Positions 1 through 64,000 of a stretch of 64,000 nt of DNA are shown here, piece by piece. The position numbers were made by a program, and so were the translations under genes. This DNA is from Chamaelirium japonicum. Lineage: Eukaryota; Streptophyta; Magnoliopsida; Liliales; Melanthiaceae. Positions within the stretch are counted from its first letter, which is position 1. The number at the start of each line of letters is the position of its first letter. Below the pieces are notes generated by a model. That model saw nothing but the letters and a program-made list of their open reading frames with translations, had not been told where the DNA came from and searched no databases. The DNA is taken from positions 95,020,697-95,084,696 of the forward strand of contig OX393551.1 of the NCBI GenBank assembly GCA_947650365.1. Direction: 5' to 3'.

Positions 1-230
1 AAATAAGAAGGAATCTAAATTCCAAATCTCCACTTCTATCTTCGTTTATCTCTCCGTTCTCTTATCTATTCTTCTCTCTCTTTTGTGTAGTATTGGAATT
101 TAGATTCCTTCTTACTTCACACCTATACCCATAGCGAATGGACTAGAGTAGGACTTCTTCTCTCTTCTCTCTTTATTTATCTCTCTGTTCTTTTTTCTTT
201 TCTTCTCTCTCTTCTGTCTTAGTTTCTCTC

Positions 231-259
231 TTAATTAAATAATTATATTATTTAATTAA
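231..259. repeat. AT hinge palindrome
   Basis: Two perfect 13-base arms, TTAATTAAATAAT and its complement, flank a three-base TAT loop. A pyrimidine-rich tract lies on the left and a purine-rich tract on the right, so the hinge is the tip of a longer foldback. Related hinges lie at 976, 33,288, 34,037, 34,392, 39,381, 54,051, 59,082 and 59,400. Confidence 0.8.
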
Positions 260-785
260 ATTATTTAGGTAGAAGAGAGAAGAGAACGGAGAGATAAATG
301 AAGTGAGAAGAGAGAAGAAGTCCTACTCCAGTCCATTGGCCATGGGTATAGGTGTAAAGTAAGATTGAATCTAAATTCCAAAACTCCATAGAAAAGAGGA
401 GAAAAGAGAAGAGAACGGAGAGATAAATGAAGAGAAAAGAGAGAAGAAGTCGTGCTCCAGTCCATTGGCCATGGGTATAGGTGTAAAGTAAAAAGGAATC
501 TAAATTTGAAAACTCTATAAAAAAAGAGGAGAAAAAAGAAGAAAATTAAGAGGTAAACAAAGAGAGAGGAGAGAAGAAGTTCTTCTCTAGTCCATTGGCC
601 ATGGGTATAGGTGTAAAGTAAAAAGGAATCTAAATTCCAAAACTCCACAGAAAAGAGAGGAAAAAAGTGAGGAGAATGAAGAGATAAATAAAGAAAGAAT
701 GGAGAAGAAGTCTTGCTCCAGTCCATTGTCCATTGGTATAGGTGTGAGTAAGAATGAATCTAAATTCCAAAACTCCACTTCTATC
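255..785 (-). repeat. Tandem array of about four 130-bp E+CT units
   Basis: The CTCC/CTCT core at the end of the E module recurs at 384, 513, 643 and 773, giving spacings of 129-130 bp. Each unit is one E module plus one purine-rich module as read on the plus strand. The inverted counterpart is the 131-bp tandem array at 33,514-34,030. The period is not a multiple of three, so reading frames shift from unit to unit. Confidence 0.8.
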
Positions 786-975
786 TTCGTTTATCTCTCC
801 GTTCGCTTCTTTCTTCTTCTCTCTCTTCTGTATAGGTTTAGAATTTAGATTCCTTATGATTTCACACCTATAGCCATGGCGAATGGACTAGAGCAGGACT
901 TCTTCTCTCTTCTCTCTTTATTTATCTCTCTGTTCTCTTCTTTTTTCTTCTCTGTCTTCTATCTTAGTTTCTCTC

Positions 976-1004
976 TTAATTAAATAATTATATTATTTAA
1001 TTAA
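976..1004. repeat. AT hinge palindrome, second copy
   Basis: The same 29-base hairpin as at 231-259, again with pyrimidine on the left and purine on the right. Its inverted counterpart is near 33,288-33,314. Confidence 0.8.
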
Positions 1005-1310
1005 ATTATTTAGGTAGAAGAGAGAAGAGAACGGAGAGATAAACGAAGAGAGAAAGAAAGAAGAAGTCTTGCTCTAATCCATTGGCCATGGGTATAGGTA
1101 TAAAGTAAGAAAGAATCTAAATTACAAAACTCCACAGAAGAGAGAGAGAAGAAGAAAGAAGAGAACGGATAAGAGAGGAAAGAATCAAGATGAGAACATA
1201 TAGATAAACAAAGAGAGAAGAGAGAAGAAGTCCTGCTATAGTCTATTGGCCACGGGTATAGGTATGAATTAATAAGGAATCTAACTAACAAAACTTCACA
1301 GAAGAAAGAA

Positions 1311-2915
1311 AAGATAAGAACATTCTTCTATTTAATTAATAAAACTAGAGAGATTTATATTATGTTATTTAGGTTCTCTTCTTTCTTCCCATAACACGTT
1401 ACCAGCACGAACATATCGAGCCCAACTGACTAGTCACAAGAAAATGAAGAGTGGAACAAAAACAAAAAAGAGAGAAAAAGAGAGAAGAGAATGAAGAGAT
1501 AAATGAAGAGAGAAGAGAGAAAAAGTTCTGCTCCAATCCTTTGGCCACGGGTATATGTGTGAAGTAAGAAGTAATTTAAATTCCAAAACTCCACTTCTCA
1601 ATATTTATACGACCTCTTTAGGGTGGGGCACATGTAACGGCTCTCGCTTTCTCCCATCTCACAACACGTTATCGGCACGAACATGTCGAGCCCAGCTGAC
1701 CAGTTATAAGAAAATAGATAGAGAAACGAAGACAACAGAGAGAGAAGAAGAGAGATGAGAATAGAGAGATAAATAAAAAAAGAAGAGAGAAGAAGTCCTA
1801 CTCCAGTCCATTGGCCACGGGTATAGGTGTGAAGTAAGAAGGAATCTTAATTCAAAAACTCAACAAAAGAGAGTGAAGAAGAAAGAAGGGAATGAAGAGA
1901 TAAATAAAGAGAGAAGAAAGAAGTAGTCATGCTCCAGTTCATTGGCCATGGATATAGGTGTGAAGTAAAAGGGAATCTAAATTCCAAAACTTCAATTATA
2001 TCTTTGTTTCTCTCTCTGTTTTCTTACGACTGGTTAGCTGAGATCGACATGTTCGTGCAGATAACGTGTTGTGAGATAGGAGAAAGAGAGAGCCGTCAAA
2101 CGTGACCCACCCTAAAGGGGTCGTATATTATTTATTATTTATAGAGTAAGCTTACTTAGGGTCTAAGCAGTCTATAGGAATCTCTAATCCATGGGAGATG
2201 AGAGAAGAGAATAGAGAGATTAAATTATATTATTGAGAAATAGAGTTTTGGAATTTAGATTACTTCTTACTTCACACCTAGACCCGTGGCCATTGGACTG
2301 GAGTAGGACTTCTTCTCTTTTCTCTCTTTGTTTATCTCTCTGTTCTCTTCTCTCTTGTTCTTTCTCCTCTAATTTTGTTTCTCTCTCCATTTTCTTGTGA
2401 CTGATCAGCTGGGCTCGACATGTTCGCACTGATAATGTGTTGTGAGATAGGAGAAAGAGAGAGCCGTCAAATATGCACCACCCTCAAGGGGTCGTATAAA
2501 TATTGAAAAGTTGAGTTTTGGAATTTAGATTCCTTCTAAGTACTCTACACCTATACTCATGGCTAATGGACTGGAGCATGACTTCTTCTCTATTCGTTTA
2601 TCTCTTCGTTTATCTCTTTATTCTCTTCTCTCTTCTTCTCTCTCTTCTATCTTTGTTTCTTTCTTTATTTTCTCTTCTCTTTTCTTCTCTCTCTTCTGTC
2701 TTCATTTCTTTCACTTGACTGGTAGGCTGGGCTTGATATGTTCATATTGATAACGTATTGTGAGGTGGAAGAAAAAGAGAGCTGTCAAACGTGCTCCACC
2801 CTAAATGGGTCATATAAATATTGAGAAGTGGAGTTTTGTAATTTAGATTCCTTCTTACTTCACACCTATACCCATGGCCAATGGACTAGAGCAGGACTTC
2901 TTCTTTTTTCATACT
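1311..2915. repeat. E/CT/P array with orientation switch
   Basis: The left edge is an AT-rich stretch (about 1,320-1,390) seen again at 32,925-32,985, 38,995-39,065, 53,670-53,735, 58,890-58,960 and 59,690-59,755. Primer-site-like P modules read plus near 1,396 and 1,666, then minus near 2,052, 2,424 and 2,740. The switch falls near 1,990-2,030. The minus units joined through AAATATTGAGAAGT form direct repeats of about 300 bp. Confidence 0.8.
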
Positions 2916-3030
2916 GATAATGTTACTATAATTTTTTTAATTAAATTAATCATTTAATTTAAATGAAAAGAGTTTTGAAATTTACTATTATAATCATAAT
3001 AACATTGAGATGATACTATTGAGAAGTAAA
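2916..3030 (-). mobile_element. Partial MITE-like element (right end)
   Basis: It contains the inner AT part and one inverted end (TTACTAT...GATGATACTATTGAG) of the element seen whole at 8,245-8,388. The other end is missing. Matching partial copies lie at 60,870-60,995 in the same orientation and at 31,391-31,495 inverted. Confidence 0.6.
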
Positions 3031-3640
3031 GTTTTGAAATTTAGATTCCTTCTTACTTTACACTTATACCCATGGCGAATGGACTGGAGCAGGACTTCTT
3101 TTATCTTCTCTCTTCGTTTATCTCTCTGTTCTCTTCTCTTTTCTTCTCTCTCTTCTATCTTCGTTTCTCTCTTCGTTTTTTGCGACTAGTCGGCTGGGCA
3201 CGACATGTTCGTGCTGATAATGAATTGTGAGATGGGAGAAAGAGAGAGCCATCAAACATGCCCCACCCTAAAGGGGTCATATATTATTTATAGGGTAAGC
3301 TTACTTAGGGCCTAAGGAATCTATGGGAAATCCTAATCCATGGGAGAAGAGAGAAGAGAACGAAGATATTTAATTATATTATTGAGAAGTGGAGTTTTGA
3401 AATTTTGATTCCTTCTTACTTCACTCCTATACCCTTGGCGATTGGACTGGAGTAAGACTTATTCTCTCTTTTCTCTTTATTTATCTCTTCATTCTCTTCT
3501 CTCTTCTCATAACACGTTATCAGCACGAACATATCGAGCGCAGCCGATCAGTCCCAAGAAAACGATACGAGAAATGAAGACAAAAGAGAGAGAAGAGAAC
3601 AGAGAGATAAATAAAGAGAGAAGAAGAGAAATAAAATATT
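3031..3640. repeat. E/CT/P array
   Basis: An E module, a CT module and a minus-strand P module near 3,213 lead into a minus-strand R/U5-like piece with an AGGGCCTAAG palindrome. A plus P module near 3,513 follows. The whole pairs, inverted, with about 30,766-31,390. Confidence 0.75.
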
Positions 3641-3815
3641 TTTCATGCTCCTAAATTTATATAAATTATTTAATAAATATGAAATAGTTTATAATTAAAT
3701 ATTTAAATATTAACATTGAGATAATACTATTTAAATATTTAAAAAAATAATATATTTTATAATTTCTAAAAAAATATTAATTGATATAAATAAAATAAAT
3801 ATGCAATCTCCCATC
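3641..3815 (-). repeat. AT-rich insert type 4
   Basis: About 175 bp of AT-rich sequence with the same edges in five places: here, and in the opposite orientation at 30,590-30,765, 36,595-36,770, 42,346-42,510 and 56,621-56,800. The other copies carry a short piece of the MITE-like end (AGTATCATCTCAAC) inside. It splits a P-type module from a CT module. Its origin is unknown. Confidence 0.6.
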
Positions 3816-5840
3816 TCACAACACGTTATCGGCACAAAAATGTCAAGCCCAATGGATGAGTCATAAAAATGGAGAGAGAAACAAAGATAGAAGAGAGAGA
3901 AGGAGAGAGAAAAGAACGGAGAGATAAATGAAGAGATAAGATAGAAGAAGTCTTGCTCCAGTCCATTCACCATGGGTATAGGTGTGAAGTAAGATAGAAT
4001 CAAAATTCCAAAACTCCACTTCTCAATGAATTTTTTGCTATAAAAAAAATTTTTAATTTTCTTTAAAAAAGTTTAAAACAATACAACTATTATAAGATCG
4101 TTCGATCAGATGGCAATGGACTGGAGCAAGACTTCTTCTATCTTCTATCTTCGTTTATATCTCTGTTCTTTTCTCTCTTCTGACTTCGTTTCTCTTTCTA
4201 TTTTCTTGTGATTGGTTGACTGAGTTCGACATATTCGTACTGATAACTTGTTGTAAGATGGGAGAAAGAGAGAGTCATCAAACGTGCCCCATCTAAAGGG
4301 GTCGTATATTATTTATAGGGTAAACTTACTTAGGGCCTAAGCAATCTATGGGAAAGCCTAATCCATGGGAAAAGAAAGAAGAGAACGAAGAGATTTAATT
4401 ATATTATTGAGAAGTGGAGTTTTGGAATTTAGATTCCTTCTTACTTCACAACTATACCCGTAGCTAATAGACTGGAGCAAGATTTCTTTTCTCTTCTCTT
4501 GTTGTTTATCTCTTTGTTCTCTTCTCTCTTCTTCTCTTTCTTTTGTCTTCATTTCTCTCTCTATTTTCTTATGACTCATCGGTTGGGCTCGACATGTTCA
4601 TACTGATAAAAATATTATGAGATTGGAGAAAGAGAGAGCCGTCAAATATGCCCCACCCTAAATGGGTTGTATAAATATTAAAAAGTGGAATTTTGGAATT
4701 TAGATTCTTTCTTACTTTGTACCTATACCCATGGCTAATGGACTGGAGCAGGACTTCTTTTCTCTTCTCTCTTCATTTATCTCTCCGTTCTCTTCTTTTT
4801 TCTTCTCTCTTTTTTGTGGAGTTTTGGAATTTAAATTCCTTCTTACTTCACACCTATACCCGTGTAAGAAAAGACTATTTAAATAATTAATTCTTAGTTC
4901 TCTTCTCTCTCTTTTGTCTTTGTTTCTCTCTCTGTTTTCTTTTGACTAGTCCGTAGGGATAGATATATTCATGCTGATAACATTTTGTGGGATGGGAGAA
5001 AGAGAGAGCCGCCAAACGTGCCCTACCCTAAAGGGGTCATATTTTATTTATAGGGTAAGCTTACTTAGGGCCTAAGCAATTTATGGTAAACCCTAATCCA
5101 TAGAAGAAAAGAGTAGAGAACGGAGAGCTTTAATTATTTTATTGAGAAGTAGAGTTTTGGAATTTAGATTCCTTCTTACTACACACCTATACCCATGGTG
5201 AATAGACTGGAGCAGCTCTTCTTTTCTCTTCTCTATTCGTTTATTTCTCTGTTTTCTTCTCTCTTCTTCTCTCTCTTCTGTCTTCGTTTCTCTCTCTGTT
5301 TTTGTATGACTAGTCGGTTGGGCTCGATATATTCGTGCTGATAATGTGTTGTGAGATGGGAGAAAGAGAGAGCCACCAAACATGCCCCACCCTAATTAGA
5401 TTTCTTCTTACTTCACACCTATACCCATGGCCAATAAGTTGGAGCAGGACTTCTTCTATCTTTTCTCTTCGTTATTCTCCCTATTGTCTTCTCTCTTCTT
5501 TTCTCTCTTCTGTCTTACTTTCTCTTTCTATTTTCTTGTGATTGGTCGGCTAGGATCGACTTGTTTGTGTTGATAACGTATTATATGATAGAGAAGAAAA
5601 GAGCCGTCAAACGTGCCCCACCCTAAAGGGGTCATATAAATATTGAGAAGTAGAGTTTTGAAATTTAGATTATTTCTTACTTTATACTTATACATGTGGT
5701 GAATGGACAGGAGCAGGACTACTTCTCTCTTCATTTATCTCCCCATTTTTTTCTTTTTTTTTCTCTCTATTCTGTCTTCGTTTCTCTCTCTGTTTTCTTG
5801 TGACTGGTCGGCTACGCTCGATATGTTCATACTGATAACA
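3816..5840. repeat. E/CT/P array, mainly minus
   Basis: A P module reads plus near 3,826, then six read minus near 4,230, 4,600, 4,970, 5,335, 5,565 and 5,830, the last abutting the L module that follows. At about 4,020-4,120 there is a fragment of AT-block edge plus GATCGTTCGATC, matched inverted at 30,291-30,390. An AGACTATTTAAATAATTAAT landmark near 4,870 recurs at 29,530 (inverted) and 44,150 (direct). Confidence 0.8.
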
Positions 5841-6008
5841 TGTTGTGAGATGGGAGAAAAAGAGAGCCATCAAATGTGCTCCACTCTAAAGGAATCGTAT
5901 ATTATTTATAGGATAAGCTTACTTAGGTCCTAAGCAATCTAAAAGAAACCCTAATACATAGGAGAGATCCAACGGTGGACAACCATCCGATCGAACGATC
6001 TTATAACA
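5841..6008 (-). repeat. 168-bp LTR-like module (L), copy 1
   Basis: On the minus strand it starts TGTTATAAGAT and ends ATCTCACAACA, an imperfect 11-base inverted repeat. Inside, in order, are GATCG-rich start sequence, a telobox-like motif, the GTAAGCTTAC and CTTAGG-type palindromes, a TATA-like box and a pyrimidine-rich end. A P module follows directly at 5,840 downward. Six full copies have exactly this length. The LTR reading is inference from the TG...CA ends, the TATA box and the adjoining primer-site-like motif. Confidence 0.6.
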
Positions 6009-6475
6009 GTTGTAATATTTTAAATTTTTTAAAGAAAATAATAAATTATTTTTAAAGCAAAAAATTCGGGTGTGCCTTATCTTTCTTTTTTACTTCCTAT
6101 TATTTAATTAATTTAATTAGTTTAATAAATTAAATAGTTAAATAATTAAATAAATATTTAATTATCTGTATAACTAAATATTTAAATTATTTAAATAATT
6201 TATTTATTATTTAAATTTTAAAATAAATAAATATTAATTTGATTATTTAAAAAAAATTAAGTTTTTTAAAAAATATTTTATTATTTATATATTTAAAAAA
6301 TTAATTTATTATTTAAATAACAAGTAAATATTTATTGAATTATTATTTTATTTTATTACTTAATTAAATAATTAATTTTTTTATTTATTTTAATTAATAT
6401 TTTATAATTTAATAAAAAAAATTAATTATTTAATTACATAACAAATTTATTAAAATTGTTATTTTTTTAACTATA
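6009..6475. repeat. AT block, short type
   Basis: Almost pure A/T after an edge that reads through a GGTGTGCC motif near 6,070. It begins right at the start of the L module. The same block lies at 27,946-28,403 (inverted) and 45,280-45,745 (direct), and the first part also opens the long AT blocks at 35,380, 40,803 and 55,230. There is no coding potential. Confidence 0.75.
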
Positions 6476-6837
6476 TCTTTTTCTCTCTCTTCTGACTTTG
6501 TTTCTCTCTCCGTTTTCTTTTGACTGGTCGGTTAGGCTCGACATGTTCGCGCTGATAATGCATTATGAGATGGAAAAAAGAGAGAGTTGTCAAACATGCC
6601 CCACCCTAAAGGGGTCGTATATTATTTATAGGGTAAGGTTACTTAGGGCCTAAGCAATCTATGGAAAACCCTAATCCATGGGAGAGATCCGACGGTGGAC
6701 GGCTATCCGATCGAACGTGCCCCACCCTAAAGGGGTCATATTAATCATTTATTTAAATAATTATTAAATCAATTCTCTTAATTAGTAAACTTACCTTATA
6801 AATATTTAATTATATATAATTGATTATCGCCATGGGT
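6476..6837 (-). repeat. Truncated L module fused to an AT-rich landmark
   Basis: A CT and P module lead to a minus L module beginning at 6,561. It runs to about 6,714, where GATCGAAC joins straight to a second GTGCCCCACC segment, then to an AT-rich stretch (6,738-6,835). The same hybrid junction recurs near 27,690 (inverted) and 45,990 (direct), so it was formed once and then copied. Confidence 0.65.
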
Positions 6838-8244
6838 ATAGGTGTGAAGTAAGAAGGAATATAAATTCCAAAACTCCACTTCTCAATAGTATCATCTCAA
6901 TATTATTATGATTATCATTGTAATATTACTATAATTTTTTTCATTAAATTAATTAATTCTTTAATTATTAAATAATTTGAAAATTTTAATAATTAAGTTT
7001 ACTAATTAACGTGTTATGAGATGGGAGAAGGAAAGAGCCGTCAAACTTCTCTCTTCTCCCATGGATTAGGATTTCCTATAGATTGCTTAGGCCCTAAGTA
7101 AGCTTACCCTATAAATAATATACGACCCCTTTAGGGTGGGGCATATTTATAGCTCTCTCTCTCTCTCATCTCATAGCACTTACCCTATAAATAAAATATG
7201 ACCCCTTTAGGGTGGGGCACGTTTGACGGCTCTCTCTTTCTCCCATCTCACAATATATTATCAGCACGAACATATTGAGCCCAGCCGACCAGTCACAAGA
7301 AAACAGAGAGAGAACAAAGACAGAAGAGGAGTTTTGGAATTTAGATTCCTTCTTACTTCACACCTATACCCGTGGTTAATGGACTGGAGCATGACTTATT
7401 CTCTATAGAAGAGAGAGAAGAAGAGAGAAGAGAAGAAGATTTAAACAAAGACAAAAGAGAGAGATATGACTGGTCGGCTTGGCTCGATAGTAAGAAGTGG
7501 CACACCCGAATTGCTTAGGCCTTAAGTTCAAATATTAAAAGATACACCGTCGAATCTCTTCCATAGATTAGGGTTTCCCATAGATTACTTAGGTCCTAAG
7601 TAAGCTTACACTATAAATAATATACGACCCCTTTAGGGTGGGGCATGTTTAACAGCTCTCTCTTTCTCCCATCTCACAACACGTTATCAGTACGAACATG
7701 TCGAGCCCAGCGACAAGTCACAAGAAAATAGAGAGAGAAACAAAGACAGAAAAGATAGAAGAAGAGAGAAGAGAATGGAGAGATAAACGAAGATAGAAGA
7801 GAGAAGAAGTCCTGCTCTAGTCCATTGGCCATGGGTATAGTTGTGAAGTAAGAAGAAATCTAAATTTCAAAATTCAACTTTTCAATAATATAATTAAATC
7901 TCTCAATTCTCTTCTCTCTTCTCCCATGGATTAGGGTTTCCCATAGATTACTTAGGCACTATGTAAGCGTACCCTATAAATAATATACGACCCCTTTAGG
8001 GTCGGGCATTTTTCATGGCTCTTTCTTTCTCCCATCTCACAATACGTTATCAGCACGAACATGTCGAGCCCAGCCGACCAGTCATAAGAAAACGGAGAGA
8101 GAAACGAAGATAAAAGAGAGAGAAGATGAGAGATGAGAACGGAGAGATAAATGAAAAGAGGAGAGAGAAGAAGTTATGCTCCGGTCCATTCACCATGGGT
8201 ATAGATATGAAGTAAGAAGGAATCTAAATTTTAAAACATCACTT
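6838..8244 (+). repeat. Plus-oriented array of L-derived and P modules
   Basis: It opens with an E module and a left MITE-like end (about 6,890-6,950) running into AT sequence. Plus P modules follow near 7,260, 7,685 and 8,050, each preceded by a TATAAATA box and a CTAAGTAAGC palindrome region. The fusion near 7,480-7,560 (CACACCCGAATTGCTTAGG) recurs at 26,850-26,930 inverted and 46,865-46,925 direct. Confidence 0.75.
7568..7576 (+). promoter_or_regulatory. Telobox-like motif in an L module (representative)
   Basis: TTAGGGTTT, the reverse of AAACCCTAA, sits about 50 bases before the TATAAATA box. It recurs in many L-type modules of both orientations, for example near 7,933, 10,468, 20,995, 28,459, 30,049, 40,739, 48,379, 50,049, 57,103 and 62,482. 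In plant promoters such motifs occur with genes of the translation machinery; any activity here is unproven. Confidence 0.45.
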
Positions 8245-8388
8245 CTCAATAGTATCTTCTCAAAATTATCATGATTATCATAGTAATATTACTATAAATT
8301 TTTTAATTAAATTAATTATTTGATTAAAACAAAGAGAGAAGGGAATTTACTATGATAATCGTAATAACGTTGAGATGATACTATTGAG
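8245..8388. mobile_element. MITE-like element with 42-bp inverted ends
   Basis: The left end (8,245-8,286) and right end (8,347-8,388) are inverted copies matching at about 37 of 42 positions; the consensus starts CTCAATAGTATCATCTCAAC. The inner 60 bases are AT-rich with a short purine run. There is no room for a transposase. The first bases (CTCAATA) also occur at E-module edges elsewhere, so the true tips may lie a few bases inside. No clear target duplication is visible. The superfamily is not assigned. Confidence 0.6.
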
Positions 8389-11150
8389 AAAACTCCAATT
8401 CTCAGTAATATAATTAAATCTCTCTGTTCTCTTCTATCTTCTCCTATGGATTAGGTTTTTCTATGGATTGCATAGGCCCTAAGTAAGCTTACCTTATAAA
8501 TAATATACTATCCCATTAGGGTGGGGCACGCTTGATGGCTCTCTCTTTCTCCCATCTCATAATACATTATTAGCACGAACATGTCGAGCCTAGCCGACCC
8601 ATCTTAAGAAAATTGATAGAAAAACGAAGACAGAAGTGGAGTTTTGAAATTTAGATTCCTTCTTACTTCACACCTATACCCATGGCCAATTGACTAGAGC
8701 AGGACTTCTTCTCTCTTTATTCTTTATTTATCTATCCATTCTCTTCTCTCTTCTACTCTTTCTTTTGCTTTCGTTAAACTCCATTTCGTTTGATGGCTCT
8801 CTCTTCTATCTTCGTTTATCTCTCTGTTCTCTTCTCTCTTCTTTTGTCTTCGTTTATCTCTTTATTTTTCTTATTACTAGTCGACTGGGCTCGACATGTT
8901 CATGCTGATAACGTATTATGAGATGGGAGAAAGGGAGAGCCGTCAAATATGCCCCACCCTAAAGGGGTCGTATATTATTTATAGGGTAAATTTACTTAGG
9001 GCCTTAGTAATCTATGAGAAACCCTAATTCATGGGAGAAGAGACAAGAGAACGGAGAGATTTAATTATATTATTGAGAACTGGAGTTTTGGAATTTAGAT
9101 TCCATTTTACATAACACCTATACCCATGGATAATAGACTGGAGGAGAACGTCTTCTCTCTTCTTTCTTCGTTTATCTCTACATTCTCTTCTCTCTTCTCC
9201 TCTTTACTAACAACACGTTATCAGCATGAACATGTCGAGCCCAGCAGACAACCATTTAGAATTTAACTAAATTATTTAAATATATTATTTAAATTATTTA
9301 TCTCTCTATTCTCTTATCTATTCTTCTCTTTCTTCTGTCTTTATTTATCTCTCCGGTTTTTGGTGACTGGTCGGCTGGGCTCGATATGTTCGTGCTGATA
9401 ACAAGTTGTGAGAGAAAATAAGAAGAGAGAAGAGAAGGAAGAGATAAACAAAGAAAGAAGAGAGAAGTACTGCTCCAATCCATTCACCATGGTATAGGTG
9501 TGAAGTAAGAAGGAATCTAAATTCCAAAACTCTACTTTTAAATAATATAATTAAATCTCTCAATTCTCTTCTCTCTTCTCCCATGGATTAAGGTTTCCTT
9601 TAAAATGTTAGGACCTAAGTAAGCTTACCCTATAAATAATATACGACCCCTTTAGGGTGGGACATATTTAAATGTTCTTCCTTTCTTCCATCTCATAACA
9701 TGTTATCGGTATGAACATGTCGTGCCCAGCAAACCAGTCGCAAGAAAAGAGAAAGAGAAACGAAGACAGATGTGGAGTTTTGGAATTTAAATTCCTTCTT
9801 ACTTCACACCTATACTCGTGGCCAATAGCCTCGAGTAGGACTTCTTCACTCTTCTCTTCGTTTATCTCTCCGTTCTCTTTTCTCTTCTTCCCATACTTCT
9901 GTCTACGTTTCTCTGTTCGTTTATTGAGAGAAGAAGAGGAGTTTAACAAAGACAAAAAAGAGATAAGAAGCGAGAAGAGAACGGAGAGATAAATAAAAGG
10001 AAAAGAGAGAACTTCACACCTATACCCGTGGCCAATGGACTGAAGCAGAACTTCTTCTCTCTTCCCTCTTCGTTTATCTCTCCGTTTTCTTCTCTCTTTT
10101 TCTTTCTCTTCTGTCTTCGTTTCTCTATCCGTTTATATAGAGAAGAAGTGGAGTTTAACAAAGACGGAAGAGAGATAAGAAGCGAGTAAAGAACATAGAG
10201 ATAAATAAAGAGAGAAGATGTCCTGCTCCAGTCCATTGGCCAAGGGTATAAGTGTGAAGTAAGAAGGAATCTAAATACCAAAACTCCACTTCTGTCTTCG
10301 TTTCTCTTACTGTTTTCTTACGACTGGTCAGCTGGACTCGATATATACGTACTGATAACATATTGTGAGATAGGAAAAAGAGAAAGTCGTCAAACATGCC
10401 CTACCCTAAAGGCGACGTATATTATTTATAGAGAAAGCTTACTTAGGGACTAAGCAATCTATGGGAAACCCTAATCCATAGACGAAGAGAAAAGAGTATT
10501 GAGAGATTTAATTATATTATTGAGAAGTGGAGTTTTGGAATTTAGATTCCTTCTTACTTCATACATATATCCATGGCGAATAGACTGGAACATGAATTCT
10601 TCTTTCTTCTCTCTTTATTTGTCTCTCCGTTCTCTTCTCTCTTCTTACAACACGTTATCAACATGAACATGTTGAGCCCAACCGACCAATCACAAGAAAA
10701 CGGAGAAAGAAATGATGATAGAAGGGAGAAGATAACAGAGAGATAAACGAAGAGAGAAGAAGTCCTGCTCCAATCCATTGGCCACGCGTATAGCTGTAAA
10801 GTAAGAAGGAATCTAAATTCCAAAACTCCACATAAGAGAGATAAGAAGAGAGAAGAGAACGGAGAGATAAATGAAGAGAGAAGAGAGAAGAAGTCCTACT
10901 CCAGTCCATTGGCCATGGGTATAGGTATGATGTAAGAAGGAATCTAAATTTCTAAACTCTGCTTCTATCATCCTTTCTCTCTCCGTTTTCTTGTGACTGG
11001 TCGGCTGGGCTTGACATGTTCGTACTGATAACGTATTATGAGATAGGAGAAAGAGAGAGTCATCAACAATGCCCCACCCTAAAAGGGTCGTATATTATTT
11101 ATAGGATAAGCTTACTTAGGGCCTAAGTAATCTATAGGAAATCCTAACCA
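8389..11150. repeat. E/CT/P array, alternating orientation
   Basis: P modules read plus near 8,570, minus 8,900, plus 9,220, minus 9,395, plus 9,705, minus 10,350, plus 10,655 and minus 11,020, so plus and minus alternate nearly every 300 bp. A landmark at 9,247-9,300 (TTTAGAATTTAACTAAATTA) recurs at 25,011-25,050 inverted and 47,150 direct. The whole stretch pairs, inverted, with about 23,131-26,010. Confidence 0.8.
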
Positions 11151-11428
11151 TAGAAGAGATCCGACGGTGGACAGTCATCCTTCTTCACACCTATACCCGT
11201 GGCCAATAGAATGGAGCAAGACTTCTTCTCTCTTCTCTCTTCGTTTATCTCTCCATTCTCTTCTTTCTTTTTCTCCCATCTCACAATACTTTATCGGTAC
11301 GAATATGTCGTGCCCAACCGACCAGTCACAAGAAAATGGAAAAAGAAACAAAGGCAGCAGAGAGAGAAGAAGAGAGAAGAGAACGAAGAGATAAACGAAG
11401 AGAGAAATGATAAGAAGTCCTACTCAAG
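11151..11428. repeat. Palindrome centre 1, broken by the Tat fossil
   Basis: After an L-like piece ending in GACGGTGGACAGTCATCC the sequence turns through an E, CT and plus P module (near 11,300) and purine-rich tract. Its relatives at 22,781-23,130 and 48,991-49,345 continue into the mirror image GGATG...GTCCACCG; here that continuation is replaced at 11,429 by the retrotransposon. A shortened mirror half is found at 17,636-17,700. Confidence 0.65.
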
Positions 11429-11772
11429 TATAGATCCGCTCCTTGGAGGCTGTAGCATGGAAGCTTTCTTTGAAGTCTTCTGGCTTGAATTGAATCTTCT
11501 GGCATTCTGCCATGTTTGAAGAAGTCATAAATTGGCAGTCTCCAATCCCCAAGGTCATGTGTTGTAAGATTGAAAATCGGCTATCTCCAACCCCCAAACC
11601 ATTCATTAGTGGCAACGATCTGCTGTTCGATGGTGGTTTTTGGCGATTCTTGATAGTCGATCTATATTCACCTTTCTCTGAGTGAATCTCTAAGTACGGA
11701 AGCAGCATTAGCTAGAGCATCAGCTTCTCGATTTTTGGCCCTCGGGATTTGAAGGAATTCGATGTTATTGAA

Positions 11773-12288
11773 TCATTGTCGATGATGCATCACCAAAGCC
11801 AAGTAGTATTGCATTCTTTCTTCATGGGCTGTATACTCCCCATTAATCTGTCGAATTATCAATTGGGAGTCGCTATGGACAACGAGACGGTCCACCCCTA
11901 AGGATCTAGCAATCTCCAAACCAGAGATAAGTGCTTCATATTCTGCTTTGTTGTTTGTAGCGTTGAATTCGAGGAGAATAGCCTTTTGGAGGTGATCGAG
12001 CTCGGGCGATATCAAGACTATCCCAATTCCCGAATCGATTGCACATGAAGCTCCATCAGTATAAAGCTTCCATCGAGTTAAAGTATTGGGAGTCTCGGGA
12101 CTATGATTAATGGTTGTAGGAGCAGAGTTGAGCGAAGGTTCATCTTCGTTATCGAGGTGCATTTTGATGTCATCCTTCCATGCAATAGGATCTTCCACGG
12201 GGAAGTCGGCGAGGAAGTCAGCTACAGCTTGCCCTTTGAGCGAAGTGCGAGGCTCGAATTGAATTCCGAGAGCACTCATCTCGATCAC
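11773..12288 (-). pseudogene. Second RNase H (aRNH-type) domain of the Tat fossil
   Basis: The region shows the hallmark blocks YTDGAS, SGIGIVL, NNKAEYEAL and VHSDSQLI in the order expected of an RNase H fold, with the acidic residues of each block visible. A lead-in KGQAVADFLADFP is typical of the linker that precedes this domain in plant Tat elements. In the living family it helps remove RNA during reverse transcription. The region from here to 11,429 corresponds to the linker after RNase H, and the element stops before any integrase. Confidence 0.85.
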
Positions 12289-12419
12289 CTATTTGGTTAT
12301 TCGACTTGCTCGACCAGCCTTGTCTAGGATGTCTTTAAGTGGGTGCTCTGAGATGATGGTAATCGGATGGGAGACAAAATAGGGTTGAAGACGTCGTGAT
12401 GCGGTGAGCAAGGCTAGTA

Positions 12420-13580
12420 TGACCTTCTTAATCTTTGAATATCGTGTTTCTACCAAGGAAAGTGTATGACTAATGTAGTAGACCGGATATTCAATGCCTT
12501 CTTTTCAACTGACCAAGACCACACTGATTGCTTGATCAGTGACGGTAAGATAGAGCCAAAGATCTTCCTTTGGGAGCGGAGTTGTCAAAATAGGAGTACG
12601 CACGAGATAATTTTTGGCATCTTGAAAAGCTTGTTCGCAATTTGTACTCCATCCAAAGGTATCTGCCTTTCGTAACTTGTCGAAGAGCGGTTTTAACTTG
12701 TCGGAAGATTTCAAGATGAATGATTGAGGGCAGCTAATCTTCCAGTGAGGCGTTGAACTTACTTCCGATTGGTAGGCGATGGCATGTCGAGGATAGATCG
12801 AATTTGGTCGGGGTTGGCTTCAATGCCTCTCCTGGTCACAAGGTGACCCAGGAACAGGAATTTACCCGATTAAACATCGAAGGCACATTTGGCTGGGTTG
12901 AGCTTCATGCGGTATTTTCGAAGGATTTGAAACATCTCTGCTAGATCGGAGAAGTGGCTCTCCCGATTGGGACTTTTGGTGAGTAGATCATCGACATAGA
13001 CTTCAGCGTTGCGGCCGATTTATTATTCGAACATCTTCGTGACTAGCCTTTGATAGGTCGATCCAGTATTTTTAAGGCTGAATGGCATTACGTTATAGCA
13101 GTAGAGACCTTGGTCTATCATGAAATATGTCTTCTCTTGATCGTCCGGATGTAGCGGGATTTGATTATACCTAGAGTATCCATCTATGAAAGATAGGAGC
13201 TCGTGGCCAGTAGTGGCGTCAACGAGTCTATCTATCCTTGGCATAGGGAATGGGTCTTTAGGGCAAGCCCTGTTGAGGTTGGTGAAGTTGATGCAGACCC
13301 TGATTTTGCTATTCTTCTTAGGGACAGCGACTATGTTGGAGATCCAAGTAGGGTACTCTACTTCACGAATGAAGCCTGCTGCGAGTAGCTTATTAATCTC
13401 CTCATGAACTGCAGCTTATCGTTCTGGTCAGATTGTGCGTGGTTTTTGTTTGATGAGCTTCACTCCTTCTTTGATTGAATGCCGGTGACAAGCATCCTCC
13501 GAGTTGATCCTGGGCATGTCTTCGAAACGCCAGGCGAAGACGTCAATGTTGGATTGAAGGAAGAATACCATGTCTCGGGC
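12420..13580 (-). pseudogene. Reverse transcriptase and first RNase H of the Tat fossil
   Basis: Reading on the minus strand: an FAWR lead-in near 13,540; the palm region with MPRIDRLVDATTGHELLSF and a YNQIPLHPDDQEKT block (13,023-13,244); the catalytic YVDD at about 12,985-12,998; a thumb/connection part; and the first RNase H lead-in with FGWSTNCEQAFQDAK (12,505-12,714). The order and motifs fit Ty3/gypsy RT of the plant Tat group. The region is broken and is treated as a fossil. Confidence 0.88.
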
Positions 13581-14018
13581 TTCTGCGTCGCTGAGACCGG
13601 TACCGATGAAGGTTTCTCGAGGGAGATCTCCACTGTCGATGTTGATTGGAATGATTTCTTTTATTGAGGGTGAGGTCTCCTATTCGATTGGCGGAGGTTT
13701 GGACAGTGGGATCTCCTTTGGTTGCTATCTTGAAGAAGGACCAGCTTCAATTCTTGGTTGCTTTGGGGGGACAAGATTTATTCGGCGATCTATTTTTGCA
13801 GTTGTCGCTTCGCAAGATCGCCCGATTTGTTGATCTCCTCGGATGCAGACGATACCCTCTCTTGTTGCAAATTTAAGGAGTTGGTGGTAGGAGGAGGATA
13901 TAGCATTGATCTGGTGGAGGAAAGGCCGCCCCAGGATAATTTTGTAACTGGACGTTCCTTCGACAACGACGACTCTTACGGAGACTCGAGTCTCTCGACT
14001 GAGGTCGAGGGTGAATCT

Positions 14019-14414
14019 CTATTCGTCTATTGTTATGCTCTGCTCCCCGTTGAAGTCCGTGATCACCGTCGGGACAACTTCGAGGCTTGTATATTTATGT
14101 CCCAGGCGCTTGAAGTAGTCTAAGAACATAATGATAGAGCTTCCGGTGTCGATGAGGATGCGGTTGATGGTGCTCCCATCGATGAGCTTCAGGACTAGGG
14201 GGTCCCGATATGGAGTATGGACTCCTTGAAGATCAGAGTCGTTGAAGATGATAGATGGCCAAGTTAGGCCTTTGATAGGTTTTTCAATCCAGGTGTCTTC
14301 TTTGTTCGCTGCAGAGCGAACATTGAATATGCGTCGCACTTGCCGATCGACTTCTTTCCCTGTCAGTATTTGATTGTGCAACGCTCTGTGAATACCGAAG
14401 ATGTTAGCACGCAC
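14019..14414 (-). pseudogene. Aspartic protease region of the Tat fossil
   Basis: A 131-residue stretch with the retroviral-type aspartic protease active site DTGSS at residues 89-93, preceded by IFNDSDLQGVHTPYRDPLV, a block common just before the protease in plant Tat elements, and followed by a hydrophobic strand and RLG motif. In the living family it cuts the Gag-Pol polyprotein. Confidence 0.8.
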
Positions 14415-14499
14415 AGCGATAGGTGTTTGATCGGTAGATATTTGGTGGATCCAGCAAGCTTCTTTTCCTTTCGCCGAAGGTCGACGTTGATCTTGTCCA

Positions 14500-16178
14500 C
14501 CTTTGACGAACTCCTAGAGATGGCCTTCTCGTAGCAGATCCTCCAGGTGGTACCTCAGCCGGTAGCATTGATCGGTAGAAGGGCCATGACTGTGATGAAA
14601 ATCGCAGTAGACCGTTTTATCAGCTGTGACCTTGGTATCAGACTGTAAAGGATTCAGCATTCGGAGGAATTCCTGATATTGAATTTGATCGAGAATCTGT
14701 TCGATCGGTAGAGTCAAATCCGTTAATATAGTCTTCTTCGGAGGCGATCTACATCCGTCATTTCTCGGCCGCTTGGGTACAGGGGGGCTACTGCCTTCGC
14801 ATTATGTGCTTTGGCGGTATACTTTAGGGCTTCCCTCTCGATAGGTTGTCGTTTTGTTTCTCGTCCCTTTTGGGCGACCTGATCGTCTTCGACTTTGATC
14901 TACCTCTGAATTCGATCAAACATCGAACCCAGGAAAGGGGGAGGATTGCGGATGAAATCATTATAGATATGTAGATCGAACCAGAGGGCATTTTGGAAGG
15001 CTAACATGATAGGCTCATCATCCAGATATCGTCCTGAGAGAGCGGCGTGCTCATTGCGAAATCTTCATGTGAAACTGTAAAGACTTTCATCTGCTCCCAT
15101 CCTCAATCGGTAGAGGGAATCGAGCTTCTTCTTAGGCTTCAAGTTGAGTTGATAGTGTTGCACGAAGTGGTTTGCCAATACTCCGAACTGGGTGATGGAC
15201 CCAGCCCGAAGGTTATGGTACTAATCGAGAGATGGCTCGTTGAGGCTTCCAGCGAAGGTTCGGCAAAGCATTTTTTTTCTCTTCTTCGTGTGGCATTAGA
15301 GCTTGCTTGAATGCTAGAATATGATGGGTAGGATCCCCTTTGAGGCAATTGAACTTGGGGAGAGTTGGAGTTCTCCATCCCCTCGGAAAGGACGATTGAA
15401 ACAAACTTCATTGGAGAGGTCCAGCAGAAGAGTATCCTTCTCTACGACCATGCCCCCGACCTGGATGCAGATCGTGAGGTACGATCGAGAGGTCTTGTCT
15501 AGGACTTTGAGTGGTTACGGGATGGAGTTGGTGACAAAGATCCATTCCAGCTTTATGTTGGAGTGGGAGGGATAAAGAAGTTCTGCCTTTTGAGGGCACT
15601 CCTTTTATTTGGTGCCTCCCTCGCAAGTTGGGCTTCGACTGTGTCTGCCTGACACAGTTGCGACCTGAAGATGATTGAGAGGACTCATCATCGATACAAT
15701 CCCAGACACTCTGCTTCCATAGAGCCGTAGAGGGGGTTGGGTTACGATGAATCCTCTCATGGGTGTTGGTGCCCATTGACCTTCATGGTTCAGAGTGAAT
15801 CGATTACCTTGGCAGATCAACTCTCTCGGCGAATAAAGGGATGGGGAGAGCAATTCCGGCTTCGGAGGCTGCCTTCTTGAGGGCGTCCCTTTCAGCTGTG
15901 AGGGTGGCATTTTGCTTAGCCAATTGCAACAACTGAAAGTCGATCGCTGAGATTTGGTAGGTAGATGGTGGGTTTTCAGCAGGAGTAGGGGCAGTTTGCC
16001 CTATCGACTGTCGGAGAAGTGGAGCGATCGGTCGATCGATCGATCTTCCGCTCCCTGATCGAACCCCCATTTCGGGGACAGCGAGGGGCTGCCCAAAGTT
16101 GAGCCGTTGACTCATTGAACGAGTCTCTGGATGAGCTTGACGTGTGTTACTTCCCTCTGGATAATCCTGATACTTCAT
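14500..16178 (-). pseudogene. Gag region of the Tat fossil
   Basis: The presumed start is the ATG at 16,178, about 155 bases after the primer site. The N-terminal part (to about 15,804) is polar and proline-rich. The capsid-like part near 15,213-15,404 has a KGDPTHHILAFKQAL block of the type found in plant gypsy Gag. The end (14,514-14,717) holds a Cys/His cluster, YCDFHHSHGPSTDQCYRLR, typical of Tat Gag. Broken in several places. Confidence 0.75.
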
Positions 16179-16333
16179 CCTTACCTTTTAGAGAGCAAAA
16201 GATGCAACAAGATTGTCAGTGTTTTAACGGTTGTTTGCTCAACCGAAGGGGCTGGGAAGTTTGACTATCTAGACCAGTTGCCTGCTCAACTGATCTGATG
16301 TTTGATGTAGAGCGAACTTGTCTTTTTGAACGG

Positions 16334-16354
16334 ATCCCACGGACAGCTCCAAAC
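16334..16354 (-). promoter_or_regulatory. Primer binding site of the Tat fossil
   Basis: Just inside the LTR the minus strand reads TTTGGAGCTGTCCGTGGGA, close to the TTTGGCGCC...GTGGGA primer site common in plant Tat elements. It is a decayed copy; the exact tRNA cannot be fixed. Confidence 0.6.
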
Positions 16355-16751
16355 TGTGGGGGTAAAATCTTTGTGCCAATCCGAAGACTCCGCGCTACCA
16401 GTCAATCAAAGTCGAGTCAAAGATCTTTGATCGATCTACTGAATAGAAGTTAGGTCCGAAGGTTGATGCCTTGGTGACTTTGAGTTAGGATTTTTGATAT
16501 ACAAACAGTAAGAAGATTGACACAAGGTATGATCTCGGAGTTCAGCCGAAGCCTATGTCTCCGTGCTATAGGGAGCAACCCGAATTCACTAACTTTCCAT
16601 TAGAAGTGACCTCGACAGGCCGAGTGTCACTGATCTCTTTGAAAAGGAGATTGAAAGTAAAGGAATATCGAAGTCAGAGCTCTGGGTTCTAGTTTCAGGA
16701 AATCAGTTCTCAGAGTTTGGTTCTGGATTTTTTTACATTTGAAGGTCCTGC

Positions 16752-16760
16752 TATTTATAG
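16752..16760 (-). promoter_or_regulatory. TATA box in the Tat LTR
   Basis: CTATAAATAG on the minus strand lies downstream of the tandem repeat and about 400 bases before the LTR end, fitting a U3 promoter. Confidence 0.6.
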
Positions 16761-16822
16761 AAAAACTCTGGGAGGAAATCCGGGGCAAATGGTGGTTTTT
16801 TCCTTTGTATCCGGGGAATTCC

Positions 16823-17015
16823 CAGGCAGGGTTGGCGGGTCCCACGGTAGGCTCTATGGACCCCCCAGGCAGAGCTGGTGGGTCCCACGGCGGTCTTCAT
16901 GGACCCCCCAGGTACGGCTGGTGGGTCCCACGGTAGCCTCTGTGGACCCCCTAGGAAGGGCTGGTGGGTCCCATGACGGTTGCTGTAGGCCCCCCAGGCA
17001 GGGCTAGTGGGTCCC
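16823..17015. repeat. 43-bp GC-rich tandem repeat in the LTR U3
   Basis: The CAGG/CTAGG start of each unit lies at 16,823, 16,866, 16,909, 16,952 and 16,995, an even 43-bp spacing, giving about four and a half units. Each contains GGTGGGTCCCA and GGACCCCC. It lies upstream of the TATA box, where such repeats often act as promoter modules in LTRs. Open frames across it are by-products of the period. Confidence 0.85.
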
Positions 17016-17053
17016 GCAGTCTCTGGGGCTTTTTGCCAAAATTTGCACCCACA

Positions 17054-17440
17054 GGCACTATTATTTATCTCTACGTTCTCCCACTCCGTTTAAACAATTG
17101 ACTAATTATTTAATTATTTAAAAATAAAATAATAATTAAAGAAATAACTAATAAAATAAATTAATAAATTAACAATATAATTAAATTATTATTTCTTTAT
17201 TTAATAATTTAAATAATTAAATAATTACCTAATTTAATTATTTAATAATAAATAAATAAAATAATAAATTTAATTAAATAATTAGATAATTAAATAATTA
17301 AATAAATTTATTATTTTACTAAAAACTTATTTATTAAATTAATTAAATTATTTAATAATTTAATAAAATTTTAATTTAATTTAAAAAATTATAGTTGCAT
17401 TAATATGGTAATCATAATAACGTTGAGATGATACTATTGA
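17054..17440 (+). repeat. AT block tail with MITE-like right end
   Basis: After a short pyrimidine-rich stretch the sequence is AT-rich and ends with a MITE-like right end (AACGTTGAGATGATAC). It matches the last third of the long AT blocks at 35,380, 40,803 and 55,230, in the same orientation. This means the right flank of the Tat fossil is not the direct partner of its left flank. Confidence 0.65.
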
Positions 17441-19467
17441 GAAGAGGAGTTTTCGAATTTAGGTTCCTTCTTACTTCATTCCTATACTCGTGGCCAATGG
17501 ACTAGAGCCTGACTTCTTCTTACTTAGGGCCTAAGCAATCTATGCGAAACCCTAATCCATAAGAGAGATCCGATGGTGAACAACTATCTGATAATTAGAA
17601 AAAGAAGAAGAGAGAAGAGAGAAGAAGTCAATCTCTAGTCCATTCGCCACAGGTATAGGTGTGAAGTAAGAAGGATGGTTATCCACCGTTGGATCTCTCC
17701 CATGGATTAAGGTTTCCTATAGATTGCTTAGGCCCTAAGTAAGCTTACCCTATAAATAATATATTATCCCTATAGGGTGGAGCACGTTTGACGACTCTTT
17801 TTTTCTCCCATCTCACAACACGTTATCAGCACGAACATATCGAGCCCAACCGACCAGTCACAAGAAAACGGAAAGAGAAACGAAGATAAAAGAGAAAGAA
17901 GAAGAGAGAAGAGAATGGATAGATAAATAAATAGAGAAGAGAAAAGAAGTCCTGCTTTAGTTCATTGGCCATGTGTATTGGTGCAAAGTAAGAAGAAATC
18001 TAAATTCCGAAACTCCATAGAAAAGAGAGAAGAAGAGAGAAGATAAAAAAGAGATAAATAAAGAGAGAAGAGAGAAGAAGTCCTGCTCCAGTCCTTTGGC
18101 CATGGGTATATGTGTGAAGTAAAAAGGAATCTAAATTCCAAATCTTCACAAAAAAAAGAGAAGAAGAGAGATTAAATATGGAGCAGGACTAAAAATAATA
18201 TTAGTTAAATAATCTCTCCCATTCAGTACGAACTTGTCGAGCCCAACCGATTAGTCACAAGAAAACGGAGAGAGAAATGAAGATAGTAGAGAGAGAAAAA
18301 GAGAGAAGAGAACAGAAAGACAAACGAAGAGAGAAGAGAGAAGAAGTCCTGCTCCAATACATTTGCCACGGGTATAGGTGTGAAGTAAGAAGGAATCTAA
18401 ATTCCAAAACTCCAGTTCTCAATAATATAATTAAATCTTTTCGTTCTCTTCTCTCTTCTTCTCTCTCTTTTGTCTTCTCTTCTCTCTTTATTTTCTTGTG
18501 ATTGGTCAGCTGGGCTCGATATGTTCGTACTGATAACGTGTTGTGAGATGGGAGAAAGAGAGAAAAGAACAGTGAGATAAACGAGGATAGAAGCGAGAAT
18601 AAGTCTTGCTTTTGCCCTAAGTAATGTCCCATGGATTAGGGTTTACCGTAGATTGCTTAGGCCCTAAGTAATCTTACCCAATAAATAATATACCTGTGAC
18701 CTCTCCAGTCTATTGGCCACGGGTATAGGTGTGAAGTAAGAAGGAGTGTAAATTCCAAACTCTACTTCTTAATATTTATACGAACCCTTTAGGGTGAGGT
18801 ATATTTGATAGCTCTCTCTTTCTCCCATCTCACAACACGTTATCAGCACGAACATGTCGAGCCGAGCTGATCAGTTATAAGAAAACAGAGAAAGAAACGA
18901 AGACAGAAGTGGAGTTTTGGAATTTATCTTCTTTCTTACTTCACACCTATGCTCGTGGCCAATGGACTGGAGCAGGACTTATTCTCTTTTTTTTCTTCGT
19001 TTATCTCTCCGTTCTCTTCTCTATTCTTCTCTTTCTTCTGTTTTTATTTCTCTCTCCGTTTTCTTGTGACTGGTAGGCTGGGCTTGATATGTTCGTGCTG
19101 ATAACATGTTGTGTGATTAAAAAAGTATAATAAATGAAGAGATGGTAGAGATCTGATAGGTCTTATAAATATTAAGAAGTAAAGTTTTGGAATTTAGCTT
19201 CCTTCTTACTTCATACTTATACCCGTGGCCATTGGATTAGAGTAGGAGTTCTTCTCTCTTCGTTTATCTCTCCGTTTTTTTCTTTTTTTTTAAAGAATAT
19301 ACGACCCCTTTAGGGTGGGGCACGTTTGACGGCTCTCTCTTTCTCCTATCTCACAACACGTTATTAGTACGAACATATCGAAGAGAGAAGAGAATAGAAG
19401 TTATGTAATCAATTAAAAATTTATTTAATTAGATTCTATGGGGTTCGACATATTCTTGCTGATAATG
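17441..19467. repeat. E/CT/P array between the Tat fossil and an L pair
   Basis: It holds a shortened palindrome centre (17,560-17,700, GGTTATCCACCG), plus P modules near 17,825, 18,845 and 19,360, and minus ones near 18,525 and 19,095. From about 18,700 on it matches the inverse of about 52,670-53,450: compare the AGAGATGGTAGAGATC patch near 19,140 with its complement near 52,985. Confidence 0.75.
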
Positions 19468-19635
19468 TATTGTGAGATGAGAGAAAGAGAGAGCCGTTAA
19501 ACGTGCCCCATCCTAAAAGGGTCGTATATTATTTATAGGGTAATCTTACTTAAGGCCTAAGCAATCTATAAAAAAGCCTAATCCATAGGAGAGATTTGAT
19601 GGTAGACAGTCATCCGATCGAACGATCTCATAACA
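19468..19635 (-). repeat. 168-bp LTR-like module, copy 2
   Basis: Exactly 168 bp from TATTGTGAGAT at 19,468 to the complement of TGTTATGAGAT ending at 19,635, with a minus P module adjoining at 19,467 downward. It faces copy 3 head to head across an AT-rich spacer. Its inverted counterpart in the second half of the window is 52,497-52,662. Confidence 0.6.
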
Positions 19636-20174
19636 GTTGTAATGTTTTAAATTTTTTTTTTAAAAAATAATAATTATTTTTAAAGCAAAAAATTTGTTTA
19701 TTTAAAAAAATTATTTTACTAAAAACTTAATTTATAAATTTTTTAAATTATTAAATAATTTAAACGAAGATAAATAAGAGAGAAGAGAGAAAAAGTCATG
19801 CACCAGTTCATTAGCCACGGGTATAAGTTTGAAGTAAAAAGGAATCTAAATTCTAAAGCTCCACTTCTCAATAGTATCATCTCAACATTACTATGATTAT
19901 CATAGTAAATTCTCTTCTCTCTTCATTTTAATTAAACAATTATTTTAATTAAAAAAATTATAGTAACAACACTCCACTTAATTATCATAGTAATAAAATA
20001 AAGTGAGAAGAGAGAAGATAATTAAATATTTATTTCATTATTTAATTATTTAACTTTTTAATTTATTAAATTAATTAAATAATAGGAAGTAAAGAAAGAA
20101 GATGAGGCACACTCAAATTTTTTGCTTTAAAAGTATTTTACATATTTCTTTAAAACATTATAAAACATTAAAAC
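19636..20174. repeat. AT spacer between head-to-head L modules
   Basis: It holds an AT-block edge, an E module near 19,800-19,870, a left MITE-like end with inner part (about 19,870-19,970) and another AT-block edge running into copy 3. The same order, inverted, fills 51,952-52,496. Confidence 0.65.
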
Positions 20175-20342
20175 TATTGTGAGATCGTTCGATCGGATGG
20201 CTGTCCACCATCGGACCTTTCCCATAGATTACGGTTTCTCGTAGATTGCTTAGGCCCTAAGTAAGCTTACCCTATAAATAATATACGATACCATTAGGGT
20301 GGGGCACGCTTGACGACCCTCTTTTTCTCCCATCTTACAACA
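20175..20342 (+). repeat. 168-bp LTR-like module, copy 3
   Basis: It runs from TATTGTGAGAT (20,175) to ATCTTACAACA (ending 20,342), again 168 bp. A telobox-like variant (TTACGGTTT), TAGGCCCTAAG, GTAAGCTTAC, TATAAATA at 20,273-20,280 and a pyrimidine run occur in that order, and a plus P module (TGTTATCAGCACGA) follows at once. Confidence 0.62.
20273..20280 (+). promoter_or_regulatory. TATA-like box of an L module (representative)
   Basis: TATAAATA, followed by ATATACGA, lies about 70 bases before the primer-site-like motif. The box is kept in nearly every L-derived module of the window. That spacing would leave a short R-U5, as in TRIM elements. Activity is unproven. Confidence 0.45.
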
Positions 20343-22780
20343 TGTTATCAGCACGAACATATCGAGCCCAGCCGACCAGTCGCAAAAAAACCGAGAGAGA
20401 AACAAATATAGAAGGGAGAGAAGAAGAGAGAATAGAATGGAGAGATAAACAAAGATAGAAAAGAGAAGAAGTCCCGCTCCAGTCCATTAGCCATGGGTAT
20501 AAGTTTGAAGTAAGAAGAAATCTAAATTTAAAAACTGTACTTTTGTCTTTGTTTCTCTCTCCGTTTTCTTGCGACTGGTCAGCTAGGCTCGATATGTTCG
20601 TGCTGATAACATGTTATGAGATGGGAGAAAGAGAGAAGAGAATGAAGAGATAAACGAAGAGAGAAGAGAGAAAAATTCCTACTCTCTCTAGTTTAGAATA
20701 ATTTTTTATCTCTTTTCTATCAATACTTATTTATTTTATTTTATGCTATAAGAGAAAGAGAGAGAAACAAAGAAAATAGGGAGAGAAATGGGGAGAGAAA
20801 CAAAAGATAACATGTTATAAGATGGGAGAAAGAGAGAGCCGTCAAACGTGCCCTACCCTAAAGGGGTCGTATATTATTTATAGGGTAAGTGTTGTGAGAC
20901 GGGAGAAAGAGAGAGCCGTTAAATATGCCCTACCTTAAAGGGGTCGAATATTATTTATAGGATAAGCTTACTTAGGGCCTACGTAATCTATGGAAAACCC
21001 TAATCCATAGGAGAAGAGAGAAGAGAATGAAGAAATTTAATTTATTATTGAGAAGTGGAGTTTTGGAATTTAGATTCCTTCTTAATTAAACTAGATATGT
21101 TATCAGCACGAACATATCGAGCCCAGCCGACCAGTCGTAAGAAAACGGAGAAAGAAAGGTAGACAGAAATAGAGTTTTGGAATTTAGATTCCATCTTACT
21201 TTACACCTATACCCATGACCAATGGACTGGAGCATGACTTCTTCTCTCTTCATTTTTCTCTTCATTATCTTCTCTCTTCTTATCTCTCTTCTGTCTTCGT
21301 TTCTCTCTCTATTTTCTTGTGACTAGTCGGCTGGGATCGACATGTTCGTGCTGATAACGTGTTATGATATGGGAGAAAGAGATAGAGCCGTCAAACATGC
21401 CCTACCCTAAAAGGGTCATGTATTATTTATAGGGTATGCTTACTTAGGGCCTAAGCAATCTATGGGAAATCCTAAACCATAGGAGAAGAGAGAAGAGAAT
21501 AGAGATATTTAATTATATTATTGAGAAGTGGAGTTTTGGAATTCAGATTCCTTCTTACTTCAAACCTATACCCATGGCCAATGTACTGGAGCAGGACTTC
21601 TTCTCTCTTCGTTTATCTTTCTGTTCTCTTCTCTATTGTTCTCTCTCTTTTGTCTTTGTTTCTTTCTCTATTTTTTTGTGACAGGTCGGCTGGGCTCGAC
21701 ATGTTCGTATAGATAACGTGTTGTGAGATGGGAGCCGTTAAACATGCCCAACCATAAAGGGGTCGTATAAATATTGAGAAGTGGTGTTTTAGAATTTAGA
21801 TTCTTTCTTACCTCAAATCTATACCCGTGGCCAATGGACTGGAGCAAGACTTCTTCTCTCTTCTATCTTCGTTTATCTCTCCGTTCTTTTCTTTCTTCTT
21901 ATCACTCTTCTGTCTTTGTTTTTCTCTCTGTTTTCTTGTGACTGGTCGGTTGGGCTCGACATGTTCGTACTGATAACGTATTATGAGATGGGACAAAGAG
22001 AGAGTCGTCAAACATGCCCCATCCTAAAGGGGTCATATATTATTTATAGGGTAAGCTTAATTAGGGCCTAAGTAATTTATAGGAAACTTTAATCCATGGG
22101 AGAAAAGAAATGAGAGAATTAATTATATTATTGGGAAATTGAGTTTTGGAATTTAGTATCTTTTTACTTCATACCTATACCCGTGCCGAATGGACTGAAG
22201 CAGGACTTCTTCTTTCTTCTCTCTTCGTTTATCTCTCTGTTCTATTCTCACTTGTCATAACATATTATCAGCACGAATATGTCGAGCCCAGCCGACCAGT
22301 CATAAGAAAACAGAGAGAGAAACAAAGACAGAAGTGAGAGAAAAAAAGAGAAGAGAACGGAGAAATAAACAAAGAGAGAAAAGAGAAGAAGTCCTGCTCT
22401 AGTCCATTGGCCACGGGTATAGGTGTGAAGTAAGAATGAATCTAAATTCCGAAACTCTATAGAAGAGAGTGAAGAAGAGAGAAGAGAACGGAGAGATAAA
22501 TAAAGTAAGAACAGAGAAGAAGTCCTACTCCAATCCATTAGCCACGGGTATAGGTGTGAAGTAAGAAGGAATCTAAATTCTAAAACTCCATTTCTATCTT
22601 CGTTTCTCTCTTCGTTTTCTTATGACTGGTCGACTGGGCTCTATATTTACGTGCTCATAACGTGTTATAAGATAGGAGAAAGAGAGAGCTATCAAACTGC
22701 CCCTCCCTAAAGGGTCGTATATTATTTTTAGGGTAAGCTTACTTAGGGCCAAAGAAATCTATGGGAAGCCCAAATCCATG
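20343..22780. repeat. E/CT/P array
   Basis: P modules read minus near 20,600, 20,810, 21,345, 21,705, 21,975 and 22,650, and plus near 21,100 and 22,265. It is an inverted copy of about 49,346-51,783. A special landmark at 20,690-20,815 (contains AATAAGTATTGATAG in complement) occurs only here and at 51,325-51,455. Confidence 0.78.
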
Positions 22781-23130
22781 GGAGAGATCCGATGGTGGAT
22801 AGCTATCCTTCTTACTGCACACCTAAACCCGTGGTCAATGGACTTAAGCAGGACTTCTTATCATTTCTCTCTTCGTTTATCTCTTTGTTCTCTTCTCTCT
22901 TCTTCTCTCTCTGCTGTCTTTGTTTCTCTTTTCATTTTCTTGTGACTGGTCGATTGGGCACGACATGTTCATGCTGATAACGTATTGTGAGATGGGAGAA
23001 AAAGAAAGAAGAGAATGGAGAGATAAACGAAGAAAGAAGAGAGAAGAAGTCTTGCTCCATTCTATTGGCCACGGGTATAAGTGTGAAGTAAGAAGGATGA
23101 CTGTCCACCGTAAGAAGGATGACTGTCCAC
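22781..23130. repeat. Palindrome centre 2
   Basis: GATCCGATGGTGGATAGC on the left and GACTGTCCACCGTCGGATC on the right are inverted copies facing each other across about 300 bp of E, CT, minus P and GA sequence. The right half has a 22-base direct duplication at 23,088-23,131. The large inverted arms of the first half of the window meet near this centre. Confidence 0.75.
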
Positions 23131-26021
23131 CGTCGGATCTCTCCCATGGTTAGGATTTTCTATAGATTACTTAGGCCCTAAGTAAGCTTACCCTATAAAT
23201 AATATACGACCCTTTTAGGGTGGGGAATGTTTGACGACTCTCTCTTTCTCCCATCTCATAATACGTTATCAGTACGAACATGTCGAGCCCAGCCGACCGG
23301 TCACAAGAAAATGGAGAGAGAAAGGAAGATAGAAGTGGAGTTTAGGAATTTAGATTCCTTCTTACGTCACACCTATACCCATGGCCAATGGACTGAAGTA
23401 GGACTTCTTCTCTCTTCTCTCTTTATTTATCTCTCCGTTCTCTTCTCTCTTCTTATCTCTCTTATGTGGAGTTTTGGAATTTAGATTCCTTCTTACTTTA
23501 CAGCTATAGGTGTGGCCAATGGATTGGAGCAGGACTTCTTCTTTCTTTGTTTATCTTTTTGTTATCTTCTCTCTCTTCTATCATAATTTCTCTCTCCATT
23601 TTCTTGTGACAGGTCGGTTGGGCTCGACATGGTCATGTTGATAACGTGTTGTGAGAAGAAAGAAGAGAACGGAGAGACAAATAAAGAGAAAAGAAAGAAG
23701 AAGCCATGTTCCAGTCCATTCGCCATGGGTATATATGTGAAGTAAGAAGGAATCTAAATTCTAAAACTCCACTTCCCAATAATATAAATAAATCTCTTAG
23801 TTCTCTTTTCTCTTCATCTATGGATTAGAGTTCTCATAGATTGCTTAAGCCCTATGTAAGCTTTCCCTATAAAAAATATACGACTCCTTTAGGGTGGGGC
23901 ATGTTTGACGACTTTCTCTTTCTCCCATCTCACAACATGTTATCAGTCAGTATATGTCGACCCCAGCTGACCAGTCGTAAGAAAACAGTAAGAGAAACAA
24001 TGACAGAAGTGGACTTTTGGTATTTAGATTCCTTCTTACTTCACACTTATACCCTTGGCCAATGGACTGGAGAAGGACATCTTCTCTCTTCATTTATCTC
24101 TCTATTCTCTTCTCTCTTCTTTTCTCTCTTCTATCTTCGTTAAACTCCACTTCTTCTCTATATAAAAGGATAGAGAAACGAAGACAAAAGAGAAAGAAAA
24201 AGAGAGAAGAAAACGGAGAGATAAACGAAGAGAGAAGAGAGAAGAAGTTCTGCTCCAGTCTATTGGCCACGGGTATAGGTATGAAGTTCTATCTTTTCTC
24301 TTTATTTATCTCTCCGTTCTCTTCTTGGTTCTTATCTCTCTTTTTTCTTCGTTAAACAACTCTTCTTCTCTCAATAAACGGATAGAGAAACGTAGACAGA
24401 AGTGTAAAAAGAAGAGAAAAGAGAACGGAGAGATAAACAAAGAGAAGAGTGAAGAAGTCCTACTCTAGGCTATTGGCCATGGGTATAGGTATGAAGTAAG
24501 AAGGAATTTAAATTCCAAAACTCCACTTTTGTCTTCGTTTCTTTTTCTCTTTTCTTGCGATTGGTCAGATAGGCACGACATGTTCGTGCTGATATGAGAT
24601 AGAAGAAAGGAAGAGCCGTTAAACATACCCTACCCTAAAGGGGTCGTATATAATTTATAGGGTAAGCTTACTTAGGTCCTAAGCATTTTAAAGGAAACCT
24701 TAATCCATGGGAAAAGAGAGAAGAGAATGGAGAGATTTAATTATATTATTTAAAAGTAGAGTTTTGGAATTTAGATTCCTTCTTACTTTACACCTATACT
24801 CGTGGTGAATGGACTAGAGCAGTACTTCTTCTCTCTTCTTTCTTTGTTTATCTCTCCCTTCTCTTCTCTCTTCTTATTTTTTCTCACAACTTGTTATCAG
24901 CACGAATATATCGAGCCCAGCCGACCAGTCACCAGAAACCGGAGAGAGAAATAAAGACAAAAGAAAAAGAAGAAGAGATAAGAGAATAGAGAGATAAATA
25001 ATTTAAATAATATATTTAAATAATTTAGTTAAATTCTAAATGGTGATCTGCTAGGCTCGACATGTTCATGCTGATAATGTGTTATGAGTAAAGAGAAGAA
25101 GAGAAAAGAGAATGGAGAGATAAATGAAGAAAGAAGAGAGAAGAAGTCCTCCTCCAGTCCATTATCCATGGGTATAGGTGTTATGTAAAAAGGAATCTAA
25201 ATTCCAAAACTCCACTTCTCAATAATATAATTAAATCTCTCCGTTCTCTTCTCCCATGGATTAGGGTTTCTCATAGATTACTAAGGCCCTAAATAAGTTT
25301 ACCCAATAAATAATATACGACCCCTTTAGGGTGGGGCATATTTGACGGCTCTCACTTTCTTCCATCTCATAATACGTTATCAGCATGAACATATCAAGCC
25401 CAGTCGACTAGTAATAAGAAAAATAGAGAGACAAACGAAGACAAAAGAAAAAAGAAGATAACGGAGAGATAAACGAAGATAGAAGAGAGAACTTCACACC
25501 TATACCCATGGCCAATAGACTGGAACAGGACTTCTTCTCTTCTCTCTTTGTTTATCTCTCCGTTCTTTTCTTTCTTCTTCTCTCTCTTCTGTCTTTGTTT
25601 CTCTCTTCGTTTATTGAGAAAAGAAGTGTAGTTTAACAAAGACAAAAGAGAGAGAAGAAGAGAGAAGAGAATGGAGAGATAAATGAAAATATAAGAGAGA
25701 AGAAGTCCTACTCCAATCAATTGGCCATTGATATAGGTGTGAAGTAAGAAGGAATCTAAATTTTAAAACTCCACTTCTGTCTTCGTTTTTCTATCTATTT
25801 TCTTGTGATGGGTCGGCTGGGCTCGATATGTTCGTGCTGATAATGTATTATGAGATGGAAGAAAGACAGAGCCATCAAACGTGCCCCACCCTAAAGGGAT
25901 AATATATTATTTATAAGGTAAGCTTACTTAGGGCCTAAGCAATCCATGGGTAAACCTAATCCATGGGAGAAGATAGAAGAGAACGAAGAGATTTAATTAT
26001 ATTACTAAGAATTGGAGTTTT
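23131..26021. repeat. E/CT/P array, inverted partner of 8,389-11,150
   Basis: P modules read plus near 23,265, 23,940, 24,895 and 25,375, and minus near 23,630, 24,590, 25,070 and 25,835. The TTTAGTTAAATTCTAAA landmark near 25,030 is the complement of that at 9,250. It also matches, inverted, the stretch 46,920-48,990. Confidence 0.8.
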
Positions 26022-26164
26022 CTCAATAGGATCATCTCAACGTTATTACGATTATCATAGTAAATTGCCTTCTCTCTTTGTTTTAATCAAACAATTAATT
26101 TAATTAAAAAAATTATAGTAATATTACTATGATAATCATAATAACGTTGAGAATATACTATTCA
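26022..26164. mobile_element. MITE-like element, second whole copy
   Basis: 143 bp with inverted ends at 26,022-26,063 and about 26,124-26,164; CTCAATAG and CTATTCAG are the tips. It is the inverted-arm partner of 8,245-8,388. The inner part keeps AATTTAATTAAAAAAATTAT. Confidence 0.6.
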
Positions 26165-27410
26165 GAAGTGATGTTTTAAAATTTAGATTCCTTCTTACTT
26201 TATATCTATACCCATGGTGAATGGACTGGAGTATGACTTCTTCTCTCTTCTCTTTTTGTTTATCTCTTCATTCTCATCTCTTATCTTCTCTCTCTTCTAT
26301 CTTCATTTCTCTCTCCATTTTCTTATGACTGGTCGGCAGGGCTTGATATGTTCGTGCTGATAATATATTGTGAGATGGGAGAAAGAGAGAGCCATGAAAT
26401 ATACCCCACCCTAAAGGGGTCGTATATTATTTATAGGGTACGCTTACTTAGTGCCTAAGCAATCTATGGGAAATCCTAATCCATGGGAGAAGCGAGAAGA
26501 GAATGGAGAGTTTTTATTATATTATTGAGAAGTTGAATTTTGGAATTTAGATTTCTTCTTACTTCACAACTATACCCATGGCCAATGGACTAGAGCAGGA
26601 TTTCTTCTCTCTTCTATCTTCATTTATCTCTCTATTCTCTTCTCTCTTCTTCTATCTTTTCTGTCTTTGTTTCTCTTACCGTTTTCTTGCGACTTGTCGC
26701 TGGGCTCGATATGTTCGTGCTGATAACGTGTTGTGAGATGGGAGAAAGAGAGAGCCGTTAAACATGCCCCACCCTAAAGGAGTTGTATATTATTTATAGT
26801 GTATGCTTACTTAGGGCCTAAGTAATCTATAGGAAACCTTAATCTATGGGAGAGATTCGACGGTGTATCTTTTAATATTTGAACTTAGGGCCTAAGCAAT
26901 TCGGGTATGCCACTTCTTACTATCAAGCCCAGCCGACCAGTCGTATCTCTCTCTTCTATCTTTGTTTATATCTTCGTTATCTTCTCTCTTCTTCTCTCTC
27001 TTCTGTGGAGAAGAAGGCCTGCTCCAGTCCATTGACCACGGGTATAGGTGTGAAGTAAGAAGGAATCTAAATTCCAAAACTCCTCTTCTGTTTTTGTTTC
27101 TCTCTCCGATTTCTTGCGACTGGTCGGCTGGGCTCGATATGTTCGTGCTGATAATGTGTTGTGAGATGGGAGAAAGAGAGAGTCATCAAATGTGCCCAAC
27201 CCTAAAGGGGTCATATATTCTTTATAGAGTAAGTGTTATGAGATGAGAGAAAGAGAGAGCCGTAAATGTGCCCCACCCTAAAGGGGTCGTATATTATTTA
27301 TAGGGTAAGCTTACTTAGGGCCTAAACAATCTATGGGAAATCCTAATCCATGGGAGAAGAAAGAAGTTTGACGACTCTCTCTTTCTCCTATTTCACAACA
27401 CGTTAATTAG
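26165..27410 (-). repeat. Minus-oriented array, partner of 7,010-8,240
   Basis: Minus P modules lie near 26,355, 26,715 and 27,145, each followed by an L-derived piece with the AGGGCCTAAG palindrome. The fusion landmark with GCAATTCGGGTATGCCAC is at 26,850-26,930. A solitary E module and a short CT tract sit at 27,010-27,090. Confidence 0.75.
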
Positions 27411-27945
27411 TAAACTTAATTATTAAATTATTTAAATTATTAAATAATTAAAGAATTAATTAATTTATTTAAAAAAATTAGAGTAATATTTCAATGATAA
27501 TCATAATAATATTAAGATGATACTTTTGAGAAAACGAGTTTTGGAATTTAGATTCCTTCTTACTTCACACCTATACCCATGGCGATAATCAATTATATAT
27601 AATTAAATATTTATAAGGTAAGTTTACTAATTAAGAGAATTAATTTAATAATTATTTAAATAAATAATTAATACGACCCCTTTAGGGTGGGGCACGTTCG
27701 ATCGGATGGCTGTTCACCGTCGGATCTCTCCCATGGATTAGGGTTTTTCATAGATTGCTTAGGCCCTAAGTAAGCTTACCCTATAAATAATATACGACCC
27801 CTTTAGGGTGGGGCACGTTTGACAGCTCTCCCTTTCTTCCATCTCATAACGCATTATCAGCGCGAACATGTCGAGCCTAACTGACCAGTCAAAAGAAAAT
27901 AGAGAGAGCAACGAAGATAGAAGAGAGAGGAGAAGATATAGTTAA
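27411..27945. repeat. AT landmark, MITE-like right end and truncated L module
   Basis: AT-rich sequence ends in a MITE-like right end near 27,480-27,535 and an E module, then the AT landmark matched at 6,738-6,835. At about 27,690 GGGGCACGTTCGATCGG is the inverted hybrid junction also seen at 6,714 and 45,990. A plus P module near 27,855 follows a TATAAATA box. Confidence 0.65.
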
Positions 27946-28403
27946 AAAAATAATAATTTTAATAAATTTGTTATGTAATTAAATTATTAATTTTTTTTAT
28001 TAAATTATAAAATATTAATTAAAATAAATAAAAAATTAATTATTTAATTAAGTAATAAAATAAAATAATAATTCAATAACTATTTACTTGTTATTTAAAT
28101 AATAAATTAATTTTTTGAATATATAAATAATAAAATATTTTTTTAATTAACTTATTTTTTTTTAAATAATGAAATTAATATTTGTTTATTTTAAAATTTA
28201 AATAATAAATAAATTATTTCAATAATTTAAATATTTAGTTATATAGATAATTAAATATTTATTTATTTATTTAATTATTTAATTTATTAAACTAATTAAA
28301 TTAATTAAATAATAGGAAGTAAAATAGAAAGATGAGGCACACCTGAATTTTTCGCTTTAAAAATAATTTATATTTTTCTTTAAAAAATTTAAAATATTAC
28401 AAC
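27946..28403. repeat. AT block, short type, inverted copy
   Basis: The complement of 6,009-6,475, ending in AAAATATTACAAC just before an L module. Confidence 0.75.
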
Positions 28404-28571
28404 TGTTATAAGATCATTCGATCGGATGGTTGTCCACTGTTGGATCTCTACCATGGATTAGGGTTTCTTTTAGATTGCTTAGGCCCTAAGTAAGCTTATC
28501 CTGTAAATAATATACGACTCCTTTAGGGTGGAGCACATTTGATGGCTCTTTCTTTCTCCCAACTCACAACA
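28404..28571 (+). repeat. 168-bp LTR-like module, copy 4
   Basis: TGTTATAAGAT at 28,404 to AACTCACAACA ending at 28,571, 168 bp, followed by a plus P module ACATTATCAGCATGA. It is the inverted-arm partner of copy 1. Confidence 0.6.
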
Positions 28572-30589
28572 CATTATCAGCATGAACTTGTCGAGCCCAG
28601 ATGACCAGTCACTAGAAAACGGAGAGAGAAACGAAGAGAGAAGAGAGAGAAGAAAAAAGAAAAAAACGGGGAGATAAATGAAGAGAGAAATAGTCCTGCT
28701 CTAGTCCATTCACCACGGGTATAAGTATAAAGTAAGAAAGAATCTAAATTTCAAAACTCCACTTCTCAATATTTATATGACCCGTTTAGTAAGGGGCACG
28801 TTTGACGGCTCTCTTTTTCTCTATCACATAATACATTATCAACACGAACATGTCGATCCTAGCCGACCAATCATAAGAAAACAGAGAGAGAAAGAAGACA
28901 GAAGAGAGAATAGAAGAAAGAAGAGAACGGGGAGATAAACAAAGAGAAAAGATAGAAGAAGTCCTGCTCCAACCTATTACCTACGGGTATAGGTGTGAAG
29001 TAAGAAGAAATCTAATTAGGGTGGGGTATATTTCATGGCTCTCTTTTTTTCCCATCTCACAACACATTATCAGCACGAATATGTCAAGCCCAACTGACTA
29101 GTCATACAAAAACAGAGAAAGAAAAGAAGACAGAAGAGAGAAGAAAACAGAAGAAAATAGAGAGATAAACGAATAGAGAAGAAAGAAGAAGTCCTGCTCC
29201 AGTCTATTCGCCATGGGTATAGGTGTATAGTAAGAAGAAATCTAAATTCTAAAACTCCACTTCTCAATAAAATAATTAAAGCTCTCCATTCTCTTCTCTT
29301 TTCTTCTATGGATTAGGGTTTACCTTAGATTGCTTAGGCCCTAAGTAAGCTTACCCTATAAATAAAATACGACCCCTTTAGGGTAGGGCATGTTTGGCAG
29401 CTCTCTTTTTCTCCTATTTTACAAAATATTATCAGCACAAACATGTCTAGCCCTACCGACCAGTCATAAGAAAACAGAAAGAGAAACAAAGACAGAAGAG
29501 AGAGAAGAGGACTAAGAATTAATTATTTAAATAGTATCTTCTCACACGGGTATAGGTGTGAAGTAAGAAGGAATCTAAATTCCAAAACTCCACAAAAGAG
29601 AGAGAAGAAAAGGAAAGAGAACAGAAAGATAAATAAAGAGAGAAGAGAGAAGAAGTCCTGCTCCAGTCCATTAGCCACTGGTATAGGTACGAAGTAAGAA
29701 AGAATCTAAATTCCAAAATTCCACTTTTTAATATTTATACGACTCGTTTAGGGTGGGGCATATTTGACGGCTCTCTCTTTCTCCCATGTCATAATACTTT
29801 ATCAGTACCAACATGTCGAGCCCAGCCGACCAGTCATAAGAAAATGGAGAGAGAAACAAAGATAAAAGAGAAAAAAGAAGAGAGAAGAGAACAGAGAGAT
29901 AAACAATAAGAGAAGAGAGAAGAAGCCTTGCTCCAGTCTATTAGCTACGGGTATAGTTGTGAAGTAAGAAGGAATCTAAATTACAAAACTCCACTTCTCA
30001 ACAATATAATTAAATCTCTTCATTCTCTTCTTTCTTCTCCCATGGATTAGGGTTTCTCATAGATTGCTTAGGCCCTAAGTAAGCTTACCCTATAAATAAT
30101 ATATGACCCCTTTAGATGGGGCATGTTTGACGATTCTATCTTTCTTCCATCTTACAACATGTTATCAGCACGAATATGTCGAACCCAGTCGATGAATAAC
30201 AAGAAAATAGAGAGAGAAACGAAGACAGAAGAGAGAAGAGAATAGAGATATAAACGAAGATAGAAGATAGAAAAAGGCTTGCTCCAGTCCATTGCCATCC
30301 GATCGAACGATCTTATAATAGTTGTATTGTTTTAAACTTTTTTAAAGAAAATTATAAATTATTTTTATAGCATAAAATTCATTGAGAAGTGGAGTTTTGG
30401 AATTTTGAATCCATCTTACTTCACACCTATACCCATGGTGAATGGATTGGAGCAAGACTTCTTCAATCTTATTTCTTCGTTTATCTCTCCGTTCTCTTCT
30501 CTCTCCTTCTCTCTTTTATCTTCGTTTCTCTTTCCTTTTTTTATGACTAGGCCATTGGGCTTGACATTTTTGTACTGATAACGTGTTGT
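28572..30589 (+). repeat. Plus-oriented E/GA/P array
   Basis: Plus P modules lie near 28,830, 29,065, 29,430, 29,800 and 30,160, with one minus near 30,575. Spacing is about 240-370 bp. Most are joined to the previous E module through CTCAATATTTATA, that is, a TATA-truncated L. An AT fragment at 30,291-30,390 starts with CATCCGATCGAACGATC and pairs with 4,020-4,120. Confidence 0.8.
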
Positions 30590-30765
30590 GAGATAGGATA
30601 TTGCATATTTATTTTATTTATATCAATTAATATTTTTTTAAATATTATAAAGTATATCATTTTTTAAAATATTTAAATAGTATTATCTCAATGTTTATAT
30701 TTAAATATTTAATTATAAAATATTTTGTATTTATTAAATAATTTATATATATTTATGAGCATAAA
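30590..30765 (+). repeat. AT-rich insert type 4, inverted-arm copy
   Basis: It begins GGATATTGCATATTTATTTT and ends at a TTTCTCTTCTTCTC tract. It is the complement of 3,641-3,815 and is in the same orientation as the copies at 36,595, 42,346 and 56,621. Confidence 0.6.
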
Positions 30766-31390
30766 ATATATTTTATTTCTCTTCTTCTCTCTTCATTTAT
30801 CTCTCTGTTCTCTTCTCTCTCTTTTGTCTTCGTTTCTCGCATCGTTTTCTTGGGACTGGTCGGCTAGGCTCGATATGTTCATGCTGATAACGTTTTGTGA
30901 GAAGAGAGAAGAGAGTGAAGAGATAAATAAAGAGAAAAGAGAGAAAAAGTCTTACTCCAGTCCAATCGCCAAGGGTATAGGAGTGAAGTAAGAAGGAATC
31001 AAAATTTCAAAACTCTACTTCTCAATAATATAATTAAATATCTCCATTCTCTTCTCTTTTCTCCCATGGATTAGGATTTCCCATAGATTCCTTAGGCCCT
31101 AAGTAAGCTTACCCTATAAATAATATACGACCCGTTAGGGTTGGGCATGTTTGATGGCTCTCTCTTTCTCCCATCTCATAATTCATTATCAGCACGAATA
31201 TGTCATGCCCAGCCAACCAGTTGCAAGAAAACGAAGAGAGAAATAAAGATAGAAGAGAGAGAAGAAAAGAGAAGAGAACAGAGAGAAAAACGAAGAGAGA
31301 AGATAAAAGAAGTCCTGCTATAGTCCATTCGCCATGGGTATAAGTGTAAAGTAAGAAGGAATCTAAATTCCAAAACTTCACTTCTCAATA
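30766..31390. repeat. E/CT/P array
   Basis: A minus P module near 30,885 and a plus one near 31,185 flank a GA tract, E module and L-derived piece. Pairs inverted with 3,031-3,640. Confidence 0.72.
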
Positions 31391-31495
31391 GTATCATCTC
31401 AACGTTATTACGATTATCATAGTAAATTCCAAAACTCTCTTCATTTTAATTAAATGATTAATTTAATTAAAAAAATTATAGTAACATTATCAGCA
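31391..31495 (+). mobile_element. Partial MITE-like element (left end)
   Basis: It has the left inverted end and inner AT part, then runs into ACATTATCAGCATGA, a P remnant, in place of the right end. The same truncated junction occurs at 37,391-37,502 and 57,311-57,425, so the truncation predates those duplications. Confidence 0.6.
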
Positions 31496-33280
31496 TGAAA
31501 AAAGAAGAAGTCCTGCTCCAGTCCATTGGCCATGGGTATAGGTGTGAAGTAAGAAGGAATCTAAATTACAAAACTCCACTTCTTATTATTTATATGATCC
31601 TTTTAGGGTGGAGCACGTTGACGTCTCTCTTTTTCTTCCACCTCATAATACGTTATCAGTACGAACATGTCAAGCCCAGCCTACCAGTCATGTGAAAGAA
31701 ACAAAGACAGAAGAGAGAGAAGAAAAGAGAAGAGAAAATAAAGAGAGAAACGAAGACAGAAGAGAGAGAAGAAGAAAGAGAAGAAGAGAGAAGAGAATGA
31801 AAAGATAAATGAAGGGATAAATGAAGAGAGAAGAAGTCCTGCTCCAGTCCATTAGCCACGAGTATATATGTGGAGTACTTAGAATAAATCTAAATTCCAA
31901 AACTCAACTTCTTAATATTTATACGACCCCTTTAGGGTGGTGCATATTTGACGGCTCTCTCTTTCTCCTATCTCACAACACGTTATCAGTGCGAACATAT
32001 CGAGCCCAGCTGATCAGTCACAAGAAAACGGAGAGAGAAATGAAATTAGAAGAGAGAGAACAAGATAGAAGAGAACAGAGAGATAAACAAAAAGAGAAGA
32101 TAGAAAAAGTCCTAATCCAGTCCATTGGCCACGGGTCTAGGTGTGAAGTAAGAAGTAATCTAAATTCCAAAACTCTATTTCTCAATAATAGAAAGAGCAT
32201 GTTTGACGGCTCTTTCTTTGTCCTATCTCACAACACGTTATCTGCACGAACATATCGAGCTCAGCTGACTAGTCATAAGAAAACAGAGAGAGAAACGAAG
32301 ACATAAGTGAAGTTTTGGAATTTAGATTCCTTTTTACTTCACACCTATATCCATGGCCAATGAACTGGAGCAGGACTTCTTCTCTCTTCTCTTTTTATTT
32401 ATCTCTCCGTTCTCTTCTTTCTTCTTCTCTTTCTTCTGTTGAGTTTTTGAATTTAGATTCCTTCTTACTTCACACCTATACCCGTGGCCAATGGACTGGA
32501 GTAGGACTTCTTTTCTCTTCTTTTTTTGTTAATCTCTCCATTCTTTCTCTATTCTTCTCTCTCTTTTGTCTTCGTTTCTCTATCTATTTTCTTATGACTG
32601 GTCGGTTGGGCTCGACATGTTCGTGCTGATAACATGTTGTAAAATAGGAGAAAAAGAGAGCCGTCACACGTGCCCCACCCTAAAGAGGTTGTATAAATAT
32701 TGAGAAGTGGAGTTTTGGAATTTAAATTACTTCTTACTTCACACATATACCCGTGGCCAATGGATTGGAGCTGGACTTCTTATCTCTTCTCTCTTCGTTT
32801 ATCTCTTCATTCTCTTTTCTCTTTTTCTCTCTCTTTTGTTTTTATTTCTCTCTTCGTTTTCCTATGACTAGTCAGTTGGGCTCGATATGTTCGTGCGGGT
32901 AACGTATGGTGGGAAGAAAGAAGAGAACCTAAATAAAATAATATAAATCTTTCTTGTTTTAATAATTAAATAGAAGTATGTCCTTATCTTTTCTTTCTTC
33001 TGTGAAGTTTTGGAATTTAGATTCCTTATTAATTCACACCTATACCCGTGGCCAATAGACTAGAGCAGGACTTCTTCTCTTTTTGTTTATCTATATGTTC
33101 TCATCTTGATTCTTCTGTCTCTTCTCCATTCTTTTCTTTCTTCTTCTCTCTCTTCTGTGGAGTTTTGGTATTTAGATTCTTTCTTATTTCATACCTATAC
33201 CCGTGACCAATGGACTGGAGCATGACTTCTTCTCCCTTTCTCTTTTTGTTTATCTCTCTGTTCTCTTCTCTCTTCTACCT
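31496..33280. repeat. E/CT/P array
   Basis: Plus P modules near 31,650, 31,990 and 32,235 are followed by minus ones near 32,625 and 32,895. At 31,690-31,800 the purine tract is doubled. The AGAGAACCTAAATAAAATAA landmark lies at 32,925-32,985. Copies of this order lie at 37,501-39,370 and 57,426-59,080. Confidence 0.78.
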
Positions 33281-34420
33281 AAATAATTTAATTAAATAAT
33301 ATAATTATTTAATTGAGAGAGAAACTAAGATAGAAGAGAGAGAAGAAAAAAGAAGAGAACAGAGAGATAAATAAGGAGAGAAGAGAGAAGAAGCCCTGCT
33401 CTAGTCCATTGACCAAGAGTATATGTGTGAAGTTAGAAGGAATCTAAATTCTAAAACTTTACAGAAGAGAGAGAAAAAGAGAGAAGAGAATGGAGAGATA
33501 AACGAAGATAGAAGTGGAGTTTTGGAATTTAGATTCATTCTTATTTCACACCTATACCCATGGACAATGGACTGGAGCAGGACTTCTTCTCTCTTCTCTC
33601 TTTATATATCTCTTTGTTCTCTTCACTTTTCTCCTCTCTTTTCTGTGGAGTTTTCGAATTTAGATTCCTTTTTACTTTACACCTATACCCATGGCCAATG
33701 GACTGGAGCAGGACTTCTTCTCTCTTCTCTCTTCGTTTATCTCTCAATTTTCTTCTCTTTTCTCCTCTTGTTTTTGTAGAGTTTTCGAATTTAGATTTGT
33801 TCTTACTTTACACCTATACCCATGGCCAATGGACTGGATCACGGCTTCTTCTCTCTTCTCTCTTCGTTTATCTCTCCATTCTTTTTTCTTTTCTCCTTTC
33901 TTTTCTGTGGAGTTTTGGAATTTAGATTCAATCTTACTTTACACCTATACCCATGGCCAATAGACTGGAGTAGGACTTCTTCTCTCTTCTTACTTTGTTT
34001 ATCTCTCTATTCTCTTCCCTCTTCTACCTAAATAATTTAATTAAATAATATAATTATTTAATTAAGAGAGAAACTATAACAGAAGAAAGAAAAAGAGAGA
34101 AGAGAACAGAGAGATAAATAAAGAGAGAAGAGAGAAGAAGTCCTACTCCAGTCCATTCGCCATGGGTATAGGTGTAAAGTAAGAAGGAATCTAAATTCTA
34201 AAACTACACAAAAGAGAGAGAAGAATAGATAACAGAACGGAGAGATAAACGAAGATAGAAGTGGACTTTTGAAATTTAGATTCCTTCTTACTTCACACTT
34301 ATACCCGTAGCCAATGGACTGGAGCAAGACTTCTTTTCCCTTTCTCTCTTCGTTTATCTCTCTATTCTCTTCTTACTTCTACCTAAATAATTTAATTAAA
34401 TAATATAATTATTTCATTGA
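33281..34420. repeat. Hinge region with 131-bp tandem units
   Basis: AT hinges at 33,288-33,314, 34,037-34,065 and 34,392-34,418 alternate with E, CT and GA modules. Between them, at 33,514-34,030, four E+CT units follow with starts at 33,516, 33,647, 33,778 and 33,909, a strict 131-bp period. This is the inverted partner of the first 1.0 kb of the window. Confidence 0.82.
33514..34030 (+). repeat. 131-bp tandem repeat, four units
   Basis: Each unit has GGAGTTTTGGAATTTAGATT, the TGGCCAATGGACTGGAG-type core and a pyrimidine tract. Because the plus strand of the unit is poor in A-containing stop triplets, all three plus frames are largely open. The overlapping open frames starting at 33,560, 33,691 and 33,822 are offset by exactly one unit and are not separate genes. 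Confidence 0.85.
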
Positions 34421-35153
34421 GAGAGAAACTAAGACAGAAGAGAGAGAAGAAGAGGGAAGAGAATAGAGAGATAGATAAAGAGAGAAGAGAGAAGAAGTCC
34501 TGCTCTAGTCCATTCGCCATGGGTATAGGTGTGAACTAAAAAGGAATCAAAATTCAAAAATTACACAGAAGAGAGAAAAGAAGAGAGAAGAGAACAGAGA
34601 GATAAACAATGGTAGAAGTGGAGTTTTATAATTTAGATTCTTTCTTACTTCACACCTATACCCGTGGACAATGGAATGGAGCAGGACTTCTTCTCTTTTA
34701 TCTCTTTATTTATCTCTCCATTCTCTTCTTTTTTCTTCTCTCTTTTCTGTGGAGTTTTGGAATTTAGATTCCTTCTTATTTTGCACATATACCCATGGCC
34801 AATGGACTGGAGCAGGACTTCTTCTTTCTTCTTCTCTCTCTTCGATCTTTGTTTCTCTCTCTATTTTCTTATGACTGGTCGGTTGGGCTCGATATTTTCA
34901 TGCTGATAATGTGTTGTGAGGTGGGAGAAAAAAGAGAACAGAGAGATTTAATTATATTATTGAGAAGTGGTGTTTCAGAATTTAGATTACTTCTTACTTC
35001 ACACCTATACCCGTGGCAATGGACTCAAGTAGGACTTCTTCTCTCTTCTCTCTTCGTTTATCTCTTCGTTCTCTTATCTCTCTTCTGTCTTGATTTCCCT
35101 CTCCGTTTTCTTGTGACTGGTCGGCTGACCTCTATATGTTCGTGTTGATAATA
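34421..35153. repeat. E/CT/P array
   Basis: GA and inverted E modules give way to E and CT modules reading the other way, with minus P modules near 34,905 and 35,145. It is the join between the first folded half and the direct-repeat half of the window. Confidence 0.72.
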
Positions 35154-35379
35154 TGTAGTTAGATAGGTAAAAAATAGAGTCGTCAAACGTGCCCCACCCT
35201 AAAGGGGTCGTATTTTATTTATAGGGTAAGCTTACTTAGGGCGTAAGCAATCTATAGGAAAAGGGTCGTATATTATTTATAGGATAAGCTTACTTAGGGC
35301 CTAAACAATCTATGGGAAACCATAATCCATGGGAAAGATCCGACGGTAGATTGTCATTCCATCGAACGATCTTATAACA
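35154..35379 (-). repeat. 226-bp L module with internal duplication, copy A
   Basis: It has the same ends as the 168-bp module but is 58 bp longer, because the stretch from GGGTCGTAT through the AGGGCCTAAG palindrome to CAATCTAT is present twice in tandem. Copies at 40,577-40,802 and 55,004-55,229 have exactly the same length and duplication, so all three descend from one duplicated ancestor. Confidence 0.7.
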
Positions 35380-36225
35380 GTTATAATGTTTTAAATTTTT
35401 TTAAAGAAAAATATAAATTATTTTTAAGATAAAAAATTCGGATTACCTCATCTTACTTCTTTACTTCTTAAAATTTAATTAATTTAATTAGTTTAATAAA
35501 TTAAATTATTAAATAAATAAATAATTAAAAAAATAATTAATTATCTATATAATTATATAACTAAATTATTTAAATAATTTTTTTATTATTTAAATATTAA
35601 AATAAAAAATATTTATTTGATTATTTCAAAAAATATTATGTTTATTAAAAAAATATTTTCTTTTTTATATATTCAAATAATTAACTAATTATTTAAATAA
35701 TAAGTAAATAGTTATTGAATTATTTTTTAATTTTATTACTTAATTAAATAAATATTTTTTTTTTAATTTCAATTAATATTTCATAATTTAATAAATAAAT
35801 TATTTAATTATCTAATGATATAATAATTTATTTTATTATTATTTATTTAACAATAAAATTATTTAATAATTAAATTATTTATTTTTTTAGTAAATTTTCT
35901 ATTTAATATATTTATTCACTAAATAAATTTTTAAATATTCAAATAATTAACTAATTATTCTATTATTTCAAAATAAAATAATATTTTAAAAAATAACTTA
36001 TAAAATAAATTAATTAATTAATTATATTATTAAATCAATATTTTTTATTTAATAATTTAAATAATTAAATCATAATATAATTTAATTATTTAGTAATATA
36101 ATAATAAATTAATTAATTAAATAATTAAAAAAAAAATTTACTTAGTAATTAATTATTAAATTATTTAATAATTAAATAAAAAATTAATTTATATAAAAAA
36201 TATTTAGTAATATTACTATGATAAT
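35380..36225. repeat. AT block, long type, copy A, with MITE-like right end
   Basis: It starts like the short AT block (AATTCGGATTACC near 35,435) and runs about 850 bp of A/T-rich sequence to a MITE-like right end near 36,200-36,255. No coding potential. Direct copies lie at 40,803-41,670 and 55,230-55,900. Confidence 0.75.
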
Positions 36226-37390
36226 CATAATAACGTTGAGATGATACTATTAAGAAGTAGAGTTTTGGAATTGAGATTCTTTTTTACTTCACACCAATAC
36301 CCCTGGCCAATGGCTTGAGCAAGACTTCTCCATTTTTCTCTCTTCATTTATCGCTCCGTTCTCTTCTCTCTTATTCTCTATCTTCTTTGGAGTTATGGAA
36401 TTTAGATTCCTTCTTACTTCACACCTATACCCGTGGCAAATGGACTGGAGCAGGACTTCTCTCTTCTCTCTTTGTTTATCTCTCTGTTCTCTTCTCACTC
36501 CTTCAATCTCTTCTGTTTTTGTTTCTTTTTATGTTTTTTTGAGACTAGTCTGCTAGGTTCGATATGTTTGGACTGATAACGTATTGTGAGATAGGAGATT
36601 ACTTATTTATTTTATTTATTTCGATTAATATTTCTTTAAATATTATAAAGTATATCGTTTCTTTAAATATTTAAATAGTATCATCTCAACATTATTATTT
36701 AAATATTAAATTATAAAACATTACATAATTATTAAATAATTTATATAAATTTATGAGCATAAAAAATATTTTATTTCTCTTCTTCTTCTTTATTTATCTC
36801 TCCGTTCTCTTCTCTCTTCTTCTCTCTCTTTTGTCTTCGTTTCTCGTATCGTTTTCTTCTGACTGGTCGGCTGGGCTCGATATGTTAATGCTGATAACGT
36901 ATTGTGAGAAGAGAGAATATAACAGAAAGATAAATGATAAGAGAAGAGAGAAGTCTTACTCCAGTCCATTCGCCTAGGGTATAGGTGTAAAGTAAAAAGG
37001 AATCTAAATTCCAAAACTCTACTTCTTAATAATATAATTAAATCTCTTTATTCTCGTCTCTCTTCTCCCAAGGAATAAGGTTTCCTATAGATTGCTTAGG
37101 CTCTAAGTAAGCTTACCCTATAAATAATATACGACCCCTTTAGGGTGGGGCATATTTGGCGTCTCTCTCTTTCTCCCATCTCACAATACGTTATTAACAC
37201 GAACATGTCGAGCACAGCAGAGGAGTCGTAAGAAAACGGAAAGAGAAACAAAGACAAAAGAGAGAGAATAAAAGAGAAAAAAACAAAGAGATAAATAAAG
37301 AGAGAAAAGATAAGAAGTCCTGCTCCAGTCCATTCGCCATGGATATAGGTGTGAAGTAAGAAGAAATCTAAATTCCAAAACTCCACTTCT
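36226..37390. repeat. E/CT/P array with AT insert type 4
   Basis: E and CT modules and a minus P near 36,575 precede the AT insert at 36,595-36,770. A minus P near 36,890, a GA/E block, and a plus P near 37,190 follow. The order is the same as 30,300-31,390 (offset about 6.0 kb) and 55,930-57,310 (offset about 20 kb). Confidence 0.76.
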
Positions 37391-37502
37391 CAATAATACT
37401 ATCTCAATTTTCTTATGATTATCATAATAAATTCCAAAACTCTCTTCGTTTTAATTAAACAATTAATTTAATTTAAAAAATTATAGTTAGATTATCAGCA
37501 TG
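37391..37502 (+). mobile_element. Partial MITE-like element (left end)
   Basis: Left inverted end, inner AT part and the same abrupt run into an ATTATCAGCATG remnant as at 31,391-31,495. Confidence 0.58.
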
Positions 37503-40025
37503 CAAAGAGAAGAATTCCTGCTCCAGTCCATTAGCCACGGGTATAGGTGTGAAGTAAGAAGGAATCTAAATTACAAAACTTTACTTCTCAATATTTATAT
37601 GACACCTTTAGGAAAGGGCATATTTGATAGATCTCTCTTTCTTTCACCTCACAACACATTATCAGCACGAATATGTCGAGCCTAGCCTACAAGTCACAAG
37701 AAAACAGAAAGAGAAATGAAGATAGAAGAGAGAGAAAAAGAAAGAAGAGAAAACAGAGAGAGAAACGACGACAGAAGGGTGAGAAAAAGAGAGAAGAGAA
37801 CGAAAGGATAAACGAAGAGAGAAGAAGTCCTGCTCCAGGCTATTGGCCACGGGAATAGGTGTGAAGTAAGAAGGAATCTAAATTCAAAAACTCAACTTCT
37901 TAATATTTATACGACCTTTTTAGGGTGGGGCACATTTGACGACTTTCTCATTCTCCCATCTCACAATACGTTATTAGTAGGAACATGTCGAGCCCAGCTG
38001 ACTAGTTACAAGAAAACGGAAAGAGAAACAAAGTCAGAAAAGAGAATAAGAGAGAAGAGAACGAAGAGATAAACGAAGACAGAAGAGAGAAGAAGTCTTG
38101 CTCCAGTCTATTAACTATGGGTTTATATATGAAGTAAGAAGTAATCTAAATTTCAAAACTCCACTTCTCAATAATATAATTTACTCTCTCTATTCTTTTC
38201 TCTCTTCTCCTACGGATTAGGGTTTATCATAGCCTAAAGCATGCTTACCCTATAAATAATAAATAATTTATGACCTCTTTAGGGTGGGGCACGTTTGATG
38301 GCTCTCTCTTTCTCTTATCTCACAACACATTATCAGCACGAATATATTGAGCCCAACTGACTAGTCGTAAGAAAACAGATTGAGAAACAAAGACAAAAGT
38401 GAAGTTTTGGAATTTAGATTCCTTCTTACTTCACACCTATACCCATAGCCAATGACTTGGAGCAGGATTTCTTCTCTCTTCTTATTTTATTTATCTCTCC
38501 ATTCTTTTTTCTCTTCTTCTCTCTTTTCTGTGGAGTTTTTGAATTTAGATTCCTTCTTACTTCACACCTATACCCGTGGTCAATAGACTTGGGCAAGACT
38601 TTTTCTTTCTTCGTTTATCTCTCCGTCCTCTTCTTTCTTCTTCTCTCTCTTCTCTCTTTGTTTCTCTCTTTGTTTTCTTTTGACTGGTTTGCTGGGTATG
38701 ATATATTCGTACTAATAACGTGTTGTGAGATGGGAGAAAGAGAGAACCATCACACGTGCCGCACCCTAAAAGGGTCGTATAAATATTGAGAAGTGGAGTT
38801 TTAGAATTTAGATTGCTTCTTACTTCACACCTATACCCGTAGTGAATGGACTGGAGTAGGACTTCTTATCTCTTTTCTCTTTGTTTATCTCTCCATTCTT
38901 TTCTCTTTTTTTCTCTCTCTTTTGTCTTTATTTCTCTCTCTGTTTTCTTGTGACTAGTCGGTTGGACTTGACATGTTCAAGCTAATAACGTGTTGTTAGA
39001 AGAGAGAAGGGAACCTAAATAAAATATTATAAATCTCTCTAGTTTTAATAATTAAATAGAAATCTGTCCTTATCTTGTCTATCTTTTGTGGAGTTTTGGA
39101 ATTTAGATTCCCTTTTACTTTACACTTATACCCGTGGCCAATGGACTGCAGTAGGACTTTTTCTCTCTTCTCTTTTTGTTTATCTCTACGTTCTCTTCTC
39201 TATTCTTCTCTCTCTTCTCTGTTCTCTTTTCTCTTATTTTCTCTCGTCTGTGGAGTTTTGGAATTTAGATTCTTTCCTACTTCACACCTATACCCGTGGC
39301 CAATGGACTGGAGCATGACTTCTTCTCCCCTTCTCTCTTGGTTTAACTCTCTATTCTCTTTTCTCTTCTACCTAAATAATTTAATAAAATAATATAATTA
39401 TTTAATTAAGAGAGAAATGAAGACAAAAGAGAGAGAAGAAGAGAAAAGATAACGAAGAGATAAACGAAGAGAGAAGATAGTAGAAGTCCTACTCTAGTCC
39501 ATTTGCCATAGGTATAGATGTGAAGTAAGAAGGAATCTAAATTCCAAAACTACATAGAAGAGAGAGAAGAAGAGAGAAGAGAACGGAGAGATAAACAAAG
39601 ACATAAGTGGAGTTTTGGAATTTAGATTCCTTCTTACTTCACACCTATACCCGTGGATAATGGACTAGAGCAAGACTTATTCTCTCTTCATTTATCTTTC
39701 TGTTATCTTCGCTCTTTTTCTCTCTTCTGTGGAGTTTTGGAATTTAGATTCCTTCTTACTTCACACCTATACCCGTGGCCAATGGATTGGAGCAGAACTT
39801 CTTCTCCTTCTATCTTTGTTTATCTCTTAGTTCTTTTTTCTTTTCTTCTCTCTCTTCTGTCTTCATTTCTCTCTTCATTTTCTTGCGACTAGTTGGCAGG
39901 CTTGACATATTCGTGCTGATAACGTATTGTGAGATGGGATAAAGAGAGATCCATCAAACATGCCCCACCCTAAAGTGGTCGTATAAATATTAAGAAGTGA
40001 AGTTTTGGAATTTAGATTCCTTCTT
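37503..40025. repeat. E/CT/P array with hinge
   Basis: Plus P modules near 37,660, 37,965 and 38,325 are followed by minus ones near 38,715, 38,980 and 39,920. The GGGAACCTAAATAAAATATT landmark is at 38,995-39,065 and an AT hinge at 39,381-39,409. From 38,800 on it is matched directly at 53,470-54,700. Confidence 0.78.
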
Positions 40026-40576
40026 ACTTCATACCTATTTAATATTTAAATAAATAATTAATTTAATTAAAAAAATTATAGTAATATTACTATGATAGTC
40101 ATAATAACGTTGAGATGAGATTATTGAGAAGTGGAGTTTTAGAATTTAGATTCCTTCTTACTTCACATATATACCCATGGCCAATGGACTAGAGCAGGAC
40201 TTCTTCTCTCTTCTCTCTTTGTTTATCTCTTCTCTCTTCTTTCTTCTTCTCTCTCTTCTGTCTTTGTTTCTCTCTCTGATTTCTTGTGACTTGTTGTCTA
40301 GGCTCGATATTTTCGTACTGATAACATGTTGTGAGATGAGAGAAAGAAAAGAATGAAGAGATTTAATTATATTATAGAGATGTGGAGTTTTGGACTTCAG
40401 ATTCCTTCTTATGTTATACCTATACCCGTGGCCAAAAGACTGGAGCAGGATTTCTTCTTTCTTCTTTCTTCGTTTATCTCTTCATTCTCTTTTCTCTTCT
40501 CTCTCTTCTATCTCTATTTCTTAATCCGTTTTTTTGTGACTTGTCGGCTGGGCTCGATATATTCGTGCTGATAATA
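40026..40576. repeat. MITE-like remnant and E/CT/P units
   Basis: An E module runs into AT sequence and a MITE-like right end (40,050-40,135), then two E, CT, P sets with minus P near 40,320 and 40,570. The direct copy is about 54,700-55,003. Confidence 0.7.
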
Positions 40577-40802
40577 TATTATGAGATGGGAAAAAGAGAG
40601 AGCCATCAAACGAGCTCCACCATAAAGGGGACGTATATTATTTATAGGGTAAGCTTACTTAGGGCCTAAGAAATCTATGGGAAAGAGGTCGTATGTTATT
40701 TATAGGGTAAGTTTACTTAAGGCCTAAGCAATCTATGGGAAACCCTAATCCATGGGAGAGATCCGACGATAGATAGCCTTCTCATTGAACGATCACATAA
40801 CA
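40577..40802 (-). repeat. 226-bp L module with internal duplication, copy B
   Basis: The second copy of the 226-bp form, from TATTATGAGAT to the complement of TGTTATGTGAT. The doubled stretch carries GGTAAGCTTACTTAGGG and GGTAAGTTTACTTAAGG versions. Confidence 0.7.
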
Positions 40803-41670
40803 GTTGTAATGTCTTAAATTTTTATAAAGAAAAATAAAAATTATTTTTAAAGTAAAAAATTCAGATGTGACTCATCTTTCTTCATTACTTCCTATTATTT
40901 AATTAATTTAATTAGTTTAATAAATTAAATAATTAAATAAATATTTAATTATATATACATTTAAATAACTAAATTATTTAAATTATTTATTTATTATTCA
41001 AATATTAAAATAAATAAATATTTATTTTTTATTTAAAAAAATATATTTTTAATTAAAAAAATTATTATTTATATATTCAAATAATTAACTAATTATTTAA
41101 ATAATTAGTAAATAGTTATTAAATTATTTTTTTATTTTATTACTTAATTAAATAATTAATTTTTTATTTAATTATAATTAATATTTCATAATTTAGTAAA
41201 ATAATTATTTAATTATTTAATTACATTAAAATTTACTTTATTATTATTTATTTAAATATAAAATTATTTAATAGTTAAATTATTTATTTGTTTTAGTAAT
41301 AATCTATTTAATATATTTCTTCACTAAATAAGGTTTTAAATATTTCAATAATTAACTAATTATTTAATTATTTATAAATAAAATTAAATTTCATGAAATA
41401 ACTAATAAAAAAATAATTAGTTAAATATATAATCTAATAATTATTTATTTATTTAATAATTTAAATAAATAAATAGTTACCTTGTTTAAATATTTAATAA
41501 TATAATAATAATAAATAAATTGAATGAAATATTTAAATAAGTAAATAAATTAATTATTTTACTAAAAAATTATTTATTAAAATTTTTAAATTATTAAATT
41601 ATTTAATATATAAATAAATAATTAATTTAATTAAAAAAGTTATTGTAATATTATTATGATAATCATAATA
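40803..41670. repeat. AT block, long type, copy B
   Basis: About 870 bp, A/T-rich, with a GATGTGACTCATC edge near 40,865 and leading into a MITE-like right end at 41,640-41,700. Collinear with copy A at an offset of about 5.4 kb. Confidence 0.75.
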
Positions 41671-42345
41671 ACGTTAAGATAATACTATTGAGAAGTAGAG
41701 TTTTGAAATTTAGATTCCTTCTTTTTTCACACCTATACCCATGGCCAATGGACTTGAGTATGACTTCGTCTCTCTTTTTTCTTCATTTATCTCTCCGTTC
41801 TTTTCTCTTTTCTTCTCTCTCTTCCGTGGAGTTTTGGAATTTAGATTCCTTCTTATTTCACACATATACCTGTGGCCAATGGATTGGAGTAGGACTTTTT
41901 TTCTCTTCTCTCTTCGTTCTTTTCTCTCTTCTGCTCTCTTCTGTCTTCGTTTTTCTCTCCATTTTATTATGACTGGTCGGTTGGGCTCGACATGTTTGTG
42001 TTGATAATATATTGTGAGATGGGAGAAAGAGAGAGCCGTCAAACGTGCCACACCCTAAAGGGGTCATATATTATTTATAGGGTAAACTTACTTAGGGCCT
42101 AAGCAATCTATAAGAAACCCTAACACATGGGAGAAGAGAGAAGATAACGGAGAGATCTAATTATATTATTGAGATGTGGAGTATTGGAATTTAGATTTCT
42201 TCTTACTTTACACCTATAACAGTGGCGAATGGACTGGAGTAGGACTTCTTCTCTCTTCTCTCTTTATTTATCTCTCCATTCACTTCTCTCTACTGCTCTC
42301 TCTTCTGTCTTCATTTCTCTCTATGTTCTGCTGAGAACGTGTTAT
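41671..42345. repeat. E/CT/P units
   Basis: Two E and CT sets, a minus P near 42,000 with an L-derived piece carrying AAACCCTAAC, and a degraded minus P near 42,335. Confidence 0.7.
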
Positions 42346-42510
42346 GAGATAGGAGATTGCTTAATTATTTTATTTATTTTATTTTTTTGATTAATATTTT
42401 CTTAAATATTATAGAATATATAGTTTCTTTAAATATTTACATAGTATCATCTCAATGTTATTATTTAAATATTTAAATAATTTATATAAATTTATGAGTA
42501 TGAAAAATAT
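42346..42510 (+). repeat. AT-rich insert type 4
   Basis: Starts AGGAGATTGCTTAATTATTT. Carries AGTATCATCTCAATG, a fragment of the MITE-like end. Fourth copy of this insert. Confidence 0.58.
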
Positions 42511-44060
42511 TTTATTTATCTTCTTTTTTCTTTATTTATCTCTCTGTTCTCTTTTTTCTTATTCTTTCTTTTCTGTCTTTGTTTCTTACACCATTTTCTT
42601 ATGACTGGTCAACTGGGCTCGACATGTTTATGCTGATAACATGTAGTGAGAAGAGAGAAGAATAGAGAAGAGAACGGAGAGATAAACAAAGAGAGAAAAG
42701 AGAAGAAGTTCCACTCCAGTCCATTCGCTATGGGTATAGGTGTGAAGTGAGAAGAAATCTAAATTCTAAAACTCCACTTGTAATTAATATAATTAAATCT
42801 CTTCGTTCTTTTCTCTCTTCTCCTATGGATTAGGGTTATCGACAGATTGTTTAGGTCTTAAGTAATCTTACCCTATAAATACTATACGACCCCTTTAAGG
42901 TGGGGCACGTTTGACGACTCTCTCTTTCTCTCATCGCACAACACGTTATCAATACAAGCATATTGAGCCCAATCGACCAGTCAGAAGAAAACAGAGAGAG
43001 AACCGAAGACAGAAGAGAGAGAAGAGAAGAGAGAGATAAACGAAGACAGAAGAGAGAAGAATTCTTGCTTCAGTCCATTGGCCTCGGGTATAGGTGTGAA
43101 GTAAGAAGGAATCTAAATTCTAAAACACCACTTCTAAATATTTATATGATCCCTTTAGGGTGGGGCACGTTTGACGTCTCTTTCTTTTTCCCATCTCACA
43201 ATATATTATCAGCATAAACATATTGAGCCCAGCCGACCAGTTACAAGAAAACAGAGAGAGAAACAAAGACAAAAGAGAGAGAAGAACAGAGAAAAGAAAA
43301 GAAAGATAAACAAAGAGAGAAGAGAAAAGAAGTCATGATGCAGTCTATTGGCCATGGGTATAGATATGAAGTAAGAAGGCATCGAAATTCTAAAACTCTA
43401 TTTCTCAATAATATAATTAAATCTCTCCGTTCTCTTGTCTCTTCTCCCATGGATTAGGGTTTCCTATATATTGCTTAGGCACTAAGTAAGCTTACCCTAT
43501 AAATAATATATGACCTCTTTAGGGTGGGGTACGTTTGATGACTCTCTCTTTCTCCTATTTCACAACATGTTATCTGCACGAATATATCGAGCCCAGCCGA
43601 CCAATCGCGAGAAAACAGAGAGAGAAACGAAGACAGAAGTAGAGTTTTAGAATTTAGATTCCTTCGTACTTCACACCTATACCCGTGGCTAATAGACTGG
43701 AGAAGGACTTATTCTCTCTTCTCTCTTTGTTTATATCTCTGTTCTCTTCTCTTTTCTTTTTTCTCTTTTGTCTTCGTTTCTCTTACCGTTTTCTTATGAA
43801 TGGTTGGTGGGGCTGGACATGTTCGTGTTGATAAAGTGTTGTGAGATGGGAGTAAAAGAGAGCCGTCAAATATTTTCCACCCTAAAAGGGTTGTATAAAT
43901 ATTAAAAAGTGGAGTTTTGGAAGTTAGATTCTTTCTTACTTCACACCTATACCCGTGGCCAATAGACTGGAGTAGGACTTCTTCTCTCTTCTCTCTTCAT
44001 TTATCTCTTCGTTCTCTTCTCATTTCTTCCCTCTCTTTTATAGAGTTTTGGAATTTAGAT
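42511..44060. repeat. E/CT/P array
   Basis: Minus P near 42,630, plus P near 42,945, 43,205 and 43,570, and minus P near 43,830. Copy relation changes inside this stretch: its left part follows the 36.8-37.7 kb type, its right part leads into a copy of 4.7-11.4 kb. Confidence 0.72.
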
Positions 44061-44075
44061 TATTTGACCCAGCAA

Positions 44076-44111
<36 letters not shown>
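44061..44111. repeat. (TA)n microsatellite inside an E module
   Basis: GACCCAGCAATATATG followed by about 16 TA repeats splits an E module between GGAATTTAGATT and CCTTCTTAC. No other E module in the window has this. It is a recent local insertion or expansion. Confidence 0.8.
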
Positions 44112-44112
<1 letters not shown>

Positions 44113-45111
44113 TTCTTACTTCACACCTATACCCATGTGAGAAGAGACTATTTAAATAATTAATTCTTTGTTCTTTTCTTTCTCTTTTGTCTTTGTTTCT
44201 CTTTTTGTTTTCTTGTGACTGGTCGGTTGGGCTAGATATGTTCGTGTTGATAACATATTATTAGATGGGAGAAAGAGAAAACCGTCAAACATGCCCCACC
44301 CTAAAGGGGTCGTATTTTATTTATAGGGTAAGCTTACTTAGGGCCTAAACAATCTATGAAAAACCCTAATCTATAGGAGAAGAGAGAAGAGAACGGAGAG
44401 ATTTAATTATATTATTGAGAAGTAGAGTTTTGAAATTTAGATTCTTTCTTATTTCATACCTATACCCATGGCGAATGGACTGGGGCAGGACTTCTTCTCT
44501 CTGCTCTATTCGTTTATCTCACTGTTTTCTTCTTTCTTCATCTTTCTCTTCTGTCTTTGTTTCTGTCTTTTTTTTCTTATGACTGGTCAGCTGGGCTAAT
44601 ATTCGTGCAAATAACATATTGTGAGATGGGAGAAAGAGAGAATCATTAAACGTGCCCCACGCTAATTAGATTTCTTCTTACTTCATACCTATACCCATGG
44701 CCAATGGGTTGGAGCAGGACTTCTTCTATCTTCTCTCTTTGTTTATTTCCCCATCTCTTCTCGCTTCTTCTCTTTCTTCTGTCTTCCTTTCTCTCTCTGT
44801 TTTCTTATGACTGGTCGGATGGGCTCGGTATATTCGTGCTAATAACGTGTTTTGTGATGAAGAAAAAGTGGGTCGTTAAATATACCCCACCCTAAAGGGG
44901 TCATATAAATATTGAGAAGTGGAGTTTTGAAATTTAGATTCTTTCTTACTTTATACTTATACCAGTAGTGAATGGACTAGAGTAGGACTTCTTCTCTCTT
45001 CTCTTTTTATTTATCTCTCTGTTCTCTTCTTTTTTTTCTCTCTTTTGTCTTTGTTTCTCTCTGTTTTCTTGTGACTGGTCGGTTGGGCTCGACATGTTTA
45101 TGCTGATAGCG
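44112..45111 (-). repeat. Minus-oriented E/CT/P units, copy of 4.8-5.8 kb
   Basis: Starts with the GAGACTATTTAAATAATTAA landmark, matching 4,860-4,900 directly. Minus P modules lie near 44,250, 44,605, 44,840 and 45,105, spaced about 240-350 bp. Confidence 0.75.
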
Positions 45112-45279
45112 TGTTGTGAGATGAGAGAAAGAGAAAGCCATCAAACGTGCTCCACCCAAAATAGTTCATATATTATTTATAGGGTAAGCTTACTTAGAAC
45201 CAAAGAAATCTATAGGAAATCCTAATCCATAGGAGAGATCCGATGGTGGATAGCCATCCGATCGAACGATCTCAAAACA
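45112..45279 (-). repeat. 168-bp LTR-like module, copy 5
   Basis: TGTTGTGAGAT at 45,112 to a complement of TGTTTTGAGAT ending at 45,279, 168 bp. Direct copy of 5,841-6,008 with its P module alongside. Confidence 0.6.
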
Positions 45280-45745
45280 GTTATAATATTTTTAAATTTT
45301 TAATAAAAAATATAAATTCTTTTTAAAACAAAAAATTCGGGTGTGCCTCATCTTTCTTTTTTACTTCCTATTTTTTAATTAATATAATTTATTTAATAAA
45401 TTAAATAAGTAAATAAATAAATAAATATTTAATTATCTATATAACTAAATATTTAAATTATTCAAATAATTTATTTATTATTTAAATAATAAAATATATA
45501 TTATTAATATGATTATTTAAAAAAAATTAAGTTATTTAAAAAAACATTTTATAATTTATATATTCAAATATTTACCTTATTATTTAAATAATTAGTAAAT
45601 AGTTATTAAATTGATATTTTATATTATTATTTAATTAAATAAATAATTTTTTAGTTTATTTTAATCAATATTTTATAATTTAATAATTTTTTTTTAATTA
45701 TTTAATTATATATTAATTTATTTAAATTATTATTTTTTGAACTAT
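45280..45745. repeat. AT block, short type, direct copy
   Basis: Matches 6,009-6,475 in order, from the TTCGGGTGTGCCTCATC edge to the AACTATATCTTC exit. Confidence 0.75.
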
Positions 45746-46300
45746 ATCTTCTTCTCTCTCTTCTGTCTTCGTTTCTCTCTCCGTTTTTTTATGACTGGTC
45801 GGTTGGGCTCGACATGTTCGTACTAATAATGTGTTGTGAGATGGAAGAAAGAGAGAGCCATCAAACATGCCCCACCCTAAATAGATCGTATATTATTTAT
45901 AGGGTAAGCTTACTTAGGGCCTAAGCAATCTATGGGAAATCCTAATCCATGGGAGAGATCCGATGGTGGACAGCCATCCGATCTAAGGTGCCCCAACTTA
46001 AAGGGGTCGTATTAATCATTTATTTAAATAATTATTAAATAAATTCTCTTAATTAGTAAGCTTACCTTATAAATATTTAATTATATATAATTGATTATCG
46101 TCACGGGTATAGGTATGAAGTAAGAAGGAATTTAAATTCTAAAACTCCACTTCTCAATAGTATCATCTCAACGTTATTATGATTATCATAGTAATGTTAC
46201 TATAATTTTTTTAATTAAATTAATTATTTATTTATTTATTAAATAATGTAAATAATTTAATAATTAAGTTTACTAATTAACGTGTTGTGAGATGGGAGAA
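45746..46300. repeat. Truncated L module, hybrid junction, AT landmark and left MITE-like end
   Basis: Matches 6,476-7,010 step by step. The hybrid junction reads GATCTAAGGTGCCCC near 45,990. The AT landmark lies at 46,010-46,100 and the MITE-like left end at about 46,155-46,200. Confidence 0.7.
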
Positions 46301-48990
46301 AGAGAGAGCCATAAAACTTGCTCCACCCTAAAGGGGTCATATAATATAATTAAATCTCTTCGTTCTCTTCTCTCTTCTCCTATGGATTAAGGTTTCCCAT
46401 AGATTGTTTAGGCCATAAGTAAGCTTACCCTATAAATAATAAACGACCATTTTAAGGTGGGACACATTTGACGGCTCTCTCTTTCTCTCATCTCACAACA
46501 CTTACCCTATAAGTAATATATAACCCTTTAGAGTAGGGCACATTTAATGGCTCTCCCTTTCTCCCATCTCACAACATGTTATCAGCACGATAATATTTAG
46601 CCCAGCCGACCAGTCACAAGAAAATGGAGAGAGAAATAAAGACAGAAGAGAAAAGAAGTATTTCTCTATCAGTTCTTTTCTTTCTTCTTCTCTCATCTCT
46701 CCGAAGAGAGAAGAGAAAAGAAGTATTTCTCTATTCCATTCGCTATGGGTACAGGTATGAAGTAAGAAGTAATCTAAATTCCAAAACTCTACAGAAGAGA
46801 GAATAGAACGAAGAGATAAACGAAGACAGAAGAGAGAGATACGACTGGTCGGCTGGGCTTGATAGTAAGAAGTGGCATACCCGAATTGCTTAGGCCCTAA
46901 GTTCAAATATTATGAGATACCCTAATCCATAGGAGAAGCGAGAAGAAAACAGAGAGATTTAATTATATTATTGAGAAGTGAAGTTTTGTAATTTAGATTC
47001 CTTCTTACTTAATACTTATACCTATGGATAATGGATTGGAGCAAGACTTCTTCTCTCTTCTTTCTTCGATTATCTCTTCATTCTCTTCTTTCTTCTTCTT
47101 TTTTCTCACAATATGTTATCAGTATGAACATGTCGAGTCCAGCCAACCACTATTTAGAATTTAACTAAATTATTTAAATTATTTATCTCTCTATTCTCTT
47201 CTCTCTTCTTTTCTCTCTTTTGTTTTTGTTTCTCTCTTCGGTTTCTTATGACTAGTCGACTGGGCTCGATATGTTCGTGCTAATAACGAGTTGTGAGAAG
47301 AGAGAAGAAGAGGTAGAAGAAGAGAGAAAAGAAGGGAGAGATAAACAAAGAAAAAATAGAGAAGAAGTACTGCTCTAGTCCATTCGCCTTGGGTAAAGGT
47401 GTGAAGTAAGATGGAATCTAAATTCCAAAACACCACTTCTAAATAATATAATTAAATCTCTCCATTCTCTTCTCTCTTCTCCTATGAATTACGGTTTCCC
47501 ATAGATTGCTTAGGACCTAAGTAAACTTACCCTATAAATAATATATGAACCCTTTAGGGTGGGGCACGTTTGATGGCTCTTCCTTTCTCCTATCTAATAA
47601 CACTTTATCAGCACGAACATATCGAGCCCAGCTGACCAGTCGTAAGAAAACAGAAAGAGAAACGAAGACAAAAGTGGAGTTTTGGAATTTAGATTCCATC
47701 TTACTTCACACCTATACTCGTGACCAATAGACTGGAGTAGGACTTTTTCTCTCTTCTCTTTTCGTTTATCTTTCCGTTCATTTTCTCTTCTTCTCTCACT
47801 TCTGTCTATGTTTCTCTATCCGTTTATTGAGAGAAGAAGAGGAGTCTAATAAAGACAGAAGAGACATAAGAAGCAAGAAGAGAACAGAGAGATAAATAAA
47901 GAGAGAAGAGAGAGCTTCACACCTATACCCGTGGCCAATGGACTGGAGCAGGACTTCTTCTCTCTTCTCTCTTTATTTATCTCTCTGTTCTATTCTCTCT
48001 TCTTCTTTCTCTTCTATCTTCATTTCTCTATCCGTTTATAAAGAGAAGAAGTAGAGTTTAACGAAGACAGAAGAGAGATAAGAAGTGAGAAAAGAACAGA
48101 GAGATAAATAAAAGGAGAAGAGAGAAGATGTCCTATTCCAGTCCATTGGCCACGGGTATAGGTGTGAAGTAATAAGGAATCTAAATTCCAAAACACCACT
48201 TCTATCTTTATTTCTCTCACTGTTTTCTTGCGATTGGTCGGCTGGGCTCGACATATTCGTGTTGATAAAGTATTGTGAAATGGGAGAAAGTGAGAGCCAT
48301 CAAACGTGCCGCACCCTAAAAAGGTCGTATATTATTTATAGGGTAATCTTACTTAGATCATATGCAATCTATGGGAAACCCTAATCCATAGAAGAAGAGA
48401 GAAGAGAATAGAGAGATTTAATTATATTATTAAGAAGTAGAGTTTTGGAATTTAGATTCCTTCTTACTTCACACCTATACCCATAGCGAATGGACTAGAA
48501 CTGGACTTCGTCTCTCTTCGATCTCTCTTTGTTTATCTCTTCGTTCTCTTCTCTCTTCTCACAATATATTATCAATATAAACATGTTAAGCCCAACTGAC
48601 CAGTCACAAGAAAACAGAGAGAGAAATGATGATAGAGAGAGAGAAGATAATGGAGAGATAAACGAAGAGAGAAGAGAGAAGAAGTCCTGCTCCAGTCCAT
48701 TGGCCATGAGTATAGCTGTAAAGTAAAAAGGAATCTAAATTCCAAATTTCCACAGAAGAGAGATAAGAAGAGAGAAGAGAACGAAGAGATAAGTAAAGGG
48801 AGAAGAGAGAATACGTCCTACTCCAGTTCATTGGCCACGGGTATAGGTGTGAAGTAAGAAGGAATATAATTCCTAAACTCCACTTCAGTCTTCGTTTCTC
48901 TCTCTATTTTCTTGTGACTGGTCGGCTGGGCTTGATATGTTCATGATGATAAGCTTACTTAGGGCCTAAGCAATCTATAGGAAATCCTAA
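46301..48990. repeat. E/CT/P array, copy of 7.0-11.1 kb with a 1.5-kb deletion
   Basis: P modules read plus near 46,570, 47,110, 47,605 and 48,565, minus near 47,275, 48,260 and 48,945. Near 46,915 the copy jumps from the equivalent of about 7,540 to the equivalent of about 9,010, so the whole MITE-like element at 8,245 is missing here. Confidence 0.75.
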
Positions 48991-49345
48991 TCCATGAAAG
49001 AGATTCGATGATGGACAGCCATCCTTCTTACTTCACACCTATACCCATAGCCAATAGAATTGGGTAAGACTTCTTCTCTCTTCTCTCTTCGTTTATCTCT
49101 CTGTTCTCTTCTCTCTTTTTCTCCCATCTCACAACACATTATCAGTACAAACATATTATGCCCAGTCGACCAGTCACAAGAAAACGGAAAGAGAAACAAA
49201 GTTAGCAGAGAGAGAAGAAGAGAGAAGAGAATGAAGAGATAAACTAAGAGAGAAAAAAGAAAAGAGAAAAGAGAAAAAGTCATACTCAAGTCCATTGGCC
49301 ATAGGTTTAGGTGTGCACTAAGAAGGATGGATGTCCACCGTCGAA
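48991..49345. repeat. Palindrome centre 3, without the retrotransposon
   Basis: GATGATGGACAGCCATCC on the left faces GGATGGATGTCCACCGTC on the right across about 300 bp. The CTCAAG at 49,285-49,290 equals the last bases before the Tat fossil at 11,428, and here the sequence continues without a break into an E module. This is the unoccupied form of the site. Confidence 0.75.
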
Positions 49346-51783
49346 TCTCTCCCATGAATTTGGATTTCCCATAAATTACTTTGGCCCTAATTAAACTTTT
49401 CTTATAAATAATATACGACCCCTTTAGGGAGGGGCACGTTGGACGGCTCTCCCTTTCTCCCATCTCAGAAAACATTATCAGTACGAAAATATCGAGCCCA
49501 GCCGACCAGTCACAAGAAAACAGAGAGAGTAACGAAGATAGAAATGGAGTTTTGAAATTTAGATTCCTTCTGACTTCACACTTGTAGCCGTGGCCAATGG
49601 ATTAGAGCATGACTTTTTCTTTCTTCTCACTTCATTTATCTCTCCGTTCTCTTCTCTCTTCTTCTCTCTCTTCTATGGAGTTTCAGAATTTAGATTCATT
49701 CTTACTTCACACCTATACCTGTGGCTAATGGACTAGAGCAGGAAATCTTCTCTCTTCTCTCTTCGTTTTTCTCTTTGTTCTCTTCCCTTTTCTTCTCTTA
49801 CTTCAGTCTTTGTTTCTCTCTCCATTTTCTTATGACTGGTTGGCTGGGCTCGATATGTTCATGCTAATAATATGTTATGATAAGTGAGAATAGAACGGAG
49901 AGATAAACAAAGAGAAGAGAGAAAAAGTCCTACTTCAGTCCATTCGCCATGGTATATGTGAGAGGTAAGAATGAATCTAAATTCCAAAACTACACTTCTC
50001 AATAATATAATTAAATCTCTCTGTTTTCTTTTCTCTTCTCCCATGGATTAGGGTTTCCTATAGATTGGTTAGGCCCTAATTAACCTTACCCTATAAATAA
50101 TATATGACCCCTTTAAGGTAGGGCACGTTTGACGACTCTTTCTTTATCCTATCTCATAACATGTTATCAGTACGAACATATCGAATCCAGCCGACCAGTC
50201 ACAAGAAAACGGAGAGAGAAATGAAGACAGAAGAGAGAGAAGAAGAGATAAGAGAATTGAGAGATAAACAAAGATAGAAGAGAGAAGAAGTTCAGCTCAA
50301 GTCTATTGGCCATGGGTATAGATTTGAAATAAGAAGGAATCTAAATTTCAAAACTCTACTTCTCAATATTTATATGACCCCTTTATGGTGGGGCACGTTT
50401 GACAGCTCTTTCTTCCATTTTATAACACGTTATCTACATGAACATGTCGAGCATAGCCGACCAGTCTCAAAAAAATAGATAGAGAAACAAAGACAGAATA
50501 GAGAGAAAAAAAGAGAAAAGAACAGAGAGGTAAATGAAGAGAGAAGAAGTCCTGCTCCAATCCGTTGGCCACGGCTATAGGTTTGAGGTTAGAAGGAATC
50601 TGAATCCCAAAACTCCATTTCTCAATAATATAATTATATATCGTTGTTCTTTTTTCTTTTCGCCTATGGATTAGGGTTTCCCATAAATTACTTAGGCCTT
50701 AAGTAAGCGTACCCTATAAATAATACAAGACCACTTTAGGGTGGGGCATGTTTGACGGCTCTCTTTTTCTCTCATATCATAATATGTTATATGCACGAAT
50801 ATGTCAAGCCCAGCCGACCAGTTGCAAGAAAATGAAGAGAGAAACGAAGACAGAAAAGACAGAAGAAGAGAGAAGAGAATAGAGAGATAAATGAAGAGAG
50901 AAGAAGTCATGGTCTAATCCATTGGCCACGGATATAGGTGTGAAGTAAGACAGAATCTAAATTCCAAAACTCAATGTCTATCTTCGTTTCTCTCTCTATT
51001 TTCTTACGACTGGTCGGCTGGGCTCGATATGTTCATGCTTATAACATGTCTAGTTTAATTAAGAAGGAATCTAAATTCCAAAACTCTACTTCTCAATAAT
51101 ATAATTAAATCTCTCCATTCTCTACTCTCTTGTCCCATGGATTAGTGTTTCTCACAAATTGCTTAAGCCCTAAGTAAGCTTACCATATAAATAATATTTA
51201 GGGTAGGACATGTTTGATGGCTCTTTCTTTCTCCCATCTCACAATACTTACCCTATAAATAATATACCATCCCTTTAGGGTAGGGCACGTTTGAAGATTC
51301 TCTCTTTCTCCCATCTCATAACATGTTATCTTTTGTTTCTTTCCCTGTTTCTCTTCCCGTTATCTTTGTTTCTCTCTCTTTATCTTATAGTATAAAATAA
51401 AATAAATAAGTATTGATAGAAAAGAGATAAAAAATTATTTTAAACTAGAGAGAGCAGGACTTCTTCTCTCTTTTCGCTTCGTTTATCTCTCCGTTCACTT
51501 CTCTTTTTCTCCCATCTCACAATATGTTATCAGCATGAATATATCGAGCCTAGCCGACCAGTCAAAAGAAAACGAAGAAAGAAACAGAGACAAAAGTAGA
51601 GTTTTCAAATTTAGATTCCTTCTTACTTCATACCTATACCCATGGCCAATGGACTGGAGCGGGACTTCTTCTCTCTTCTATCTTCATTTATCTCTCTGTT
51701 CACTTCATTCTCCTCTGTCTTTGTTTCTCTCTCTGTTTTTTTGCTACTGGTCGGTTGGGCTCGACATATTCGTGCTGATAACG
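49346..51783. repeat. E/CT/P array, inverted copy of 20,343-22,780
   Basis: P modules read plus near 49,465, 50,165, 50,430, 50,790 and 51,520, and minus near 49,860, 51,030 and 51,775. The unique landmark at 51,325-51,455 pairs with 20,690-20,815. Confidence 0.78.
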
Positions 51784-51951
51784 TATTATAAGATAGAATA
51801 AAAAGAGAGTCGTGAAGCGTGCCCCACCCTAAAGGTGTCGTATATTATTTATAGGGTAAGCTTACTTAGGGCCTAAGCAATCTATGAGAAACCCTAATCC
51901 ATAGGAGAGATCTGACGGTGGACAGCCATCCGATTGAACGATCTCAAAATA
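51784..51951 (-). repeat. 168-bp LTR-like module, copy 6
   Basis: From TATTATAAGAT at 51,784 to the complement of TATTTTGAGAT ending at 51,951, 168 bp. Inverted-copy partner of 20,175-20,342. It carries AAACCCTAATCC. Confidence 0.6.
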
Positions 51952-52496
51952 GTTGTAATATTTTATATTTTTTTAAAGAAAAATGACAAATATTTTTAGA
52001 GCAAAAAATTCGAGTGTGCCTCATCTTCTTTTTTTACTTCCTATTATTTAATTAATTTAATTATTTAATAAATTAAATAATTAAATAATTAAATAATTAA
52101 ATAAATATTTAATTATCTTCTCTCTTCTTATATGATTTTATTACTATGATAATTAAGTGGAGTATTGTTACTATAATTTTTTTAATTAAATTAATCGTTA
52201 TATTAAAACAAAAAGAGAAGAGAATTTACTATGATAATCATAATAACATTGAGATGATACTATTGAGAAGTAGAGTTTTTGAATTTAGATTTATTTTTAC
52301 TTCACATCTATACTCGTGGTAAATGGACTTGAGCAGGACTTTTTCTCTCTTCTCTCTTATTTGTCTTTGTTTAAATTACTTAATAATTTAAAAAATTTAG
52401 AAATTAAGTTTTTAGTAAAATAATTAATTCATATAAATAAATTTTTTGCTTTAAAAATAATTAATATTTTTTTGAAAAAATTCAAAACATTACAAC
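51952..52496. repeat. AT spacer between head-to-head L modules, inverted copy
   Basis: Short AT-block edge, a MITE-like inner part and right end near 52,140-52,265, an E module and CT remnant, then AT-block edge. Complement of 19,636-20,174. Confidence 0.65.
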
Positions 52497-52662
52497 TGTT
52501 ATGAGATCGTTCGATCGGATGACTGCCCACCATCGGATCTCTCCCATGGATTAGGATTTCCTATAGATTGCTTAGGCTCTAAGTAAGCTTACTCTATAAA
52601 TAATATACGACCCCTTTAGGGTGGGGCATGTTTGACGGCTTTATTTCTCCCATCTCAAAATA
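52497..52662 (+). repeat. LTR-like module, copy 7 (166 bp)
   Basis: TGTTATGAGAT at 52,497 matches the consensus start exactly; the end is ATCTCAAAATA, with a decayed P motif (TATTATCAGTACAAA) directly after. The two-base deficit is in the pyrimidine-rich end. Confidence 0.6.
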
Positions 52663-55003
52663 TATTATCAGTACAAATATATCGAGCTCCTTGGAATCTA
52701 ATTAAATAAATAATTAATTGATTACAAAACTTCTTCTCTCTTTTCTCTTCGATATGTTCATACTTATAACGTATTGTGAGATGGGAGAAAGAGAGAGCCG
52801 TCAAAGTGCCCTACCCTAAAGGTGTCGTATATTCTTTAAAGAAGAGAGAAGAGAACGGAGAGATAAACAAAGAGAGAGAAAGAAGAACTCTTGGTCCAAT
52901 CCATTAGCCACGGGTATATGTATAAAATAAGAAGAAAGCTAAATTCTAAAACTCCACTTTTTAATATTTATATGACCCATCGGATCTCTACCATCTCTTT
53001 ATTTATTATACTCATTTAATCTCATAATACGTTATCAGCATGAACATGTTGAGCCCAGCCGACCAGTCACAAGAAAACGGAGAGAGAAACAAAAACAGAA
53101 GAGAGAAGATAACATAGAGATAAATGAATAGAAAAGAGAGAAGAAGTCATGCTCCAATTTATTGGTCACGGGTATAGGTGTGAAGTAAGAAAGAATATAA
53201 ATTCCAAAACTCTACTTCTATTTTTGTTTCTCTCTTCGTTTTTTTATGGCTGGTCGGCTCGGCTCGATATGTTCGTGCCGATAACGAGTTGTGAGATGGG
53301 AGAAAGAGAGAGCCATCAAACATGACCCACCCTAAAAGGGTTGTATATTCATGGGAGAAAAGAGAAGAAGTCCTGCTCCAGTCAATTAGGAAACCCTAAT
53401 CCATGGGAGAAAAGAGAGAGAAAAGAAGAAGTCCTGCTCCTGTCAATTAGCCAAGGGTATAGGTATAGAGTTTTGGAATTTAGATTTCTTCTTACTTCAC
53501 ACCTATACCCATGGCCAATGGACTGGAGTAGAACTTCTTCTCTCTTCTCTCTTCGTTTATCTCTCCATTCTCTTCTCTTTTTCTCTCTCTTCTGTCTTTG
53601 TTTCACTTTTCGCTTTTTTGTGACTAGTCAGTTGGGCTTGACATATTCGTGCTGATAACATATTATAAGAAGATAAAAGAGAACCTAAATAAAATAATAT
53701 AAATCTCTCTAGTTTTAATAATTAAAAAGAAGTCTATCCTCATCTTCTCTCTTTTCTATGGAGTTTTGGAATCTAGATTCCTTATTACTTCACACCTATA
53801 CCCGTGGCCAATGGGATAAAGCAGGACTTCTTCTATTCTCTCTCTTTGTTTATCTCTATACACTCCTCTCTATTCTTCTCTCTCATCTCCGTTCTCTTCT
53901 CCCTTCTTCTCTCTCTTCTGTGGAGTTTTGGAATTTAGATTCCTTTTTAATTTATACCTATAGCCATGGCAAATGGATTGGAGTATGACTTCTTATCCCC
54001 TTCTCTCTTCGTTGATCTTTCTATTCTTTTTTCTCTTCTACAAAAATAATTTAATTAAATAATATAATTATTTAATTAAGATAGAAACAAAGATAGAAAA
54101 GAGAAAAAAAGAGAGAAAAGAATGCATAGATAAATAAAGAGAGAAGAAGTACTACTCCAGCCTATTCACCACGGGTATATATGTGAATTAAGAAGGAATC
54201 TAAATTCCAAACCTACACAGAAAAGAGAAAAGAAGAGAGAAGAGAACGGAGAGATAAACGAAGACAGAAGTGGAGTTTTGGAATTTATATTCCTTCTAAC
54301 TTCACACCTATACTCGTGGCCAATAGACTGGAGAAGGACTTCTTCTCTCTTCTTTCTTTATTTATCTCTTTATTCTCTTTCCTCTTCTTCTCTCTCTTTT
54401 GTGGAGTCTTAAAATTTTGATTCCTTCTTACTTAAAACCTATACCCGTGGGCAATGGACTGGAGCAGAACTTCTTCTCTCTTCTATCTTCTTTTATATCT
54501 TCGTTCTCTTCTCTCTTCTTCTCTCTTTTCTATCTTTGTTTCTCTCTCTGTTTTCTTGTGACTGGTCGGCTGGGCTTGACATGTTCGTGCTGATAACATA
54601 TTATGAGATGGAAGAAAGAGAAAGCCGTTAAACGTGCCACACCCTAAAGGGGTTGTATAAATATTAAGAAAAGGAGTTTTAGAATTTAGATTCCTTCTTA
54701 CTTCACACCTATTTAATAATTAAATAAATAAATAATTTAATTAAAAAAAATTATAGTAATATTACTATGATAATTAAAATAATATTGAGATAATACTATT
54801 GAGAAGTAGAGTTTTGGAATTTAGATTCCTTCTTACTTCGAACCTATACCAGTGGCCAATGGACTCGAGCAGGACTTCTTCTCTTTTCTCTCTTCGTTTA
54901 TCTCTTCATTATCTTCTTTCTTCTTTTCTCTCTTTTGTCTTCATTTCTCTCTCCATTTTCTTATGACTGGTCGGCTGGGCTCGAATTGTTCGAGCTGATA
55001 ACG
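52663..55003. repeat. E/CT/P array with hinge
   Basis: P modules read minus near 52,755, 53,275, 53,650 and 54,590, and plus near 53,030. The AT hinge is at 54,051-54,079 and a MITE-like right end at 54,720-54,815. Near 53,341-53,450 a short stretch (GAAGAAGTCCTGCTCC) is doubled. From 53,470 it follows 38,800-40,576 directly. Confidence 0.75.
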
Positions 55004-55229
55004 TATTATGAGATTGGAAAAAAAGAGAGCCGTCAAACGTGACCCACCCTAAAAGGGCCGTATATTCCTTATAGAGTAAGCTTACTTAAGACCTAAGCAA
55101 TCTATGGAAAAGTGGTCGTATATTATTTATAGAGTAAGCTTACTTAAGGCCTAAGCAATATATAGAAAATCATAATCCATGGGAGAGATCAGACGGTGGA
55201 TAGCCATCTTATCGAACGATCTTATAACA
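55004..55229 (-). repeat. 226-bp L module with internal duplication, copy C
   Basis: The third 226-bp form, with the same doubled segment. A minus P module (GAGCTGATAACGTATT) abuts it. Confidence 0.7.
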
Positions 55230-55900
55230 GTTGTAATGTTTTAAATTTTTTTGAAGAAAAATATAAATTATTTTTAAAATAAAAAATTTGGATTACCTTA
55301 TCTTCCTTCTTTACTTTCTATTATTTAAATAATTAACTAATTATTTAAATAATAAGTAAATAGTTATTGAATTATTTTTTAATTTTATTACTTAATTAAA
55401 TAATTGATTTTATATAAATTTCAATTAATATTTTATAATTTAATAAAATAATTATTTAATTATATAATAATATATTTTATTATTATTTATTTAACTATAA
55501 AATTATTTAATAATTAAATTATTTATTTATTTCAGTAAATAATATATTTAATATATTTCTTCAGTAATTAAATTTTTAAATATTTCAATAAGTGACTTAT
55601 TATTTAATTAATTAAAAATAAAATAATAATATAAAAAATAACTAATAAAATAAATAAATTAATTAATAATATATCTAAATTAATATTTCTTTTTTTAATA
55701 ATTTAAATAATTAAATCAGTATATAATTTAATAATTTAATAATATAATAATAATAATTAAATAAAAAAATTAAATAACTTAAAAAATTAATTATTTTACT
55801 AAAAACTTAATTATTAAATTATTTAAATTATTTAATAAGTAAATAAATGATTAATTTAATTAAAAAAATTATAGTAATATTACTATGATAATCATAATAA
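55230..55900. repeat. AT block, long type, copy C
   Basis: About 670 bp; shorter than copies A and B because an early part (just after TTTACTTTCTATTATTTAA near 55,320) is missing. It leads into a MITE-like right end at 55,870-55,925. Confidence 0.72.
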
Positions 55901-57310
55901 CGTTGTGATGATACTATTAAGAAGTGGAGTTTTGGAATTTAGATTCCTTCTTACTTCACACCTATACCCGTGGCCAATGGGCTTGAGTAGGCCTACTTCT
56001 CTTTTTTCTTTTTATTTTTTGCTCTAATCTTTTCTCTTTTATTCTCTCTCTTCTGTGGAGTTTTGGAATTTAGATTCCTTCTTACTTCACACCTATACCC
56101 ATGGCAAATGGACTGTAGCAGGACTTCTTATCTTTTCTCTCTTTATTTATCTCTTCTTTTTCTTCTCTCTTCTTCTCTCTCTTCTGTCTTCGTTTTTCTC
56201 TCTGTTTTCTTGTAACTGGTCGGCTTGGCTCGATATGTTCGTACTGATAACATATTATGTGATGGGAGAAAGAGAGAGCCGTCATATATGCCGTACCCTA
56301 AAGGGGTCGTATATTATTTATAGGGTAAGTTTACTTAAAGCCTAAGTAATCTATAAGGAACCTGAATCCATGGCAGAAGAGAGAAGAGAATGGAGAAATT
56401 TTAATTATATTATTGAGAAGTAGAGTTTTGGAATTTAGATTCCTTCTTACTTTACACCTATACTCGTGTCGAATGGACTGGAGCGTGTCTTCTCCCTTCG
56501 TTTATCTCTCCGTTATCTTCTCTCTTCTTCTCTCTCTTTTGTCTTCGTTTCTCTCTTTGTTTTTTTGTGACTGGTCTGCTGGACGTGACATGTTCGTGCT
56601 GATAATATATTGTGAGATAGGAGATTTCTTATTTATTTTATTTATTTTAATTAATATTTCTTTAAATATTATAAAGTATATTATTTCTTTAAATATTCAA
56701 ATTGTATCATCTCAATGTTATTATTTAAATATTTAATTATAAAATATTAAATAATTATTAAATAATTTATATAAATTTACGATCATAAAAAATATTTTAT
56801 TTCTCTTCTTCTTTCTTCATTTATCTCTATGTTCTCTTCTCTCTTCTTCCCTCTCTTCTGTCTTCGTTTCTCGCACTGTTTTCTTGTGAATGGTCGACTG
56901 GGCTCGATATGTTCGTGCTGATAATATGTTATAAGAAGAAAGAAGAGAACGGAGAGATAAATGAAGAGAGAAGAGAGAAGTCTTACTCTAGTCCATTCGC
57001 CAAGGGTATAGGTGTGAAGTAAGAAAGAATCTAAAATCCAAAACTCCACTTCTTAATAATATAATTAAATTTCTCCATTCTCTTCCCTCTTCTCCTATGG
57101 ATTAGGGTTTCCCATAGTTTGCTTAGGCCCTAAGTAAGCATACCCTATAAATAATATACGACACCTTTAGGTTGGGGCATGTTTCACAGCTCTCTTTTTC
57201 TCCTATTTCATAATACGTTATCAGCACGAACATGTCGAGCCTACCTGACCAGTCGTAAGAAAACAGAGAGAGAAACGAAAAGAAGGAATCTAAATTCTAA
57301 AACTCCATTT
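55901..57310. repeat. E/CT/P array with AT insert type 4
   Basis: Minus P modules near 56,245, 56,605 and 56,920 and a plus P near 57,215. The AT insert lies at 56,621-56,800. Collinear with 36,226-37,390. Confidence 0.75.
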
Positions 57311-57425
57311 CTCAATAGTATCATCTCAATGTTATTATGATTATCATAGTAAATTCCAAAACTCTCTTTATTTTGATTAAATAATTAATTTAATTAAAAA
57401 AATTATAGTAACATTATCAGCACGA
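57311..57425 (+). mobile_element. Partial MITE-like element (left end)
   Basis: Third copy of the truncated form, ending in ACATTATCAGCACGA. Here the P remnant is closest to consensus. Confidence 0.58.
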
Positions 57426-59060
57426 AAAGAGAAGAAGTCCTGCTCTAGTCTATTAGCCACGGGTATAGGTATAAAGTAAGAAGGAATCTAAATTACAAAA
57501 CTCCACTTCTCAATATTTATATGAAACCTTTAGGGTGGGGCATATTTAATAGATATCCCTTTCTTCTACCTCATAATATGTTATCAGCACGAACATATCG
57601 AGCCCAGCCTACCAATCACAAGAAAACAGAGAGAGAAATGAAGATAAAAGAGAGAGAAAAAGAGAGAAGAGAAAACGGAGAGAGAAATGAAGATAGAAGA
57701 AAATGAGAGAAAAATAGAGAAGAGAACGAAAAGATAAACGAAGAAAGAAGAAGTCCTGCTCCAAGCCATTGGCCATGGGTATAGGTGTGAAGTAAGAAGG
57801 AATATAAATTCCAAAACTTAACTTCTCAATATTTATATATCCCCTTTAGGGTGGGGCATATTTGATAGCTCCTTTTTTCTTCTATATCACAATACATTAT
57901 CAGCATGAACATATATAGCCCAACCGACCAATCACAAAAAAACAAAGAGAGAAACAAAGAAAGAAGGGAGAGAATAAGAAATAAGAGAATAGAGAGATAA
58001 AAGAATATAGAAAAGAGAAGAAGTCTTGCCCCAGTCCATTAACCACGGGTCTAGGTGTGAAGTAAGAAGTAATCTAAATTTCAAAACTTCACTTTTCAAT
58101 AATATAAATTACACTCACTATTTTCTTCTCTTTTTTCTCAATAAATAATCAATAATGTATAACCCTTTAGGATGGGGCACGTTTAACGACTCTCTTTTTC
58201 TCTTATCCCATAATACGTTATCAGCACGAATATTTCGAGCCCAGCTAACCAGTCGTAGAAAACAAAGAGAGAAATAATGACAGAAGGGAAGTTTTGGAAT
58301 TTAGATTCCTTCTTACTTCACACCTATACCCATAGCCAATGAATTGGAGAAGGACTTCCTCTCTTTTCTCTCTTTATTTATCTCTCAGTTCTCTTCTCTC
58401 TTCTTCTCTTTCTTCTATGGAGTTTTTGAATGTAGATTCCTTCTTACTTCACACCAATACCCGTGGCTAATGGACTTGAGCAGGACTTCTTCATTCTTCT
58501 CTCTTATTTTATCTCTCTGTCCTCTTCCCTCTTCTCTCTTTTATGTCTTTGTTTCTCTCTCCATTTTCTTGTGATTGGTCGACTGGGCACGACATGTTCG
58601 TGTTGATAACGTGTTATGAGATGGGAGAAAGAGAGAGTCGTTATATGTGCCACACCCTAAAGGGGTCGTATAAATATTGAGAAGTGGAGTTTTGGAATTT
58701 AGAGTCCTTTTACTTCACACCTATACCCGTGGCGAATGGACTAGAGTAGGACTTCTTATCTCTTCTCTCTTCGTTTATCTCTCCGTTCTTTTCTTTTTTT
58801 TTCTCTCTCTTATGTCTTTATTTCTCTCTCTATTTTCTTCTAACTAGTCAGTTGGGCTCAACATGTTCGCACTGATAACGTGTTGTAAGAAGAGAGAAGA
58901 GAACCTAAATAAAATAATATAAATCTCTATAATTTTAATAATTAAATAGAAGTCTATCCTTATCTTCTCTCTCTTTTATGGAGTTTTGAAATTTAGATTC
59001 CTTATTACTTCACACTTATACCCATGGCCAATGGACTGTTCTCTTCTCTCTTCTTCTCTT
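57426..59060. repeat. E/CT/P array
   Basis: Plus P modules near 57,580, 57,895 and 58,215, then minus near 58,600 and 58,870, with the GAGAACCTAAATAAAATAAT landmark at 58,890-58,960. Collinear with 37,503-39,100. Confidence 0.77.
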
Positions 59061-59440
59061 TCTTCTGTCTTTGTTTCTCTCTTAATTAAATAATTATATT
59101 ATTTAATTAAATGATTTAGGTAGAAAAGAGAAAAGAACGGAGAGATAAACGAACAGAGAAGGGAAGAAGAAGTCCTACTCCAGTCCATTGGCCACGGGTA
59201 TAGGTGTGAAGTAAGAAGGAATCTAAATTCCAAAACTTCACAGACGAGAGAGAAGATAAGAGAAGAGAACAGAGTAGAGAGAGAAGAATAGAGAAGAGAA
59301 CGTAGAGACAAACGAAAAGAGAAGAGAGAAGAAGTCCTGCTGTTTATCTCTCCTTACTCTTCTCTCTTCTTCTCTCTCTTCTGTCTTTGTTTCTCTCTCA
59401 ATTAAATAATTATACTATTTAATTAAATTATTTAGGTAGA
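59061..59440. repeat. Turnaround with two AT hinges
   Basis: Hinges at 59,082-59,110 and 59,400-59,427. Left of this point the array follows the 36-39 kb order; right of it the array follows the first 3.4 kb of the window, which is the inverted order. It is the tip of another large palindrome. Confidence 0.7.
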
Positions 59441-60869
59441 AGAGAGAAGGGGATAAGAAATCCTGCTCTAGTCCATTGGCCACGGGTATAGGTATGAAGT
59501 AAGAAGGAATCTAAATTCCAAAACTCCAAAAAAGAGAGAAAAGGGAAAGGAGAAGAGAGAAGAGAACTAAAAGATAAACGAAGAGAGAAGAGAGAAGAAC
59601 TCTTGCTCCAGTCCATTGGCCACAGGTTTAGGTGTGATGTAATAAGAAATCTAAATTCCAAAACTCCACAGAAGAGAGAGAAGTAAGAACAGACTTCTAT
59701 TTAATTATTAAAACTAGAGAGATTTAAATATTTTATTTAGGTTCTTTTCTCTCTTCTCATAATATGTTATCAGCATGAATATGTCGAGCCCAACCGACTA
59801 GTCACAAGAAAACGGAGAAAGTAACGAAGATAGAAGAGAAAGAAGAAGAGAAAAAAAAACGGAGAGATAAATGAAGAGAGAAGAGAGAAGTAGTCCTACT
59901 CCAGTCCATTGGCCACGGGTTTAGGTGTGAAGTAAGAAGGAATCTAAATTCCCAAACTCTACTTCTGTTTTCGTTTCTCTTTCCGTTTTCTTACAACTGG
60001 TCGGCTGGGCTCGATATGTTTGTGCTAATAACGTGTTGTGAGATGGGAGAACACTATTACTGTCAAACATACCCCACCCTAAAGGGTTCATATATTATTT
60101 ATTATTTATATGGTAAGCATACTTATGGCCTAAGCAATCTATGAGAAATCCTAATCCATGAGAGAAGAGAGAAGAGAATGGAGAGAATTAATTATATTAT
60201 TGAGAAGTAGAGTTTGGGAATTTAGATTCCTTCATACTTCACACCTATACCTGTGGCCAATAGACTAGAGCAAGACTTATTCTCTCTTCTCCTTTTATTT
60301 ATCTATCTGTTCTATTTTCTCTTTTTCTCTCTCTTCTGTCTTCGTTTCTCTCTTCGTTTTCTTGTGACTGGTCGGCTGGGCTTAACATGTTCGTACTGAT
60401 AACGTGTTGTGAGATAGGAGAATGAAAGAGCCATCAAATATGCCCCACCCTAAAGGGGTCGTCTAAATATTGAGAAGTTGAGTTTTGGAATTTAGATTCC
60501 TTCTTACTTCATACCTATACCCATGGCCAAAGGACTGTAGTAGGACTTCTTCTCTCTTCATTTATCTCTTCGTTCTCTTTTCTCTTCTTCTCTCTCTTCT
60601 ATCTTTGTTTCTCTCTTTGTTTTATTTTCTCTCTTTTTCTCTTTTTTCTGTCTTTGTTTCTCTCTCTATTTTCTTGTGATTGGTAGGCTGGGCTCGACAT
60701 GTTTGTACTGATAATATATTGTGAGATAGAAGAAAGAGAGAGCCGTTAGACATGCCCCACCCTAAAGGGGTCGTATAAATATTGAGAAGTGGATTTTTGG
60801 AATTTAGATTCCTTCTTACTTCATATCTATACCCGTGGCTAATAGACTTGAGCAGGACTTCTTCTCTTT
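59441..60869. repeat. E/CT/P array, copy of 1.0-2.9 kb
   Basis: The AGAGAGATTTAAATATTTTA landmark at about 59,690-59,755 corresponds to 1,320-1,390. P reads plus near 59,770, then minus near 60,025, 60,395 and 60,705, giving direct units of about 310-370 bp. Confidence 0.75.
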
Positions 60870-60995
60870 TTGTGCTGATAATGTTACTATAATTTTTTTA
60901 ATTAAATTAATCATTTATTTAAAACAAAGAGCGTTTTGGAATTTACTATGATAATCATAATAACATTGAGATGATACTATTAAGTAGTAGAGTTT
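60870..60995 (-). mobile_element. Partial MITE-like element (right end)
   Basis: Inner AT part and right end, following a GTGCTGATAATGTTACT fusion. Direct counterpart of 2,916-3,030. Confidence 0.58.
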
Positions 60996-61795
60996 TAGAA
61001 TTTAGATTCCTTCTTACTTCACACCTATACCCATGACGAATGGACTGGAGCAGGACTTATTCTCTCTTCTCTCTTTGTTTATCTCTCCGTTCTCTTCTCT
61101 TTTCTTCTCTCTCTTCTATCTTTGTTTCTTTCTCCGTTTTCTCGTGGTTGGTTGACTGGGCTTGATATGTTCGTGCTGATAACATATTGTGAGATAGGAG
61201 AAAGAGAGTGTCGTCAAATATGTCCTACCCAAAAGGGGTCTTATATTATTTATAGGGTAAGCTTACCTAGGGCCTAAGCAATCTATGGGAAACCCAAATC
61301 CATAGGAGAAGAGGGAAGAGAACTGAGAGAGAAGAGTCCTACTCCAGTCCATTGGCCACGGGTATAGATGTGAAATAAAGAGGAATCTAAATTCTAAAAC
61401 TCAACTTCTTAATATTTATACGACCCCGTTAGGGTGGGGAATATTCGACGTCTTTCTCTTTCTCCCATCTCACAACGCGTTATCAGTACAAACATGTCGA
61501 GCCCAACCGACCAGTCGCAAGAAAATGGAGAGAGAAACAAAGACATAAATGGAGTTTTAGAATTTAGATTCCTTCTTAATTCACACCTATACCCGTGGGC
61601 AATGGACTGAAGCAGGACTTCTATTATCTTCTGTCTTCATTTATCTCTCCATTCTCTTCTCTCTTCTTTTCTCTTTTCTATGGAGTTTTGGAATTTAGAT
61701 TTCTTCTTACTTCACACCTATACCCGTGGCCAATAGACTGGAGCAGGACTTCTTCTCTCTCCTATCTTTGTTTATCTCTTCGTTCTCCTCTCAAT
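60996..61795. repeat. E/CT/P units
   Basis: Minus P near 61,175 with an L-derived piece (AGCTTACCTAGGGCC), plus P near 61,475, then two E and CT sets in tandem. Confidence 0.72.
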
Positions 61796-61990
61796 TTTGT
61801 CTTTATTTATAATATTAAATATAAGTCTGTTCTATTTAATTATTTAAATATCATAAATAATTAGTTAATATATATTGAGATATTTAATTTGGTTTTTAAA
61901 TTATTTAAGTCCTGCTCCTGTCCAGTTTTATTAATTTAAATAACTATTTAATATATTTAGATATTGAGATGATACTATTTTTAAATTATT
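61796..61990. other. AT-rich stretch not seen elsewhere in the window
   Basis: A/T-rich sequence with a short E fragment (TCCTGCTCCTGTCCAG near 61,910) and a MITE-like tip fragment (GAGATGATACTATT near 61,966). The rest has no copy that I can see in the window. Confidence 0.5.
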
Positions 61991-64000
61991 TTAGGTTTCC
62001 CATAGATTTCTTAGGCCCTAAGTAAGTTTATCCTATAAATAATATATGAACCCTATAGGGTGGGGCACGTCTGATGGCTCTCTCTTTCTCCCATCTTTTA
62101 ACATATTATCAGCAAGAACATATCTAGCCCAACCGACTAGTCGCAAGAAAACGGAGAGAGAAATGAAGACAGAGAAGAGAGAATAAGAGAGAAGAGAACA
62201 AAGACATAAATGAAGAGAGAAGTGAGAAGAAGTCCTGATGCAGTCTATTGGCCACGGGTATAGGTGTGAAGTAAGAAGGAATCTAAATTCCAAAACTCCA
62301 CTTCTATCTTTGTTTTTCTGTCCATTTTCTTGTAACTGGTCGGCTGGGCTCACGCGACATGGTCGTACTGATAGCGTGTTGTGAGATGGGTGAAAGAGAG
62401 AGCCGTCAAACGTACCCCACCCTAAAGGAGTTATATATTATTTATAGGGTAAACTTACGTAGGGCCTAAGCAATCTATGGGAAACCCTAATCTATAGGAG
62501 AAGAGAGAAGAGAACAGAGAGATTCAATTATATTATTATGCAGTGGAGTTTTAGAATTTAGATTCCATTTACTTCTTCTCTTTTCTCTCTTCGTTTATCT
62601 CTCGATTCTCTTCTTTCTTCTTTTCTTTTCTCATGACACGTTATAAGTATGAACATGTCGAGCCCAACCGACCAGTCACAAGAAAATAGAGAAAGAAACG
62701 AAGAATAAAGAGAGAGAAGAAAAAAGAAGAGAACGAAAAGATAAATGAAGATAGAAGAGATAAGAAGTCCTACTTTAGTCCATTAGCCACGGGTAGAGAT
62801 GTGAAAAAGAATGAATCTAAATTCCAAAACTCCACTTCTCAATATTTGTACGACCCCATTAGGGTAGGGCACATTTGACGGCTCTCTCTTTCTTTCATCA
62901 CATAACACATTATCAGCACGACAATGTCGAGCCCAGCCGACTAGTCATAAGAAAACGGAGAGAGAAACGAAGACAGAAGTGGAGTTTTAGAATTTAGATT
63001 CCTTCATATTTCATACCTATACCCGTGGCCAATTGATTGGAGCAGGACTTCTTTATTCTCTCTTTATTTATCTCTCTGTTCTCTTCTCTCTTCTTAACTC
63101 TCTTTTGTGGAGTTTTAGAATTTAGATTTCTTCTTACTTTACACCTATACCTGTTGCCAATGGATTAAAACAGGACTTCTTCTCTCTTCGTTTATCTCTC
63201 CGTTCTCTTCTCTCTTCTTCTTTCTTTTCTGTGTTCATTTATCTCTCCGTTCTCTTATCTCTTTTTTTCTCTCTTCTGTGGAGTTTGGGAATTTAGATTC
63301 CTTCTTACTTCACACCTATACCCGTGGCCAATGGACTGGAGCAGGACTTCTTATCTCATCTCCACTTTTCAATATTTATACAACCCGTCGAATCTCTTCT
63401 ATGTTCATATATTATTTATACGATCCGTCGGATCTCTCCTATCTCTTTGTCCTATCTCACAACACGTTATCAGCACGAACATGTCGAGCTCAGTCAACCA
63501 GTCACAAGAAAATGGAAAGAGAAACGAAAACAGAAGAAAGATAAGAAAAGAGAAAAGAATTGAGAAATAAATAAAGAGAGAAGAGAGAAGAAATTACGCT
63601 CTCGTCCATTGGCCATGGGTATAGACATGAAGTAAGAAGGAATCAAAATTACAAAACTCTACTTCTTAATATTTATATGACCCCTTTAGTACGGGGCATA
63701 TTTGATATCTCTTTATTTCTCCCATCTCACAATACGTTATCAGCACGAACATGTCTATCCTAGCTGACCAGTCACAAGAAAGCAGAGAGAGAAATGAAGA
63801 TAGAAGATACAGAAGAAGAGAGAAGAGAATGGAGAGATAAACAAAAAAAGAAGAGAGAAGAAGTCCAACTCCAGTCGATTGGCCACGGGTATAGGTGTGA
63901 AGTAAGAAGGAATCTAAATTCCAAAACTTTACTTCTCAATATTTATACGACCCCTTTAGGGTGGGGCACTTTTGACAGCTCTCTTTCTCCCATCTCACAA
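61991..64000. repeat. E/CT/P array, right edge
   Basis: P reads plus near 62,100, 62,640, 62,905, 63,470 and 63,740 and minus near 62,365. Near 63,370-63,440 the L-derived part is rearranged, with CCGTCGAATCTCTTC and CCGTCGGATCTCTCC side by side. The array continues beyond the window. Confidence 0.75.

Follow-up and report, generated by a model that had tools for sequence, protein, structure and literature searches.

The window, which is the whole 64,000-nucleotide stretch of DNA analysed here, consists mostly of one scrambled repeat family that recurs throughout, except in a retrotransposon fragment, and it opens with a large inverted repeat. The initial annotation had proposed an inverted repeat of about 11 kb, and our self-comparison bears this out: positions 4–11,429 pair with the reverse complement of 22,842–34,290 in a collinear match. 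The full arm alignment, 11,281 aligned bases long, shows 92.4% identity and 32 indels. Since the window edge is where arm A starts, 11.4 kb is a minimum arm length. The arms and the sequence between them carry the following features.

4–11,429, forward strand: arm A, a truncated, derived copy whose outer end lies beyond the window edge (self-BLASTN and arm alignment)
22,842–34,290, reverse strand: arm A′, the reverse-complement partner of A, in its native context (self-BLASTN, alignment and junction letters)
11,430–22,841, no strand: spacer of 11.4 kb, made of the gypsy fragment and array sequence
11,430–17,053, reverse strand: fragment of a Ty3/gypsy-type LTR retrotransposon with 5′ LTR, leader and broken gag/pol, cut at 11,430 after RNase H (Pfam)
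16,355–17,053, reverse strand: probable 5′ LTR, with the ends TGTGGG...CCCACA (read by eye)
12,870–13,415, reverse strand: reverse transcriptase in two broken pieces (Pfam RVT_1, E=1.5e-11 and 3e-7)
12,289–12,819, reverse strand: RT-associated RNase H-like domain in two open pieces (Pfam RT_RNaseH and RT_RNaseH_2)
11,773–12,288, reverse strand: RNase H piece of pol (Pfam RVT_3, E=3.9e-12; RNase_H, E=3.9e-7)

Self-BLASTN of the window recovers the arms as three inverted, collinear pieces that chain into one pair: 4–2104 with 34290–32198 (91.4%), 2228–8791 with 32190–25619 (92.3%) and 8798–11429 with 25490–22842 (91.3%). Paired positions, sampled every 500 alignment columns, add up to 34,271–34,418, in agreement with the sums of the initial annotation, whose coordinates are correct. 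The longest gaps in the arm alignment measure 122, 116, 26 and 12 bases. The 122-bp stretch is missing from A at 8,792; the 116-bp stretch is carried by A and missing from A′, and other array copies fit the A version of this site over about 350 bases, some of them also fitting A′ at lower identity; the 26-bp gap in A lies opposite a 22-bp tandem duplication in A′.

No repeat pair in the window is longer than A/A′, and no other of at least 500 bp reaches 90% identity. The self-matches of 500 bp or more at E<=1e-20 number 209 (109 direct and 100 inverted); 3 of them reach 90%, and all three are pieces of A/A′; among the 3,722 self-matches of at least 200 bp, three short pairs elsewhere lie at 90–91%, and the background identity is mostly 74–88%. 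Resampling the window 3 times under a first-order Markov model gave no off-diagonal self-match at E<=1e-5.

The spacer is ‘single-copy’ only relative to the event that produced A and A′. Array sequence makes up most of its part from about 17,054 to 22,841, which also includes an AT-rich stretch and is matched by the older copy C, described below; its retrotransposon part occurs only once in the window. We take this fragment to belong to the Ty3/gypsy clade; the stretch directly after the probable 5′ LTR (16,335–16,354) resembles a primer-binding site. Of the two open pieces of the RNase H-like domain, 12289–12504 matches RT_RNaseH at E=1e-9 and 12505–12819 matches RT_RNaseH_2 at E=1.9e-6, the latter with 28.3 bits, under its cut-off of 29.8. 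The gag-side pieces gave no Pfam match above cut-off; a weak hint of an aspartyl protease in one of them (Asp_protease_2, E=0.2) was set aside as below cut-off, as were a dynein coiled-coil model (E=2.4e-5), DUF6669 and DUF6149 in pieces of the element. No integrase was found in the single scanned piece nearest the cut (11424–11711), which has no Pfam match, and no second LTR was found within the window, where the LTR has no self-match outside itself.

The repeat array around the arms

Counting self-matches of 100 bp or more, 90.7% of the window is covered, at a median depth of 69, a figure obtained with the low-complexity filter off, so that AT-rich stretches count as covered. The only uncovered stretches longer than 100 bp are 11,433–16,820 and 61,813–61,989. 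Direct and inverted matches occur in similar numbers (6,501 and 6,408 of the 12,909 pairs at E<=1e-20), and A/A′ is the largest and least diverged long duplication of an array that is pervasively duplicated in both orientations.

Searching with a profile of the unit at 20,217–20,540 gave 291 matches, which left 282 tiles of a repeat of about 298 bp once 9 overlapping matches had been dropped; these tiles account for 43,835 of the 64,000 bases. Rather than the one prevailing orientation of a head-to-tail satellite, the units show 131 tiles on the forward strand against 151 on the reverse strand. Neighbouring tiles within 60 bp of each other share their orientation in 103 cases and oppose each other in 91 (84 and 72 with arm A left out). 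When only neighbours less than 25 bp apart are counted, there are 161 tight junctions, 85 in the same and 76 in opposite orientation, some of which were inherited through segmental duplication and are therefore not independent events. With binning to 10 model positions, 102 of the 161 belong to four junction types: +180/-300 (30), +300/+170 (27), +300/+40 (27) and -80/+180 (18). As read from the sequence, the recurrent junctions lie in or beside purine-rich tracts.

The tiles fill both arms and the array outside them as well, a distribution that bears on a reading of the locus as a giant foldback transposon, with the arms as terminal inverted repeats made of subrepeats and the spacer as cargo. 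Short modules do make up the arms, as described for foldback elements such as Tetris (PMC4079207), and the arms are inverted repeats built of subrepeats, though the same tiles also fill the array outside. However, the modules carry on past 34,290 through the rest of the window, which is unlike an element end; A′ runs into array sequence on its inner side also; and no transposase match was found in 24 pieces scanned against Pfam (20 from the gypsy element and 4 from the array, a thin coverage of the latter). We consider a transposon of this kind improbable.

The window contains 26 open reading frames of at least 100 amino acids. The best Pfam match among the 4 scanned from the array, Folate_carrier (E=0.0022, 17.2 bits against a cut-off of 27), was rejected as below cut-off. 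No tRNAs were found in the window, nor any Rfam match at gathering scores. Exact patterns from the repeat core, which would miss diverged copies, had no match in viral contigs (33 bases) or in prokaryote genome contigs (30 bases); the array unit at 20,217–20,540 had no match in a distant BLASTN search of plasmids and phages; and for the RNase H piece of the gypsy element, 3 pattern matches in viral contigs yielded none that was confirmed. These negative results, together with the gypsy pol in dense repeats, point to a eukaryotic host; a plant is the most likely one, and the gene-poor array is probably part of its chromosomal DNA. Among the titles and abstract openings listed in a literature search, none describes the array repeat.

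Arm divergence and the breakpoint

Differences between the arms comprise 597 transitions and 256 transversions over the full alignment, and cytosine transitions affect 16.0% of CpG, 7.8% of CHG and 6.4% of CHH sites. Two further features of the array region allow these differences to be polarised and the inner end of arm A to be placed.

44,110–54,651, reverse strand: copy C, an older third copy of the A′ region, gapped, inverted relative to 17,768–29,572, at about 85–87% identity
11,425–11,430, no strand: breakpoint at which the end of A is joined to the truncated gypsy element, where A′ and C keep array sequence (junction letters)

With copy C as outgroup, two blocks of the arms provide 4,181 sites that can be polarised; the changes there fall almost equally on the two branches, 146 on A and 151 on A′, and the distances to C are 12.7% and 12.8%, respectively. 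C-to-T or G-to-A substitutions account for 149 of these 297 polarised changes, and the opposite ones for 58. The longest identical run between the arms is 94 bases, within the range of 1,000 shuffles (median 89, 95th percentile 121).

The CpG-biased transitions, the equal branches and the lack of an excess of long identical runs point to separately evolving DNA, and to neither a sequencing fold nor a gene-converting palindrome. The pattern is, on sequence grounds, that of independent decay of two loci, and both loci are probably methylated. A sequencing fold was rejected because of the mutation pattern, with its transition excess, CpG bias and few indels (32 in 11.3 kb); the initial annotation had likewise judged the arms too different for a recent sequencing or assembly fold, a judgement to which the 146 and 151 separate changes lend further support. 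A maintained palindrome of the sex-chromosome type, with arms kept alike by gene conversion, would share the large arms and the spacer. Its arms would be nearly identical, however, and here identity is just 92.4%, the branches are equal, the identical runs fit random placement and the 4 scanned array reading frames have no Pfam match above cut-off; we regard such a palindrome as extremely improbable.

If plant substitution rates of 1.3e-8 to 6.5e-9 apply, the Jukes–Cantor distance of 0.080 between A and A′ would place the inverted duplication at about 3–6 million years ago.

Copy C chains with the A′ region over 17768–25275 against 46911–54651 (85.4%), and it crosses the inner end of A′ at 22,842 in a single match, 18777–23107 against 53347–49012 (4.4 kb, 85.9%), which is the second-longest single self-match in the window. 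The letters at the breakpoint agree with this. In A′ the letters AAGT are followed by CCATTGACC and in copy C by CCATTGGCC, with CCATTG common to both past the breakpoint; in A, AAGT leads into ATAGATCC, where non-array (gypsy) sequence begins. The end of arm A (11,429) and the truncation of the gypsy element (11,430) coincide. Because the homology of copy C runs through 22,842 whereas that of A stops at 11,429, A′ stands in its native context, with A as the truncated copy.

An abrupt junction of this kind would also be expected if the assembly had joined two diverged, non-adjacent array segments at 11,429/11,430, one ending in A and one starting in the gypsy element. An array with the self-match coverage and depth given above is the type of sequence prone to such misjoins, and the mutation pattern, which speaks against a fold, does not discriminate here. 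On the other hand, the junction borders non-repeated sequence, as 11,433–16,820 has no self-match of at least 100 bp at E<=1e-20, and arms 8% apart differ enough for accurate long reads to tell them apart. We consider a misjoin unlikely.

Origin of the inverted duplication and growth of the array

We favour as the best explanation, and think it probable though well short of certain, that A/A′ is an old inverted segmental duplication of fold-back type inside the repeat array, whose arms have since diverged to about 8%, and that it is one among several nested duplications of an array that is presumably heterochromatin-like. The ancestral order, read leftwards, would have been A′, further array sequence and the gypsy retrotransposon. 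A break within the gypsy element would have left an end that folded back, or fused unequally with its sister, near 22,842; copying of the A′ side in reverse would then have produced arm A, the 11.4-kb spacer and a gypsy element cut at the junction, after which the arms would have diverged independently to their present distance of about 8%. We infer the break and the fold-back step; a single event of this kind would account together for the spacer, the truncation of A and the truncation of the gypsy element at the same base.

The coincidence of the arm end with the gypsy truncation could instead have been produced by a later deletion. This would be the final step of a two-step origin. In it, the A′ region would first have been duplicated directly as a segment inside the array; an inversion, or recombination between inverted units, would have come next, and the deletion would then have cut short both A and the gypsy element. 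The array contains nearly as many inverted as direct duplications (100 and 109 matches of at least 500 bp), as such a history would allow, but it requires two or three events where one suffices, and we hold it to be rather unlikely. The inverted duplication is explainable by known rearrangement processes and looks like a usual outcome of chromosome repair, not like an element of a new type. Taken alone, A/A′ is an ordinary, datable case of rearrangement in repeat-rich DNA.

Its setting may be of greater importance, with an array that extends over most of the other 58 kb of the window, a near-random orientation of units and few recurrent junction types. The purine-rich siting of the junctions suggests that switching may occur at short inverted homologies. 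By extension, growth of the array might come, at all scales, from fold-back template switching that recurs at short inverted purine/pyrimidine tracts, with flips of modules of about 130 bp, of units of about 300 bp and of 11-kb segments, a conjecture that we advance with considerable doubt. If true, it would yield a randomly oriented satellite-like array with a small set of recurrent junctions, rather than a head-to-tail array from unequal crossing-over; and should the pattern prove general along the entire array, it would document in nature how satellite-like DNA can grow by inverted template switching.

Comparison with known systems

Segmental duplications are defined by a length of at least 1 kb and an identity of at least 90%, and high-copy repeats are usually excluded. 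A/A′ resembles them at 11.3 kb and 92.4%, and differs from them in consisting of high-copy repeat sequence.

The published account of Tetris and TIR-220 describes satellite arrays derived from foldback elements (PMC4079207). The array shares with these systems modular repeats that form kilobase arrays with parts inverted (PMC4079207). In contrast to them, its units are near-random in orientation, neither element ends nor target-site duplications were found, and the few array reading frames scanned (4) gave no tie to a DNA transposon.

For human fold-back inverted duplications, a spacer between the native and the inverted copy is a reported signature, and symmetric sister fusion would give no spacer (Hermetz et al. 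2014, PMC3907307). Their spacers are mostly a few kilobases long, with the longest sequenced at about 70.5 kb, and 13 junctions show 2–8 bp of inverted microhomology (PMC3907307). Unlike these human cases, A/A′ lies inside a repeat array, is about 8% diverged and is probably from a plant; like them, it has an inverted copy, a spacer of kilobase size, a native copy on one side and a truncated copy on the other (PMC3907307).

Organization of the ~298-bp-unit array

Positions 1-11,430 and 17,054-64,000 form a scrambled array built of a ~298-bp unit whose copies are oriented almost at random: 131 non-overlapping profile matches to the unit lie on the plus strand and 151 on the minus strand. Four recurrent junction types together make up 102 of the 161 tight junctions, at which neighbouring matches lie less than 25 bp apart. 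Low-complexity, AT-rich stretches recur between array units (6,099-6,445, 17,130-17,366 and 35,472-36,213).

Duplications and short tandem repeats

Self-comparison reveals an older inverted duplication and nested direct duplications, of which one example among further such is given:

44,110-54,651, inverted: older, gapped duplication of 17,768-29,572, matching at about 85-87%
30,390-33,768 versus 36,388-39,851, direct: nested duplication, matching at 83-85%

On a smaller scale, a ~130-bp module is arrayed head to tail at 271-777 and 33,514-34,025 (about 3.9 copies each), and the probable LTR of the Ty3/gypsy-type retrotransposon fragment contains a 43/86-bp tandem repeat at 16,821-17,015.

Conserved core of the array unit

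Within the core of the array unit, for example at 20,340, a TATAAATA-like box is followed by the conserved core ACACGTTATCAGCACGA. With a tolerance of 14 mismatches in 52 bases, we count 128 copies of the array core, a raw number uncorrected for chance matches. The combination of box and core is, we presume, reminiscent of an LTR or a miniature retroelement.
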